Assembly (NCBI GenBank): GCA_034620365.1
Contig: JAQGEQ010000002.1
Location: 1 to 64,000, forward strand
From: Pegea sp. RAD2-039
Taxonomy: Eukaryota; Chordata; Thaliacea; Salpida; Salpidae
Length of the DNA: 64,000 nt
Direction of reading: 5' to 3'
Shown here: positions 1-64,000 of the stretch, one piece after another
Numbering within the stretch: position 1 is the first letter of the stretch
Layout: each line of letters starts with the position of its first letter
Notes under the pieces: model-generated
Told to the model about the DNA's origin: nothing
Database searches by the model: none
Seen by the model: only the letters and a program-made list of their open reading frames with translations
Program-made: the position numbers and the translations under genes

Positions 1-54
1 TGACGTCATAATTTTTAGTCTATGAAGCTTCTAGTCAATTCGACCGTTGTTAGA

Positions 55-2919
55 ATGAACATTTTATTTTGCTGTTTCGTTGTATTGAAGATGGAATCTA
101 ATTTAGTCGTCTCATCAGGAGATTCCACACCATCTAAGCTTAACACATCTCATAAAGAAATAGTCAAGGTAAGATTTTAGCTTTTCCACTTAGTTATGAG
201 ATCTTTATATACCGTTCTTTTTTAATTTGGTATAATTTATATACATTTTGCAAGAGTTTACATCTGGGGATTTTCAAATTACTTATTTTGACTGACTGGA
301 ATTTTGAAATTTTATGTTGATTGAAATCCACAATAATTTCATTAGGCAAAGTTTTGGTAAAATTAATAATAACAATATATTTTTTAATTGCAGTAGACAA
401 TAATGTCTATTTGTTTTAATAAGCTCTAATCTAAATTAAAGAATCTTTGCCTTTTAAATTTTTATTATGTTTGTAGAAACTAAACAATTATAATTTTTCT
501 AGAAATGTTCAGGTGTACTCACAATGTTTTCAATAAAAGTATTTCTAATTTTTTGATTTTAGTTTTATTATATATTTTTGTTTTGTCTTATTGTCCGCAA
601 TGATAAGCTTATGATAATGATTATTTATATATTATTAAGCTCTCTTTTTCAATATTAACTTTGTTTTTCGATAAAATTGTTTAAAAAAGTCATTTTAAAA
701 AGAACTTTTGTTTTTATAAAATAATTGTATATCAATAGTGTAGGTTTTTTTAAAAGTTGACTTAAAAAATTCATTCCAAAACATTATAAAATGTGATTTA
801 TTTAACTAAAAAATAAACTTTTATAATTACTACATAAAATTTTTTAGCATGCTAGAATGTTTAGAAAAATTTAAAGATAAAACAAATGGATTATTTTATA
901 ACTTAAATAAATACTATTTTGTTAAATTTTTATGGATTCTCTTAAGGAGATTTTATTAAAGTTTTATCAAATATAACAGTAGGAATTATAATTAGTTTTA
1001 TTTTTCAATATTTGGTTTTCATTTATATATTAATAATTATATAAATCATTACATTTTGTGATTTTAAAAACTTGTGTTTTTGGCATTACTCTATCATCTA
1101 GCTTTAAATGGCGCAATTATGTTTCCAAAATCTTTGGAAAATCAATCGACCTTGTCTTCCTCATTATAAAGACCTTTAATTCTAAAGACCCATGCTTTTT
1201 AATCAATATTTTCAAATTGTACGTACGTCCAATTCTTGAATACAATGTTAGTGCATGGATGCCATACCAAGTTAGTGATATCAAAAAATCGAATCTGTTC
1301 AGGCAACATTTACGAGATTACTATGCAGGAAACTTAATATTAAATACGATAGTTATAAACATCGTTTCAGTCTCTTCAATTTATACTTTGGAAATCCGAC
1401 GGACTAAATACGACTTAATTCTTTTTTTTTAAATTATCCAAAATTTAATTGACATTCAGTTTGATGATTTCTTTTCTATTAGTCTTTCCTTCAAGTTATA
1501 TCAACTCAGACGACACATATTACATCTTAATAAGCCTATATCACCTAGTACATTGGTCAGAGCAATTTTTTTCTCATACCGTACAACTAATACATGGAAT
1601 CAGCTGCCATCAGACATTGCCATGTCAGAATCACTCGCGTTGTTCAAGCAGAAGTTGAACCGTCATAATATAGCCAACATTGCCATTTCTAAACTGTGTT
1701 TTTTTTATTATTAACATTCTATGTAATTGTTCACTGTTATATGCTTTGAGGACTACTGAAATGTCGTGTGTTACATCTTTTACTTTCTATATTTTTGGGT
1801 AAATAGATGTTATTTATGAGAATGTGTGATAGCGAGAGATGCTCTATTCAGGTACCCTCCTTTGCATTTATTGAAAAAAATAAATAAATAAAGGTTTGAA
1901 AGATAGTTTGTTTGAAATAGTTATTTAAAATGTTATTTTAAAGTTAACTAATTCTACTCTATAAAATAAAAAAGCCAAAATAGTCGTTTGGTTCAATTTA
2001 GCCTACTAAAATTATTCCATGTGCTTCATTACATTTTTGAAAGCTTACAAGTTCGTGTTGTTTGAGATAAGTTCTTTAAAATATTTTATTGAAATCAAAT
2101 TAATTTCTTTTATTCTTGTTAGTTAAATAAATTGATTTTTTTATGAGGTTTTTTAATAGCTGGTTGTTTTTTCTATGGTTATTTTTTCTGTAATTTAAAA
2201 ATTTATTTTAATTTATTTTTCAACTAGTTTTTTTTCTTAGCTTTGATTTTTCTAGTTTATTTGAAAATTCAGGATATTTAAGTAGTTTTAATCTGTAAAA
2301 ATTATGAAAGTATTTTTAACTTATATTAGATTTACCTTAATTATATTTTAATATTTATTTAAATTTTTTTGTTATTAAATTTTGTAATATTGAAGAATAT
2401 TTTATTGATTCTTTTTACAATATCATTTTTTAGTTTTAAAATTAGAATTAACAAAATTTTTCTTTTTCAAACTTTTAAATTAATGATTTTCTTTGAATTT
2501 TATTTTTAATGTTTCAAGTCATTGACATTTAAAATTGTCTTTATTATTTGTTTTTATTTATTTAAATGGATTCTTTTATGATTATATATTACTATATATA
2601 TTATTATTATTGTTATATTTCTTTGTTTTGAATCCATATTCATTAATATATCTTCTTTTCTTTTTGAATCTAATTTCTATTTTAAGTTCTTATATTATAT
2701 AAATAATTTTATAATATTTTAGATTTTTGAATATTTATTATGGAGGTAGAGGATTAAATTGTTGATCTTTTGACTGTTCCTAAAGATTTGAAATATAAAG
2801 AAGAAGACTTTAAAAGTCGTCTTCTTGAAGAAAGTTCTTTTTCAACTTGATTTCCTAAATATAGAGAAAAATATATTCAGCAAATGTGGTCTGTTGCTGA
2901 AGAAGTTTTGAAAAACTTT
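55..2919 (+). pseudogene. KRR1: KRR1-like pseudogene, copy 1 (5' exons)
   Basis: KRR1 is a KH-domain factor of the small-subunit processome. A possible first exon runs from ATG 55 or 91 to 168, ending at an AAG|GTAAGA donor in phase 0. A later exon ends at 2919 (TTT|GTAAGT). It encodes LLTVPKDL, then LLEESSF and FPKYREKY, which match the conserved N-terminal part of KRR1 proteins as I recall them. The frame is broken by TAA at 2755-2757 and TGA at 2848-2850. The TGA stop is shared by all three copies in the window, so decay came before duplication. The intron holds a truncated retrotransposon. Joining the 55-168 exon to KRR1 is inferred. Confidence 0.7.
1062..1893 (+). mobile_element. 5'-truncated CR1/Jockey-type retrotransposon copy 1
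   Basis: The sequence matches the last part of the ORF2 reverse transcriptase of the long element at 39599-42646, from the ITLSSSFKWRNYVSKIF region onward. Its ORF is broken by frameshifts around 1285 and 1430. The 3' end keeps the GAGATGCTC...GGTACCCTC hairpin-like tail and ends in an AAATAAATAAATAAA microsatellite. 5' truncation with an intact 3' tail is typical of target-primed reverse transcription. Confidence 0.88.
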
Positions 2920-3122
2920 GTAAGTTGTTAATTAGATATTTTTTAATATTTAAGTGAGTTATTTGTGGCAAAAGTAGTAGTAACAATAAATAGTGTAAAA
3001 TTTTTCATCAATGTTTTTCGTTTAATTTTAGTGTGACATTAGTTTTGATAAATAAAATTTTATCTTAATTAAATAAATAAATTTATCAATTCTATATTAA
3101 ATTTTTCTGTTTAAAATTTCAG

Positions 3123-3500
3123 TTCGGTTGTTTGATAGGGCTTAAGGGAATAAGCTTTAAAGTACTTTTTGATTTTTTGATAATGTGGAAATTTACATAT
3201 GATCCACAACAGGAAGAAAAACGTGTTCAACGTGAACAAGAAAAGATGCGTCGACAAGAAGAAGAAAAGCAGATACTTCGTCGGCATAACGAACAAAAAC
3301 GTCGTGAACAAGAAGACAGACGTTATCAACGTTCAGAAACTTCTGCAAATGAATTCTTTCCTCCTGATGAAATAAGTTGGAGTCTTTCAGAAATAGAGCG
3401 TGTAAAGTATCACATTGAAAAATATTATGATGAAAAAAACCAAAATAATGGAAATGGTTTATGTAAAGTAGATTATGGAAGTATCTGGTGCTTCTACTAG
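3123..3500 (+). pseudogene. Chimeric ORF: KRR1 KH piece, coiled coil, family-1 exon-1 module
   Basis: The region opens after a TTTAAAATTTCAG acceptor, in frame with the KRR1-like exon ending at 2919. Its first residues, CLIGLKGISFKVL, resemble the KRR1 KH segment RLIGPKGSTLKAL. A stretch of about 40 residues rich in K, R, E and Q follows (probable coiled coil). Then comes the family-1 exon-1 motif NEFFPPDE...SWSLSEIERVKYHIEKYYDEKNQNNGNG in two parts, before a frameshifted end. Beyond the stop, family-1 sequence continues in another frame to about 3635. It reads like a fusion of three sources. The 24-kb copy has one extra A in a run at 24313-24318 that breaks the frame. Probably not functional. 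Confidence 0.55.
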
Positions 3501-3639
3501 TCAAGTTGGAGATATAAACACTGTATCTTCAAATTTGGATAGAAATGTTGTTGAGGAGGAAGACCTAATTGACGTTAATGATTGCGATTTTGAAAATGGA
3601 AATGAAGATCACATCGAAAATGTTCGATCTGTTTGATGG

Positions 3640-4190
3640 TTTTTCCTCCTGCAAGAAAGATTTGTGGTGATGACGTCATAAACCTTCTATCACACCATCG
3701 CGCTATTGAACTTCCTGAATGATATCTTTAATTCGTTTTGAAGCATATTCAACTCCTTCTTTAAAGGGAACACGAGTGGTGACGACGTCACAAACCTCTC
3801 ATCACACAATTGCCCTTTTGAACGTTCTGAATGATCTTAATTATTTGTTGTTAAGCAGATTTGAATCTGTCCTTATGACCCATGATGGTAAACATTAAAT
3901 TAGGCAACACTCGATCTTCTACAAGTGGAAGACAATCATGAATTTCTGAGCTTCAATTTGAGGTCACTTACCAGGTTTGAATTGAATACTGGTTCCTGTA
4001 TCACGTTGTATTTACTTGATGATCTCTCCTCCATACCCAATCACCATTCCGACAACTGCTCTTGGTACAGCAACCATCAATTTGGAGACTGCATCATCAA
4101 AATTGGTGTGGTTGCGAGATTAGAAAGATGCCAAATAAGATCACATGATCATCCTCAGACACTTACTTCAACAATACCGCTGTCATCTTG
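3640..4190 (-). pseudogene. FUBP-type KH-domain remnant, copy 1
   Basis: Reading the minus strand from about 4115 gives VAVPRAVVGMVIG, a GxxG-like loop, then RDTGTSIQFKP and a GTAAGTG donor. After a 50-60 bp intron a second exon encodes the last strand and helix (FTIMGHKEG, SASEQIIKIIQ in the better-kept copy). This order matches KH domains of FUBP/KHSRP proteins, nucleic-acid-binding regulators. There is an in-frame TAA in the helix after the loop. Two further degenerate units containing CTGCTTC...ATCATTCAG follow downstream, each next to a TGACGTCA-like site. Confidence 0.6.
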
Positions 4191-4499
4191 ATCCTTCTTC
4201 TGTTGTGAGGCTGATCATCGTGTATCGCATTTCTTGAACAGCGTTGACGGCGTTATGTATTGTAAAATTATTTGTTGTTTAAAGTTCCGTTGTAAACCAT
4301 TTTAATGAAATAAAATTTAAATGGTTATAGTAAGTTTAGATAGATTGACTTGCTTGAAAAAATCTTATGATAAAAAAATATTTGTTTATATTATGTCATT
4401 TTTATTGAAACAAATAAACAGTAGCTTCCTTCCTATACTTTGTATTGTTGTATTTCGCGTGGTTCTTTTATTCAGTTTGCAAATTTTTGGTAAAACAGT

Positions 4500-4745
4500 T
4501 TCCTATCATCCACATTTCTTTAGTTTGTCAGAGACACAAAAATGACTTTTAACAAATTGCAGTATATGAAGTAGAAGAACTTTTTTCCCAGGTTATATTG
4601 TGAAAAGACATCAAATGAAGTCTGATCCGAAACATTTGAAACTTTTAATAAATCTTCAGCCCTTAGAATTCCAATTCTTTGTAGAGAGCTTAGAGACTTT
4701 TTTTGGTTTAGGAAGATGGGTTTATTACTTTTTAGATAAAGTACA
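4500..4745 (-). other. Conserved minus-strand ORF of unknown function, copy 1
   Basis: An open frame of about 80 codons on the minus strand reads KKSLSSLQRIGILRAEDLL, then KVSNVSDQTSFDVF and ends ...FVSLTN before a stop. The same frame stays open in the duplicate at 25920-26150, where most changes are silent or single substitutions. I do not recognise the family. It may be a last exon of a gene whose upstream exons lie around 4750-4860, where another short frame ending in SPPLSPFIEN is visible. Confidence 0.35.
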
Positions 4746-5449
4746 TTAATTTTCTATGAAAGGAGAGAGAGGCGGTGAGTCTGATATCAAATAGGAACCA
4801 CAAAGGAGATAGATTTGACGAAACAAGAAGAGAGCTTTGTACAATCACTTAAGATATAAAGATGTTAATTAAAAGTTCTTATCCTTAATCCTGTCAACAA
4901 ACAAGATGATGTGTAGATAATATTGAACTACTGGAGTCTAACCCGATATCCTGAAGATAAGCTTTATATAAAGAGTCAACATCATTTCAATAAACAAACT
5001 AACATGATCTACTGATATTTGAGTCTAAGACAGCTCTTTTAGCTTAAACAGTTTAAAGAAAGTTCAAAAATGAACTTTTGTCAAGTTTAAATAAAATTCC
5101 AATTTATTTCTAATCGGAGATCCAAGATAACATCAGATTGGATGTCTGTAAAGATAATATTAAAGATAATTGAAAAGCATCTTGTTGAATAGAAAGTTGC
5201 AATAAAAGTAAATTTCTTAAAAGGGCAGTTTAGCAAGTAACTAATTGATTCAATTAGAAATTTAATTAATTTAAAACTATTTGTTTATTGATCATTCGAT
5301 TTTATTAATTACAATTCTTTCAATTAAAAACTTTTAAACCTTTCAAATTAATATCACAACAATCGAGTGAATGAAACTTTTATTAAAACAACAAAATAAA
5401 CAACTTAAACAAATAAACAAAAAATCAAAGAAACGAAAGGTTGATGAAA

Positions 5450-6971
5450 TCACTCGTGAGTTCTTAGATGTTTTTCTAAACGAGAAGGACACATAAATCC
5501 TTTTTTACAAATGCTGCAATTATGGGGAAAGTTTCTGGTGTGGTTGAAGATTTCGTGTTGCTTCAAATTAGCTGATACTGTAAATGATTTTGAACAAATG
5601 TTGCAATGAAACAACTTCTCGCCTGTGTGCATGCGTTTATGGCTTGTAAGACTACCTGATTGCCCAAATGACTTTCCACATTCACTACAAACGAAAGCTT
5701 TTCGCTTCTCGTGAGTAGTAAGCATGTGGGTTTGTTTGCTGCTTTTCAGACAAAAAGATTTTTCACAAAGCTCACATTGATAGGTCTTCTTTAAGTGAAC
5801 TGACTCATTATGTCTTTTGAGATCACCTTTTCGTCCAAAGCTTTTTCCACACAAGCGACAAACAAAATCTTTCACTTTATTGTGACGTATTTGATGTAGT
5901 TTGAGAATACTTTCATAATCAGCAGAATAGTCACAGAGATTGCATTGATACTTTTTATCAGTTGGATGTTTTCTTTTAAGATGAAATTCAAACATTTTCT
6001 TATCACCAAAAATGTCTTCACAAAACTCGCAGTGATAAAGATCAGCTGGAAAAAATTGTTTTGTTACAAAATTAATTTTATTCTAGTACTAGAAACATTA
6101 ATAAGAGATATTTTTATGCAAATAATTGAAAAAGTTTAATTTACTTCTTTTGAGTAATTCAGGATTCCTTTTCAGTTTCTTTACTTCTTTCTGAGGATTT
6201 TTAGCTGGAAAAAGTAACTTGTAGTTATTCATAAGATTGTCTTTGTGACTAATTACATTAGTTAACTTTTTAGATTTTTCAATTAAAGTAATTTTTAAAT
6301 AATTTAATATTATTTTACTAAATAAATATCTTCTAACTTTTATTTTCATCTTTTGGGGCATCTTTTAAATCTTCATGTTCATTATCAAGAAGATTTTCAA
6401 GCATTTTTTCATTATCATCTACAGTATCCTCATTATAATCTTTATCACCATCACCAAGAGCGTTCCTCATTTGATCTTCATCATTAATCATCAGTTGATC
6501 ATCATCACAACCATCAACAGCATTTTCAATGTGATCTTTATTTCCATTTTCAAAACCATCAACTTTAGATTATCAAAAGATTAAATTTATAAAAACCAGT
6601 TTAAGAAAAGGTTAATCAAACACTTCAACAATATTAGTTCAAAAGTTTGATCAGTTCATAATAATAAACTTTCTACATTAAAATAACTTAGTTATGAAAT
6701 CAAACACAAAAAACATAAACAAACAATAAAATCATATATTATAATATCATAAGATCATTTAACGTTGAAATTTACCTTCTTCAACCAATATTCTAGAAGA
6801 ATTTAAATATTCTTGTTGTTTAGGCTGAAAATAAATTTGGTTTTCTATTGGTTCTGTCATACAATGCTCTAAAGCAAATAAGAATCCCAGTAAAAATATA
6901 CAGATTACAAATAGATTAGTAAAAATCTCTTCCAACACCAAATCAGCTGTAATAACTTGATAAATTTCCAT
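5450..6971 (-). CDS. Zinc-finger gene A: truncated N-terminal exon with hydrophobic segment, acidic exon, seven C2H2 fingers
   Basis: Proposed exons on the minus strand are 6971-6776, 6562-6338, 6204-6145 and 6045-5450. They total 1077 nt (358 codons plus stop) with matching phases. The last exon encodes seven C2H2 fingers, the first being YHCEFC, the last HNCSIC, with a TGEK linker before the sixth. Exon 1 starts like the other family members (MEIYQVITADL) but then runs straight through what is intron 1 in paralogues. That adds IFTNLFVICIFLLGFLFAL, a likely membrane-spanning helix. Exon 3 is 5'-truncated and uses a new acceptor (ATCTAAAG). The likely role is DNA binding, possibly membrane-tethered. 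The alternative is a decayed 5' end with only the finger exon original. Confidence 0.65.
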
Positions 6972-8720
6972 TATTATCAATTACTAAGTCTGTTTATAAA
7001 AGAAATATTAATAAGCTTAACTTAAGTTTAATTAAAAAAGAAAGGTTTTCAATAAAACTTATACAACAATTCAAACTATTCAATTTATATTTTAGCTTAT
7101 AAATTTACATCTATATATAAAAATGCATAAAAATATATATAAGCAAACTTCAAAATAGAATTAATTATTTTAAAATCATGCTAAAAAACAATGAAAATAA
7201 AAATCATTGCAATAAACATTTAATATAAAAAGTTAAAAGACTTTTTATTAATAAACATCATGTAAGATTGTTTTTAAGGATTAAGAAAACAACTAAAATG
7301 ATCTGATATTAAAATTATAAAATTTAAGAAACAAAGGTTGAAAATATTTTGTAAGATTGAAGCAAAATAATTTAGTAGAATTAGAATAAAATAATCTCTT
7401 AAAAATTTAAATATTCAAAATAATTCTTAAATCAGTGCCAAATGGAAAATAAAACAATTATACATTTAAATAAATTAAAGCTATTCCTATAGAAAACTAT
7501 ATGAAATTAGCAAAGTTAGCATATAACGACTGTCCACCACGCCTTCGAACCTAGCTTGATAACATATTAACATATGCGGTAAAATATTCTGCTGTAATTC
7601 GTTTTAAATATACTATAAACAACTCTAAATGCACTTTCAGCGGCAACACTATGTTTTTGACAGAATCATTAAGTGAACAAAACTTTGAATATAAATGATA
7701 CAGTTATGTAGGAAATATCTTGTGTGGTTTCTGACTTTGTGGTTATTAAATTAGATGAGAATCAGTAAATGATCTTGAGCAAAAGCTGCAGTAAAATAAT
7801 TTAACGAATATGTTGATATTTTTTATGTACTGTAAGACTATTTGGTGTTTAAAGTTTCGTAGGAAATTTTACTTTATTTACGTGATATAAGTGTGTTTAA
7901 ATATATTTGAAATGAATAAGACACGCCCGATAATTATACCGAGTCCATTACTCAAAACTACAACCTTAAATTAGAAATATAAATTAGTAAAGTTTTGCAA
8001 TAATGTGAAAAATACAAAAGTTGAAAAGTTGAATCATTTTAAAAAAAATATTATAAGTTTTGTTTTTGCATTTCACTGAAAACTATTAAATAAGAAAGTA
8101 ATTAGTTTTAAAGTATTATTTTTTTAATTTGAGACTATTATAAAATTTTTGCATAATTTTAATTAATATAAAACACTTCTTGTGTAACCCAACCTATTTC
8201 AATTAGTTGCAAAATTTACAAGATTATACTTTAAAAGCAGCTGAAAAACAGAATATCAAAGTTCAATAAGCTAGGCACAGTATGACACAAAAGCAGTTTG
8301 TAGAATAAAATATGATCGAAAAAATCTTTGATAAGAGTATTAGAATTAAAATTCTTCTTATTCCAAATTTTGGTAATACAATTTTATATTATTTTTTAGG
8401 ATATACCAGAAATTCATAAAGTTAAAATTTATATAAAACTTCTAAGAGTAGACCCAGGCCGGTAAGAAACTTTAAATCTTATCTGATTAAAATATCTTCT
8501 TATAAAATAATTCTGAAGTAAATAGTCAAAACAAAAGTTAAACAGTTCTCTAAAAATGTTTTTAGTTTCAAATTTCACTATATTTTTAAATCTACAACCA
8601 TTTATAGATATCAAAACGCCATAATAGTCATTTCATCAATTTCAAACTCGACTTAAACAAATGAAACAAAACCAGTGATTTCCGTTAAAGTCAATTTGAT
8701 TTAACGTTTAAGTGTTAAAA
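6972..8720. promoter_or_regulatory. Divergent spacer between gene A and family-2 exon 1
   Basis: This AT-rich spacer separates two start exons that point away from each other. The same spacer occurs inverted at 46839-48245 between gene E and another family-2 exon, including the unusually GC-rich stretch around 7533-7555 (CCACGCCTTCGAACCTAGC). It probably holds promoters for both sides. A block at about 7676-7955 is absent from the 47-kb copy and resembles a decayed zinc-finger exon. I see no other gene here. Confidence 0.5.
7676..7955 (-). pseudogene. Decayed zinc-finger exon inserted in the spacer
   Basis: Minus-strand sequence around 7720-7860 aligns with the finger exon of genes A-D near the sixth finger, for example TTAGATGAGAATCAGTAAAT against TTAGCTGATACTGTAAATG. 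It has many indels and no frame. The matching site in the inverted spacer copy (about 47540-47560) lacks it, which makes this an insertion or the other a deletion. No clear target-site duplication was found. Confidence 0.4.
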
Positions 8721-10030
8721 ATGAACACTAAGTGTTCTGATTTTGCAGAAAAATATTATATTTATGAAGAAAACAAATTTGATTATGTAAAGGAAGTATC
8801 TGAAGATATTAAAGGTTTAGAATTTAGTTTTATTTGTTTATCCTTTTATTAAATAAATTTATTGATATATTAGAAATATTTAAATCAGTTTCTTTTTCTT
8901 AATTTAGATTTGCTGTTTTACTAAGTAAGTTTAAAGTTTTGGTAAATAAATTAAATATGTAAGGTTTGATATAAGTCAGTTTTCTTTAATTAATTAATTT
9001 AAAAAAATATTTTATTTAAAGTATTTATTATTAAGTAGATTTGATATTATAATTTTCTGCATAAATTTGGTTTTAATTATTTTAAAGTTTTGAATTTTTA
9101 TGATTTTGATTCTTAATAAATATTTCTAAAGTAAATTTATTTTATTTAGACTTAAATTAAAATTATTTTTATATATTTAATGGAAAGTTTATTCTTAAAC
9201 TAATTAATTAAATTAAATTTATAATTTCTTTTCAACTTTTAATGTTTTATATTTTTTGGGAATATCCGAAGATGAAATATTATTTATTATAGTTGGTTAC
9301 AAATATATTAGAATGTTCTAAATATATAATTAATATATAATTAAATATACTTAAATATATAACTAAATATCATAAGTTTCATAAAATGTAAATTTATAGC
9401 ATTGGTACTATTCTGTAACTGGTTATCTGAATTTCTATTTATTTTATTAACTTGTTATGATTTATTAGAAATAAGTTAAGAAATACTTAATTAAACAAAT
9501 AATTAATTATATTATTAATTTAGAACTAATTATTTTTTAGTCGTGTTTATTATTCAGATATTTATTTTCTTTTCAATAAAAGTTACTACAAAGAGTTTTG
9601 ATTTTATCTCATAATTTTCAATCATATAAATTTATAATTTTTATGGCATTCTTTTATAGATCTATAATAAATGTGTTTTACAATAAGTACTTTTAGCTGT
9701 AATATCAAAATACTTTTATAGTTATTTGTTTCTAGTTTATTAATTTTATAGTTTTAAAAGATTTATTTTTAATAATTGATTATAATCCAACATACCTATC
9801 GATTTTTGTTGATATAGATATATGAAATTTTTGAATATGAGGTGTATATGAATACTTGGTGTTTAGAAATTCATTGTGTTTATGATAATAATTTGTTAGA
9901 TGATATGAAGCAAATTGGAGAAAGATTACAAGACAGACAATCAAGAATTATTCGAATAGTTCTTCATTCACAGAATGAAGAGGTTAGTTAAAATTTGTAT
10001 CATGATTTTAAAGATTTAAACTTAGATATA
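8721..10030 (+). other. Family-2 small gene, plus-strand copy (start exon and coiled-coil exon)
   Basis: A 94-nt candidate start exon at 8721-8814 encodes MNTKCSDFAEKYYIYEENK, continues to VSEDIKG and ends at an AAAG|GTTTAG donor. The same 94 nt recurs at 31344-31251, 46838-46745 and 63814-63721 on the minus strand. About 1 kb downstream, 9820-9980 is open and encodes MKQIGERLQDRQSRIIRIVL, a coiled-coil-like stretch that recurs at 45590-45420. The simplest splice between the two leaves a frame error, so the gene model is incomplete. I do not recognise the family, and it could be a transcribed non-coding repeat. Confidence 0.4.
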
Positions 10031-11027
10031 TTTATTTTGTTAATTTTTGATTTAGCTTATCTTATATTTGATGTTATTTAAGATTATTATCTGATTTAAA
10101 AGTTGAGCAAAATATAGTTTTCTTCACTCTGTTATCTTTGGTTTCTCTATTAATAAACATTTTGAATGTCCTTAAACATTTTCACTTATTTCAAATAAAT
10201 CAATCCATTATTCCTGAAATGCAAAATTTATGATTTCAGTTTGTTAACAAAAACAAGAATATCAATTTGTAAATGAATATGAGGTACAAAATTATATTGG
10301 AAAATTATAATTTATATTTTATAATCATGTGTGAAAATGATATAATACTTTTTATATACTTTTATTGTTTAAAAAGTGATTTATTTACAATGTTTTTAGT
10401 TTTGATTTGTTTTTAATAAGTTTGGAAAAACATTTCTTCAATTTTATGGCAAAGTTGATATAATCTAATTGTGAATCACATAATATAACTTTAAATGAGT
10501 TTATATGGTTTGTTGGTGTGTTGTAAAACTTGTTATAATTCAACCAAATACCTGAATAGTTTATAATCATTCCTCTAACTATTTATATTTCAATTGTTTA
10601 ATATTTTTAAGTTGTGTTTCAACGTTTTATAAAAAAAAGTTGTAAATTTGAAATTGTAAGCAATAGTTATCCTTTAAAATTAAATCTAATTAATTTATTT
10701 GTATCTTAGACTTTAATTGATGGAATGCATTTAGAAGTTAGAGCACTCTTGAAGATACTTATCTATATTATCATGAAGAAAATTCATGAAAAAGAGATTT
10801 GGAAACATTGGAACGCGTTTACATCTGTTGTGGTACTGTTGACACTAGATGGCGCAATTAATTAAAGCTAGAACTCTGTTTTTTTCGGTTTCCTGATCCA
10901 TACTTTTATTCACCATTACAAGAAAATCTTCTGATTCTGTACCAACTACAATCTACTGTAGAAATCTACTGTAGCAAAATCCTTAAACAAAATTCAAACT
11001 TTTTTAATCTTTAATGTTTTCTTACAG

Positions 11028-11214
11028 TATCAACAATAACCAATTAGTCAATCCTTCTTCAAACAAAATCACAACATCCATCATCTCTCTCGACATCTTT
11101 TCCAACAATCTCCAATCACTTCAACATCTCAATCAAATTTTTCCGAACTTGTCACGCTTGATTTCGTCCAACAACAACCTTACTTCGGTAGATTGGGATC
11201 ATTCCAACCAAATG
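11028..11214 (+). CDS. Leucine-rich-repeat exon (fragment)
   Basis: A 187-nt exon is bounded by TTTTCTTACAG and ATG|GTAAGT. It encodes two leucine-rich repeats, seen as SLDIFSNNLQSLQHL and FPNLSRLISSNNNLTSVDW, with the usual LxxLxxxxN spacing. Base composition is clearly less AT-rich than the surroundings. A possible continuation at 11413-11461 reads TSLTIDRNLILDVNP before a stop. LRRs mediate protein binding. The parent protein cannot be identified from one exon. No paralogue was seen elsewhere in the window. Confidence 0.5.
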
Positions 11215-11744
11215 GTAAGTCCCTGGTCACCGGCTGTTCATAGTCCAACAATTTCTGTTTCCAGTTTGTCTGATAAACTCTCGACATATCTGGAATCATT
11301 ATTGATGACGTCACACTGTCACAAATCACGTGACTTCCGTCATTAACGCATTTTTTCGTCCAATCACCTAACAAGATTTTAGTCATGTGATGAACCTTTT
11401 ATGCTTCTAGCGATGACGTCACTTACAATCGATCGCAACTTGATCCTGGATGTTAATCCTTAGATCCAGGATCTCAATCTGTGTCCCTGCTTCAAGCAAC
11501 TTTCTTCATCTGATAATCTCTTTAATTACTTGATGAAGACTTTTTAAAAGATTTTGTTGATACAATAAAAACAACTAAGCACAAAAGAGTTTTTTGTAGT
11601 TGATTAAGATTTATAATTCTTTTAAAACCATAAAAAGCAAATTTCATCGTAATAACAAACCATTATCTAACATCAAAGTCTTCAATTTCAAAGCAAAGTT
11701 TTTGGTCGTGTGGAAATTAACTACCACTCAATTTTTTTGATTTC

Positions 11745-11945
11745 ACAAAACTGATATGACATCCATGCACTGACATTGTATTCAAGAATTAGATATACTT
11801 ACAGTTTGAAGAAATTGGTAATGAAGTATGAATCCTTAGAATTAAAGATCTTTATAATAAGGTAGAGAAGATTAGTTGATTTTGCAAAGAGTTATAAAAC
11901 ATTGTTGTGCCATTTAAAGTCAGATAATAGGGCAATGCTAAGGTC
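11745..11945 (-). mobile_element. Degenerate CR1-type retrotransposon relic
   Basis: On the minus strand this resembles the same ORF2 3' segment as the younger copies: the lines corresponding to TTCAAATGGC, AAGACCTTTAATTCTAA and CAATGTCAGTGCATGGATG are recognisable. Numerous substitutions and indels make it older than the copies at 1, 18.6 and 22 kb. Confidence 0.65.
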
Positions 11946-12412
11946 TAGCAACGATGATATTTGTGTAATAATAAATCTATTGATGGGATATTGGTTAAAG
12001 GAATTTGAAGCTGGTTGAGGAGAGAAAGTTATAAGTTTAGACTTTGTAGGAAAGAATCTGACTAAAGATTATCTCATGTTTTTCAAAGTTTCAAAATTTG
12101 TCAAAACTTTTTAATTTGTCTTAATTATACTCTAGTTACTAAAACAATTATTTGATAATCTACTTTATAGGTTTCTTAGCAAGATTTTAAGGTGCAGATA
12201 GCTTCCTTTCCTTATTCATTTACAACTTTTTGATTTTCACTTTTCAAATTATAGAATTATTAATACTAATTTTAACATTGAATGGCTGAAGTAATTACAT
12301 AAAATAGTTAGAGTAAGGTCATAATTTTATACTAAAGATAATATATTGAGATATATATGTCAATTTTAGTCTATTTAGTAAGTATATACTTAATGCAATG
12401 TAGTGACACAAA

Positions 12413-12532
12413 ATGTTTGAATTAAATTATCAAAATATATTCTACATTGAGTTTGTTTTCCATAATAATGGAAGAAATAAATGTTTTCAAAATTTGGATA
12501 TTCAAAGTTATAAGTTGGTTTCTTTCACATAA
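12413..12532 (+). other. Short conserved ORF repeat (three copies)
   Basis: A 39-codon frame, MFELNYQNIFYIEFVFHNN followed by RNKCFQNL, recurs at 31828-31956 and 38136 onward. Differences among copies include several amino-acid changes but keep the frame open. It sits in front of the tandem repeat at 12871-13836, as does the 31.8-kb copy in front of 32.3 kb. Coding status is doubtful, and it may simply be a recent repeat. Confidence 0.3.
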
Positions 12533-12870
12533 TGTAACTAAAAAAACTTTGTCAAAACATTTTTGAGTTTCTGCATTTGAAAGAATATGTTTTTTAATTA
12601 GTTTTTGATCAATTTTTAAGTTAAAATAATAAAAATTTAGTAATTCACATGTTTAAGAAAACTTGTATTCGTGAAGAAATTTTCGTGGTTTTATAAAATC
12701 GTAATTTAACTTTTAATTTAACTAAAATACTTTATAAAAAAAAAGTTTTTCAATTTATTATTTACAATCCATAAAAGTTATTCATCCTGATTTTGTATCC
12801 AAATGTTATAAAGTTATCGTATCTTTTCAATAATTACATTTTGGTTTTACTTTTTCATGAAATTGGTTTA

Positions 12871-13836
12871 CAACGGAACTTTTAAGGGACATTTAAAGCA
12901 GTTTATTATCCGTAATTTCGAGAATATATTTTGCTTTTACGGAATGGGCTAGTCTTTTCTTGATTACTATTCACTTTTCAAAATTACAAAAGCAAACTTT
13001 TGAGTTTGGGCGTTTCCATTCTAGGAGAGTTTCTGTTCATTTTTCATTTTTTGTCATCGAGTTAGGATGTTAAATTTAACGCTGATAATTGCTAAATATC
13101 TAGTTTTATTGTTAAAAGTTCATATTGATCTAGCTTTATCTCTTTTTTAATTATTAAACTGAGTTTGAAGCAGCTAAATGCTAGCAAACATTTATTTAGT
13201 GAATATATTTAAGTTCAGAAGTTTTGTTAATGGTTTTTTAGATGTTTTTTCTTACATAATGTTTTTTTTTGCTAGTTTTATATCTAAGGACTTTTTTACT
13301 TTCATTAATTTTTTAAAAACAGAAATATTTCATGATCTTACAAATCCAAACATATAACGGAACTTTTAAGGGGACATTTAAAGCAGGGTATTATCTGTAG
13401 TTTCAAAAATATATTTTGATTTTACGGAATAGGCTAGTCGTTTCTTGATTATTATTTCACTTTTCAAAATTACAAAAGCAAACTTTTGAGTTTGGGCGTT
13501 CCCATTCTAACAAAAGTTTTTTATTTTTCGCTTTTTGTCATCGAGTTAGGATGTTAAATTTAACGCTGATAATTACTAAATATCTAGTTTAATTGTTATA
13601 AGTTCATATTGATCTAGCTTTATCTCTTTATAAATTATTATACTGAGTTTGTAGCAGCTAAATGCAAGCAAACATTTATTTAGTGGATATATTTAGGTTC
13701 AGAAGTTTAGTTAATGGTTTTTTAGATGTTTTTTCTTACATATTGTTTTTTTTTGCTTTCATTATATTTAAGGACTTTTTAATTTTCAAAATTTTTCAAA
13801 AACAGAAAAATTTCCTGATCTTATAAATACCAAAAT
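12871..13836 (+). repeat. Tandem pair of a 480-bp promoter-like repeat
   Basis: Two units, about 12871-13351 and 13355-13836, share CGGAACTTTTAAGG, GAGTTTGGGCGTT, TTTAACGCTGATAATT and a closing CTGATCTTATAAATACC. Other single copies lie at 32296-32775 (+), 54240-54720 (-) and 55865-56325 (+). The second unit ends in TATAAATA at 13822-13829, 136 bp before the ATG of gene B. In the first unit that box is altered to TACAAATC. The position in front of genes B and F suggests a promoter block. No ORF of note is inside. Confidence 0.75.
13822..13829 (+). promoter_or_regulatory. TATA-like box upstream of gene B
   Basis: TATAAATA lies within a conserved block that is repeated at 56316-56323 ahead of gene F and at 32767-32774. 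In both gene contexts it lies 125-136 bp from the start codon, and a splice-acceptor-like AAACAG follows 18-20 bp before the ATG. Function is inferred from position and conservation only. Confidence 0.4.
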
Positions 13837-13957
13837 AGTGTTGAAATACTGTAAAATTTGTTGTTACCTTTGGTATTTAGAAAAAACTTTCTTTTCAATT
13901 AAACTTAAGTTAAGCTTATCAATATTTTTTTTTAAACAGATTTAGTAATTGATAATA

Positions 13958-15869
13958 ATGGAACGTTATCAAGATGATACATTTGATTTGTGGTTAGAAG
14001 ACAATAATTATGATGTAGAAATTGAAACTTCTGCAGATGAATTCTTTCCTCCTGATGAAGAAGGTTGGAGTCCTTCAGTAATAGAGCAAATAAAATATCA
14101 CATTGAAAATTATTGTGATGAAAAAAACCAAAATAACGGAGATAATTGGTGGAAAGTGGATTCAAATAATGATAATAACATCTCTGATATGCCATCTGAA
14201 GAATCTGGTGCTTCTACTAGTCAAGGGGGAGATATAATCACTGTATCTTCATCTGAAACCTTTGTAAGTATCTTTATTTTGTTATTTATGTTTAGTGTCA
14301 AAATGTTAGTTGTTTCTACATATAAAAATAATAGTTTGATAGATGATTTTACTATTATTTTTACTTTTCTGATTGTAATTTTTTATTCACAATTAATCTA
14401 GATTGTATAATTTTACTGGGATTCTTATTTGCTTTAAAGCTTTTTAAGGCAGAACTAATAGAAAATCCAATTTATTTTCAGCCTAAACAACAAGAAGATG
14501 TTACTTCTTCTAGATTAGCGGTTGAAGAAGGTAATTTTCAACTTTATTTAATCTTATGATGTTATAATGTATGATTTTATTGTTTGTTTATGTTGTTCTA
14601 GTTTGGTTTTATAACTAAGTTTTTTTGATAGGTTACCACATGTAACCCATTTACATTATAGATAATATATTATTATTAAATAATAGTGATCTGTTTTGAT
14701 CAGTAATAGGACTAAAACTCTTAACATGACCAATAGAACTAGCAACCAGGGGTTTTCAATTGATCTTATTGTTACAGAATGTCCTGAAGCCATTCAAGAA
14801 CAACTTCTTTTGACTAATAAAACTAACAACCAAAATTTGGATGGAAATGTTCTTGATGATGAAGATCGAATAAAGAACGATCTTGTTGATGGTGATAAAG
14901 ATGACAATGAAGAACTGCTTGAAAATGTTCTTGATAATGAACATGAAGATTTAGAACATGCCCTAAAAGATGATAACAAAAGTTAGAAGATATTTATTTA
15001 GTAAAATACTATTAAATTATTTAAAAATTACTTTAATTGAATAATCTAAAAAGTTAACTAATCTAATTAGTCACAAAGACAATCTTATGAATAACTACAA
15101 GTAACTTTTTCCAGCTAAAAGTCCTCAGAAAGAATTAAAGAAACTGAAAAGGAATCCTCAATTACTCAAAAGAAGTAAATAAAACTTTTTCAATTATTTG
15201 CATAAAAATATCTCTTATTAATGTTTCTACAACTAGAATAATATTAATTTTGTAATAAAACAATTTTTTGCAGATGATCTTTATCACTGCGAGTTTTGTG
15301 AAGACATTTTTGCTGATAAGAAGGTTTTTGAATTTCATCTTAAAAGAAAACACCCAACTGATAAAAAGTATCCATGCAATCTCTGTGACTATTCTGCTGA
15401 TTTAAAAAGCAATCTCAAGCAACACCAATTGACTCACAGTAAAGTGAAAGATTTTGTTTGTCGCTTGTGTGGAATGAGCTTTAGCAGAAAAAATGATCTC
15501 AACCGACATAATGAGTCAGTTCACTTAAAGGAGACGTATCAATGTGAGATTTGCGAAAAATCTTTTAGTCGGAAAAGTAGCAAACAAAGACACATGCTTA
15601 CTACTCACGAGAAGCATAAAGCTTTTGTTTGTAGTGAATGTGGAAAGACATTTGGGCAATCATGTAATCTTACAAGACACAAACGCATGCACACAGGCGA
15701 GAAGTTGTTTCGTTGCAAGATTTGTTCAACATCATTTACAGATTCATGTAATTTGAAAAAACATGAAGTCATCATCCACACCAAAAAGCTCCCACACAAT
15801 TGCAGCATTTGTGAAAAAGGATTTATGTGTCCTTCTCGTTTAGAAAATCATCTAAGAACTCACGATTGA
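13958..15869 (+). CDS. Zinc-finger gene B: family-1 exon 1, acidic exon, seven C2H2 fingers
   Basis: Proposed exons are 13958-14263, 14482-14530, 14778-14981, 15115-15174 and 15274-15869. They total 1215 nt (404 aa) with every GT-AG junction in phase. Exon 1 has DEFFPPDEEGWSPSVIEQIK and a Ser/Thr-rich end. Exon 3 is strongly acidic (DNEHEDLEHALKDDNK). Exon 4 is basic and links to seven C2H2 fingers, the fifth (GQSCNLTRHKRMHTGEK) with a classic linker. This predicts a nuclear DNA-binding regulator. Exon 3 is taken to start at GTTACAG|AATGTCC because the acceptor at 14703 gives the wrong phase. No homeodomain-like insert is present, unlike gene C. Promoter-like repeats lie directly upstream. 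Confidence 0.8.
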
Positions 15870-17086
15870 TTTTATTGTTATTTTAATAAAAGTTTCATTC
15901 ACTCGATTTGTTGTGATGTCAATTTGAAGGGTTAAAAAGTTTTTAGTCGAAAGAATTGTAATTAATAAAATCAAATTATCAATCAACAAATAGTTTTAAA
16001 TAATTGAATTAATTTTAATTGGATCAATTAGTTACTTGCTAAGCTGTCTAACTTGCAAATGAAAAGCAAGAAAGGAACTAAGTCAATTCAAAATAATCAA
16101 ATTATTGATGGTGATATATTTTCTTTGTTTTATAAATGATATAAAATGTTGGAAACACTGATAGTACAGCTGATAATAAAGCTGGTCAAGTAATCTTTGA
16201 ATTAATAAAAATATTTTAACGAAAATAAACTGAAACACTAAAAAGATAAAACTTCAAACAAAAAAATCGAAAATCAAATAAAGAGTTTCAAAGAACACTT
16301 TGAAAATAATTTCAAATATAAAAACAGGTTTCAAAAATATTTTGTTAAAAATTCACAGATTCAACAGGGACCCCTCTTGCTATAATCTTGATAAAGTCCC
16401 TAGCATTCAAGATCACAAATGGGTCTCTTGTTTTGAAAGTTGTTCTAACCGTCATGGATCCCTTGATTAGATCCAATTCACCTTTAATAGTCTAAAAAAA
16501 TATTAAAAATATAAAAAATCACTCTAAAGTTTAAGAAACCAACTTTTATGAATTAAATTTAGTCAGTTGTTGAAGTTATGTATAAATAACAACAGAATCA
16601 AAAAAGTTTTTATCAAGATATATTTATTTATTTATATATCATAAAAATGACTTTAAATAGATAGATAAAAGCTTTTATTATTTATACAATTAAAAAAAAA
16701 CTTTTATAAAAATAAATAAATTTATTTATATGTTATTATAAATTGATCTTAAAACCAAATAAGTTTAATAGTTATATAAATTCATATTTATAAAGATTAT
16801 TTAAAGATAAAATACATTTATATATAGCTTTTAAACATCTAATTTGATTAAGAAATATAAATCTTTTAAAAAGTATATATAATAATTATATCATTAATAA
16901 ATTTAGAGATTACTTAAAATTTTTATAACCATTGTTTTAAATTAAAAGAATTATAAAAAACTTGTTATATAAACTCATAAATAATTTTGAATTAAAAAAT
17001 AATATACAAACTTTTTGTATAATTAAAAATAGTTTAAAAAACATTTAAAGTTACAGGGATGTATTCAAAAGATTGAAAAGTTTTTG

Positions 17087-17269
17087 ATGAAGAAGATAGT
17101 ATTCGGTAAAATTGTTCTATTTGTTCTTATATTAGTCCAAGTAAGTTTGTAGTTATAAAATAAGTTCATTATAAAATTGTTCTTCTTCAGCTTACTGGGA
17201 TCGCGGTTAGTTTGACTTTCATAACTCAAGCTGAAGCAGGAATTGCTGATGAAAATATTACAAACCCAA
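17087..17269 (+). CDS. Short secreted or membrane peptide, two exons (5' part)
   Basis: Exon 1 (17087-17140) encodes MKKIVFGKIVLFVLILVQ and meets GTAAGT. A 50-bp intron ends in TTCTTCTTCAG, and exon 2 (17191-17269) continues LTGIAVSLTFITQAEAGIAD up to a GTATGT donor. Together they form a strong signal peptide with a hydrophobic core and a likely cleavage site after AEA. Further exons were not found in the next kilobase, so the product is partial. A TTACAG acceptor stands 31 bp before the ATG. The mature protein is unknown. It lies on the opposite strand to the KRR1-like pseudogene, inside its intron. Confidence 0.45.
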
Positions 17270-17531
17270 GTATGTTGTTTCTGTTGATTTATTTGTAAAT
17301 ACTTTGAAATTTTACTAAATAACAAATTTATCTTTTTATCATTCTAATTTCAACTTTTGTTGAAACTTGGTTCGATTTAGTTGAAGTCCTCAGCCGATTT
17401 TTACGACTCCAAAGTATAGAACTGCGAGTGACTATTATTAACATAAGATTACAAATATTTGTTTTTACTTCACTGGTTATTATTAGCATAAATTACACAT
17501 CTTATTTAAAGTTATGTTTAAAAATAAAACA

Positions 17532-20515
17532 ACTACTACTTTTGCCACAAATAACTCAATTAAATATTAAAAAATATCTAATTAACAACTTACAAAGTTT
17601 TTCAAAACTTCTTCAGCAACAGACCACATTTGCTGAATATATTTTTCTCTATATTTAGGAAATCACGTTAAAAAAGAACTTTCTTCAAGAAGACGACTTT
17701 TAAAGTCTTCTTCTTTATATTTCAAATCTTTAGGAACAGTCAAAAGATCAACAATTTAATCCTCTACCTCCATAATAAATATTCAAAAATCTAAAATATT
17801 ATAAAATTATTTATATAATATAAGAACTTAAAATAGAAATTAGATTCAAAAAGAAAAGAAAATATATTAATGAATATGGATTCAAAACAAAGAAATATAA
17901 CAATAATAATAATATATATAGTAATATATAATCATAAAAGAATCCATTTAAATAAATAAAAACAAATAATAAAGACAATTTTAAATGTCAATGACTTGAA
18001 ACATTAAAAATAAAATTCAAAGAAAATCATTAATTTAAAAGTTTGAAAAAGAAAAATTTTGTTAATTCTAATTTTAAAACTAAAAAATGATATTGTAAAA
18101 AGAAACAATAAAATATTCTTCAATATTACAAAATTTAATAACAAAAAAATTTAAATAAATATTAAAATATAATTAAGGTAAATCTAATATAAGTTAAAAA
18201 TACTTTCATAATTTTTACAGATTAAAACTACTTAAATATCCTGAATTTTCAAATAAACTAGAAAAATAAAAAGCTAAGAAAAAAAACTAGTTGAAAAATT
18301 AATTAAAATAAATTTTTAAATTACAGAAAAAAATAACCATAGAAAAAACAACCAGCTATTAAAAAACCTCATAAAAAAATCAATTTATTTAACTAACAAG
18401 AATAAAAGAAATTAATTTGATTTCAATAAAATATTTTAAAGAACTTATCTCAAACAACACGAACTTGTAAGCTTTCAAAAATGTAATGAAGCACATGGAA
18501 TAATTTTAGTAGGCTAAATTGAACCAAACGACTATTTTGGCTTTTTTACTTTTTAGAGTAGAATTAGTTAACTTTAAAATAACATTTTAAATAACTATTT
18601 CAAACAAACTATCTTTCAAACCTTTATTTATTTATTTTTTTCAATAAATGCAAAGGAGGGTACCTGAATAGAGCATCTCTCGCTATCACACATTCTCATA
18701 AATAACATCTATTTACCCAAAAATATAGAAAGTAAAAGATGTAACACACGACATTTCAGTAGTCCTCAAAGCATATAACAGTGAACAATTACATAGAATG
18801 TTAATAATAAAAAAAACACAGTTTAGAAATGGCAATGTTGGCTATATTATGACGGTTCAACTTCTGCTTGAACAACGCGAGTGATTCTGACATGGCAATG
18901 TCTGATGGCAGCTGATTCCATGTATTAGTTGTACGGTATGAGAAAAAATTTGCTCTGACCAATGTACTAGGTGATATAGGCTTATTAAGATGTAATATGT
19001 GTCGTCTGAGTTGATATAACTTGAAGGAAAGACTAATAGAAAAGAAATCATCAAGCTGAATGTCAATTAAATTTTGGATAATTTAAAAAAAAAGAATTAA
19101 GTCGTATTTAGTCCGTCGGATTTCCAAAGTATAAATTGAAGAGACTGAAACGATGTTTATAACTATCGTATTTAATATTAAGTTTCCTGCATAGTAATCT
19201 CGTAAATGTTGCCTGAACAGATTCGATTTTTTTGATATCACTAACTTGATATGGCATCCATGCACTAACATTGTATTCAAGAATTGGACGTACGTAAAAT
19301 TTGAAAAGATTGATTAAAAAGCATGGGTCTTTAGAATTAAAGGTCTTTATAATGAGGAAGACAAGGTTGATTGATTTTCCAAAGATTTTGGAAACATAAT
19401 TGCGCCATTTAAAGCTAGATGATAGAGTAATGCCAAAAACACAAGTTTTTAAAATCACAAAATGTAATGATTTATATAATTATTAATATATAAATGAAAA
19501 CCAAATATTGAAAAATAAAACTAATTATAATTCCTACTGTTATATTTGATAAAACTTTAATAAAATCTCCTTAAGAGAATCCATAAAAATTTAACAAAAT
19601 AGTATTTATTTAAGTTATAAAATAATCCATTTGTTTTATCTTTAAATTTTTCTAAACATTCTAGCATGCTAAAAAATTTTATGTAGTAATTATAAAAGTT
19701 TATTTTTTAGTTAAATAAATCACATTTTATAATGTTTTGGAATGAATTTTTTAAGTCAACTTTTAAAAAAACCTACACTATTGATATACAATTATTTTAT
19801 AAAAACAAAAGTTCTTTTTAAAATGACTTTTTTAAACAATTTTATCGAAAAACAAAGTTAATATTGAAAAAGAGAGCTTAATAATATATAAATAATCATT
19901 ATCATAAGCTTATCATTGCGGACAATAAGACAAAACAAAAATATATAATAAAACTAAAATCAAAAAATTAGAAACACTTTTATTGAAAACATTGTAAGTA
20001 CACCTGAACATTTCTAGAAAAATTATAATTGTTTAGTTTCTACAAACATAATAAAAATTTAAAAGGCAAAGATTCCTTAATTTAGATTAGAGCTTATTAA
20101 AACAAATAGACATTATTGTCTACTGCAATTAAAAAATATATTGTTATTATTAATTTTACCAAAACTTTGCCTAATGAAATTATTGTGGATTTCAATCAAC
20201 ATAAAATTTCAAAATTCCAGTCAGTCAAAATAAGTAATTTGAAAATCCCCAGATGTAAACTCTTGCAAAATGTATATAAATTATACCACATTAAAAAAGA
20301 ACGGTATATAAAGATCTCATAACTAAGTGGAAAAGCTAAAATCTTACCTTGACTATTTCTTTATGAGATGTGTTAAGCTTAGATGGTGTGGAATCTCCTG
20401 ATGAGACGACTAAATTAGATTCCATCTTCAATACAACGAAACAGCAAAATAAAATGTTCATTCTAACAACGGTCGAATTTACTAGAAGCTTCATAAACTA
20501 AAAATTATGACGTCA
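17532..20515 (-). repeat. Right arm of the 3-kb inverted duplication
   Basis: This is the reverse complement of 1-2980, read from 20515 down to 17532, and carries the same truncated retrotransposon and the same KRR1-like exons. Past 17532 the sequence diverges from the left arm and continues into another KRR1-like exon at 16357-16491. That suggests this arm keeps more of the ancestral KRR1 locus than the left one. Confidence 0.9.
18633..19455 (-). mobile_element. 5'-truncated CR1/Jockey-type retrotransposon copy 2
   Basis: Reverse-complement partner of the copy at 1062-1893 within the inverted duplication. It keeps the ORF2 C-terminal region (FGKSINLVFLIIKTFNSKDP) and the 3' hairpin plus AAATAAATAAATAAA tail. 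The reading frame is closed by frameshifts at the same general places as the other two copies. Confidence 0.88.
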
Positions 20516-21954
20516 CAAACAGTGAATTACGGGAAATATTTCTTGTTGGTTACCATATAAATATTTTAGAGAGACAAAATGATTATTTTCTGTTTATGAT
20601 TAAAAACAGTATGATCAAAATAAACGGGCTCAGCTTTTTATGTAAAGCTAGTATTTAATTTACATGTAAGCTTGTTCAATATTATTGAATAATCTCTTAA
20701 TGTAAATTGAAGAATTTCATCATCATAAAGATTTATTATCAGTTTTATTACTTAAAAAATATAAATTGAAACAAGATGGTAACTCTAAATTGGAACTGGC
20801 TTTAAATTGAATTATTCTTAAGAAATATACATAATTTTAATTGAATTTTTTCTTTATACTTTCTGAGTTTTAAAGAATAATCTTTAAAAATGCTTGCTGG
20901 TAATTTTATGTTTGTAAAATAAATCCAACTGTCTGTCTTGACTATTTATACATATTTCTGTTTGTTTATATAATTGTATCAGTATTGCTTTTTGTATATT
21001 AAGATATTACTATCTTTTTTACTTTTTTAATTTTGCAACTTAACGGATTAGAGGAATAATTTAATTTGAAATAAATACTTAAAAAAGTATTTAAATCATT
21101 ATTTTATTTATAATTTACTGTTTATATATTTTTCTGGTGTTCTTTCAGTTAACTTAGATATACACATTTATACATATAAAACAAATTATGAAATATTCCT
21201 TTCTACTTTATTTTCTTAAAGTATTTTCTAAAAGTTGAATTGAGAACATTGGAATTTATAAAACTGATTGCACATATAGAATGACAGTCCTAATTATTAA
21301 GATATATTTTTAATATAAAACTATCTATTTTTCTAATTTTTTGTTTCTATTGTTAGTAATAATTTATTTGATTTTACTAATTAGTTTTACTTCATTGAAT
21401 TAGAAATTACATAACGTTAAATAAAACTTGCCTAATATACAAGTGAAAAACTACTTTTAATTATATCAATAGCATTGGCTGTTATTAGAATGCTCATTAC
21501 TGATGGACTATTTAGAAGGACTTACCTTCTTGTTTAAACTTATATTTCTTAAGTAATAAAACTGTTAATAAATCTTTATGATGATGAAATTCTTTAATTT
21601 ACATTTATATTTTATTCAATAATTTTGAACAAGCCTAATCAGTTTGAAAATCAAAATGGAAACAAAAAAATTAAACTTTTTTATAACCTATTTTCTAGAC
21701 TTGTTTATTAAAATGTTAAATAATTGTTTATTTATCTTAATGTATTTAATTGCGCGTTAGATTATTTGTATGAATGTATTTGATAAATAAATTCTATAAA
21801 GTAATTTATATCAATTTTGTTATACTGGTTTAAATGTAGTGGGTTAAGGAATTTCATTTCTTGCTATAATTTTGATAGTAATGTATTGATGATTTTCATT
21901 TTTAATTTGATGTGGAGTTGTTGAGCTTATAATTTTAAAAAATTTTTACATTTA
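20516..21954. other. AT-rich stretch with no gene recognised
   Basis: Between the right inverted arm and the second direct copy I see only AT-rich sequence with no convincing exon, repeat or RNA gene. It includes an imperfect palindromic relationship between about 20670-20750 and 21540-21640: ATTATTGAATAATC and ATCATCATAAAG on one side, CTTTATGATGATGAAATTC and TTTACATTTATATTTTATTC on the other. This may be an old inverted repeat. Confidence 0.5.
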
Positions 21955-22084
21955 TAGAGATTTTATTAAAGCTTTATCAAACATTAGAGTAGGAATTATA
22001 ATTAGTTTTATAATTCAAACATTTGATTTTCATCTATATATTAATAATTATATAAATCATTACATTTTGTGATTTTCATAAACT

Positions 22085-22910
22085 TGTGTTTTTGGCATTA
22101 CTCTATCATCTAGCTTTAAATGGCGCAATTATGTTTCCAAAATCTTTGGAAAATCAATCAACCTTGTCTTCCTCATTATAAAGACCTTTAATTCTAAAGA
22201 CCCATGCTTTTTAATCAATATTTTCAAATTGTACGTACGTCCAATTCTTGAATACAATGTTAGTGCATGGATGCCATATCAAGTTAGTGATATCAAAAAA
22301 ATCGAATCTGTTTAGGCAACATTTACGAGATTACTATGCAGGAAACTTAATATTAAATACGATAGTTATAAACATCGTTTCAGTCTCTTCAATTTATACT
22401 TTGGAAATCCGACGGACTAAATACGACTTAATTCTTTTTTTTTAAATTATCCAAAATTTAATTGACATTCAGTTTGATGATTTCTTTTCTATTAGTCATT
22501 CCTTCAAGTTATATCAACTCAGACGACACATATTACATCTTAATAAGCCTATATCACCTAGTACATTGGTCAGAGCAAATTTTTTCTCATACCGTACAAC
22601 TAATACATGGAATCAGCTGCCATCAGACATTGCCATGTCAGAATCACTCGCGTTGTTCAAGCAGAAGTTGAACCGTCATAATATAGCCAACATTGCCATT
22701 TCTAAACTGTGTTTTTTTTATTATTAACATTCTATGTAATTGTTCACTGTTATATGCTTTGAGGACTACTGAAATGTCGTGTGTTACATCTTTTACTTTC
22801 TATATTTTTGGGTAAATAGATGTTATTTATGAGAATGTGTGTTAGCGAGAGATGCTCTTTTCAGGTACCCTCCTTTGCATTTATTGAAAAAAAATAAATA
22901 AATAAAGGTT
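22085..22910 (+). mobile_element. 5'-truncated CR1/Jockey-type retrotransposon copy 3
   Basis: Direct duplicate of the copy at 1062-1893, with the same truncation point, the same 3' tail and small extra changes. One is a TAG that replaces CAG near 22313. It lies in the KRR1-like intron as in the other copies. Confidence 0.88.
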
Positions 22911-23740
22911 TGAAAGATAGTTTGTTTGAAATAGTTATTTAAAATGTTATTTTAAAGTTAACTAATTCTACTCTATAAAATAAAAAAGCCAAAATAGTCG
23001 TTTGGTTCAATTTAGCCTACTAAAATTATTCCATGTGCTTCATTACATTTTTGAAAGCTTACAAGTTCGTGTTGTTTGAGATAAGTTCTTTAAAATATTT
23101 TATTGAAATCAAATTAATTTCTTTTATTCTTGTTAGTTAAATAAATTGATTTTTTTTATGAGGTTTTTTAATAGCTGGTTGTTTTTTCTATGGTTATTTT
23201 TTTCTGTAATTTAAAAATTTATTTTAATTAATTTTTCAACTAGTTTTTCTTTTTTAGCTTTGTATTTTTCTAGTTTATTTGAAAATTCAGTATATTTAAG
23301 TAGTTTTAATCTGTAAAAATTATGAAAGTATTTTTAACTTATATTAGATTTACCTTAATTATATTTTAATATTTATTTAAATTTTTTTGTTATTAAATTT
23401 TGTAATATTGAAGAATATTTTATTGTTTCTTTTTACAATATCATTTTTTAGTTTTAAAATTAGAATTAATAAAATTTTTCTTTTTCAAACTTTTAAATTA
23501 ATGATTTTCTTTGAATTTTATTTTTAATGTTTCAAGTCATTGACATTTAAAATTGTCTTTATTATTTGTTTTTATTTATTTAAATGGTTTCTTTTATGAT
23601 TATATATTACTATATATATTATTATTATTGTTATATTTCTTTGTTTTGAATCCATATTCATTAATATATTTTCCTTTCTTTTTGAATCTAATTACTATTT
23701 TAAGTTCTTATATTATATAAATAATTTTATAATATTTTAG

Positions 23741-24519
23741 ATTTTTGAATATTTATTATGGAGGTAGAGGATTAAATTGTTGATCTTTTGACTGTTCCTA
23801 AAGATTTGAAATATAAAGAAGAAGACTTTAAAAGTCGTCTTCTTGAAGAAAGTTCTTTTTTAACGTGATTTCCTAAATATAGAGAAAAATATATTCAGCA
23901 AATGTGGTCTGTTGCTGAAGAAGTTTTGAAAAACTTTGTAAGTTGTTAATTAGATATTTTTTAATATTTAAGTGAGTTATTTGTGGCAAAAGTAGTAGTA
24001 ACAATAAATAGTGTAAAATTTTTCATCAATGTTTTTCTTTTAATTTTAGTGTGACATTAGTTTTGATGTATAAAATTTTATCTTAATCAAATAAATAAAT
24101 TTATCAATTCTATATTAAATTTTTTTGTTTAAAATTTCAGTTCGGTTGTTTGACAGGGCTTAAGGGAATAAGCTTTAAAGTACTTTTTGATTTTTTGATA
24201 ATGTGGAAATTTACATATGATCCACAACAGGAAGAAAAACGTGTTCAACGTGAACAAGAAAAGATGCGTCGACAACAAGAAGAAAAGCAGATACTTCGTC
24301 GGCATAACGAACAAAAAACGTCGTGAACAAGAAGAAAGACGTTATCAACGTTCAGAAACTTCTGCAAATGAATTCTTTCCTCCTGATGAAGTAATGTGGA
24401 GTCTTTCAGAAATAGAGCGTGTAAAGTATCACATTGAAAAATATTATGATGAAAAAAACCAAAATAATGGAAATGGTTTATGTAAAGTAGATTATGGAAG
24501 TATCTGGTGCTTCTACTAG
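23741..24519 (+). pseudogene. KRR1: KRR1-like pseudogene copy 3 with chimeric coiled-coil ORF
   Basis: The exon ending at 23937 (TTT|GTAAGT) carries the same KRR1-like segment and the same TAA and TGA stops as copy 1. The next exon opens at 24141 with the KH-like and coiled-coil segment, then the family-1 exon-1 module (NEFFPPDEVMWSLSEIERVK). A run of six A at 24313-24318, against five in copy 1, shifts the frame in the coiled coil. It is therefore more damaged than the 3-kb copy. Confidence 0.65.
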
Positions 24520-24654
24520 TCAAGTTGGAGATATAAACACTGTATCTTCAAATTTGGATAGAAATGTTGTTGATGAGGAAGACCTAATTGACGTTAATGA
24601 TTGCGATTCTGAAAATGGAAATGAAGATCACATCGAAAATGTTTGATCTGTTTG

Positions 24655-25137
24655 ATGGTTTTTCCTCCTGCAAGAAAGATTTGGTGTGATGACGTCATAA
24701 ACCTTCTATCACACCATCGCGCTATTGAGCTTCCTGAATGATATCTTTAATTCGTTTTGAAGCAGATTCGACTCCTTCTTTAAAGGGAACACGAGTGGTG
24801 ATGACGTCACAAACCTCTCATCACACAATTGCCCTTTTGAACGTTCTGAATGATCTTAATTATTTGTTCTGAAGCAGATTTAACTCCTTCCTTATGACCC
24901 ATGATGGTAAACATTATATTAGGCAACACTCGATCTTCTACAAGTGGAAGACAATCATGAATTTCTGAGTTTCAATTCGAGGGCACTTACCAGGTTTGAA
25001 TTGAATACTGGTTCCTGTATCACGTTGCATTTACTTGATGATCTCTCCTCTTTACCCAATCACCATTCCGACAACTGCTCTTGGTACAGCAACCATCAAT
25101 TTTGGAACTGCATCATCAAAATTGGTGTGGTTGCGAG
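24655..25137 (-). pseudogene. FUBP-type KH-domain remnant, copy 2
   Basis: Exon 25137-24991 encodes NFDDAVPKLMVAVPRAVVGM, the GxxG region and RDTGTSIQFKP before GTAAGTG. The next exon starts at 24937 after CACTTGTAG and continues in phase with DRVLPNIMFTIMGHKEGVKS and ASEQIIKIIQNVQKG. The two-exon join gives a full KH fold order (strand, helix, GxxG, helix, strands, helix). Two in-frame TAA codons, one at the GxxG loop and one in the next helix, disable it. A second degenerate unit with SASKRIKDIIQEAQ follows toward 24700. Confidence 0.65.
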
Positions 25138-25339
25138 CTTAGAAAGAAGCCAAATTAGATCACATGATCATCCTCACACACTTACTTCAACAATACCGCT
25201 GTCATCTTGATCCGTCTTTTGTTGTGAGACTGAGCATCGTGCATTGCCTTTATTTCTTGAACAGCGTTGACGGCGTTATCTATTGTAAAATTATTTGTTG
25301 TATAAAGCTCCGTTGTAAACCATTTTAATGAAAAAGTAA

Positions 25340-25600
25340 AACCAAAACTGGTCATAACGCCGTCAAAGAGGTGATTGGGAAAGGAGGAGATATGATCAAG
25401 CAAATACAAATTCTTACATAAACCAAATGCTTTTCAGAACAGATCTGAACTGCCCAGTGTCCAAAGCTAATAGCACTACCACTGTAAAGGGTCCAACCTG
25501 TGGTGAAAAATTGAAAAGGGATCACGAGTGGTGATGACGTCACAAACATCACATCATCGCGCTATTGAACTTCCTGAATGATCTTGTTTATTCGTTTTGA
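25340..25600. pseudogene. Extra KH fragments in the 410-bp segment missing from copy 1
   Basis: On the plus strand 25344-25418 encodes AVKEVIGKGGDMIKQIQ, a well-kept KH GxxG motif, and then stops. On the minus strand 25600-25510 repeats the SASKR...IIQEVQ unit with a nearby TGACGTCA. Opposite orientations within 250 bp show local rearrangement of KH-domain pieces. Confidence 0.5.
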
Positions 25601-25919
25601 AGCAGATTCGTTATTACATTTATCATTAAAAGTAACATTAAAAGTGTCTTTTAAACTTTATCAAATGGAAAAGAATTTTTTATAACAACTATGAACAAAA
25701 ATAGAAAATAGTTTTTAAATGATTATCTAGAAGTTTAGATAGATTGACTTGCTTGAAAAATCTTATGATAAAAAAACATTTGTTTATATTATGTCATTTT
25801 TATCGAAACAAATAAACAGTAGCTTCCTTCCTTTACTTTGTATTGTTGTATTTCGCGTGATTCTTTTATTCAGTTTGCAAATTTTTGGTAAACAATTTTC
25901 CTATCAACCACAGTTCTTT

Positions 25920-26160
25920 AGTTTGTCAGAGACACAAAAATGACTTTTAACAAATTGCAGTATATGAAGTAGAAGAACTTTTTTCCCAGGTTATATTGCG
26001 TAAAGACATCAAATGAAGTCTGATCCGAAACATTTGAAACTTTTAATAAATCTTCAGTCCTTAGAATTCCAATTCTTTGTAGAGAGCTTAGAGACTTTTT
26101 TTGGTTTAGGAAGATGGGTTTATTACTTTTTAGATAAAGTACATTAATTCTCTATGAAAG
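25920..26160 (-). other. Conserved minus-strand ORF of unknown function, copy 2
   Basis: Duplicate of the frame at 4500-4745. It reads SLSSLQRIGILRTEDLLKVS and SDQTSFDVFTQYNLGKKFFY before the same stop. The open frame is kept and at least two residues differ (A to T, S to T). Family unknown. Confidence 0.35.
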
Positions 26161-26837
26161 GAAAGAGAGGCGGTGAGTCTGATATCAAATAGGAGCCACA
26201 AAGGAGATAGATTTGACAAAGCAAGAAGAGAGCTTTGTACTTTCACTTAAGATAAAAAGATGTTAATTAAAAGTTCTTATCCTTAATCCAGTCAACAAAC
26301 AAGATGATGTGTAAATAATATTGAACTGCTGGAGGTTAACCCGATATCCTGATGATAAGCTTTATGTAAAGAGTCAACATCATTTCAATAAACAAACTAA
26401 CATGATCTACTGATATTTGAGTCTAAGACAGCTCTTTTAGCTTAAATAGTTTAAAGAAAGTTCAAAAATGAACTTTTGTCAAGTTTAAATAAAATTCCAA
26501 TTTATTTCTAATCGGAGATTCAAGATAACATCAGATAGGATGTCTGTAAAGATAATAGTAAATATAATTGAAAAGCATCTTGTTGAATAGAAAGTTGCAA
26601 TAAAAGTAAATTTCTTAAAAGGACAGTTTAGCAAGTAACTAATTGATTCAATTAAAAATTTAATTAATTTAAAACTATTTGTTTATTGATATTTCGATTT
26701 TATTAATTACAATTCTTTCAACTAAAAACTTTTAAACCTTTCAAATTAACATCACAACAAATCGAGTGAATGAAACTTTTATTAAAACAACAAAATAAAC
26801 AACTTAAACAAATAAACAAAAAATCAAAGAAATAAAA

Positions 26838-29193
26838 TCAATTATGACTTCTCAGATGCTTTTTTAAAACAGAAGGACACATAAATCCTTTTTTACAAAT
26901 GCTGCAATTATGGGGAAAGTTTCTGGTGTGGTTGATGATTTCGTGTTGCTTCAAATTAGCTGATTGCGTGAATGATGTTGAGCAAAACTTGCAATGAAAC
27001 AACTTCTCGCCTGTGTGCATGCGTTTGTGTCTTGTAAGATTACATGATTGCCCAAATGACTTCCCACATTCACTACAAACAAAAGCTTTATGCTTCTCGT
27101 GAGTAGTAAGCATGTGTCTTTGTTTGCCACTTTCCAGACTAAAAGATTTTTCACAAATCTCACATTGATAAGTCTTCTTTAAGTGAACTGCCTCATTATG
27201 TTGTTTGAGGGTCCTTTTTTTTCCAAAGCTTTTTTCACACAAGCGACAAACAAAATCTTTCACTTTACTGTGGGTTATTTGATGTTGTTTTAGATTGCTT
27301 TTTAAATCAGCAGAATAGTTACAGAGATTGCATGGATACTTTTTATTAGATGGATGTTTTCTTTTAAGATGAAAATCAAAAATTTTCTTATCACCAAAAA
27401 TGTCTTCACAAAACTCGCAGTGATAAAGATCATCTGCAAAAAATTGTTTTGTTACAAAATTAATTTTATTCTAGTACAAGAAACATTATGAAGATATTTT
27501 TATACAAATAATTGAAAAAGTTTAATTTACTTCTTTTGAGTAATTGAGGATTCCTTTTCAGTTTCTTTATTTCTTTCTGAGGACTTTTAGCTGGAAAAAG
27601 TTACTTGTAGTTATTCATAAGATTGTTTTTGTGACTAATTAGATTAGTTAACTTTTTAGAAGTTTTTAATTAAAGTAATTCTTAAATAATTTTATATTAT
27701 TTTACTAAATAAATATCTTCTAACTTTTATTTTCATCTTTTGGGGCATCTTCTAAATCTTCATGTTCATTATCAAGAACATTTTCAAGCATTTTTTCATT
27801 ATCATCTGCAGTATCCTCATTGTCATCTTTATCACCATCACCAAGAGCGTTCTTTATTTGATCTTCATAATCACAACCATCAACAGCAATTTTGATGTGA
27901 TCTTCATCATCACAACCATCCAGAGCATTTTCAATGTGATCTTTATTTCCATTTTCAAAATCGCAATCATTAACGTCATTTAGATCTTTTGGGGCATCTT
28001 CATGTTCATTATCAAGAACAATTTCAAGCAGTTTTTCATTGCCATCTTCATCACCATCACCAAGAGCGTTCTTCATTTGATCTTCATCATCAAGAACATT
28101 TCCATCCAAATTTTCATAATCATCACTTTCAACAACATCTTTAACTGTATCTTTAGCAACAGAATCATCATCCAATTTATTTTGGTTGTTAGTTTTATTA
28201 GTCAAAAGAAGTTGTTCTTGAAAGACTTCAGGACATTCTGTAACAATAAGATCAATTGAAAACCCCTGGTTGCTAGTTCTATTGGTCATGTTAAGGGTTT
28301 TAGTGCTATTCCTTATCAAAACAGATCACTATTATTTAATAATAATATACTATCTATAATGTAAATGGGTTACTGTTCGTAACCTATTAAAATAACATAG
28401 TTATAAAATCAAACACCAAAAACATAAACAAACAATAAAATCATATATTATAACATCATAAGACCATTTAAACTTGAAATTTACCTTCTTCAACCAATAT
28501 TCTAGAAGAATTGAAATGTTGTTGTTGTTTAGGCTGAAAAGAAATTTGGTTTTCTATTAGTTCTGCCTTAAAAAGGTATAAAGCAAATAAAAATCCCAGT
28601 AAAATTATACAATCTAGATTATTTGTGAATAAAAGATTACAAGCAGTTAAGTAAAAATAATAGTAAAATCAGCTATCAAATTATTATTGTTATATGTAGA
28701 AACAACTAACATTTTGAGAGTAAACATAAATCAACAAAATAAAGATACTTACAAAGGTTTCAGATGAAGATACAGTGTTTATATCTCCCCCTTGACTTGT
28801 AGAAGCAACAGATTCTTCAGATAGCATATCAGAGGTGTTATTATCATCATGTGAAGCCATTGTCAATAAACCATTTCCATTATTTTGTCTTTTTGCTTCA
28901 TAATGTTGTACAATTTGATACTTTGCATACTCTATTTCTGAAGGACTCCAACTTATTTTATTCTGAAGCCTTTTCATGTTAAACCAACGCTGAATGAATT
29001 TATATGAAAGGCCAGACTTTTCAGAGAGTTTAATTAGTTGATCTTCTGGTGGATAAGGGAAAGCACAAAAATAGTTTATAAATTCTAACTCAATAGTGGG
29101 AAGAATAAAATTATCTGCAGGAGTTTCATCAGCTACAGCATAATTATTCTCTTCTAACCACAAATCAGTTGTAATAACTTGATAAAATTCCAT
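26838..29193 (-). CDS. Gene C: homeodomain-like insert, acidic repeats and seven C2H2 fingers
   Basis: Minus-strand exons are 29193-28753, 28533-28485, 28237-27725, 27590-27531 and 27433-26838. They total 1659 nt (552 aa), all in phase. Exon 1 is 45 codons longer than in B. The extra part is homeodomain-like: YPPEDQLIKLSEKSGLS then YKFIQRWFNMKRLQNK, with helix-3 WF and the final Arg but Met where the usual Asn51 stands. Exon 3 holds tandem acidic repeats such as DGCDDEDHIKIAVDGCDYED. The last exon has seven C2H2 fingers (YHCEFC to HNCSIC). This predicts a nuclear transcription regulator with two DNA-binding domain types. All splice sites look normal. It is the only intact homeodomain-bearing member here. 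Confidence 0.8.
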
Positions 29194-29689
29194 TATTATC
29201 AATTACTAAATCTGTTTATAACAGAAATATTAATAAGCTTAACTTAAGTTTAATTAAATAAGAAAGGTTTTCCATAAAACTTATACAACAATTCAAACTA
29301 TTCAATTTATATTTTAGTTTATAAAGGTACATCTAAATATAAAAATGCATAAAAATATCTATAAACAAACTTCAAAATAGAATTAATTATTTTAAAATCA
29401 TGATAAAAAACAATGAAAATAAAAATCACTGCAATAAACATTTAATATAAAAAGTTAAAAGACTTTTTGTTAATAAACATCATGAAAGACTGTTTTTAAG
29501 GATTAAGAACAAAACTAAAATAATCTGATATTAATTTTATAAAATTTAAGAAGTAAAATTTGATGATATTTTGTAAGATTAAATCAAAATAATTTAGTAG
29601 AATTAGAATAAAATAATCTCTTAAAACTTTAAATATTCAAAATAATTCTTAAAAGGAGATTTATTTTTAAATAAATGAAAATTATCTCT

Positions 29690-29992
29690 TGTACAGAAAA
29701 TATAAAGTAGAAAATTCATAGAATGCAAACTACAATCTTAAGTATAAAAAAGATGAAATTGAAGGTGACACGACAGTAGAGAAAGTAAAATTGGTAACGG
29801 CAACTGTTCACGTAAATCAAAAATTTTTATCTGAAGTTAAACTAAAGATTATCCTTACCATCCTTTATTTAATTGTTTATCTCAGTGACCTTAAAAATCT
29901 GAACATTTCCACCAAATTTTTCAAAAGTCTTTCACAAACAACAATAAATGTAAAAACATTATTCTTAAAGCAAAAAATTGTTCTCAATTACT
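29690..29992 (+). other. Conserved exon-like ORF, copy 1
   Basis: After an ATTCATAG the frame reads NANYNLKYKKDEIEGDTTVE, then KVKLVTATVHVNQKFLSEVK, open to a stop at 29992. The first 45 codons look like real protein sequence and are nearly unchanged in copies at 33200-33010 (-), 53845-53980 (+) and 62440-62580 (+). The 54-kb copy has a frameshift just after NQKF. Each copy lies 500-700 bp upstream of a family-1 start on the opposite strand. I do not recognise the family. Confidence 0.4.
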
Positions 29993-30059
29993 AAATCTGT
30001 TTAAATAAAAAATATTGATAAGCTTAACTTAAGTTTAATTGAAAAGAAAGTTTTCCTAA

Positions 30060-31344
30060 ATACCAAATGTATAAATCATAAATAAATAAATAAAGACCTT
30101 ATAAATCTATATATAAATCTTATTAAAAAATAAAATTGTTTATCCCAGTGAAATGTATCAACAACATCTCTAAGAATCTGTTGTTTTAAGAACAGGTAAG
30201 CTTCACAGAAATAGTTTTAAACATTTAGAATCTAATAAAACAAATTAAAAAATGATTTAAATAAAAGCTAAATACTAAAGAAGAAAATCAAATTATTTTT
30301 ATAAAATAAATTAAAGCTTACAAATAACTTACAAATATTTTTTTATAAATCTTGATAAAATAAAACAAAGAGAAAAATTATAAACATCTCAATTAAGGTT
30401 TTATTTATGTATAAAAACACATTTTGTTATAAAGAAGATAAACGAATTGTTTATCTCAACTTAACATGATTAGAATAATAAGTTTTATTAAAAAGAAAAT
30501 AAATATTTGAATAATAAACAGGACTAGAAAAAATAGTAAATCAAAAATTATGAAAAAGTAATAATATAAGTAATTCTTTGTTTATTTAAGTATTTCTTAA
30601 CTTATTTCTAATAAATCAAAATAAATTAATAAAATAAATAGAAATTCAGATAGCTAGTTACAGAATAGAACCATTGCTATAAATTTACATTTTTTTAATG
30701 TTATGATGTCTAGTTATATATTTAAGTAAATTTAATTATATATTTAAAGTATTTTATTATAATTGTAACCGAATTTAATAAATAATATTTCATCCTTTCA
30801 TATTTTAAATAATATAAAACATTAAAAGTTGAAAAGAAATCATAAATTTAATTTAATTAATTAGTTTAAGGAAAAACTTTCCATTAAATATATAAAAATA
30901 ATTTTAATTTAAGTCTAAATAAAATAATTTTAATTTAGAAATATTTATTAAAAATCAAAATCATAAAAAATCAAATCTTTAAAATAATTAAAATCAAATT
31001 TTTGCAGAAAATTATAATATCAAATCTACTTAATAATAAATACTTTAAATAAAATATTTTTTATAAATTATTTAATTAAAGAAAACCGACTTATATTAAA
31101 CCTTACATATTTAATTTATTTAGCAAAACTTTAAACTTACTTAGTAAAACAGCAAATTTAAAATAAGAAAGAGAAACTAATTTAAATATTTCTAATATGT
31201 AAATAAATTTATTTAATAAAAGGATAAACAAATAAAACTAAATTCAAAACCTTTAATATCTTCAGATACTTCCTTTACAAAATCAAATTTGTTTTCTTCA
31301 TAAATATAATATTTTTCTGCAAAATCAGAACACTTAGTGTTCAT
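30060..31344 (-). other. Family-2 small gene, minus-strand copy at 31 kb
   Basis: The start exon at 31344-31251 is identical in length (94 nt) and nearly identical in product to 8721-8814. Downstream AT-rich intron sequence matches 9000-9600. A short block near 30190-30150 encodes ILRDVVDTF after an AACAG acceptor and recurs at 45765 and 62640. The coiled-coil exon is not seen in this copy. Confidence 0.35.
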
Positions 31345-31827
31345 TTTTAACACTTAAACGATAATTCAAATCGACCTAAACGTGTCTCACTGGTTTTGTT
31401 TCATTTGTTTAAGTCTAGTTTGAAACTGATGACATGACTAATATGGCGTTTTGATGTCTATAAATGGTTTAGTTTTAAAACTATCGTGAAATGTAAACCT
31501 AAAATCATTTTTAAAGAGCTGTTTAACTCTTGTTTTGACTATTTACTTCAGAATTAATTTAGAAGAAGCTAATTTAATAAGATAAGAATTAAAGTTTCCT
31601 AACAACTTTGGTCTACTCTACTAAAATATAAATTATTTATGACTAACACCTTAACATCATTTCAAAATAATGAGATAAAAACTGTTCTGGTATATAACAT
31701 TTATCAAAAAAGTAAACAAAAAATATTGACCTGAATAATAAAGTTTTATTCATTTGTTCATTATTAAACATTTCAAAATTCTTAATTAATACTAGAAGTC
31801 AAAAGATACTACAAATTTTGACACAAA

Positions 31828-32880
31828 ATGTTTGAATTAATTTATCAAAATATATTCTACATTGACTTTGTTTTCCATAATAATAGAAGAAATATACGTT
31901 TTCAAAATTTGAATATTCAAAATTTGAAGAGTTATAAGTTGGTTTCTTTCACATAATGTAACTAAAAAAACTTTATCAAGACATTTTTAGGTTTTCTGCA
32001 TTTGAAAAAATGTGTTTTTTAATTAGTTTTTGATCAATTTTTAAGTTAAAATAATTAAAATTTAGTAATTCACATCTTTAAGAAAACTTGTATTCTTGAA
32101 GAAATTTTCGTGGTTTTATACAATCGTAATTTAACTTTTAGTTTAACTAAAATACTTTATAAAAAAAAAAGATTTTCAATTTATCATTTACAATCTAAAA
32201 AAGTTATTCATCCTGATTTTGTACCTATACGTTATAAAGTTATCGTATCTTTTCAATAATTATATTTTGGGTTTTACTTTTTCATTAAATTGGTTTACAA
32301 CGGAACTTTTAAGGGGACATTTAAAGCAGTTTATTATCCGTAAATTCGAGAATATATTTTGCTTTTACGGAATGGGCTAGTCTTTTCTTGATTACTATTT
32401 CACTTTTCAAAATTACAAAAGCAAACTTTTGAGTTTGGGCGTTTCCATTCTAGGAGAGTTTCTGTTCATTTTTCATTTTTTGTCATCGAGTTAGGATGTT
32501 AAATTTAACGCTGATAATTGCTAAATATCTAGTTTAATTGTTAAAAGTTCATATTGATCTAGCTTTATCTCTTTATAAATTATTATACTGAGTTTATAGC
32601 AGCTCTTTACAAGCAAACATTTATTTAGTGCATATATTTAGGTTCAGAAGTTTTGTTAATGGTTTTTTAGATGCTTTTTCTTACATATTGTTTTTTTTTG
32701 CTTTCATTATTTTAAGGACTTTTTGACTTTCATTAATTTTTCAAAAACAGAAAAATTTCATGATCTTATAAATACCAAAATAGTGTAAAATTTGGTGTTA
32801 CCTTTGGTATTTAGAAAAACTTTCTTTTCAATTAAACTTAAGTTAAGCTTATCAATATTTTTTATTTAAACAGATTTAGT
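31828..32880 (+). repeat. MFEL ORF repeat plus promoter-like repeat without a gene
   Basis: This copy has the same order as 12413-13940: the short MFEL frame, the 480-bp promoter-like repeat with TATAAATA at 32767-32774, then AAACAGATTTAGTAATTGA. After that it switches to the conserved exon-like ORF (33010-33200, minus) instead of a family-1 ATG. It appears to be a promoter block whose start exon was replaced. Confidence 0.6.
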
Positions 32881-33678
32881 AATTGAGAAAAATTTTTTGC
32901 TTTAAGAATAATGTTTTTACATTTATTGTTGTTTGTGAAAGATTTTTGAAAGATTTGGTGGAAATGCTCAGATTTTTAAGGTCACTGAGATAAACAATTA
33001 AATAAAGGATGGTAAGGATAATCTTTAGTTTAACTTCAGATAAAAAATTTTTGATTTAGGTGAACAGTTGTCGTTACCAATTTTACTTTCTCTACTGTCG
33101 TGTCACCTTCAATTTCATCTTTTTTATACTTAAGATTGTAGTTTGCATTCTATGAATTTTCTACTTTATATTTTCTGTACAAGAGATAATTTTCATTTAT
33201 TTAAAAATAAATCTCCTTTTAAGAATTATTTTGAATATTTAAAGTTTTAAGAGATTATTTTATTCTAATTCTACTAAATTATTTTGATTTAATCTTACAA
33301 AATATCATCAAATTTTACTTCTTAAATTTCATAAAATTAATATCAGATTATTTTAGTTTTGTTCTTAATCCTTAAAAACAGTCTTTCATGATGTTTATTA
33401 AAAAAAAGTCTTTTAACTTTTTATATTAAATGTTTATTGCAGTGATTTTTATTTTCATTGTTTTTTATCATGATTTTAAAATAATTAATTCTATTTTGAA
33501 GTTTGTTTATAAATATTTTTATGCATTTTTATATTTAGATGTACATTTATAAACTAAAATATAAATTGAATAGTTTGAATTGTTGTATAAGTTTTATGGA
33601 AAACCTTTCTTTTTTAATTAAACTTAAGTTAAGCTTATTAATATTTCTTTTATAAACAGACTTAGTAATTGATAATAA

Positions 33679-33900
33679 TGGAAGTTTATCAAGTTATTAC
33701 AGGTGATTTGTGTTTAGAAGAGATATTTACTAATCTATTTGTAATCTTTTATAAGTAAATAATCTACTTTTTATAATTTTACTGGGATTCTTATTTGCTT
33801 TATAGGTTTGTAAGGCAGAACTAATACAAGACCAAATTTATTTTTAGCCTAAACAACAAAAAGATTTCAATTCTTCAAGATTATTGTTGAAGAAGGTAAA
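33679..33900 (+). pseudogene. Truncated family-1 start exon, plus copy
   Basis: The frame begins MEVYQVITGDLCLEEIFTNL and stops at TAA after FVIFYK. The join between exon 1 and intron-1 sequence is the same as in gene A and in the 61.9-kb copy, so all three descend from one deletion. Exon-2 sequence follows at 33849-33896 with one base fewer than in intact members. The frame does not reach the tail exon at 34134, so this copy is probably not translated as a family-1 protein. Confidence 0.55.
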
Positions 33901-34133
33901 TTTCAACTTTAAATGATCTTATGATGTTATAATATATGATTTTATTGTTTGTTTATGTTTTTGTGTTTGATTTTATAACTAAGTTATTTTAATATTGGAA
34001 GTTTAATATAATGAACTGAGCAAACCTTTGAACTAATATTGTTAAAGTATTTGATAAATCTTTTCTTAAACTGGTTTTTATAAATTTAAACTTTTAATAA
34101 TCTAATGACTGTTAATATTATTGCCTGACCAAG

Positions 34134-34320
34134 AAATTGTGATACAAGTTTATATTCAACAAAATGTTTAACTTCAAACAACAAATTTGATTTCAAAGGA
34201 TCAAAAACTGATAGTGAAGATTGTGGTGGATGTGAAAGTTGTTTTAATCAACCAAAGATTAAAAGAAGAAAGTTGGAAAGTAAAACTGTTCTAAGTACAA
34301 CTTCTAAACTAAAGTTTTAA
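34134..34320 (+). CDS. Cysteine-rich and basic tail exon, copy 1
   Basis: The open terminal exon reads KGSKTDSEDCGGCESCFNQ then PKIKRRKLESKTVLSTTSKL and a stop. It has CxxCxxC-type spacing followed by a basic, nuclear-localisation-like segment. The same exon recurs at about 61468-61268 on the minus strand, and its SEDCGGCESCF core recurs at 45460-45420 behind the coiled-coil exon of family 2. The start is uncertain (acceptor CCAAG at 34133 assumed). Family unknown. Confidence 0.45.
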
Positions 34321-34439
34321 TGTTTCTAGTGTTATAAGTAATTACAAATAATGAAATATTTATTACTAACAGTAACCCATGTACATTATAGATAATATAT
34401 TATTATTAAATAATAGTGATCTGTTTTGATCAGGAATCA

Positions 34440-34482
34440 AAATCTCCTCCTTTCCCAATCACACCCGTTAGTTCAGAGGAAA
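34440..34482 (-). pseudogene. KH GxxG fragment fused to the family-1 intron 2/exon 3 edge
   Basis: The family-1 sequence ends at GATCAGGAATC and continues directly into the complement of a KH loop coding sequence (minus strand QSGVIGKGGDF). The same junction, inverted, is at about 61115-61160, so the fusion predates that duplication. Confidence 0.45.
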
Positions 34483-34699
34483 TAAAAAGATTAAAGAAGA
34501 AAAAGAATTGGTAAAAACTGCAGCTTTCATCTTTACTTTCTCTATTGTAGTGATGTATAAATCAAAGTATAGAAATAAATAATAAATAGCCATAAATCAT
34601 TTTCAGTTTAAATACTCGGTTATTTTTTATTTGTAATTTTTCATTTTTCTATTTGTTTGTTATATTTTACATCGCTTGTTACTGAATATTTTGAAACAT

Positions 34700-35220
34700 T
34701 TACTGGTTTCCACCTCTTCACTGTCTCATACTTTCATTGATTCGCATTTCGACGATTCTTGAACAACATTCACTTTTTCGGTCGCCAACTGAACATCGTG
34801 TTGTCTAAACACGACTAAGTCAAGTTACCCAAAGACGGTCTGGATCTTGGAAATCTAACTCAGGTAAATTCATGTGGTTATAGGGAGCTGTTGTTGATGT
34901 GATCTTCATCAGGACTACAATCATTCACCTCTTCATCGATTCAAGGAGCCAGGATCAAAGAACTTTAAGAATATCTTTCCTCCATCTGAAGTCTGATCTT
35001 TCTAATATTCCGTGAGTCCTACTTGCTTCATCACTTGTAAATCAGCTGACTTCGTCTTCATAGCATCGAGATCACTGAGGAGTTTATCACTGATCTCTTC
35101 GCTAAACATGAAACTGTTCACAGCTTTAAATTCTTCGCGTAAGCTTCTTGATCTTCTTTAAAATCCTTACTTGACATCAATTTCATCTTCAGGAAAGATC
35201 AAAAGATGGCTTTTTATAAT
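34700..35220 (-). pseudogene. Unidentified degraded exons of higher GC content
   Basis: Composition here is clearly less AT-rich. The minus strand has a 46-codon open stretch, SRSLREEFKAVNSFMFSEEI, then SDKLLSDLDAMKTKSADLQ, ending at a stop near 35000. A second stretch near 34900-34830 reads [18 protein letters not shown] before a stop. Both look like coding exons but I cannot link them or identify a family. They may be one more captured gene fragment. Confidence 0.35.
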
Positions 35221-35677
35221 TTTTTATAAGTCTGTTAAGTTCTTACTGTAAACTTTCGTTAATAATCTTTTAAGTTTTAAATACTTTTTTATAATTGCTA
35301 TAATTATTTAAAAACGTTTTCAAATTGAATTGTTTTTTAAGACTAATTATATTTTTTGACCGTTTGAAATCACTGGTAAATTTTGAAAACTAGATATTTA
35401 ATAATATAAAAAAAAGAAAATATTTCATAACACAATATCTGTTGGCAGATTTCTGTAAACAATTTCTTTATTTTAATGTAATAAACAGTTCAAGTAAAGA
35501 AAATATTTGTGGCAAAAGTAGTAGTAACGATAAATAATTATAAAAATTATAGCTGTTTGTTCAAGTTTTTGGTAAGATTTTACATATCATCGATTTTTGA
35601 TAATAATCATATCAAGCAATTGTATTTTTAGTATAAAGTTTTGCTGTTCTTTGTGTAAAAGCAACAATTTGGATATA

Positions 35678-36078
35678 ATGAAATCGTAAGTAATACAATC
35701 GTTATATTCACAATTCTAATGATAAACAGCCATACCATTTATTTGATTAACTTTCGCGTCATATTGTTGATGATTTGACTAAAGGTTTGATAAAATTATT
35801 TTAAAGTATCGGAATAGAAGCTGATCCTCAATTAAATGGACGACTCGTTATGTTGATTGATGAAGACTGGATTAACAGCTCTCTCCTGCTTGAAGATATT
35901 TATGTTCCACTAGATGAGTTACCTGACCAAGACCAGGTAAAAACTTGACTAGTTTTCAAGATCGACTTTTTAAGTTGTATAAATTGGATTTAAATTAAAT
36001 ATTTTAACAAAGGAAAATGGAAGACCCAAGGAGACTGTAAAAGACATAGAAAAGAAGTGGATTGATGATGGGTTTTGA
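35678..36078 (+). CDS. ANAPC13: Anaphase-promoting complex subunit 13 (APC13), 3' end disrupted
   Basis: Exons are 35678-35685, 35807-35936 and 36013-36078, with GTAAGT and GTAAAA donors and in-phase joins. The protein reads MKSIGIEADPQLNGRLVMLI, then DEDWINSSLLLEDIYVPL, DELPDQDQ and KETVKDIEKKWIDDG. This matches the small APC13/SWM1 subunit of the APC/C ubiquitin ligase from its N-terminal region through the KWxD motif. After DDG the frame ends at F-stop (67 aa) because about 1.3 kb of unrelated DNA interrupts it. The displaced tail GLQSFSIKKIK lies at 37380-37412. Function may survive, since only about ten C-terminal residues are lost. The 8-nt first exon is inferred. Confidence 0.72.
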
Positions 36079-36343
36079 TTTGGATTATTTAGTTGTAAAC
36101 TTTCTGCATTTTCAATTTTATCAGCATGTTACCTAGATAGAAATCCGGACATGCCATAAGTTTCATAGTCGTGTCTGTGGATATATCAAAACATGAAATT
36201 ATAAAATTCGAATATTTAAAAGATCATTTTACAAGATCTGAATGGATTCTTACAGAGTAATAATTTCTTTTTGTTCTAAGACATCCTCTGGGTTTTGATT
36301 TGGATTATTTAGTTGTAAACTTTCTGCATTTTCAATTTTATCA
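36069..36343. repeat. 55-bp direct repeat pair
   Basis: The segment starting GGTTTTGATTTGGATTATTT occurs at about 36069-36123 and again at 36289-36343, with one or two differences. The first copy begins exactly where APC13 sequence stops, so it marks the rearrangement junction. Confidence 0.8.
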
Positions 36344-36549
36344 ACAGCTGAATTTTCAGCTTCACTTTCATCAATTTGATCTTGAAAGTTTTTCTTATCG
36401 TTTTCTAAATCTTTCAAATTTTCACCTGGTTTAAACATTTTAGCTGCTTTTAAAGAACTTTCACATTTTAATGTTGATGTTTTATTTGCAACCAATCGAT
36501 TACCACCATCAGCAATTCGTGATACTTTATTTATATCAGAAGTAAACAA
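36250..36549 (-). CDS. Acidic hypothetical protein of 99 aa
   Basis: A single open frame encodes MFTSDINKVSRIADGGNRLV, then a Lys/Glu-rich stretch (GENLKDLENDKKNFQDQIDE) and NPNQNPEDVLEQKEIITL. It is predicted soluble and largely disordered, with no signal peptide or membrane segment. The 3' part overlaps one copy of the 55-bp direct repeat. A nearby minus-strand exon boundary cannot be excluded, because TTTGTTTACTTCTG precedes the first Met and could be an acceptor region. Family unknown. Confidence 0.35.
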   Translation of the reverse strand: MFTSDINKVSRIADGGNRLVANKTSTLKCESSLKAAKMFKPGENLKDLENDKKNFQDQIDESEAENSAVDKIENAESLQLNNPNQNPEDVLEQKEIITL

Positions 36550-37289
36550 ATCAAATGAAAACGAGTATTCAAAAATATTTATATAATACTATATTTAAAT
36601 ACTATTAAGTTCTCCAATCATCATATAACAATATTAAATATTATTTAATCTTCTTCTTTTTATTAATGATCAAAATAACTAATAAAAACATATTATTGAA
36701 ATTAAAAAATAAATTATTATTATACATCATTTATATCACAAATATATTATAAATTAGGTTTAAAAATAAGACAATTAAATACGACATGAAATATAAATAA
36801 AAGTGTTTAATAATGCAAATTGATACCAATGCAGGATTATTCCATAAATAACTTGTTATCAGCATCAGATAAAGCATAAAAAACAATTAAGTGTAGATGA
36901 AGACTTTTAAAAATTAAATGTAGCAAATTGTAATTATGTACAAAATCAAAAGAAAAGCGGAAAATTTTGCAAACTTTTTGTTGTATCGTTTTCAAATCAT
37001 AAAACGAAGTAAATAGTTTAAACATGTTGCTGCCTCGTGTGTTTGTTTCAAAAGATGTTGGTGTTATCTGCATAGAGAAGAAAATCATAACTTCATACAT
37101 CGAAAATAGAAGCGAGAAGAAACGCCTGCTACAACCAGCCTCATAAACATGAAGCGATCATGCCTCAGTCACGCGCAAAACATTTGTTAGGATCATTTAA
37201 GCACGTTGAAACAATATTTTGATCATGTACAAAAAATTACTGTTAAGTTAGGTACTCAAACAAAACTTAATTTTTCTGGTGCTTTAAAT

Positions 37290-37412
37290 AGTAAAAAAAC
37301 TTAGAATTGTTAAGCTCTATTGAATACATTAAAAAAGAAATTCAGGATGCTGATGACACAAAAATGGATTGACGAAGGCCTACAATCGTTTTCAATAAAA
37401 AAGATTAAATAG
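37290..37412 (+). pseudogene. Fusion of a cytohesin fragment with the APC13 tail
   Basis: Bases 37300-37366 match the minus strand of the cytohesin pseudogene near 59860-59930 (the LNSIEFIKK region). They run straight into KWIDEGLQSFSIKKIK and a stop, the lost end of APC13. Compared with the 58-60 kb copy, the segment between these two points is deleted. Confidence 0.6.
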
Positions 37413-37552
37413 AAGTTTCGCTCCTAATAAAAATTTAATTTTCTAAATTTTTGTCAAATTAAATCATAATGTGAAGTAGATGATTAATATTAAAAAAAAA
37501 ACTTTTTAGACAAAGAAATTTTATTTGTATTAAACGACATCACGATCACATT

Positions 37553-37692
37553 TTACTCCTGACCAACAATTCGACACGCTTGCTTGATGCTGCTCTCCCA
37601 AATGTTCAGTAAATCGGAAATATGATGCTTAGAACAATCTTCTGTGTTTTCTATTCGCTCACTCATCACTTCTAACAATACTTCATGAAACG
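37553..37692 (-). pseudogene. Isolated last exon of MED15
   Basis: 140 nt, the same length as the last exon of gene F (57637-57776) and almost identical to it. It has the acceptor CAG and encodes HEVLLEVMSERIENTEDCSK, then LLNIWESSIKQACRIVGQE and a stop. No upstream MED15 exons are next to it. It is the inverted partner of the 57.6-58.0 kb block. Confidence 0.8.
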
Positions 37693-37699
37693 CTGAAAA

Positions 37700-38880
37700 A
37701 AAAGAACTAACTTAAAAAGAAATAAAAAAAAAATATATTAAAAAATGAATATATTTTGTATAATTTAAAATCAATTACTGTCATTGCATTAAATTTTAAT
37801 ATCTAAATTTTACCAGTTGTTGTTTTAAGGCTTGCTTAAAATTAACAAGAATTTTGTTCCGCTAAGTGTCGCTAGAGAACCTATAATGTAAACAAATGTT
37901 CTACTTCAATTGTTAATTATTAGTAAAGAAATTTTTGATAGAAATTATTTATGAATAACACTTTAACATCATTTCAAATTAATGAGATAAAACTTGTTGT
38001 GGTATATAACATTTATCAAAAAAGTAAGAAAAAATATTGACCTGAATAACAAAGTTTTATTTATTTGTCTAGTATTAAACATTTCAAAATTCTTAATTAA
38101 TAGAAGTCAAAAGAAACTACTAATTTTGAAACAAAATGTTTGAATTAAATTATCAAAATATATTCTACATTGAGTTTGTTTTCCATAATAATAGAAGAAA
38201 TAAACGTTTTCAAAATTTGGTTATTCAAAGTTTTAATAGTTATAAGGTGGTTATGTCGGCGAGCGACTTCGAGATGACAATGTCTGATGGAGTAATCATA
38301 TGTATAAAAGTTTGTAGTTTCTAATCTCTTCACTCAGAATTACTAGATATGCAAAACAACTTTATTTGAAAGCCAAATTTTAATAGTAAAGATCTGCTGG
38401 GCTTTTGAATTGAAATTTTCGAGAAAACAAATTTGATAGCTCAGATGTGCTCAGAAAGTTGCTTGTGTATTTAATTCGACATATAAGTACAAATCTCTTT
38501 TCAGTAAAATAAATAAAATAACAAACTGATAAAATGAAATTCTCAGAGCCGACCATCTAGCTAACACTTTAATTAGCTTTTGCAACTGCATCCTGCAGAT
38601 CCGCGCATCTGCTATTACTTCATGGTCATTGATCAAATTTTGCAATTAAACAATCTTGTTTAAACTGTTGGCTCTTTAATTGTATGATTGTTCATCAATA
38701 GATTTAATATACCTTTTCACTTTTTCTACTTTAATAAATTTTTAGTCTTTGGCTACCATTGAGACTGATTTTCAAAAGTTTAAGCCTCTAAATTGAACCA
38801 AGAATTCATTTAAGGCCTGTTTCATTAAAGTTTACATTAAAAGTTTGCTTTTAATAGATATTACGATAATAACTCTATAG
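37700..38880. other. No gene recognised apart from a MFEL repeat
   Basis: This stretch holds the third copy of the short MFEL frame at 38136-38324. There the frame runs on into a different tail (VVMSASDFEMTMSDGVIIC). The rest is AT-rich sequence without recognisable exons. The 5' end of the full-length retrotransposon probably lies near 38880. Confidence 0.45.
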
Positions 38881-38970
38881 GAGAGATATATTCATTTTGA
38901 AAAAGGCGACTAGCAACAACGTACACGCTACAAACAACATCAATCTGACATCAACACTAACAAAAGCCTA

Positions 38971-39650
38971 TTGTCTGACATCAGCAACACCATATCCACT
39001 GAATTGACCAAATTAAAATCTGAAATCGGCAACGATGTTGCCAAAATCAATGAAAAGATTTCTATCTTATCTAAATCTATGGATGAACTGGAAGCCTCCA
39101 CAAAGAAGCCTCTCACATGGGCCTCAGTTGTTGGTAATTCTGGATCCGAAAAAATACTAGCGTGGTGCAACTTCTTGCCAAGAAGGTTACTGACACGCAC
39201 AAGAAACTTACTCTGGACCGGGAGGATAGAGAAAACAATGTCATCATCTTTGGTGTCCCTGAGACTGATAAAGACGATGACATCAAGACTTTTAATCAAA
39301 TGTGCACTCAAGGCCTTGGTGCTGTGGACACTCCAAAAGTTTCAATGACCAGACTCGGGGCAAAAAGATCAAATCATAAAAGACCGTTAAAAGTTTCCTT
39401 TCAGGAAAGATGGGACAAACGTAAGTTTCTTGCTAAGCTGTATAAACTTAAGCAGGACGAAAAATTCCAGGGCATCAGAGTAGCACATGATATGTGTGAA
39501 GATGATCGCGTAGAAAATAAGCGTCTTCTAAAAGAGCCGTACAGCCGAAATCAGAAAGAGCAACCAACTGATTTCAAATACAAAGTTCGAGGTCCACCAT
39601 GGGCTTTACAGATTGTGAAGGTCTTTTCAAAAAACGGAAGTGCAAAATAA
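38971..39650 (+). pseudogene. Retrotransposon ORF1, frameshifted
   Basis: The first part (38971 to about 39150) encodes a coiled-coil stretch, MSDISNTISTELTKLKSEIG, through PLTWASVVGNS. The frame then shifts in a run of A at about 39149-39154, and the rest continues one frame over with DREDRENNVIIFGVPETDKD, an RRM-like ORF1 core, to a stop at 39650. The nucleic-acid-binding ORF1 protein of such elements packages RNA. The single shift could be a mutation or a sequencing slip in the homopolymer. Confidence 0.75.
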
Positions 39651-42646
39651 CCACTGGATCCACATCACCCTTATTCAACCTCTCTTCGCACAAAATTATT
39701 AATACTATGCTTCCAGCCCAAGATAACAGTACACAGAAGACTACCACCAAATCTTACAAGTGTCAAAAAGACAATTTTTCTTTTATATTAGGTATGTTTT
39801 TCAACGCACGGTCAATTGTCAACAAAATTTTCGAATTGAAAGCTCTTTTGCTTTCTCAAGATTTTACATTTGTTTTCATTACCGAAACTTGGTTGAAACC
39901 CTTTTATCCTGACTCCTTTCTGGATGACAGTGATCTTTTTCGTGCTTTGCGCTATGATAGACTGTTTGATAGAGGCGGCGGTGTTTGTGTAATCTATAAA
40001 ACATCACTGGCAGCCATGATTTCAAGAATTAAGATAAATACCATTGATTGCCCAGGATTTGAGATTATTGCTTTCAATTTTCATTACTCAAAGTCTAAGT
40101 TTTCCCGCTTTATATGTACATACCTACCACCGTCTAAAGTTAACGATGAGGTTACTATTAAGGCCTTATTGAAGGTTCTGAAAAGCCTTGTTTGTCCTGA
40201 GATGTATATTCTCGGGGATTTTAATTTTAGTAGAATTGATTGGAATAACCCAAATTTAGCATTCAATGGAAAAATGTTTAATTTGAATGGAGACAAAACT
40301 AATTTAGCCAATCTGAGTCATGTCTTTGTAAACTTCCTTGATGCCAATAATCTATCTCAGATGGTTACTTTTCCAACCCAAGTTAGTGGTAATACATTGG
40401 ATCTTCTCATCACATCAAAACCTGATAACGTTATCTACGTTGATCAAAATGAACCTTTTGCTCTGACATGCGATCACAACATGATTGAATTCAAGCTCCA
40501 ACAAACTTTTTCTACGAACGTTAAAACTCCAAGCATACGGAACTTTTATCGTGGAAATTATAACAGTATAAACAAGTTTTTATCAGGTGTTGACTGGATT
40601 TCTGTTTTCAACTCTACCGAAGACATCAATGATATCTACTCAAGGTTTACTAACATTGTTAATGATTCAATTAAAAAGTTCATACCTTTATATAGAGTCA
40701 ACAAAAAACCACACTTGCCAAGATATTTAAGGAATTTACAGCATTTGAAAAACCTCTTATACAAACAAACTAAAGCAGATCCTTCCATCAAACCTCTATA
40801 CAAAGATCTTTGTCTAGTCTACAAGAAATCAGTTTATAGCCTCTATTTAGGAAAAGAAAGTGCAATCTTATCTTCACCTAGCAAGAAAACGTTTTTTGGC
40901 TTCATTAATCACAAGCTTAAGGCGAGATCTCATCTACCTCCCTTGCTTGATAACGCCAATCAGCTGGTGATGGAACCAAAGAATAAAGCTGAATTGCTAA
41001 ACAAACAATTTGAAAAGGTTTTTATAACCGATGATGGCAATACTCCTACTATTTCCTACTCCAATATCCTTTCAAATATCTCTGAGATGGTAGATCTAGA
41101 CATAACAGTTGATATAGTATCTAAGGCTATTTCTTCTCTAAAATCAACAGTTTCCAACACCCCAGATCAAATCCCAGCTTTGTTTTTAAGAAAAAGTACT
41201 TCTTCTTTAGCGCTACTCTTATCGCTACTCTTTAACATGACTCTTAAGCGGGGAAGACTTCCACAAATTTGGAAGAATGCTATTATTACTCCAATTTATA
41301 AGAAGGGTCCTAGAAACACTGCACTTAACTACAGACCAGTTTCGCTTACTTCGGTTATCTGCAGAACTCAAGAACACATCATTCACAACCATATAACTAG
41401 CCATTTGACGGAGCATCATCTAATATCTGATGCCCAGCATGGCTTTGTTAAGCAAAGATCTTCTTTGACTCAACATCTCACTTTTTTCAATGAGCTTACA
41501 GCTCATTACGAAAGTAATACTCCATGTGACATCATATACCTTGATTTTGCTAAAGCGTTTGATTCTGTTCCACACAACAAGCTCATTACTGTATTGAAAA
41601 ACATAAAAATCAGCAACTCTATCTTAAAATGGATTGAAGATTTCTTATCAGGTAGAACCCAACGAACCCGTGTAGAAAGATCTTTATCTACTCCTAGTAA
41701 AGTCACCAGCGGCGTTCCTCAGGGTTCCGTTCTGGGTCCACTTCTCTTTTTGATTTTCATTGAAGACCTCATCAGAAGACTAATAACAGTAGACAATGTC
41801 AGTGTGTTTGTGTATGCAGATGACATCAAGCTATTATCTGGTTCTCACTCAAAACTCCAAACTGCACTAAACATTGTAGAAAACTGGTCTGCGAATTGGC
41901 AACTTAAAATCCAGCCAACAAAGTCTGAAGTTATAACATTCTCCCGTAAGCCAGCGGCCAACTTCAGCAACCAATACTACATCAATGGATCCATTCTTGA
42001 ACGAGTATCCTCAGTCATAGACCTCGGCATTACTCTGACATCTGACTTCAAATGGCACAGTTATGTTTCCAGAATCTTTGGAAAATCTATCAAGCTTGTC
42101 CACCTCATCATAAAGACTTTTAATTCTAAAGATCCATGGTTTTTCGTCAACCTTTTCAAACTGTACATACGCCCTATTCTTGAATACAATATCAGTGCAT
42201 GGATGCCATATCAAGTTGGTGATATCAGAAAAATCGAATCTGTTCAGGCAAAATTTACGAGATTGGTTTGCAGGAAACTTAATATCAAATACGAGAGTTA
42301 TAAGCATCGTCTCAGCTTCTTCAATCTAGATACTTTGGAAATCCGAAGAATTAAATACGACCTTATTCTGATTTTTAAAATTATTCACAACCTAATTGAT
42401 CTTCAGTTTGATGACTTTTTCTCCATTAGTCCCTCCCTCAAGGTATATCAACTTAGAAGACATAAATTACATCTTAATAAGCCCACTCCACCAGCTACCT
42501 TAACCAGATTAAGTTTTTTCTCATACCGCACAATCAGTACATGGAACAATCTGCCATCAGAGATTGTCATGTCAAAATCACTTATGCTGTTCAAGAAAAA
42601 GCTGAATTGTTATAACATCGCCAACATTTCCATTTCTAAACTGTGA
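39599..42646 (+). CDS. Retrotransposon ORF2: endonuclease and reverse transcriptase
   Basis: One uninterrupted 1015-codon frame overlaps ORF1 by 52 nt. The N-terminal third is an APE-type endonuclease (FNARSIVNK, ITETWL, LGDFNFSRIDW, LDLLITS, CDHN). The middle is a reverse transcriptase with LDFAKAFDSVPHNK, SGVPQGSVLGPLLF and the catalytic YADD. The C-terminal part (FFSYRTISTWNNLPSEIV) matches the tail found in CR1/L2/Jockey-like elements. The enzyme nicks target DNA and copies the element RNA at the nick. All core motifs are present, so it may be active or only recently silent. It is the likely type of source for the truncated copies, although those are older. Confidence 0.93.
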   Translation: MGFTDCEGLFKKRKCKITTGSTSPLFNLSSHKIINTMLPAQDNSTQKTTTKSYKCQKDNFSFILGMFFNARSIVNKIFELKALLLSQDFTFVFITETWLKPFYPDSFLDDSDLFRALRYDRLFDRGGGVCVIYKTSLAAMISRIKINTIDCPGFEIIAFNFHYSKSKFSRFICTYLPPSKVNDEVTIKALLKVLKSLVCPEMYILGDFNFSRIDWNNPNLAFNGKMFNLNGDKTNLANLSHVFVNFLDANNLSQMVTFPTQVSGNTLDLLITSKPDNVIYVDQNEPFALTCDHNMIEFKLQQTFSTNVKTPSIRNFYRGNYNSINKFLSGVDWISVFNSTEDINDIYSRFTNIVNDSIKKFIPLYRVNKKPHLPRYLRNLQHLKNLLYKQTKADPSIKPLYKDLCLVYKKSVYSLYLGKESAILSSPSKKTFFGFINHKLKARSHLPPLLDNANQLVMEPKNKAELLNKQFEKVFITDDGNTPTISYSNILSNISEMVDLDITVDIVSKAISSLKSTVSNTPDQIPALFLRKSTSSLALLLSLLFNMTLKRGRLPQIWKNAIITPIYKKGPRNTALNYRPVSLTSVICRTQEHIIHNHITSHLTEHHLISDAQHGFVKQRSSLTQHLTFFNELTAHYESNTPCDIIYLDFAKAFDSVPHNKLITVLKNIKISNSILKWIEDFLSGRTQRTRVERSLSTPSKVTSGVPQGSVLGPLLFLIFIEDLIRRLITVDNVSVFVYADDIKLLSGSHSKLQTALNIVENWSANWQLKIQPTKSEVITFSRKPAANFSNQYYINGSILERVSSVIDLGITLTSDFKWHSYVSRIFGKSIKLVHLIIKTFNSKDPWFFVNLFKLYIRPILEYNISAWMPYQVGDIRKIESVQAKFTRLVCRKLNIKYESYKHRLSFFNLDTLEIRRIKYDLILIFKIIHNLIDLQFDDFFSISPSLKVYQLRRHKLHLNKPTPPATLTRLSFFSYRTISTWNNLPSEIVMSKSLMLFKKKLNCYNIANISISKL

Positions 42647-42759
42647 ATTTTTCTCTTTTACAATACTATGATTCTGTGCAGTTCTTCATTGTCATATGCT
42701 TTTTCGTTTACACGTCAAATAGATCTAATTTGTGAGAATGTGTGTTAGCGAGAGGTGCT

Positions 42760-42812
42760 CTTTTTAGGCACCCTCCTTCACATTTATTGTAATAAATAAA
42801 TAAATAAAAAAT
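42760..42812 (+). other. Retrotransposon 3' hairpin and TAAA tail
   Basis: GAGAGGTGCTC and AGGCACCCTC can pair across a short loop and are kept with compensating-looking changes in the truncated copies (GAGATGCTC/GGTACCCTC). The tail is an AATA/TAAA microsatellite instead of poly(A). Such 3' structures commonly act in template recognition by the element's reverse transcriptase, and that role here is inferred. Confidence 0.6.
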
Positions 42813-42829
42813 CAAACTACAAAGTGACC

Positions 42830-43720
42830 CAGATCTATAAGGAAATGAAGAATTACACATTTACTTAAGTGGCAAAGTATTCTAGTATTACCTGATTCAA
42901 ATATATCAAAATTAGTGCTCAATTTACAACAGGAAAGACAGTTTGCTGCCCACAACTTTCAAGCTCTTGAAAAAAACTAATAAAAGCAAATTCTGGCATT
43001 AAATTTTATGGCGGAAAATATTTTTAAGCATTTGTTTTGTTACAGCCTTAATTAGTTTATGTTAATACATGGGATTAATTAGTACGGTTTAGTAAACTCA
43101 TTTTAAGGACAAGTGTACTGAAAATCGATTTGATATCCAAATCTATGCTACGTTGAAGGTCTTAGTAAAGTACAACTCTTAATGATGTCAAACAGTTTTG
43201 TAATTAACCAGTTCCTAACCTTAACTGTGAGCATATATTTAAACATAGATGTTTTTAGAGTCTTAACTTTATATTTTTATATCACATAATTATTATTGTA
43301 ATATATTTGTCCTAGTTCTACTAAAAATTCACAACTTTTTCAGTAAAAGCAAAGATTTTTCCATAAAATAAAAAATTAAATGCATTGTAATAATCATATG
43401 CAACAAATTTAGCAAGCCTTTTAGATTCTATTTAACTGCTAAATATTATGTCGAAATGTTCGGAATAAATTACAATTTATAAAAACTGAAAAGATTATTT
43501 TAATTAAAAGATAAATTTATAAAAACAGATTGGAAACTGAACAAGCAATTTAAAGCAGTTAAGCTTATATTTCTTGAAACAAAAACACTTTTCGAGAAGA
43601 AGTTGAACATAAAATGAAATCTAACGAAGAGTAGTGGTGAAGATGACATAAATATCAACGATATTCAACAAATAGTTCATCAAAAGCTGATAAAAAACGG
43701 AAAGTTTTCAATTACAAAGC
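42830..43720. other. AT-rich stretch with no gene recognised
   Basis: I see no exon, repeat or RNA gene that I can support between the retrotransposon tail and the TACC-like exons. Confidence 0.5.
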
Positions 43721-43722
43721 AA

Positions 43723-44690
43723 TTATCGATTTACAGGAATATCGATATTTAGGATTAAAAACAACTGTTCACAGATAAATATCAGTTCTTTGTTGTAATC
43801 AACTAGTTTTCTCACTTGATCCTGAAGAGAAGTGATTTGGCCTTCCAAATAACGATCAGAAGTCTTTAAAAATATTCAAATACAATTAGAAGTATATAAA
43901 AAAGTAGTTTAAGTGCCAAGACATTGATTGTTGACAAATCTAATTTAATCTCAATCTGACTGAAATTAACATCTCTTCTCAACTAATCACAAATTGCTTA
44001 CTTTAAATCTGTTATTCTGAGATTTTTCTTTCATCAGCTCCTTTTGCTGACCATCGAGTCTGAAATTTATTTAAATTAATTCTTTTTTCAAAATATTTAT
44101 TCAAAACAACATAAGAAATAGAAAAAATAACAAATCAGTAATTCGATAGAAACATCAAGTTCAAAATAAACCATTTTAGTAAAATTGAAAGAAAATAATA
44201 AATATATGAAAAAAGATTTACTTCAAAATTGATCTTTACAAATTGATTTTATTTCATAATTTTCTTTTGAAATTTCTTCATTTACTGATTTAAATTTGTT
44301 CAACAAATCCTTCCATTTGACTAGATTAATCTGTAATAAAACACAAAATGTCAATTAGAGTTAAAGTATTAAAAAAAAATCAAATGTTTGATACTGAGTC
44401 AGAAAAGAAGAAAGTATCATCTAGGAAAGTACTTCACAAAAACCTTAAAGTCTTCTACATGTTGTTTCATTTTACTAAATCTTTGCATGAGATCAAAGAA
44501 GTTATATTCGAGATTTTCAAAAGTGATTTTGAGCTGTTCTTTCTGATTGAAGCTAAATATAACAAATATAATTTGAAAGCTGTTCAGTTGAAATAATCAA
44601 GGTCACTTTGGTAACTTTTTCTTTTCACTGACTTTTAACAGATTCAATTTCAATCATGATTTTTTGAAGTTTCAAGAATCCTAAACATAT
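43723..44690 (-). pseudogene. TACC-domain coiled-coil gene fragment, decayed
   Basis: Minus-strand exons: about 44685-44615, 44552-44444, 44330-44222, 44059-44002 and 43863-43723. They encode QLKITFENLEYNFFDLMQRF, a middle coiled coil, LDGQQKELMKEKSQNNRFK and SLQDQVRKLVDYNKELIFIC. The last matches the pattern at the end of TACC domains (EELTKICDELI). TACC proteins bind microtubule regulators at centrosomes. The 44330 exon ends in an in-frame TGA and its join is off by one, as if one T were lost from the run before it. The 44.6-kb exon also has a TGA. Hence it is probably a pseudogene. Confidence 0.55.
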
Positions 44691-45419
44691 TATAAAAACA
44701 AGAAACTAAAATTAGTAGAATTAAATAAAGTAAATAAATAAACAAGCTTTTATAAACAAATTATTTAAAAGTTTAGCTTACTTGAAAAATATTATAAAAT
44801 TTATTATATTTTCTCTTTATACTAATAACCCTTTAAAATATATTATTTTGGTAATCTATAAATTTAACAAGAAATATTAATGTGAAAAATAATTAACTTG
44901 TAAGTCAGATATAAGTCACTACAAAACAAAAACGTTCATCTATAAAAATCAGTTCAACAAATAAAAGCTCATTAAAATGGTTGCTTGTAGAGAAATTTAA
45001 TGAAATCAATTTAATGATCTTGAAAGAAAGCTCAAAACAAGTCATACTAAAGTTTGAAAAAGACTGATTAAGATTAAGCACTGAATGGCTGAATTTAATA
45101 AAAAAATTGAAAACAAATTTAGTTTAAAAAGAAATATTAGAGTAATAACCACAATAATTCAGGCTATAAAAGTTTTTAGAGAATTGTTTAAATACTTTAA
45201 AATTTAGCATAGTCATAAGTGCTAATAAGCAAAAGTTATATAAAAAATAAACTAAAAAGTAGTAAAACAGCAAGGTAAAAAATCAATATCAGAAGTACAA
45301 TAAAATTATAAAAGTATAATTTATAAAAAGATTTTAAAACTATCCTTGATGGTAAATCAACTAATAACTTCAAAAAAATTCTTTGTATTTAACAAAATAC
45401 TTTTTAAAAAGTAATATTT

Positions 45420-46838
45420 TAATAGTAAAAACAACTTTCACATCCACCACAATCTTCACTATTACTTAAGTTTAAATCATTAAAATCATGATACAAATTC
45501 TGTAAATGAAGAACTATTTGATTAATTCTTGATTGCCTGTCTTGTTTTCTTTCTTCAAATTGCTTCATATAAGTAGATGAAAAAGTACTTCATATAATGT
45601 TAAAATATAATTAAAAGTGTTTAAAGAAAAAGTCATATGGTAAAAAAATGTAAAACCTAGAAATGGTTTTTTATTAACTCAGAAAGTTTAAATGGTTTTA
45701 AATTCTTAAAAATACCAATTTGAAATGTATCAACAACATCTCTAAGAATCTGTTTTTTTAAGAACAGGTAAGCTTCACAGAAATAGTTTTAAACATTTAG
45801 AATCTAATAAAACAAAGTAAACAAACTAAAAAATGATTTAAATAAAAGCTAAATACTAAATAAGATAATCAAATTATTTGATAAAATAAATTAAAGCTTA
45901 CAAATAACTTATATTGTATAAAAACACATTTTGCTATAAATAAGATAAAATAATTGTTTATCTCAACTTAACATAATTAGAATAAGTTTTATTAAAAAGA
46001 AAATAAATATTTGAATAATAAACAGGACTAGGAAAAATAGTAAATCAACAATTATAAAAAAGTAATAATATAAGTAATTCTTTGTTTATTTAAGTATTTC
46101 TTAACTTATTTCTAATAAATCAAAATAAATTAATAAAATAAATAGAAATTCAGATAACTAGTTACAGAATAGTACCATTGCTATAAATTTACATTTTATA
46201 AAAGTTATGATATCTAGTTATATATTTAAGTAAATTTAATTATATATTTAAAGTATTTTATTATATTTGTAACCAAATTTAATAAATAATATTTCAGTTT
46301 TTGATACTCTAAAAAATATAAAACATTAAAAGTTGGAAAGAAATCATAAATTTAATTTAATCAATTAGTTTAAGAATAAACTTTCCATTAAATATATAAA
46401 AATAATTTTAATTTAAGTCTAAATAGAATAATTTTACTTAAGAAATATTTATTAAGAATCAAAATCATAAAAATTCAAAACTATAAAATATTTCAAAGCA
46501 AATTTATGCAGAAAATTATAATATCAAATCTACTTAATAATAAATAAATTATTTTTATAAATTAATTAATTAAAGAAAACCGACTTATATTAAACCTTAC
46601 ATATTTAATTTATTTACCAAAACTTCAAACTTACTTAGTAAAACAGCAAAACTAAAATAAGAAAAAGAAACTGATTTAAATATTTCTAATATATCAATAA
46701 ATTTATTTAATAAAAGGATAAACAAATAAAACTAAATTCAAAACCTTTAATATCTTCAGATACTTCCTTTACAAAATCAAATTTGTTTTCTTCATAAATA
46801 TAATATTTTTCTGCAAAATCAGAATACTTAGTATTCAT
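45420..46838 (-). other. Family-2 small gene, minus-strand copy at 46 kb
   Basis: It has the start exon 46838-46745 (94 nt, MNTKYSDFAEKYYIYEENK), a short exon near 45765-45675 (ILRDVVDTFQIGIFKNLK), and a coiled-coil exon from about 45570 (MKQFEERKQDRQSRINQIVL). The last exon continues into SEDCGGCESCF, the same cysteine motif as the 34-kb tail exon. This is the most complete family-2 copy. Splice phases among the three blocks do not fit simply, so coding is uncertain. It is divergent from gene E. Confidence 0.4.
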
Positions 46839-48245
46839 TTTTAACACTTAAACGATAATTCAAATTGACTAAACGTATCTCACTGGTTTTGTTTCATTTG
46901 TTTAAGCGAGTTTGAAATTGATGACATGACTATTATGGCGTTTTGATAACTCTAAATGGATTAGTTTTAAAACTATCATGAAATTTAAACCTAAAAACCT
47001 TTTTAGGAAATTTAATCAGAAAAGAATTAAAATTTCTTACCAAACTGAGTCTACTCTTAGAAGTTTTATATAAATTTGAACTTTATGAATTTCTGGGATA
47101 TCCTAAAAAATATTATAAAATTGTATTACCAAAATTTAGAATAAGAAGAACTTTAATTCTAATGCTCTTATCAAAGATTATTTCGATGATTTTTTATTCT
47201 ACAAATTGCTTTTGTTTCATACTGTGCCGAGCTTATTGAACTTTTATTTTCTGTTCTGCAGCTGGTTGTAACGTATGATCTTGTAGATTTTGCAACTAAT
47301 TAAAATAGGTTGGGGTACACAAGTTTCGTTTTATAATAGTTAAAAGTATGCAGAACTTTTATAATAGTCTCAAATTAAAAAAAATAAAACTTTAAAACTG
47401 GTTACTTTCTATTTAAATACATTTTAGTAAATTGGAAAAACATAACTTATAATATTTTTTTCAAAATGCTTCAAGTTTTCAACTTTGTTTCTTTCACATT
47501 ATTGCAAAACTTTACTAATTTGTATTTTTAATTTAGGGTTGTAGTTTTACTTAATGATTCTATCAAAAACATGGTGTTGCAGCTGATAGTGCATTAAGAG
47601 TTCTTTATAGCATATTTAAAACAAATTACAGTAGAATATTTTACCGCATATGTTAATATCTTATCAAGCTAGGTTCGAAGGCGTGGTGGACAGTCGTTAT
47701 TTGCTAGCTTTGTTAATTTCATGAAGCTCTACATAGGAATAGCTTTAATTTATTTAAATGTATAATTGTTTTATTTTCCATTTGGCACTCATTTAAGAGT
47801 AACTGTGAATATTTAAAGTTTTAAGAGAATATTTTATTCTAATTCTGCTAAATCATTTTGCTTCAATCTTACAAAATATTTTCAAATTTTATTTCTTAAA
47901 TTTTATAAGTTTAATATCAGATTATTTTAGTTCTTTTCTTAATCCTTAAAAGCAATCTTACATGATGTTTATTAATAAAAAGTCTTTTACCTTTTCTAAA
48001 TAAATGTTTATTCCAGTGATTTTCATTGTTTCTTATCATGTTTTTAAAATAATTAATTCTATTTTGAAGTTTGTTTATAGATATTTTTATGCATTTTTAT
48101 ATTTAGATATACATTTATAAAATAAAATATAAATTAAATAATTTAAACTGCTGTATAAGTTTTATACCAAACCTTTCTTTTTCAATTAAACTTAAGTTAA
48201 GCTTATTAATATTTCTTTTATAAACAGACTTAGTAATTGATAATA

Positions 48246-49971
48246 ATGGAAAGTTATCAAGATGATACAGTTGATTTGTGGTTAGAAGAGAATAATTTTG
48301 ATGTAGCTGAGGAAACTTCTGCAGTTGAATTCTTTCCTCCTGATGAAGAAGGTTGGAGTCCTTCAGAAATAGAACGTGTAAAGTATCACATTGCAAATTA
48401 TTATAATGATAAAAAGCAAAATAATGGAAATGATTTTATGACAATGGCTTCACATGTTGATAATAACATCTCTGATATGCCATCTGAAGAATCTGGTGCT
48501 TCTACTAGTCAAGGGGGAGATATAAACACTGTATCTTCATCTGAAACCTTTGTAAGTATCTTTATTTTGTTGATTTATGTTTAGTGTCAAAATGTTAGTT
48601 GTTTCTACATATAAAAATAATTATTTGATAAATGATTTAAGTATTATTTTTACTAATCTGTTTGTAATCTTTTATAAACAAATAATCTAGATTGTATAAT
48701 TTTATTGGCATTCTTATTTGCTTTATAGGTTTGTAAGACAGAACTAATAGAAAATCCAATTTATTTTCAGCCTAAACAACAAGAAGATGTTACTTCTTCT
48801 AGATTAGCGGTTGAAGAAGGTAAATTTCAACTTTAAATGATCTTATGATGTTATAATATATGATTTTATTGTTTGTTTATGTTTTTGGTGTTTGATTTTA
48901 TAACTAAGTTATTTTAATGTGGAAGGTTTAATATTATGAACTGAGAAAACCTTTGAACTAATATTGTTAAAGTGTTTGATAAATCTTTTCTTAAACTGGT
49001 TTTTATAATTTCAAACTTTTAATAATCTAATTTGTTAATTCTTATTTGTTCTAGTTGCAAACGATATGTATAGTAATACTGACTGGGACACTGTTATTTA
49101 TGTTCATAATTCTAAACTAAAGCCTGGAGCTGCCAAGTCTAAAGCTAGTGTCAATGATTCTTTGAGAAATGGAGGAGCTGACTTAGATACTAGACAGAAG
49201 TATAATGTTGGTAGCAATAAGAAGCAAGCTGTATCTAAAGATACACTGAAGCTAGACCAGCAAACTGAAGAGCTTCATCATAACACCGTTTCTCTTTCTG
49301 TTGGAAGTCTGATTCAGCAAGGGCGTCAACAAAAGCAGATGACTCAGAAGGAGCTTGGAACAAAGACCAATGAAATAGCTCAAGTTATTAATGAGTATGA
49401 AAAAGAAAGTTCTGCTGAATTAAATGTTCATAAGCGCAAACATACCGGTGAGAAGCCTTTCCAATGTAGAATTTGTAGAAAAGCCTTCAGTCGATCTTGC
49501 CATCTTGAAGTTCACTTGAGATCACACACTGAAGAGAAGCGTTTTCATTGTGGAGTTTGTGAAAAAGCTTTCAAACGATCTACCTATCTTGAAGTTCACT
49601 TGAGATCACACACTGGTGAGAAGCCTTTCCAATGTGAAATTTGTGAAAAAGCCTTTAGACAATCTGGCCATCTTGAAGTTCACATGAGATCACATACTGA
49701 TGAGAAGCCTTTTCAGTGTAAAATTTGCGGAAATGCCTTCAAACAATCTACTCATCTGATAATTCATATGAGATCACACAATGATGAGAAGCCTTTTCAG
49801 TGTGAAATTTGTGAAAAAAGCTTTACACAATCAAATAACTTAACCAGACACATCCGATCACACATTGGTGAAAAGCCTTTCCAATGTGAAGTTTGTGGAA
49901 AAGCCTTCAAACAATCTAATAATTTGGTAGTTCACTTGAGATTACATACTGGTGAAAAGCCTTCTCAATAA
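48246..49971 (+). CDS. Gene E: family-1 exon 1 fused to MBF1/EDF1 domain and six C2H2 fingers
   Basis: Exons are 48246-48551, 48771-48819 and 49055-49971. They total 1272 nt (423 aa), with all joins in phase. Exons 1-2 are the family-1 module (EFFPPDEEGWSPSEIERVK). Exon 3 begins like multiprotein bridging factor 1: DWDTVIYV, AAKSKASVNDSLRNGGADLD, KLDQQTEELHHNTVSLSVG, LIQQGRQQKQMTQKELGTKT. It follows MBF1 as far as the VINEYE part of the Cro/C1-type HTH. There it switches, without an intron, into half a finger and six full C2H2 fingers with TGEK-type linkers. MBF1 normally bridges activators and TBP. The fusion predicts a DNA-binding coactivator. A seventh finger remnant follows the TAA, so the end may be shortened. 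Confidence 0.85.
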
Positions 49972-50417
49972 GGAGTTGGTAAAAAGCGTTTTACAAGGTC
50001 TTACAGTTTAGTTAATCAATTAAAATTCTAATTACTTTCCATTTTCATAAGTTTGAATTTTTTTAAAGATAATAAACTTTCCTATCTAAACGTTCAAATC
50101 TGAAAATTATTGAAAACTTGCCAAAAATTATTCAACTTTTACAACTACTTTTTTGCACACGACACTGATTTTTTTCTCATCTTTTGATATAAAAAAGTTC
50201 TTTAAATTGATAAAGAAATCGAAATGTCGTCGAATAAACGTCATCACAAATTGTAATTGTACTTTGTTAAAATCTATTGGAGATAGCATCATATCCGTTG
50301 TATTTAAATCTTTTAATGTTTTCATGGTAGCAACATCTTTTCTTAACTAGATCAACTTATATCTTATAAGTACCGAAGAATAGTTTTAACTAAATTTAAA
50401 AAATTTCACAAAAATCA

Positions 50418-50868
50418 GAACGATGACGTCATAAAGCAATAAAGATAAATTTTAAGATAAAAATGTCGAGGTAATGATGTATAAAATCGATTTTTGCGCT
50501 TTTTAATTTTGCTAATCTCAGAAAAGAGTTTTCCGGTTGAAGCAATAAATACTCGAATAACAGTTCCACGTTCAGAAGCAGTAGCAATCATATCACTGTT
50601 TAAATCACCACAAATAGCCACCAACTTATGTTTATGGGCTTCAAGTACCATATGAATCTTCATATTCTTAAATCAAAAACTTCTACATGCCCACGGTCAC
50701 AATGATATCCATAAGTCACTAATATTTTCTGTTCTTCTAGAAAGCAAATAGTTCCATTTTTATCATGCATTTGACTCATATATTTCAAGGATTCATCCTT
50801 TGATCTTTCATTTAATCTAAAATTATCTTTAATAATCAATGTGATGGAAGTAAAACGAAAATTTCTAT
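50418..50868 (-). pseudogene. WIPI/Atg18 (PROPPIN) fragment
   Basis: The minus strand encodes GYHCDRGHVEVFDLRI, then one frame over VLEAHKHKLVAICGDLNSDM and IATASERGTVIRVF. This matches the blade of WIPI/Atg18 beta-propellers that precedes the phosphoinositide-binding FRRG motif. A one-base frameshift at about 50662 splits the blade, and the FRRG motif itself is not found. The upstream edge joins the duplicated flank of the zinc-finger genes at about 50868. These proteins act in autophagy; this piece is not functional alone. Confidence 0.7.
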
Positions 50869-51215
50869 TTATTTCTAATCGGAGATCCAAGATAACATCA
50901 GATTGGATGTCTGGAAAGATAATAATAAATATATTTGAAAAGGATCTTGTTGACCTAGAAAGTTGCAATAAAAGTAAATTTCTTAAAAGGACAGTTTAGC
51001 AAGTAACTAATTGATTCAATTAAAAATTTAATTAATTTAAAACTATTTGTTTATTGATAATTCCATTTTATTAATTACAATTCTTTCAACTAAAAACTTT
51101 TAACCTTTCAAATTAACATCACAACAAATCGAGTGAATGAAACTTTTAATAAATCAACAAAATAAACAATTTTAACAAATAAACAAAAAATCAAACAAAT
51201 GAAAGTTAAATAAAA

Positions 51216-53348
51216 TCAGTTGTGAGTTCTCAGATGTTTTTTTAAAACAGAAGGACAATAAAACCCTTTTTTACAAATGCTACAGATATTAGGAAAGTTT
51301 CTGGTGTGCTTGAAGATTTCGTGTTGCTTCAAATTAGATGAATTCCTAAATGATGTTGAGCAAATCTTGCAATGAAACAACTTCTCGCCTGTGTGCATGC
51401 GTTTTTATTTTATAAGATTACATGATTGCCCAAATGTCCTTCCACATTGATTACAAACAAAAGCTTTTTGCTTCTCGTGAGTAGTACGAATGTGTCTTTG
51501 TTTGTTGCTTTTCAGACTAAAAGATTTTTCGCAAATCTCACATTGATAGGTCTCCTTTAAGTGAACTGACTCATAATGCCGGTAATGGTTTCTTTTTGTT
51601 CCAAAGCTTTTTTCACACAAGTGACAAACAAAATTTTTCACTTTACTATGGGTTGTTTGGTGTAGTTTGAGATTGCTTCTAAAATCAGTAGAGTAGTCAC
51701 AGAGATTGCATGGATACTTTTTATCAGTTGGATGTTTTCTTTTAAGATGAAATTCAAAAACCTTCTTATCAGCAAAAATGTCTTCACAAAACTCGCAGTG
51801 GTAAAGATCATCTGCAAAAAATTGTTTTATTACAAAATTAATTTTATTCTAGTACAAGAAACATTATGAAGATATTTTTATACAAATAATTGAAAAAGTT
51901 TAATTTACTTCTTTTGAGTAATTCAGGATTCCTTTTCAGTTTCTTTACTTCTTTCTGAGGACTGTTAGCTGTGAAAAGTTACTTGTAATTATTCATAAGA
52001 TTGTCTTCGTGACTAATTAGATTAGTTAACTTTTTTGATTTTTTAATTAAAGTAATTCTTAAATAATTTAATTTAATTTTACTTTATAAATATCTTCTAA
52101 CATTTGTTTTCATCTTTTGGACCATCTTCTAAATCTTCATGTTCCTTATCAAGAACATTTTCAAGCATTTTTTCATTATCATCTGCAGAATCCTCATTGT
52201 CATCTTTATCACCATCACCAAGAGCATTCTTTATTTGATCTTTATCATCAAGAATATTTCCATCCAAATATCCATAGTCATCATTTTTAACCTCTTCAAC
52301 TGAATCTTTATCAACAGAATCATCATCCAATTTATTTTGGTTGTTAGTTTTATTAGTCAAAAGAAGTTGTTCTTGAATGGCTTCAGGACATTCTGTAACA
52401 ATAAGATCAATTGAAAACCAATGATTGCTAGTTCTATTGGTCATGTTAAGGGTTTTAGTGCTGTTCCTGATCAAAACAGATCACTATTATTTAATAATAA
52501 CATATTATCTATAATGCAAATGGGTTACTGTTCGTAACCTATTAAAATAACTTAGTTATAAAACCAAACTAGAAAAACATAAACAAACAATAAAATCATA
52601 TATTATAACATCATAAGATCATTTGAAGTTGAAATTTACCTTCTTCAACCAATAATCTAGAAGAAGTAACATCTTCTTGTTGTTTAGGTTGGAAATAAAT
52701 TGGATTTTCTATTAGTTCTGTCTCACAAACCTATAAAGCAAATAAGAATGCCAATAAAATTATACAATCTAGATTATTTGTTTATAAAAGATTACAAACA
52801 GATTAGTAAAAATAATACTAAAACCATCTATCAAATTATTATTGTTATATGTATAAACAAATAAAATTTTGATACTAAGCATAAATTAACAAAATAAAGA
52901 TACTTACAAAGGTTTCAGATGAAGATACAGTGTTTAGATCTACTCTTTGACTTGTAGAAGCACCAGATTCTTCAGATGGCATATCAAAGATGTTATTATC
53001 ATCATGTGAAGCCATTGTCAATAAACCATTTCCATTATTTTGTCTTTCTTTCTCATAATGTTGTATAATTTGATATTTTGCATATTCTATTTCTAAAGGA
53101 CTCCAACTTATTTTATTCTGAAGCCTTTTTATGTTAAACCAACGCTGAATGAATTTATATGAAAGGCCAGATTTTTCAAAGAGTTTAATTAGTTGATCTT
53201 ATGGTGGATAAGGGAAAGCACAAAAATAGTTTATAAATTCTAGCTCAATAGTGGGAAGAATAAAATTATCTGCAGGAGTTTCATCAGCTACAGCATAATT
53301 ATTCTCTTCTAACCACAAATCAGTTGTAATAACTTGATAAAATTCCAT
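51216..53348 (-). pseudogene. Gene D: dead homeodomain/zinc-finger paralogue of gene C
   Basis: It has the same five blocks as gene C with identical lengths for exon 1 (53348-52908, 441 nt), exon 2 (52688-52640), exon 4 (51968-51909) and exon 5 (51811-51216). Lesions: TAA replaces a Glu codon in the homeodomain-like region at 53199-53201; the exon-2 acceptor is AA instead of AG at 52689-52690; and TAA at 51405-51407 cuts the fifth finger. The exon-3 acidic region (52392-52102) is open. Three separate lesions make loss of function clear, barring assembly error. Confidence 0.85.
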
Positions 53349-54239
53349 TATTATCAATTACTAAGTCTGTTTATAAAAGATATATTAATAAGCTTAATTT
53401 AAGTTTAATTGAAAAAGAAAGCTTTTGTAAAAAAGTTATATAAACAATTTAAATTATTTAATTTATATTTTAGTTTATAAATGCATATCTAAATATAAAA
53501 ATGCATAAAAATATCTATAAACAAACTTCAAAATAGAATTAATTATTTTAAAATCATGCTAAAAAACAATGAAAATAAAAATCACTGCAAATACATTTAT
53601 TTAATAAACATCATGAAAGACTGTTTTTAAGCATTAAGAAAACAACTAAAATAATCTAATATTAATTTTAAAAAATTTAAGAAATAAAATTTGATGATAT
53701 TTTGTAAGATTAAATTAAAATAATTTAGTAGAATTAGAATAAAATAATCTCTTAAAACTTTAAATATTCAAAATAATTTTTGAAAGGAGATTTATTTTTA
53801 GATAAATGAAAATTATCTCTTATACATAGAATATAAAGTAGAAAATTCATAGGAAGCAAACTACAATCTTAAGTATAAAAAAGATGAAATTGAAGGTGAC
53901 ACGACAGTAGAGAAAGTAAAATTGGTAACGACAACTGTTCACATAAATCAAAAATTTTTTATCTGAAATTAAACTAAAGATTATCCTTACCACCCTTTAT
54001 TTAATTGTTTATCTCAGTGACCTTAAAAATCTGAGCATTTCCACCAAATCTTTCAAAAGTCTTTCACAAACAACAATAGATATAAAAACATTATTCTTAA
54101 AGCAAAAAATTTTTCTCAATTACTAAATCTGTTTAAATAAAAAATATTGATAAGCTTAACTTAAGTTTAATTGAAAAGAAAGTTTTTCTAAATACCAAAG
54201 GTAACAACAAATTTTACAGTATTTCAATAGTATTTTGGT

Positions 54240-54720
54240 ATTTATAAGATCATGAAATTTTTCTGTTTTTGAAAAATTAATGAAAGTCAAAAAGTTCTTA
54301 AATATAAAAAAAGCAAAAAAAAAAAAACAATATGTAAGAAAAAACATCTAAAAAGCCATTAACAAAACTTCTGAACCTAAATATATGCACTAAATAAATG
54401 TTTGCTTGCATTTAGCTGCTTCAAACTCAGTTTAATAATATATAAAGAGATAAAGCTAGATCAATATGAGCTTTTAACAATTGAACTAGATATTTAGCAA
54501 TTATCAGTGGTAAATTTAACACCCTAACTTGATGACAAAAAGTGAAAAATGAAAAGAAATTCTGTTAGAATGGGAACGCCCAAACTCAAAAGTTTGCTTT
54601 TGTAATTATGAAAAGTGAAATAATAATCAAGAAACGACTAGCCTATTCAGTAAAAGCAAAATATATTTTCGAAAATACGGATAATACACTGGCTTAGATG
54701 TCATTCTGAAATTTTATTGG
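54240..54720 (-). repeat. Promoter-like repeat, minus copy
   Basis: This is the reverse complement of the 480-bp repeat at 12871-13836, and includes AACGCCCAAACTC and GGTATTTATAAGATCA. It is followed at 54170-54120 by the family-1 5' flank (CTTAACTTAAGTTTAATTG) but no ATG exon. It then joins a copy of the conserved exon-like ORF at 53845-53980. Confidence 0.75.
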
Positions 54721-54994
54721 GGTTTGGCATAGCATAAATTATTCGTTGTAAAATATATTTGTAAGAAAAGGTTTCTATGTATTAAATTTGATTGTATTAA
54801 TTAGATTTTGTATTAATTTTCTAGTACTTTGGGTATGTTGTTATTATGATGTATTATTTATTGGCACGATTATTTAACTATTTAATTAAATGTTATTACT
54901 AAAAAAGTTTATTTTAAATGTAAGATACATATTTCTGATTAAAATTCTTCATTTCTTTCTTTTAATTTGAGGCTTTTTATATTAGTAGAGTTAA

Positions 54995-55190
54995 TGAGCA
55001 AAAGATGTAACACAAGGCATTTCAGAAGTCCTTAAAATATCTAACAGTGAACAATTACATAAAATTTTAATAATATAAAAATAGAAAAAGTCACAGTTTA
55101 GAAATGACAATGTTGGCAATTTTATAACGGTTGTATTTCTTTTTGAACAACGCGAGCAAATCCGACATTACAAATTAAATGCTAATAATA
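54995..55190 (-). mobile_element. CR1-type retrotransposon 3' relic
   Basis: The minus strand keeps the end of ORF2 and the start of the 3' UTR, seen on the plus strand as CACAGTTTAGAAATGACAATG and TTGAACAACGCGAG. Both ends are lost. It is more diverged than the copies at 1, 18.6 and 22 kb. Confidence 0.7.
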
Positions 55191-55864
55191 ATAAATTATT
55201 AGATTGCTATATATTCTCTTATAGGTTATTCATGATTTAAAACAAATTTAACATTAAAAATTTAGCTTGAAAGTAAACTGATAAATACATTAAATTAAAC
55301 TTAAAATTATTTTTGTTTTAATAAGCTTATTATTATTTGCGAAGTAAATTACAAATATATGTAATTATTAACTTATAATGATGAATAAATCAAAATTGTG
55401 TATCTTAAACTATTTTTAAGTATTTTTGTTTTGAATTAAATCAAACACATTTAATTATACTGAAAAGATTGATATTTTCTTAACAAATTTACTTAATAAA
55501 ACTATAAATCTTTTTGTAGAATAAATTATCTAAAAATCATATAATTTGTATAGATAGGTATTGTGATAAATTTTAAAGTTGTTTATAAGATATTTAAAAA
55601 ACTATTTGAAAAACATTAGATTTTTTAATTAAATTTTTTAAGTTGTCATTATATGAATTTCTATTTTTTAAAACATTTTTAGTTTTCTATACTTTTTAAT
55701 AACTTACTACTTTAAATGAATATTGGACTGAGTTTTGCAAATTCTTAGAAACTATAAATGTTTAGAAAAAAGTATATAATTATTAGTTTAATATTTGAAT
55801 TAATTTGTTTTCTTTTTTGCCAATGATTTATGTTGTGCCAAATTCCATTAAAATTTAAGAATGA
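55190..55864. other. AT-rich stretch with no gene recognised
   Basis: No supportable exon, repeat or RNA gene. It separates an old retrotransposon end from the promoter-like repeat of gene F. Confidence 0.5.
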
Positions 55865-56325
55865 CATTTAAAGCAGTTTATTATCCGTAATTTCGAAAAT
55901 ATATTTTGCTTTTACGGAATAGGCTAGTCGTTTCTTGATTATTATTTCACTTTTCAAAATTACAAAAGCAAACTTTTGAGTTTGGGCGTTCCCATTCTAA
56001 GAGAATTTCTTTTCATTTTTCACTTTTTGTCATCGAATTAGGATGTTAAATTTAACGCTGATAATTACTAAATATCTAGTTTAATTGTTATAAGTTCATA
56101 TTGATCTAGCTTTATCTATTTTTTAATTATTAAACTGAGTTTGAAGCAGCTAAATGCAAGCAAACATTTATTTAGTGCATATATTTAGGTTCAGAAGATT
56201 TGTTAATGGCTTTTTAGATGTTTTTTCTTACATATCGTTTTTTTTTTGCTTTTTTTATGTTTAAGAACTTTTTAATTTTCATTAATTTTTCAAAAACAGA
56301 AAAATTTCCTGATCTTATAAATACC
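55865..56325 (+). promoter_or_regulatory. Promoter-like repeat upstream of gene F
   Basis: A single copy of the repeat also found ahead of gene B, from CATTTAAAGCAGTTTATTAT to the TATAAATA box at 56316-56323. That box is 125 bp before the gene F ATG. An acceptor-like TTTTTTAAACAG lies just before ACTTAGTAATTGATAATAATGG. Sharing this block ties genes B and F to the same regulatory source. Confidence 0.55.
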
Positions 56326-56440
56326 AAAATAGTGTAAAATTTGTTGTTACCTTTGGTATTTAGAAAAACTTTCTTTTTCAATTAAACTTAAGTTAAGCTT
56401 ATCAATATATTTTTTTAAACAGACTTAGTAATTGATAATA

Positions 56441-57776
56441 ATGGAAAGTTATCAAGATGATCTATTTTTATTATGGTTAGAGGAGAATAATTTTGATGAA
56501 ACTTCTGCAGATGAATTCTTTCCTCCTGATGAAGTAAGTTGGAGTCCTTCAGAAGTAAAGCAAACAGAGTATCACTTTGAAAAATATTTTGACGAAAAAA
56601 ACCAAAATAATGGAGATGATTGGTGGAAAGTAGATTCAGATGATGATAATAACATCTCTGATATGCCATCTGAAAAATCTGTTGCTTCTACAAGTCAAAG
56701 AGGAGATCTAAACGCTGTATCTTCATCTGAAACCTTTGTAAGTATCTTTATTTTGTTAATTTAAGTTTAATGTCAAAATGTTAGTTGTTTCTTTAATTAT
56801 TATTTTCAACTTTATTCCTGTTAATTTGTTTTTAATATTTCTTGAAAAACGGTTTTCTTGATTTAATTAAATTTGAAATTTGTGACTACAGCAGCATCCA
56901 AGACCTTCGTCTCCTCATCATCATATGTGTCAGTCGAATTCCAATACGATTGGAAGTACAACCAAGTCTTCTTTGCCCAATCATACATTGAAACAACGTA
57001 CCTTTGGTCCTGTTGTGCAAATATTGAGGTGATTATACAATGTGAGAATTACTTACATACTTTAAATTAGAAGAAATTTCTTTTCCACAAACCTTTTTTT
57101 TATAAATACTGGTTTTTGTTGATAATTTTCAGACCTGGTATTCTACCAAATAGTAAGTTGATTGCTAATGAAACAGTTCAAGAGATCAAACAGACTGAAA
57201 GTAAAAAGAAGGTTCCAACTGCAATACTTCGTGAAATTACTCGTTTGAGAGGAAAATACAAATTCAAGATTAACCAAAACTGGATGGGAGCTAGCAACCT
57301 GTCTTCACACATTCAGTTCCTCGTTTATCTCGGTATAAGAGTCATTTTCAAACTTTTATCCAATCACAACCGTTCTATTAGTTTAATTTTCTTATCTTTT
57401 AACTTTTTTTCGACTTTGTCATATTTTTAGGTGATTCTCAGTCACCAGCTGTTCCACCAATCCGCATCAACACTCCTCGTGACTACCCGGAGTCAAGTGC
57501 CATCTGGATGGGACTACATAGTCCTGATACCCATCAATTTCAGGATCGATCTACTTTAACTGATACTCAGCGCGATTATAAAAGTTTGATTTTTTATTTT
57601 TGTTTATTTCTGTTTAAGTTAGTTGTTTTTTTTCAGCGTTTCATGAAGTATTATTAGAAGTGATGAGTGAGCGAATAGAAAACACAGAAGATTGTTCTAA
57701 GCATCATATTTCCGATTTACTAAACATTTGGGAGAGCAGCATCAAGCAAGCGTGTCGAATTGTTGGTCAGGAGTAA
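56441..57776 (+). CDS. Gene F: family-1 exon 1 fused in frame to the MED15 C-terminal region
   Basis: Exons are 56441-56737, 56892-57028, 57133-57332, 57431-57583 and 57637-57776. They total 927 nt (308 aa), with every GT-AG junction in phase. The first 99 residues are the family-1 module (DEFFPPDEVSWSPSEVKQ, Ser/Thr-rich end). The rest matches the C-terminal domain of the Mediator tail subunit MED15: AILREITRLRGKYKFKIN, PAVPPIRINTPRDYPESSAI and LLNIWESSIKQACRI. The region that recruits the KIX domain in full MED15 is absent. The product could enter Mediator while lacking the activator-binding end, or be non-functional. The exon at 56892 fits MED15 only in this frame. The alternative open frame is a shadow. 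Confidence 0.82.
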
Positions 57777-57916
57777 CATGTGATCGTGATGTCGTTTAAT
57801 ACAAATAAAATTTCTTTGTCTAAAAAGTTTTTTTTTTAATATTAATCATCTACTTCAAATTATGATTTAATTTGACAAAAATTTAGAAAATTAAATTTTT
57901 ATTAGAAGCGAAACTT

Positions 57917-58135
57917 CTATTTAATCTTTTTTATTGACAACGATTGTAGGCCATCGTCAATCCATTTCTTTTCTATGTCTTTTACAGTCTCCTTGGGTTT
58001 TCCATTTTTTTTGTTAAAATATTTAATTTGAATCCAATTTTTACAACTTAAAAAGTTGATCTTGAAAACTAATCAAGTTTTTACCTGTTCTTGGTCAGAT
58101 AACTCACACTGCTTTTACGTCTGCTTTTACACACA
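57917..58135 (-). pseudogene. APC13 3' fragment, 5'-truncated
   Basis: The minus strand gives ELSDQEQ-like sequence before a GTAAAA donor, then KPKETVKDIEKKWIDDGLQ and SIKKIK with a stop at 57917. The exon-3 acceptor AG has become AA, and exon 1, intron 1 and most of exon 2 are deleted. It is tail to tail with the MED15 exon of gene F, the ancestral arrangement that the 36-37.7 kb block carries inverted. Confidence 0.75.
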
Positions 58136-58789
58136 GAAAAGCAAAATTTTATACTAAAAATACAATTGCTTGATTTGATTTTGATAAAAATCGATGATTT
58201 GTAAAATCTTACCAAAAACTTGAACAAACAGCTATAATTTTTATAATTATTTATCTGTTTACAGAATTAAAATGGCTTCATTTATAAAATATTTTATAAG
58301 TAATTGAAAACTTTAAATATATATAAAAAGATTTAGAATAAAGATTATTTGAAGCACAATATCCATTAAAGTAATATGTGTACAGTGTATACTTGATGAA
58401 CTTATGATTAATTTAATATATATCAATCCTTTTCAAATAAAAATCATAAAGAAACAAAAACCTGTTCAAGTCAAGTCTGAAAAGATAGTGAACAAAAAGA
58501 AAGTATCTACTCAAAGCAAAAAGTAAAATTTGAACATGTCTGAAGTAATTGAGTTAAAACTAGAACAAAGATTTTAAGGAATAAACTCTAAAAAAACTAT
58601 TTATTTGACAAAACATCAAATTTACTTGTTACATGTTATCTTTACCAATTAAACAACATTTTTCCATGAAATACAACTATGAAAAATTAAGTAACTATTC
58701 ATATTTTCACATGTAGTTAAAAATATGATAAAAGTTTTTGAACAAATAGAAAAATATATTTTATATAAATGATAGTAAAACAAACAAAT

Positions 58790-59985
58790 AAATTTTTTTT
58801 TGATGGTCTTGATGACTTTTTTTCTTGCAGTAATCGTATCATAATAGGGATCCTTACTAATACTTTTTCTAATATTTGATATCCACTCATGCTTTGATTC
58901 TGGGCATGGTGCAGAAAATCAATAGCTTGAATGCTTTCTACCTTCAAATACTTTCCCTCCCAGATCTGACTTTGAAATTTTTATAATATCTGATATAGTA
59001 TTTGCAAGTAAAAAAAATTCAAAACAATTTTGTTTTTTTTGGATCAGAAACCTCTCTTGAAGATTTTCTAAAGATATAACTCCTTTAGGTTCTTTATCTT
59101 TTGTATAATCAAAATAAAACAGATATTGTTTATCTAAAACAAACCATCTAAGTTTCCAAGTCTTTTAACGGCTTGAACCTTGTTTAAACAGCTAGCCTTG
59201 TATATCAGGATCAGAAAAGTGAAACAAATTTTTATCATATTTACGTACTTTAAATGGTCTTTTTTTGATACTATCATAAATTTTTGTCAACATTATAGAA
59301 GATAAATTTTTTCCTTTATCAATATTTTGATTCATATTTATAAATGCTTCTTTGGAGGTTTGATTTTTAGGATTGATATTAGGATTATGTAGACTTGCCT
59401 TCAGCATAATGTCAGAAAATGACAAAATAAAGCAAGTCTCAGCACATGAGAAAATTCCACGGTCAGAATAAATAAACCAATTAGCAAATGACTCCATTAT
59501 CCGAGAAATGATCTGATCTTCAGGCATGATCTTTCGGCAGTCTAAAGTTGCAAAGAAATATTCTTAAAGCATCATCAAGCTTTTCTTTTGCAAAGTTATT
59601 ATGCTCAACAAACTGCTGTAAGACTTCTATATTAAACTCATTATTTTCTCCAAGATAATTACCAATAGCAGTTTTACTCTATCCCTTTTCATTACTTTTG
59701 AATAAAAAGTCAGCAACATTTCATGGTTTATTTATAACTACATCACATTCGATTAACCAAGTCATTCATTTTTTAAGATTTTCATTAAAATATTTCTTGC
59801 CAGGAGTAAGCTTCTTGATATAGTTAGACTCTTTGTATCGATCCATATCTTCCAACTGTGTCATCAGCATCCTGAATTTTTTTTAATGAATTCAATAGAG
59901 CTTAACAATTCTGACTTCAACTGACGAATATCTTTAACGCTTTCACTTCTTCTTCATCTAAATCTAATGCACTTGTATCTGCCAT
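58790..59985 (-). pseudogene. Intronless cytohesin (ARF-GEF) pseudogene
   Basis: Reading down from ATG 59985 gives a broken coiled-coil start, then Sec7 sequence: TAIGNYLGENNEFNIEVLQQ, EDQIISRIMESFANWFI, DIMLKASLHNPNINPK, FINMNQNIDKGKNLSS. A PH domain follows: KTWKLRWFVLDKQYLFYFDY, DKEPKGVISLENL, KHEWISNIRKSISKDPYYDT. The order and length fit a full cytohesin, which activates ARF GTPases at membranes. At least three stops lie in the PH part (a TAG in GWL, a TAA before KTWK, a TGA before FSAP) and more lie upstream of Sec7. No intron interrupts about 1.2 kb although neighbours have introns, which suggests a retrocopy. No clear poly(A) tail. Confidence 0.82.
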
Positions 59986-60231
59986 TTCTATTTCACTTAT
60001 ATCTGTTAAGTGATTTTAACCCTATTTATAAAAATAATTCGAATAATCAATGATAAAAATGTGATAATAATTAAAATATATTTCAAATAGAATCTACTAT
60101 AAACTTATACTTACATCTTTAATAGCATTTAAAAACAAAATTAAACCAGAAAAAATATAAAATTGATATAATATATATTTCAATTAAATTGATATTTTTC
60201 CAGATCGGTTCGAGTAAAGTAACTGCAGACA

Positions 60232-60303
60232 ATGTGGTGGAAAGGTGGAAAAGCTGCTGAATTGCCGAAAGATGGCAACCCACCTGTTAGTGATAAAAGT
60301 TAA
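60232..60303 (+). CDS. Short ORF with the KAAELPKDGNPPVSDK motif
   Basis: MWWKGGKAAELPKDGNPPVS followed by DKS and a stop, preceded by an ATTTTTCCAG acceptor at 60203. The segment GGCAACCCACCTGTTAGTGATAAA is repeated in the next exon. Function unknown; it may be an incomplete exon copy. Confidence 0.3.
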   Translation: MWWKGGKAAELPKDGNPPVSDKS

Positions 60304-60415
60304 CTGCTAATTTCTTTGATAATTATTTGAAATGATTTATTTAATAGTTTGTAAAGAGATGAAATTTATACTGATTTATTTAGAATTCCTCATTTACAAA
60401 ACCTTTTGTTTTTAG

Positions 60416-60603
60416 ATTTGCATATTATCAGTTTAATTATGGAAAGAACTATCAGTAATAAAGATCAACTTGAGAGCAAAGAGACTACACTTTGCAAAAA
60501 AGCTGCTGGATTGCCGAAAGATGGCAACCCACCTGTTAGTGATAAAGATCAAGCTGTAGTTGGTGACACAAAACTACAGAAGTTGTTTTGTCTGAGGCAG
60601 TGA
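60416..60603 (+). CDS. Exon with repeated LPKDGNPPVSDK motif
   Basis: After TTTTGTTTTTAG the frame reads MERTISNKDQLESKETTLC (Met at 60439), KKAAGLPKDGNPPVSDKDQ and ends KLQKLFCLRQ at 60603. It shares a 50-nt block with 60247-60298, so one exon was copied from the other. It is rich in Lys, Asp and Gly, with no recognised domain. Confidence 0.35.
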
Positions 60604-60769
60604 GTGGTGGAAAGTTTTGTTGCAAGGACTGTTTGAAATAAATTTCTAAATTTGGTAATTATTTAAAGATTACAATGGTAGAAAACGATGGACGAACATA
60701 TACAAAAATTCAGACTTTTAACAACAACCGAAATCATGGATCTAATCATATTTTTATGACATCTTCAAG

Positions 60770-61165
60770 CTGCAGGAGATGATTATCATCATCTACATCT
60801 TCATCTAGTGTCTGCTGACTGCTGGTAAGCTTGTACTTGAAGTTGCATGTACGAGTAGTAAGCGGCGTTGCTTAATTCATTGGTTTGTTTCGCTGTCATG
60901 ACAACAAGTTAGTATAAAGAACTGCTTCGAAAAAAATCGCACTTACTCAATTCAACACCATTTTGTGGAGTCGTGGTCGAGTCCACTGTTGGTATTGGCT
61001 ACCCTATGGTTGAGTTTGTTGAAAGCAAATACAAAGTCTTATAGGAACAAAGATTCAATTCAAACCTGGTAAGTTCCCTCAAATTGAAACTCAAAAAGTC
61101 TTGATTGTCTTACACTCAGTCGGGTGTGATTGGAAAAGGAGGAGATTTTGATTCCTGATCAAAAC
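60770..61165. pseudogene. Glutamine-rich and KH-domain fragments
   Basis: The minus strand near 60910-60825 encodes KQTNELSNAAYYSYMQLQVQ, then AYQQSADTR and a stop. The plus strand near 61060-61075 repeats the ATTCAATTCAAACCTG|GTAAGT KH exon end, and 61110-61155 encodes QSGVIGKGGDF. The latter is joined to the family-1 intron 2/exon 3 edge. These look like scraps of a FUBP-like gene in mixed orientation. The Q/Y-rich piece could be part of the same parent, but that is a guess. Confidence 0.4.
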
Positions 61166-61267
61166 AGATCACTATTATTTAATAATAATATATTATCTAT
61201 AATGTACATGGGTTACTGTTAGTAATAAATATTTTATTATTTGTAATTACTTATAACACTAGAAACA

Positions 61268-61468
61268 TTATAATTTTAGTTTAGAAGTTGTACTTAGAAC
61301 AGTTTTACTTTCCAACTTTCTTCTTTTAATCTTTGGTTGATTAAAACAACTTTCACATCCACCACAATCTTTACTATCAGTTTTTGATCCTTTGAAATCA
61401 AATTTGTTTTTTAAATTTAAATATTTTGTTGAATATAAACTTGTATCACAATTTCTTGGTCAGGCAAT
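61268..61468 (-). CDS. Cysteine-rich and basic tail exon, copy 2
   Basis: Inverted duplicate of 34134-34320 with the same frame: FKGSKTDSKDCGGCESCF, then KIKRRKLESKTVLSTTSKL and a stop. There is one Glu to Lys change and a different final residue. The reading frame is preserved, which hints at coding use. Upstream lies the truncated family-1 start exon at 61909. Confidence 0.4.
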
Positions 61469-61689
61469 AATATTAACAGTCATTAGATTATTAAAAGTTT
61501 AAATTTATAAAAACCAGTTTAAGAAAAGATTTATCAAACACTTTAACAATATTAGTTCAAAGGTTTGCTCAGTTCATTATATTAAACTTCCAATATTAAA
61601 ATAACTTAGTTATAAAATCAAACACAAAAACATAAACAAACAATAAAATCATATATTATAACATCATAAGATCATTTAAAGTTGAAATT

Positions 61690-61909
61690 TACCTTCTTCA
61701 ACAATAATCTTGAAGAATTGAAATCTTTTTGTTGTTTAGGCTGTAAATAAATTTGGTTTTCTATTAGTTATGCCTTACAAATCTATAAACCAAATAAGAA
61801 TCCCAGTAAAATTATAAAAATTAGATTATTTACTTATAAAAGATTCCAAATAGATTAGTAAAAATCTCTTCTAAACACAAATCAACTGTAATAACTTGTA
61901 AAACTTCCA
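61690..61909 (-). pseudogene. Truncated family-1 start exon, minus copy
   Basis: MEVLQVITVDLCLEEIFTNL then GIFYK and a stop. The same internal deletion occurs at 33679 and in gene A. Exon-2 sequence is recognisable at about 61745-61698. The 61.1-62.5 kb block is the inverted partner of 33.1-34.48 kb. Confidence 0.5.
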
Positions 61910-62599
61910 TTATTATCAATTACTAAGTCTGTTTATAAAAGATATATTAATAAGCTTAACTTAAGTTTAATTGAAAAAGAGAGCTTTTGTAAAAAAGTTA
62001 TATAAACAATTCAAACTATTTAATTTATATTTTAGCTTATAAATTTACATCTAAATATAAAAGTGCATAAAAATATCTATAAACAAACTTCAAAATAGAA
62101 TTAATTATTTTAAAATCATGCTAAAAAACAATGAAAATAAAAATCACTTCAAATACATTTTTTATGAAAAGTTAAAATACTGTTTTTTAATAAAAATCAT
62201 GTAAGACTGCTTGTAAGGATTAAGAAAACCACTAAAATAATCTGATAATTATTTTATAAAATTTAAGAAATAAAATTTGATGATATTTTGTAAGACTAAG
62301 TTAAAATAATTTAGTAGAATTAGAATAAAATAATCTCTTAAAACTTTAAATATTCAAAATAATTCTTAAAAGGAAATTTATTTTTAAATAAATGAAAATT
62401 ATCTCTTATACAGAAAATATAAAGTAGAAAATTGATAGAATGCAAACTACAATCTTAAGTATAAAAAAGATGAAATTGAAGGTGACGCGACAGTAGAGAA
62501 AGTAAAATTGGTAACGGCAACTGTTCACGTAAATCAAAAATTTTTATCTGAAATTAAACTAAAGATTATCCTTACCATCCTTTATTAAAAAAATAAAAT

Positions 62600-63814
62600 T
62601 GTTTATCCGAAATGTATCAACAACATCTTTAAGAATCTGTTGTTTTAAGATCAGATAAGTTTCACAGAAATAGTTTTAAACATTTAGAATCTAATAAAAC
62701 AAATTAAGCAAATTAAAAAATGATTTAAATAAAAGCTAAATACTAAAGAAGAAAATCAAATTATTTGATAAAATAAATTAAAGCTTACAAATAACTTACA
62801 AATAATTTTTTATAAATCTTTATAATAATAAAACAAAGAGAAAAATTATAAACATTTCAATTAAGATTTTATTTATGTACAAAAACACATTTTGCTATAA
62901 ATAAGATAAAAGAATTGTTTATCTCAACTTAACATGATTAGAATACAAAGTTTTATTAAAAAGAAAATAAATATTTAAATAATAAACAGGAATAAGCAAA
63001 ATAGTAAATCAAAAATTATAAAAAAGTAATAATATAAGTAATTCTTTGTTTATTTAAGTATTTCTTAACTTATTTCTAACAAATCAAAATAAATTAATAA
63101 AACAAAATTAATAGAAATTCAGATAATCAGTTTCAGAATAGAACCAATGCTATAAAATTACATTTTATAAAAGTTATGATATCTAGTTATAAATTTAAGT
63201 ATATTTAATTATATATTTAAAGTATTTTATTATATTTGTAACCAAGTTTAATAAATAATATTTCAGTTTTGATATTCTATAAAATATAAAACATTAAAAG
63301 TTGAAAATAAATCATAAATTTAATTTAATCAATTACTTTAAGAATAAACTTTCCATTAAATATATAAAAATAAAATTAATTTAAATCTTAAAAAAATAAT
63401 TTTACTTTAAAATTATTTATTAAAAATCAAAATCATAAACATCCAAAAATTTAAAATAATTAAAATCAAATTTATGCATTAAATGATAATATCAAACTAT
63501 TTAATAATGAATAATTTATATAACATATTTTTATAAATTTATAAATTAAACAAAACCAACTTCTTTTAAAACTTACATATTTAATTTATTTACCAAAACT
63601 TTAAACTTACTTAGTAAAATAACAAATTTAAAATAAGAAAAAGAAACTGATTTAAATATTTCTAATATATAAATAAATTTATTCAATAAAAGGATAAACA
63701 AATAAAACTAAATTCAAAACCTTTAATATCTTCAGATACTTCCTTTACAAAATCTAATTTCTTTTCTTCATAAATCGAATATTTTTCTGCAAAATCACAA
63801 TACTTAGTATTCAT
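62600..63814 (-). other. Family-2 small gene, minus-strand copy at 63 kb
   Basis: Start exon 63814-63721 (94 nt) with the IYEEKKLDFVKEVSEDIKG-like end of the family, AT-rich intron as in the other copies, and the short ILKDVVDTF block near 62640. The coiled-coil exon is not present here. The window ends within its upstream flank. Confidence 0.35.
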
Positions 63815-64000
63815 TTTTAACACTTAAACGTTAATTGAAATTGACTTAAACGATCCTCACTGGTTTTGTTTCATTTGTTTAAGTCGAGTTTGAAATTGAT
63901 GACATGACTAATATGGCGTTTTGATAACTCTAAATGGATTAGTTTTAAAACTATCATGAAATGTAAACCTAAAAACCTTTTTAGGAAACTGTTTAAATCT

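Follow-up and report, generated by a model that had tools for sequence, protein, structure and literature searches.

The window, a 64,000-nucleotide stretch of Pegea DNA with a GC content of 25.75% in a genome of 105.7 Mb, contains several genes that appear to begin with the same first exon and to continue into quite different proteins. This raises the question of whether the locus is a dedicated gene-birth system in which one promoter and one N-terminus are reused, as the initial annotation proposed. The reading that we hold with good confidence is that two of these genes, E and F, are real chimeras produced by segmental copying, with expression predicted for both, while genes A to D are paralogues of canonical layout; the two chimeras arose by a familiar route of new-gene formation.

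Exon 1 is found in 42 full-length copies in the whole genome, 36 of the homeobox form (441 nt) and six of a homeobox-less form that is 135 nt shorter (306 nt); the latter are those of genes B, E and F plus three on C6. The family exon chain consists of the homeodomain exon 1, a short exon 2, an acidic exon, a short basic exon 4 and a seven-finger C2H2 exon. Among the 30 homeobox loci read (out of 36 full-length), the donor and exon 2 are present in every one, the acidic exon in 29 and exon 4 in 28. By position, 34/36 homeobox and 4/6 homeobox-less copies, 38 of 42 together, are followed after 1.0-1.7 kb by a family C2H2 exon in the same orientation, a count drawn from the best 62 of 80 C2H2-exon rows; the other 18 are on none of the contigs where a downstream C2H2 exon was missing. 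With a C2H2 exon belonging to the family behind 38 of the 42 copies, genes A, B, C and the broken D are paralogues of one family and involve no new joins. The combination of C2H2 fingers and acidic exon, first taken for a captured module, is the family's own body genome-wide, and it is also seen in P0001, a 466-aa protein of JGI source with the same exon layout. P0001 looks like a spliced transcript, since its 466 aa fill a 1452-nt contig with no room for introns; it is not encoded by the Pegea genome, where its best matches are at 66% or less, and so comes from elsewhere. Locus L079 contains 5.8S and large-subunit rRNA.

Within the window, gene C (26838-29193, minus strand) is a full canonical gene of 1659 nt, with exon 1 at 29193-28753, exon 2 at 28533-28485, the acidic exon at 28237-27725, exon 4 at 27590-27531 and the C2H2 exon at 27433-26838. 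Gene B (13958-15869, plus strand; 1215 nt) has the homeobox-less (EFFPPDE) exon 1 at 13958-14263 and a canonical body, with exon 2 at 14482-14530, the acidic exon at 14778-14981, exon 4 at 15115-15174 and the C2H2 exon at 15274-15869. Gene D (51219-53348, minus strand) is a canonical copy broken by a TAA in exon 1 and another in the C2H2 exon. Gene A (5450-6971, minus strand; exons 6971-6776, 6562-6338, 6204-6145 and 6045-5450) is a family member that starts, as had been noted, with a short exon 1, lacking its 3' part and donor. The deletion responsible runs on into intron 1, so that intron sequence is translated, and the first exon takes in the exonised intron 1 together with exon 2; the same short form recurs at one locus each on C370, C369 and C203.

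The phase-0 donor attributed to exon 1 (SSETF, then GTAAGTAT) is indeed common to genes B, C (28753-29193, minus strand), E (48246-48551) and F (56441-56737), but the EFFPPDE form does not extend to gene C, whose exon 1 has 147 codons with the homeodomain in place of that stretch. The proposed exon-length sums were reproduced exactly (A 1077, B 1215, C 1659, E 1272 and F 927 nt); that of A is open, and B, C, E and F read without an internal stop. Their agreement with whole codons had been taken to support the junctions, an argument that does not carry over: the lengths of A, B and C are inherited with the family exon chain and are for that reason no evidence of new splicing, and that of F depends on a new donor.

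The Pfam homeodomain run covered gene C, the sole family gene tested, and P0001; C scored 22.5 bits, slightly under the 22.9 cut-off, and P0001 26.3 bits, over it. Twenty family rows align with the homeodomain of the homeobox-form exon. The predicted fold of C exon 1 has a pLDDT around or above 90 across residues 31-100, and its top PDB matches are homeodomains at a probability of 1.00, though with E-values of 0.017 or weaker; the homeobox-form exon 1 is thus a predicted three-helix homeodomain. Exon 1 of B, E and F, 135-144 nt shorter, gave no homeodomain match up to an E-value of 10. A branch of the exon-1 tree has all six homeobox-less exons to one side; its support, 85/95, does not reach the 95/80 mark set by the tool, and its shuffle control was weak (70/500 equally low). 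Ratios of dN to dS between exon-1 copies ranged from 0.5 to 1.8 over 99-102 codons, significance being claimed for none of the pairs; those with C were compared across the homeodomain gap, and the rows of D and of the third C6 copy were left out, their values being inflated by a misalignment that we attribute to a stop dropped from the protein alignment and a resulting shift of codons. No claim of positive selection on exon 1 is made.

What does stand of the original proposal is that a single type of exon 1 continues in frame into unrelated modules, which are MBF1 with fingers in gene E and MED15 in gene F, and that both partners are transcription regulators. Gene E (plus strand) begins with the homeobox-less exon 1 (48246-48551) and exon 2 (48771-48819) of the family. 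Its next part, 49055-49401, was copied from the MBF1 coding exon located at C48:105685-106029 and takes in 9 nt of the 5' leader there; gene E and this parent are the only two MBF1 matches in the genome. Fused to it within the same exon is a C2H2 array of a different zinc-finger family (49402-49971, stop at 49969-49971), with its closest copies at C3:503177-503729 and C8:32808-33337 (79-80% DNA identity). The 5' junction (about 49039-49047) lies in intron 2, at phase 1, with family DNA continuing to about 49039 and MBF1 leader from about 49045, and the 1272-nt exon model contains neither a stop nor a frameshift. A look-up of protein sequences with the N-terminus (residues 1-130) gave 60 candidates, none at E<=1. 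The MBF1 copy, at a dS of 0.23 from its parent, has diverged further than the exon-1 block has from that of B (90.4% identical), as would be expected if the MBF1 copy were the older or if gene conversion had acted within the family.

Gene F (plus strand) starts with the homeobox-less exon 1 at 56441-56737, followed by a 3.4-kb segment (56776-60177) copied from C42 at 91-95% identity. This brings in the last four MED15 exons (56892-57028, 57133-57332, 57431-57583 and 57637-57776) and, beyond them, a piece of a Sec7 exon on the minus strand (59192-59563). The MED15 exon used as a query matched two places in the genome, F and C42. The Med15 C-terminal domain (PF21539, Med15_C) is recognised on F at 9.7e-15, with no other MED15 end present. 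The 5' junction (56776-56792) is again inside an intron, at phase 0. A 2-nt deletion in the first MED15 exon means that F needs a new splice donor, and the 927-nt model is stop-free only by way of one that is not in use at this point in the MED15 parent, the parental donor giving 19 internal stops. Judging from its dN of 0.099 and dS of 0.052, this first exon shows no constraint, and F may be decaying.

For both genes, then, the parents can be traced (C48 MBF1 and C3/C8 fingers for E, C42 for F) and the 5' junction is in an intron with compatible phase; anatomy, parents, junctions and open frames are all directly legible in the DNA. The proposed course of events is that a branch of the family would have lost its homeodomain, leaving an exon 1 shorter by 135 nt, and that copying of DNA segments would have set two homeobox-less 5' ends before foreign DNA at breakpoints falling within introns. 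In E this 5' junction is a short way ahead of an MBF1 copy's acceptor, that copy sharing its exon with fingers of another family, and in F it is in an intron that precedes the final four MED15 exons. The phases happen to suit the partner acceptors (exon 2 phase 1 in E, exon 1 phase 0 in F), so that transcription and cis-splicing into one chimeric protein are predicted in each case. Spliced-leader trans-splicing, at an acceptor located 18 nt ahead of the ATG, would probably supply the 5' end of the chimeras. That E and F are transcribed, trans-spliced, made into protein and functional is what we infer from this layout.

The strongest competing explanation, appreciably less probable in our judgement yet far from negligible, is that E and F are dead juxtapositions left by segmental copying, their frames fitting by chance (1 in 3 each), with no functional chimeric protein. 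The new donor and unconstrained first MED15 exon of F would agree with this, as would the state of MBF1 in E, which has changed at conserved residues (outgroups share only the parent's state at 15 of 16 amino-acid differences) and in which PF08523 is retained and HTH_3, found in the C48 parent, is no longer recognised. So too would the fate of relatives: sister copy D is broken, and two truncated homeobox copies, L051 and L056, have had their 3' body replaced by other joins into different repeated DNA. Against it, silent changes are enriched in the MBF1 part of E (14/32, P 0.003) and in the second to fourth MED15 exons of F (8/19, P 0.03), both counts including the constrained parent branch, and the new F donor matches the U1 consensus at 6/9 positions, compared with 5 for the native one. 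The intact frame of E also argues for retention: in simulations of neutral decay, 0-1.5% of runs ended without a stop in it, assuming a branch of about 0.06-0.115 changes per site (our estimate from the comparisons), and by this simple simulation it would have been kept longer than neutral drift allows.

How a moved start exon might be expressed is suggested by the spliced leader. The 16-nt leader (ATTCTATTTGAATAAG), identical to that of Ciona, is present in 272 exact copies in the genome (reversed control, 0), none of them in the window, and in a tandem array GTAAGT follows it in both complete repeats read. Together with the similarity of MBF1, this leader and its array give the genome a tunicate look. 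Upstream of gene E an acceptor-like T-rich tract with ACAG (48209-48227, plus strand) ends 18 nt before the ATG, and ACAG|A occurs within 30 nt of the ATG in 39 of 39 upstream rows, representing 37 distinct places that are related copies rather than independent ones; the background for ACAG is 577 of 9139 random 30-nt stretches of the window. Given an acceptor just before the ATG in all of these rows, exon 1 is probably trans-spliced with the spliced leader, and a start exon of this kind therefore need not carry its own promoter. One might go further and see exon 1 as a portable start, a 5' exon preceded by a spliced-leader acceptor of its own and followed by a cis donor, of which E and F would be two births. 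We think this unlikely, though if it were true, a partner's acceptor near the ATG (perhaps MBF1's own spliced-leader acceptor) would become a cis acceptor, a capped chimeric mRNA would arise with no promoter carried along, and E and F would link the N-terminus of a homeodomain-less regulator to a coactivator piece (MBF1 or the MED15 C-terminus).

An active cassette that furnishes one new partner after another with the same promoter and N-terminus, the original idea, is improbable. It could point to three kinds of foreign partner for the homeobox-less exon, the third being a coiled-coil repeat piece (3183-3497, plus strand) that occurs at eight places, including 24201-24516 and other contigs. 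In this case, however, a single exon unites the piece with the middle of exon 1 (ETSANEFFPPDE...), and exon 1 is not the start there. Joins to recognised foreign genes amount to just 2 of the 42 full-length copies, which speaks against a dedicated system, the family's own C2H2 exon being the usual neighbour. Nor is one promoter reused, for the E and F flanks differ from each other: that of F (55863-56792) matches B's (13373-14317) at 90%, and that of E (47546-48291) matches A's (7677-6926), also at 90%.

It is very improbable that exon 1 travels as cargo of a transposable element; the window does contain a LINE-type frame, and the exon-1 copy L007 is interrupted by a spliced-leader-bearing stretch and then LINE-like sequence (so labelled from its translation), but the duplicated blocks keep their introns, their flanks vary in extent, and a non-systematic look at the copies revealed no common element boundary. 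An assembly artefact, with collapsed or misjoined repeats making neighbours of separate blocks, is hardly credible even in a region so rich in similar repeats, because the MBF1 of E differs from the sole other copy found by the dS given above and the F block from C42 by 5-9% along 3.4 kb, so that neither block is a misplaced fragment of its parent.

Chimeras formed by segmental copying, our preferred reading, have known counterparts. The primate NPIP/LCR16a core duplicons are a fast-evolving gene family within a duplication-prone block, and the Pegea family resembles them in both respects. A literature search on gene fusion and duplication returned general cases and, among the matches listed, nothing on this homeobox–C2H2 family. 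HYDIN2 is a fusion gene from an incomplete segmental duplication; its fusion transcripts are proven and it has gained a new promoter (PMC5345166); as here, a partial gene copy gained a 5' end from outside the duplication, with altered frames and relaxed selection, whereas E and F are known from DNA, draw their 5' end from a multi-copy family and have a spliced leader available. A Schistosoma japonicum family shares a signal sequence and core promoter, with expression seen; its exact breakpoints could not be placed and the authors deemed chimeric structures unneeded (PMC3434034). It is similar in its multi-copy 5' end, similar regulatory DNA and DNA-level copying, but for E and F both parents and junctions are located. 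In Ciona, spliced-leader trans-spliced genes commonly have their acceptor within the leader, close ahead of the ATG (PMC7986045; PMC11155486); Pegea shares the identical leader and such an acceptor, its family being known from genomic DNA.

With parents and junctions still readable, E and F are good material on how new regulators arise, and the spliced leader could explain immediate expression of a moved start exon. Were the two made into protein, they would connect the family N-terminus with pieces of the general transcription machinery; were they not, they would be a clear example of open frames arising at duplication junctions.

Contig C363 is 111,588 bases long, its bases 1-64000 forming the window, in a genome assembly of 105.7 Mb and 387 contigs. 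Exon models for the loci bearing exon 1 bear out the five coding lengths of the initial annotation (A 1077, B 1215, C 1659, E 1272 and F 927 nt). One common first exon had also been proposed; B, E and F indeed have a homeobox-less form beginning EFFPPDE (306 nt in B and E, 297 nt in F), but C has in that place a longer exon of 441 nt encoding a homeodomain. This exon scores 22.5 bits against the Pfam Homeodomain profile, slightly below the cut-off of 22.9; its structure, predicted from 24 sequences, has a pLDDT of about 90 or more from residues 31 to 100, and in the PDB it matches homeodomains with probability 1.00, at E-values of 0.017 or weaker. As a genome query it found at least 36 places spanning all 147 residues (150 of 155 candidates scored), of which 34 have no internal stop, together with many partial or broken places.

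Thirty of these 36 places were cut out with roughly 1.5 kb of flank and read. Each of them has a GTAA donor, with exon 2 following at +215 to +223; within the flank the acidic exon is found in 29, the fourth exon in 28, and the C2H2 exon is reached in 4. By position, using the best 62 of 80 rows of a C2H2 search, a family C2H2 exon lies on the same strand 1.1-1.7 kb downstream of 34 of the 36 homeobox exons. The genome-wide search for partners of exon 1 does find recognised foreign genes at E and F, but 38 of all 42 full-length copies precede the family's own C2H2 exon, the other two exceptions, L051 and L056, being truncated. In L051 (C70) the acidic exon is cut and continues into repeated DNA also present at window 50512-50737, while L056 (C251) departs from the family past intron 2, into repeated DNA resembling window 33723-35117; no known gene was recognised in the downstream DNA of either, and they are possible further joins.

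The same order of homeodomain, acidic stretch and fingers as in C is found in P0001, a 466 aa protein from a JGI source that has 48% identity to the first 170 residues of C, over 96% of that stretch. It is encoded on a 1452-nt contig, compatible with a spliced transcript, and its best matches in this genome do not exceed 66%, except for one short-piece row at 67%. Since the exon chain is family-wide and P0001 has this layout, exon 1, the acidic exon and the fingers are a single gene of some age, with A, B and C as paralogues, rather than separate joins of acidic and C2H2 modules as had been claimed. D is an additional paralogue, broken. Contigs C48, C204, C212, C223 and C238 each carry several exon-1 relatives, mostly with in-frame stops, which look like arrays of decayed copies.

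Six full-length homeobox-less copies bear the donor: B, E, F and three on C6, the third of which has one TGA. B and the C6 copies continue into the canonical body (exon 2, acidic exon, exon 4 and C2H2 exon). A tree of 36 exon-1 rows (one of two identical rows omitted) places the six on the same side of a branch whose support, 85/95, is under the tool's mark of 95/80; the shuffle control, in which 70 of 500 were as low, is weak. A homeobox-less exon 1 at L007 (C160:44422-47661) is interrupted by stacked spliced-leader copies adjoining LINE-like sequence, a pattern that insertion of a trans-spliced LINE transcript could have left. The window also contains, at 39572-42646, a LINE-type open frame that encodes endonuclease and reverse transcriptase domains.

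In A the remainder of exon 1 and its donor have been deleted, so that intron 1 is translated. This sub-form occurs at three other loci (C370, C369, C203) with the frame maintained across that stretch; the exonised intron (window 6971-6776, L083, L084 and L085) retains its frame and a hydrophobic stretch, with small changes, in four copies. Two window fragments, near 33.7 and 61.9 kb, are interrupted by stops in this stretch. At eight places a repeat piece, apparently coiled-coil to judge from its letters, is joined to exon 1 at its middle, the fusion lying inside an exon: window 3183-3497 and 24201-24516 (the latter split), three on C203, and one each on C370, C251 and C369 (the last with four TGA). 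The piece matches long open frames on C23, C278, C238, C36, C128 and others.

Gene E has exons 1 and 2 and then family intron 2 up to about 49039; homology to an MBF1 leader and coding exon begins at about 49045 and ends near 49400, where, inside an exon, a C2H2 array starts whose nearest relatives are on C3 and C8 (79-80% DNA identity). Elsewhere in the genome MBF1 was found only at C48:105685-106029; its closest named relatives are from Ciona, Phallusia and Styela (76-79%), other named animals reaching at most 67% among the best 120 of 755 matches, and by this measure the genome looks tunicate. The E copy differs from this parent at 16 of 113 residues, and at 15 of these the six outgroups (P0002, P0003, P0005, P0006, P0007, P0009) agree with the parent alone; the HTH_3 domain is no longer recognised in the E copy. 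Silent changes make up 14 of 32 (dN/dS 0.30, binomial P 0.003). Nearly all the amino-acid change is on the E side, so the ratio for that branch by itself has to be higher; halving the silent changes gives an estimate of about 0.7. Neutral change was simulated in a simple way that assumes E's three parts together throughout: with 0.06 changes per site the frame remains stop-free in 1-1.5% of runs, and with 0.115 in 0-0.05%. We take this to mean that some constraint has held the frame while the usual MBF1 role was lost.

In F, homology to C42 runs from 56776 to 60177 (91-95% identity, small gaps), its start overlapping the end of the match to family intron 1, which extends to 56792. The segment carries the last four MED15 exons (Med15_C) and a minus-strand piece of a Sec7 exon. 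The MED15 end and the DNA beyond it are present a third time, in part, on the minus strand at window 35536-37743. Among the changes in exons b-d, 8 are silent and 11 replacing (dN/dS 0.36, P 0.03); the first MED15 exon counts 1.5 silent against 9.5 replacing, along with an insertion of 3 nt and a deletion of 2 nt. Use of the parental donor would bring in 19 stops. The frame is kept by a donor after 57028 that arose with F's changes and matches the U1 consensus at 6/9 positions vs 5/9 for the native site. F may be either rescued or decaying.

The 16-nt Ciona spliced leader (PMC7986045) has 272 exact copies in the genome (reversed control, 0) and none within the window; an array on C4 holds at least 33, mostly spaced about 199 bases, and GTAAGT follows the leader in both complete repeats read. 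All 39 upstream rows of family exon 1 -- 37 distinct places, C and D counted twice, and related copies -- have ACAG|A at most 30 nt from the ATG. An acceptor of this type also precedes the ATG in the older relatives L079, L081 and L082. L079 (C1:6132000-6135000, close to the contig end) and L082 (C125), closely similar, have a divergent homeobox exon 1; L079 also contains 5.8S and large-subunit rRNA; part of its flank is found in L082 too, where no rRNA was matched at gathering score. In Ciona roughly 60% of the acceptors used for trans-splicing are located in the 5' UTR, and preference goes to the first functional one (PMC11155486). The acceptor before the ATG and the leader in the genome suggest that the spliced leader is added to exon 1. 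MBF1 has an acceptor about 9 nt ahead of its own ATG that could likewise be a spliced-leader acceptor, which E would use in cis.

The mechanism, segmental copying with intron junctions, is known in kind, as in HYDIN2 (PMC5345166), and resembles a Schistosoma family with a common 5' end (PMC3434034). A cassette system of gene birth, as first proposed, is unsupported; E and F are a true, well-resolved pair of chimeras within an expanded gene family.
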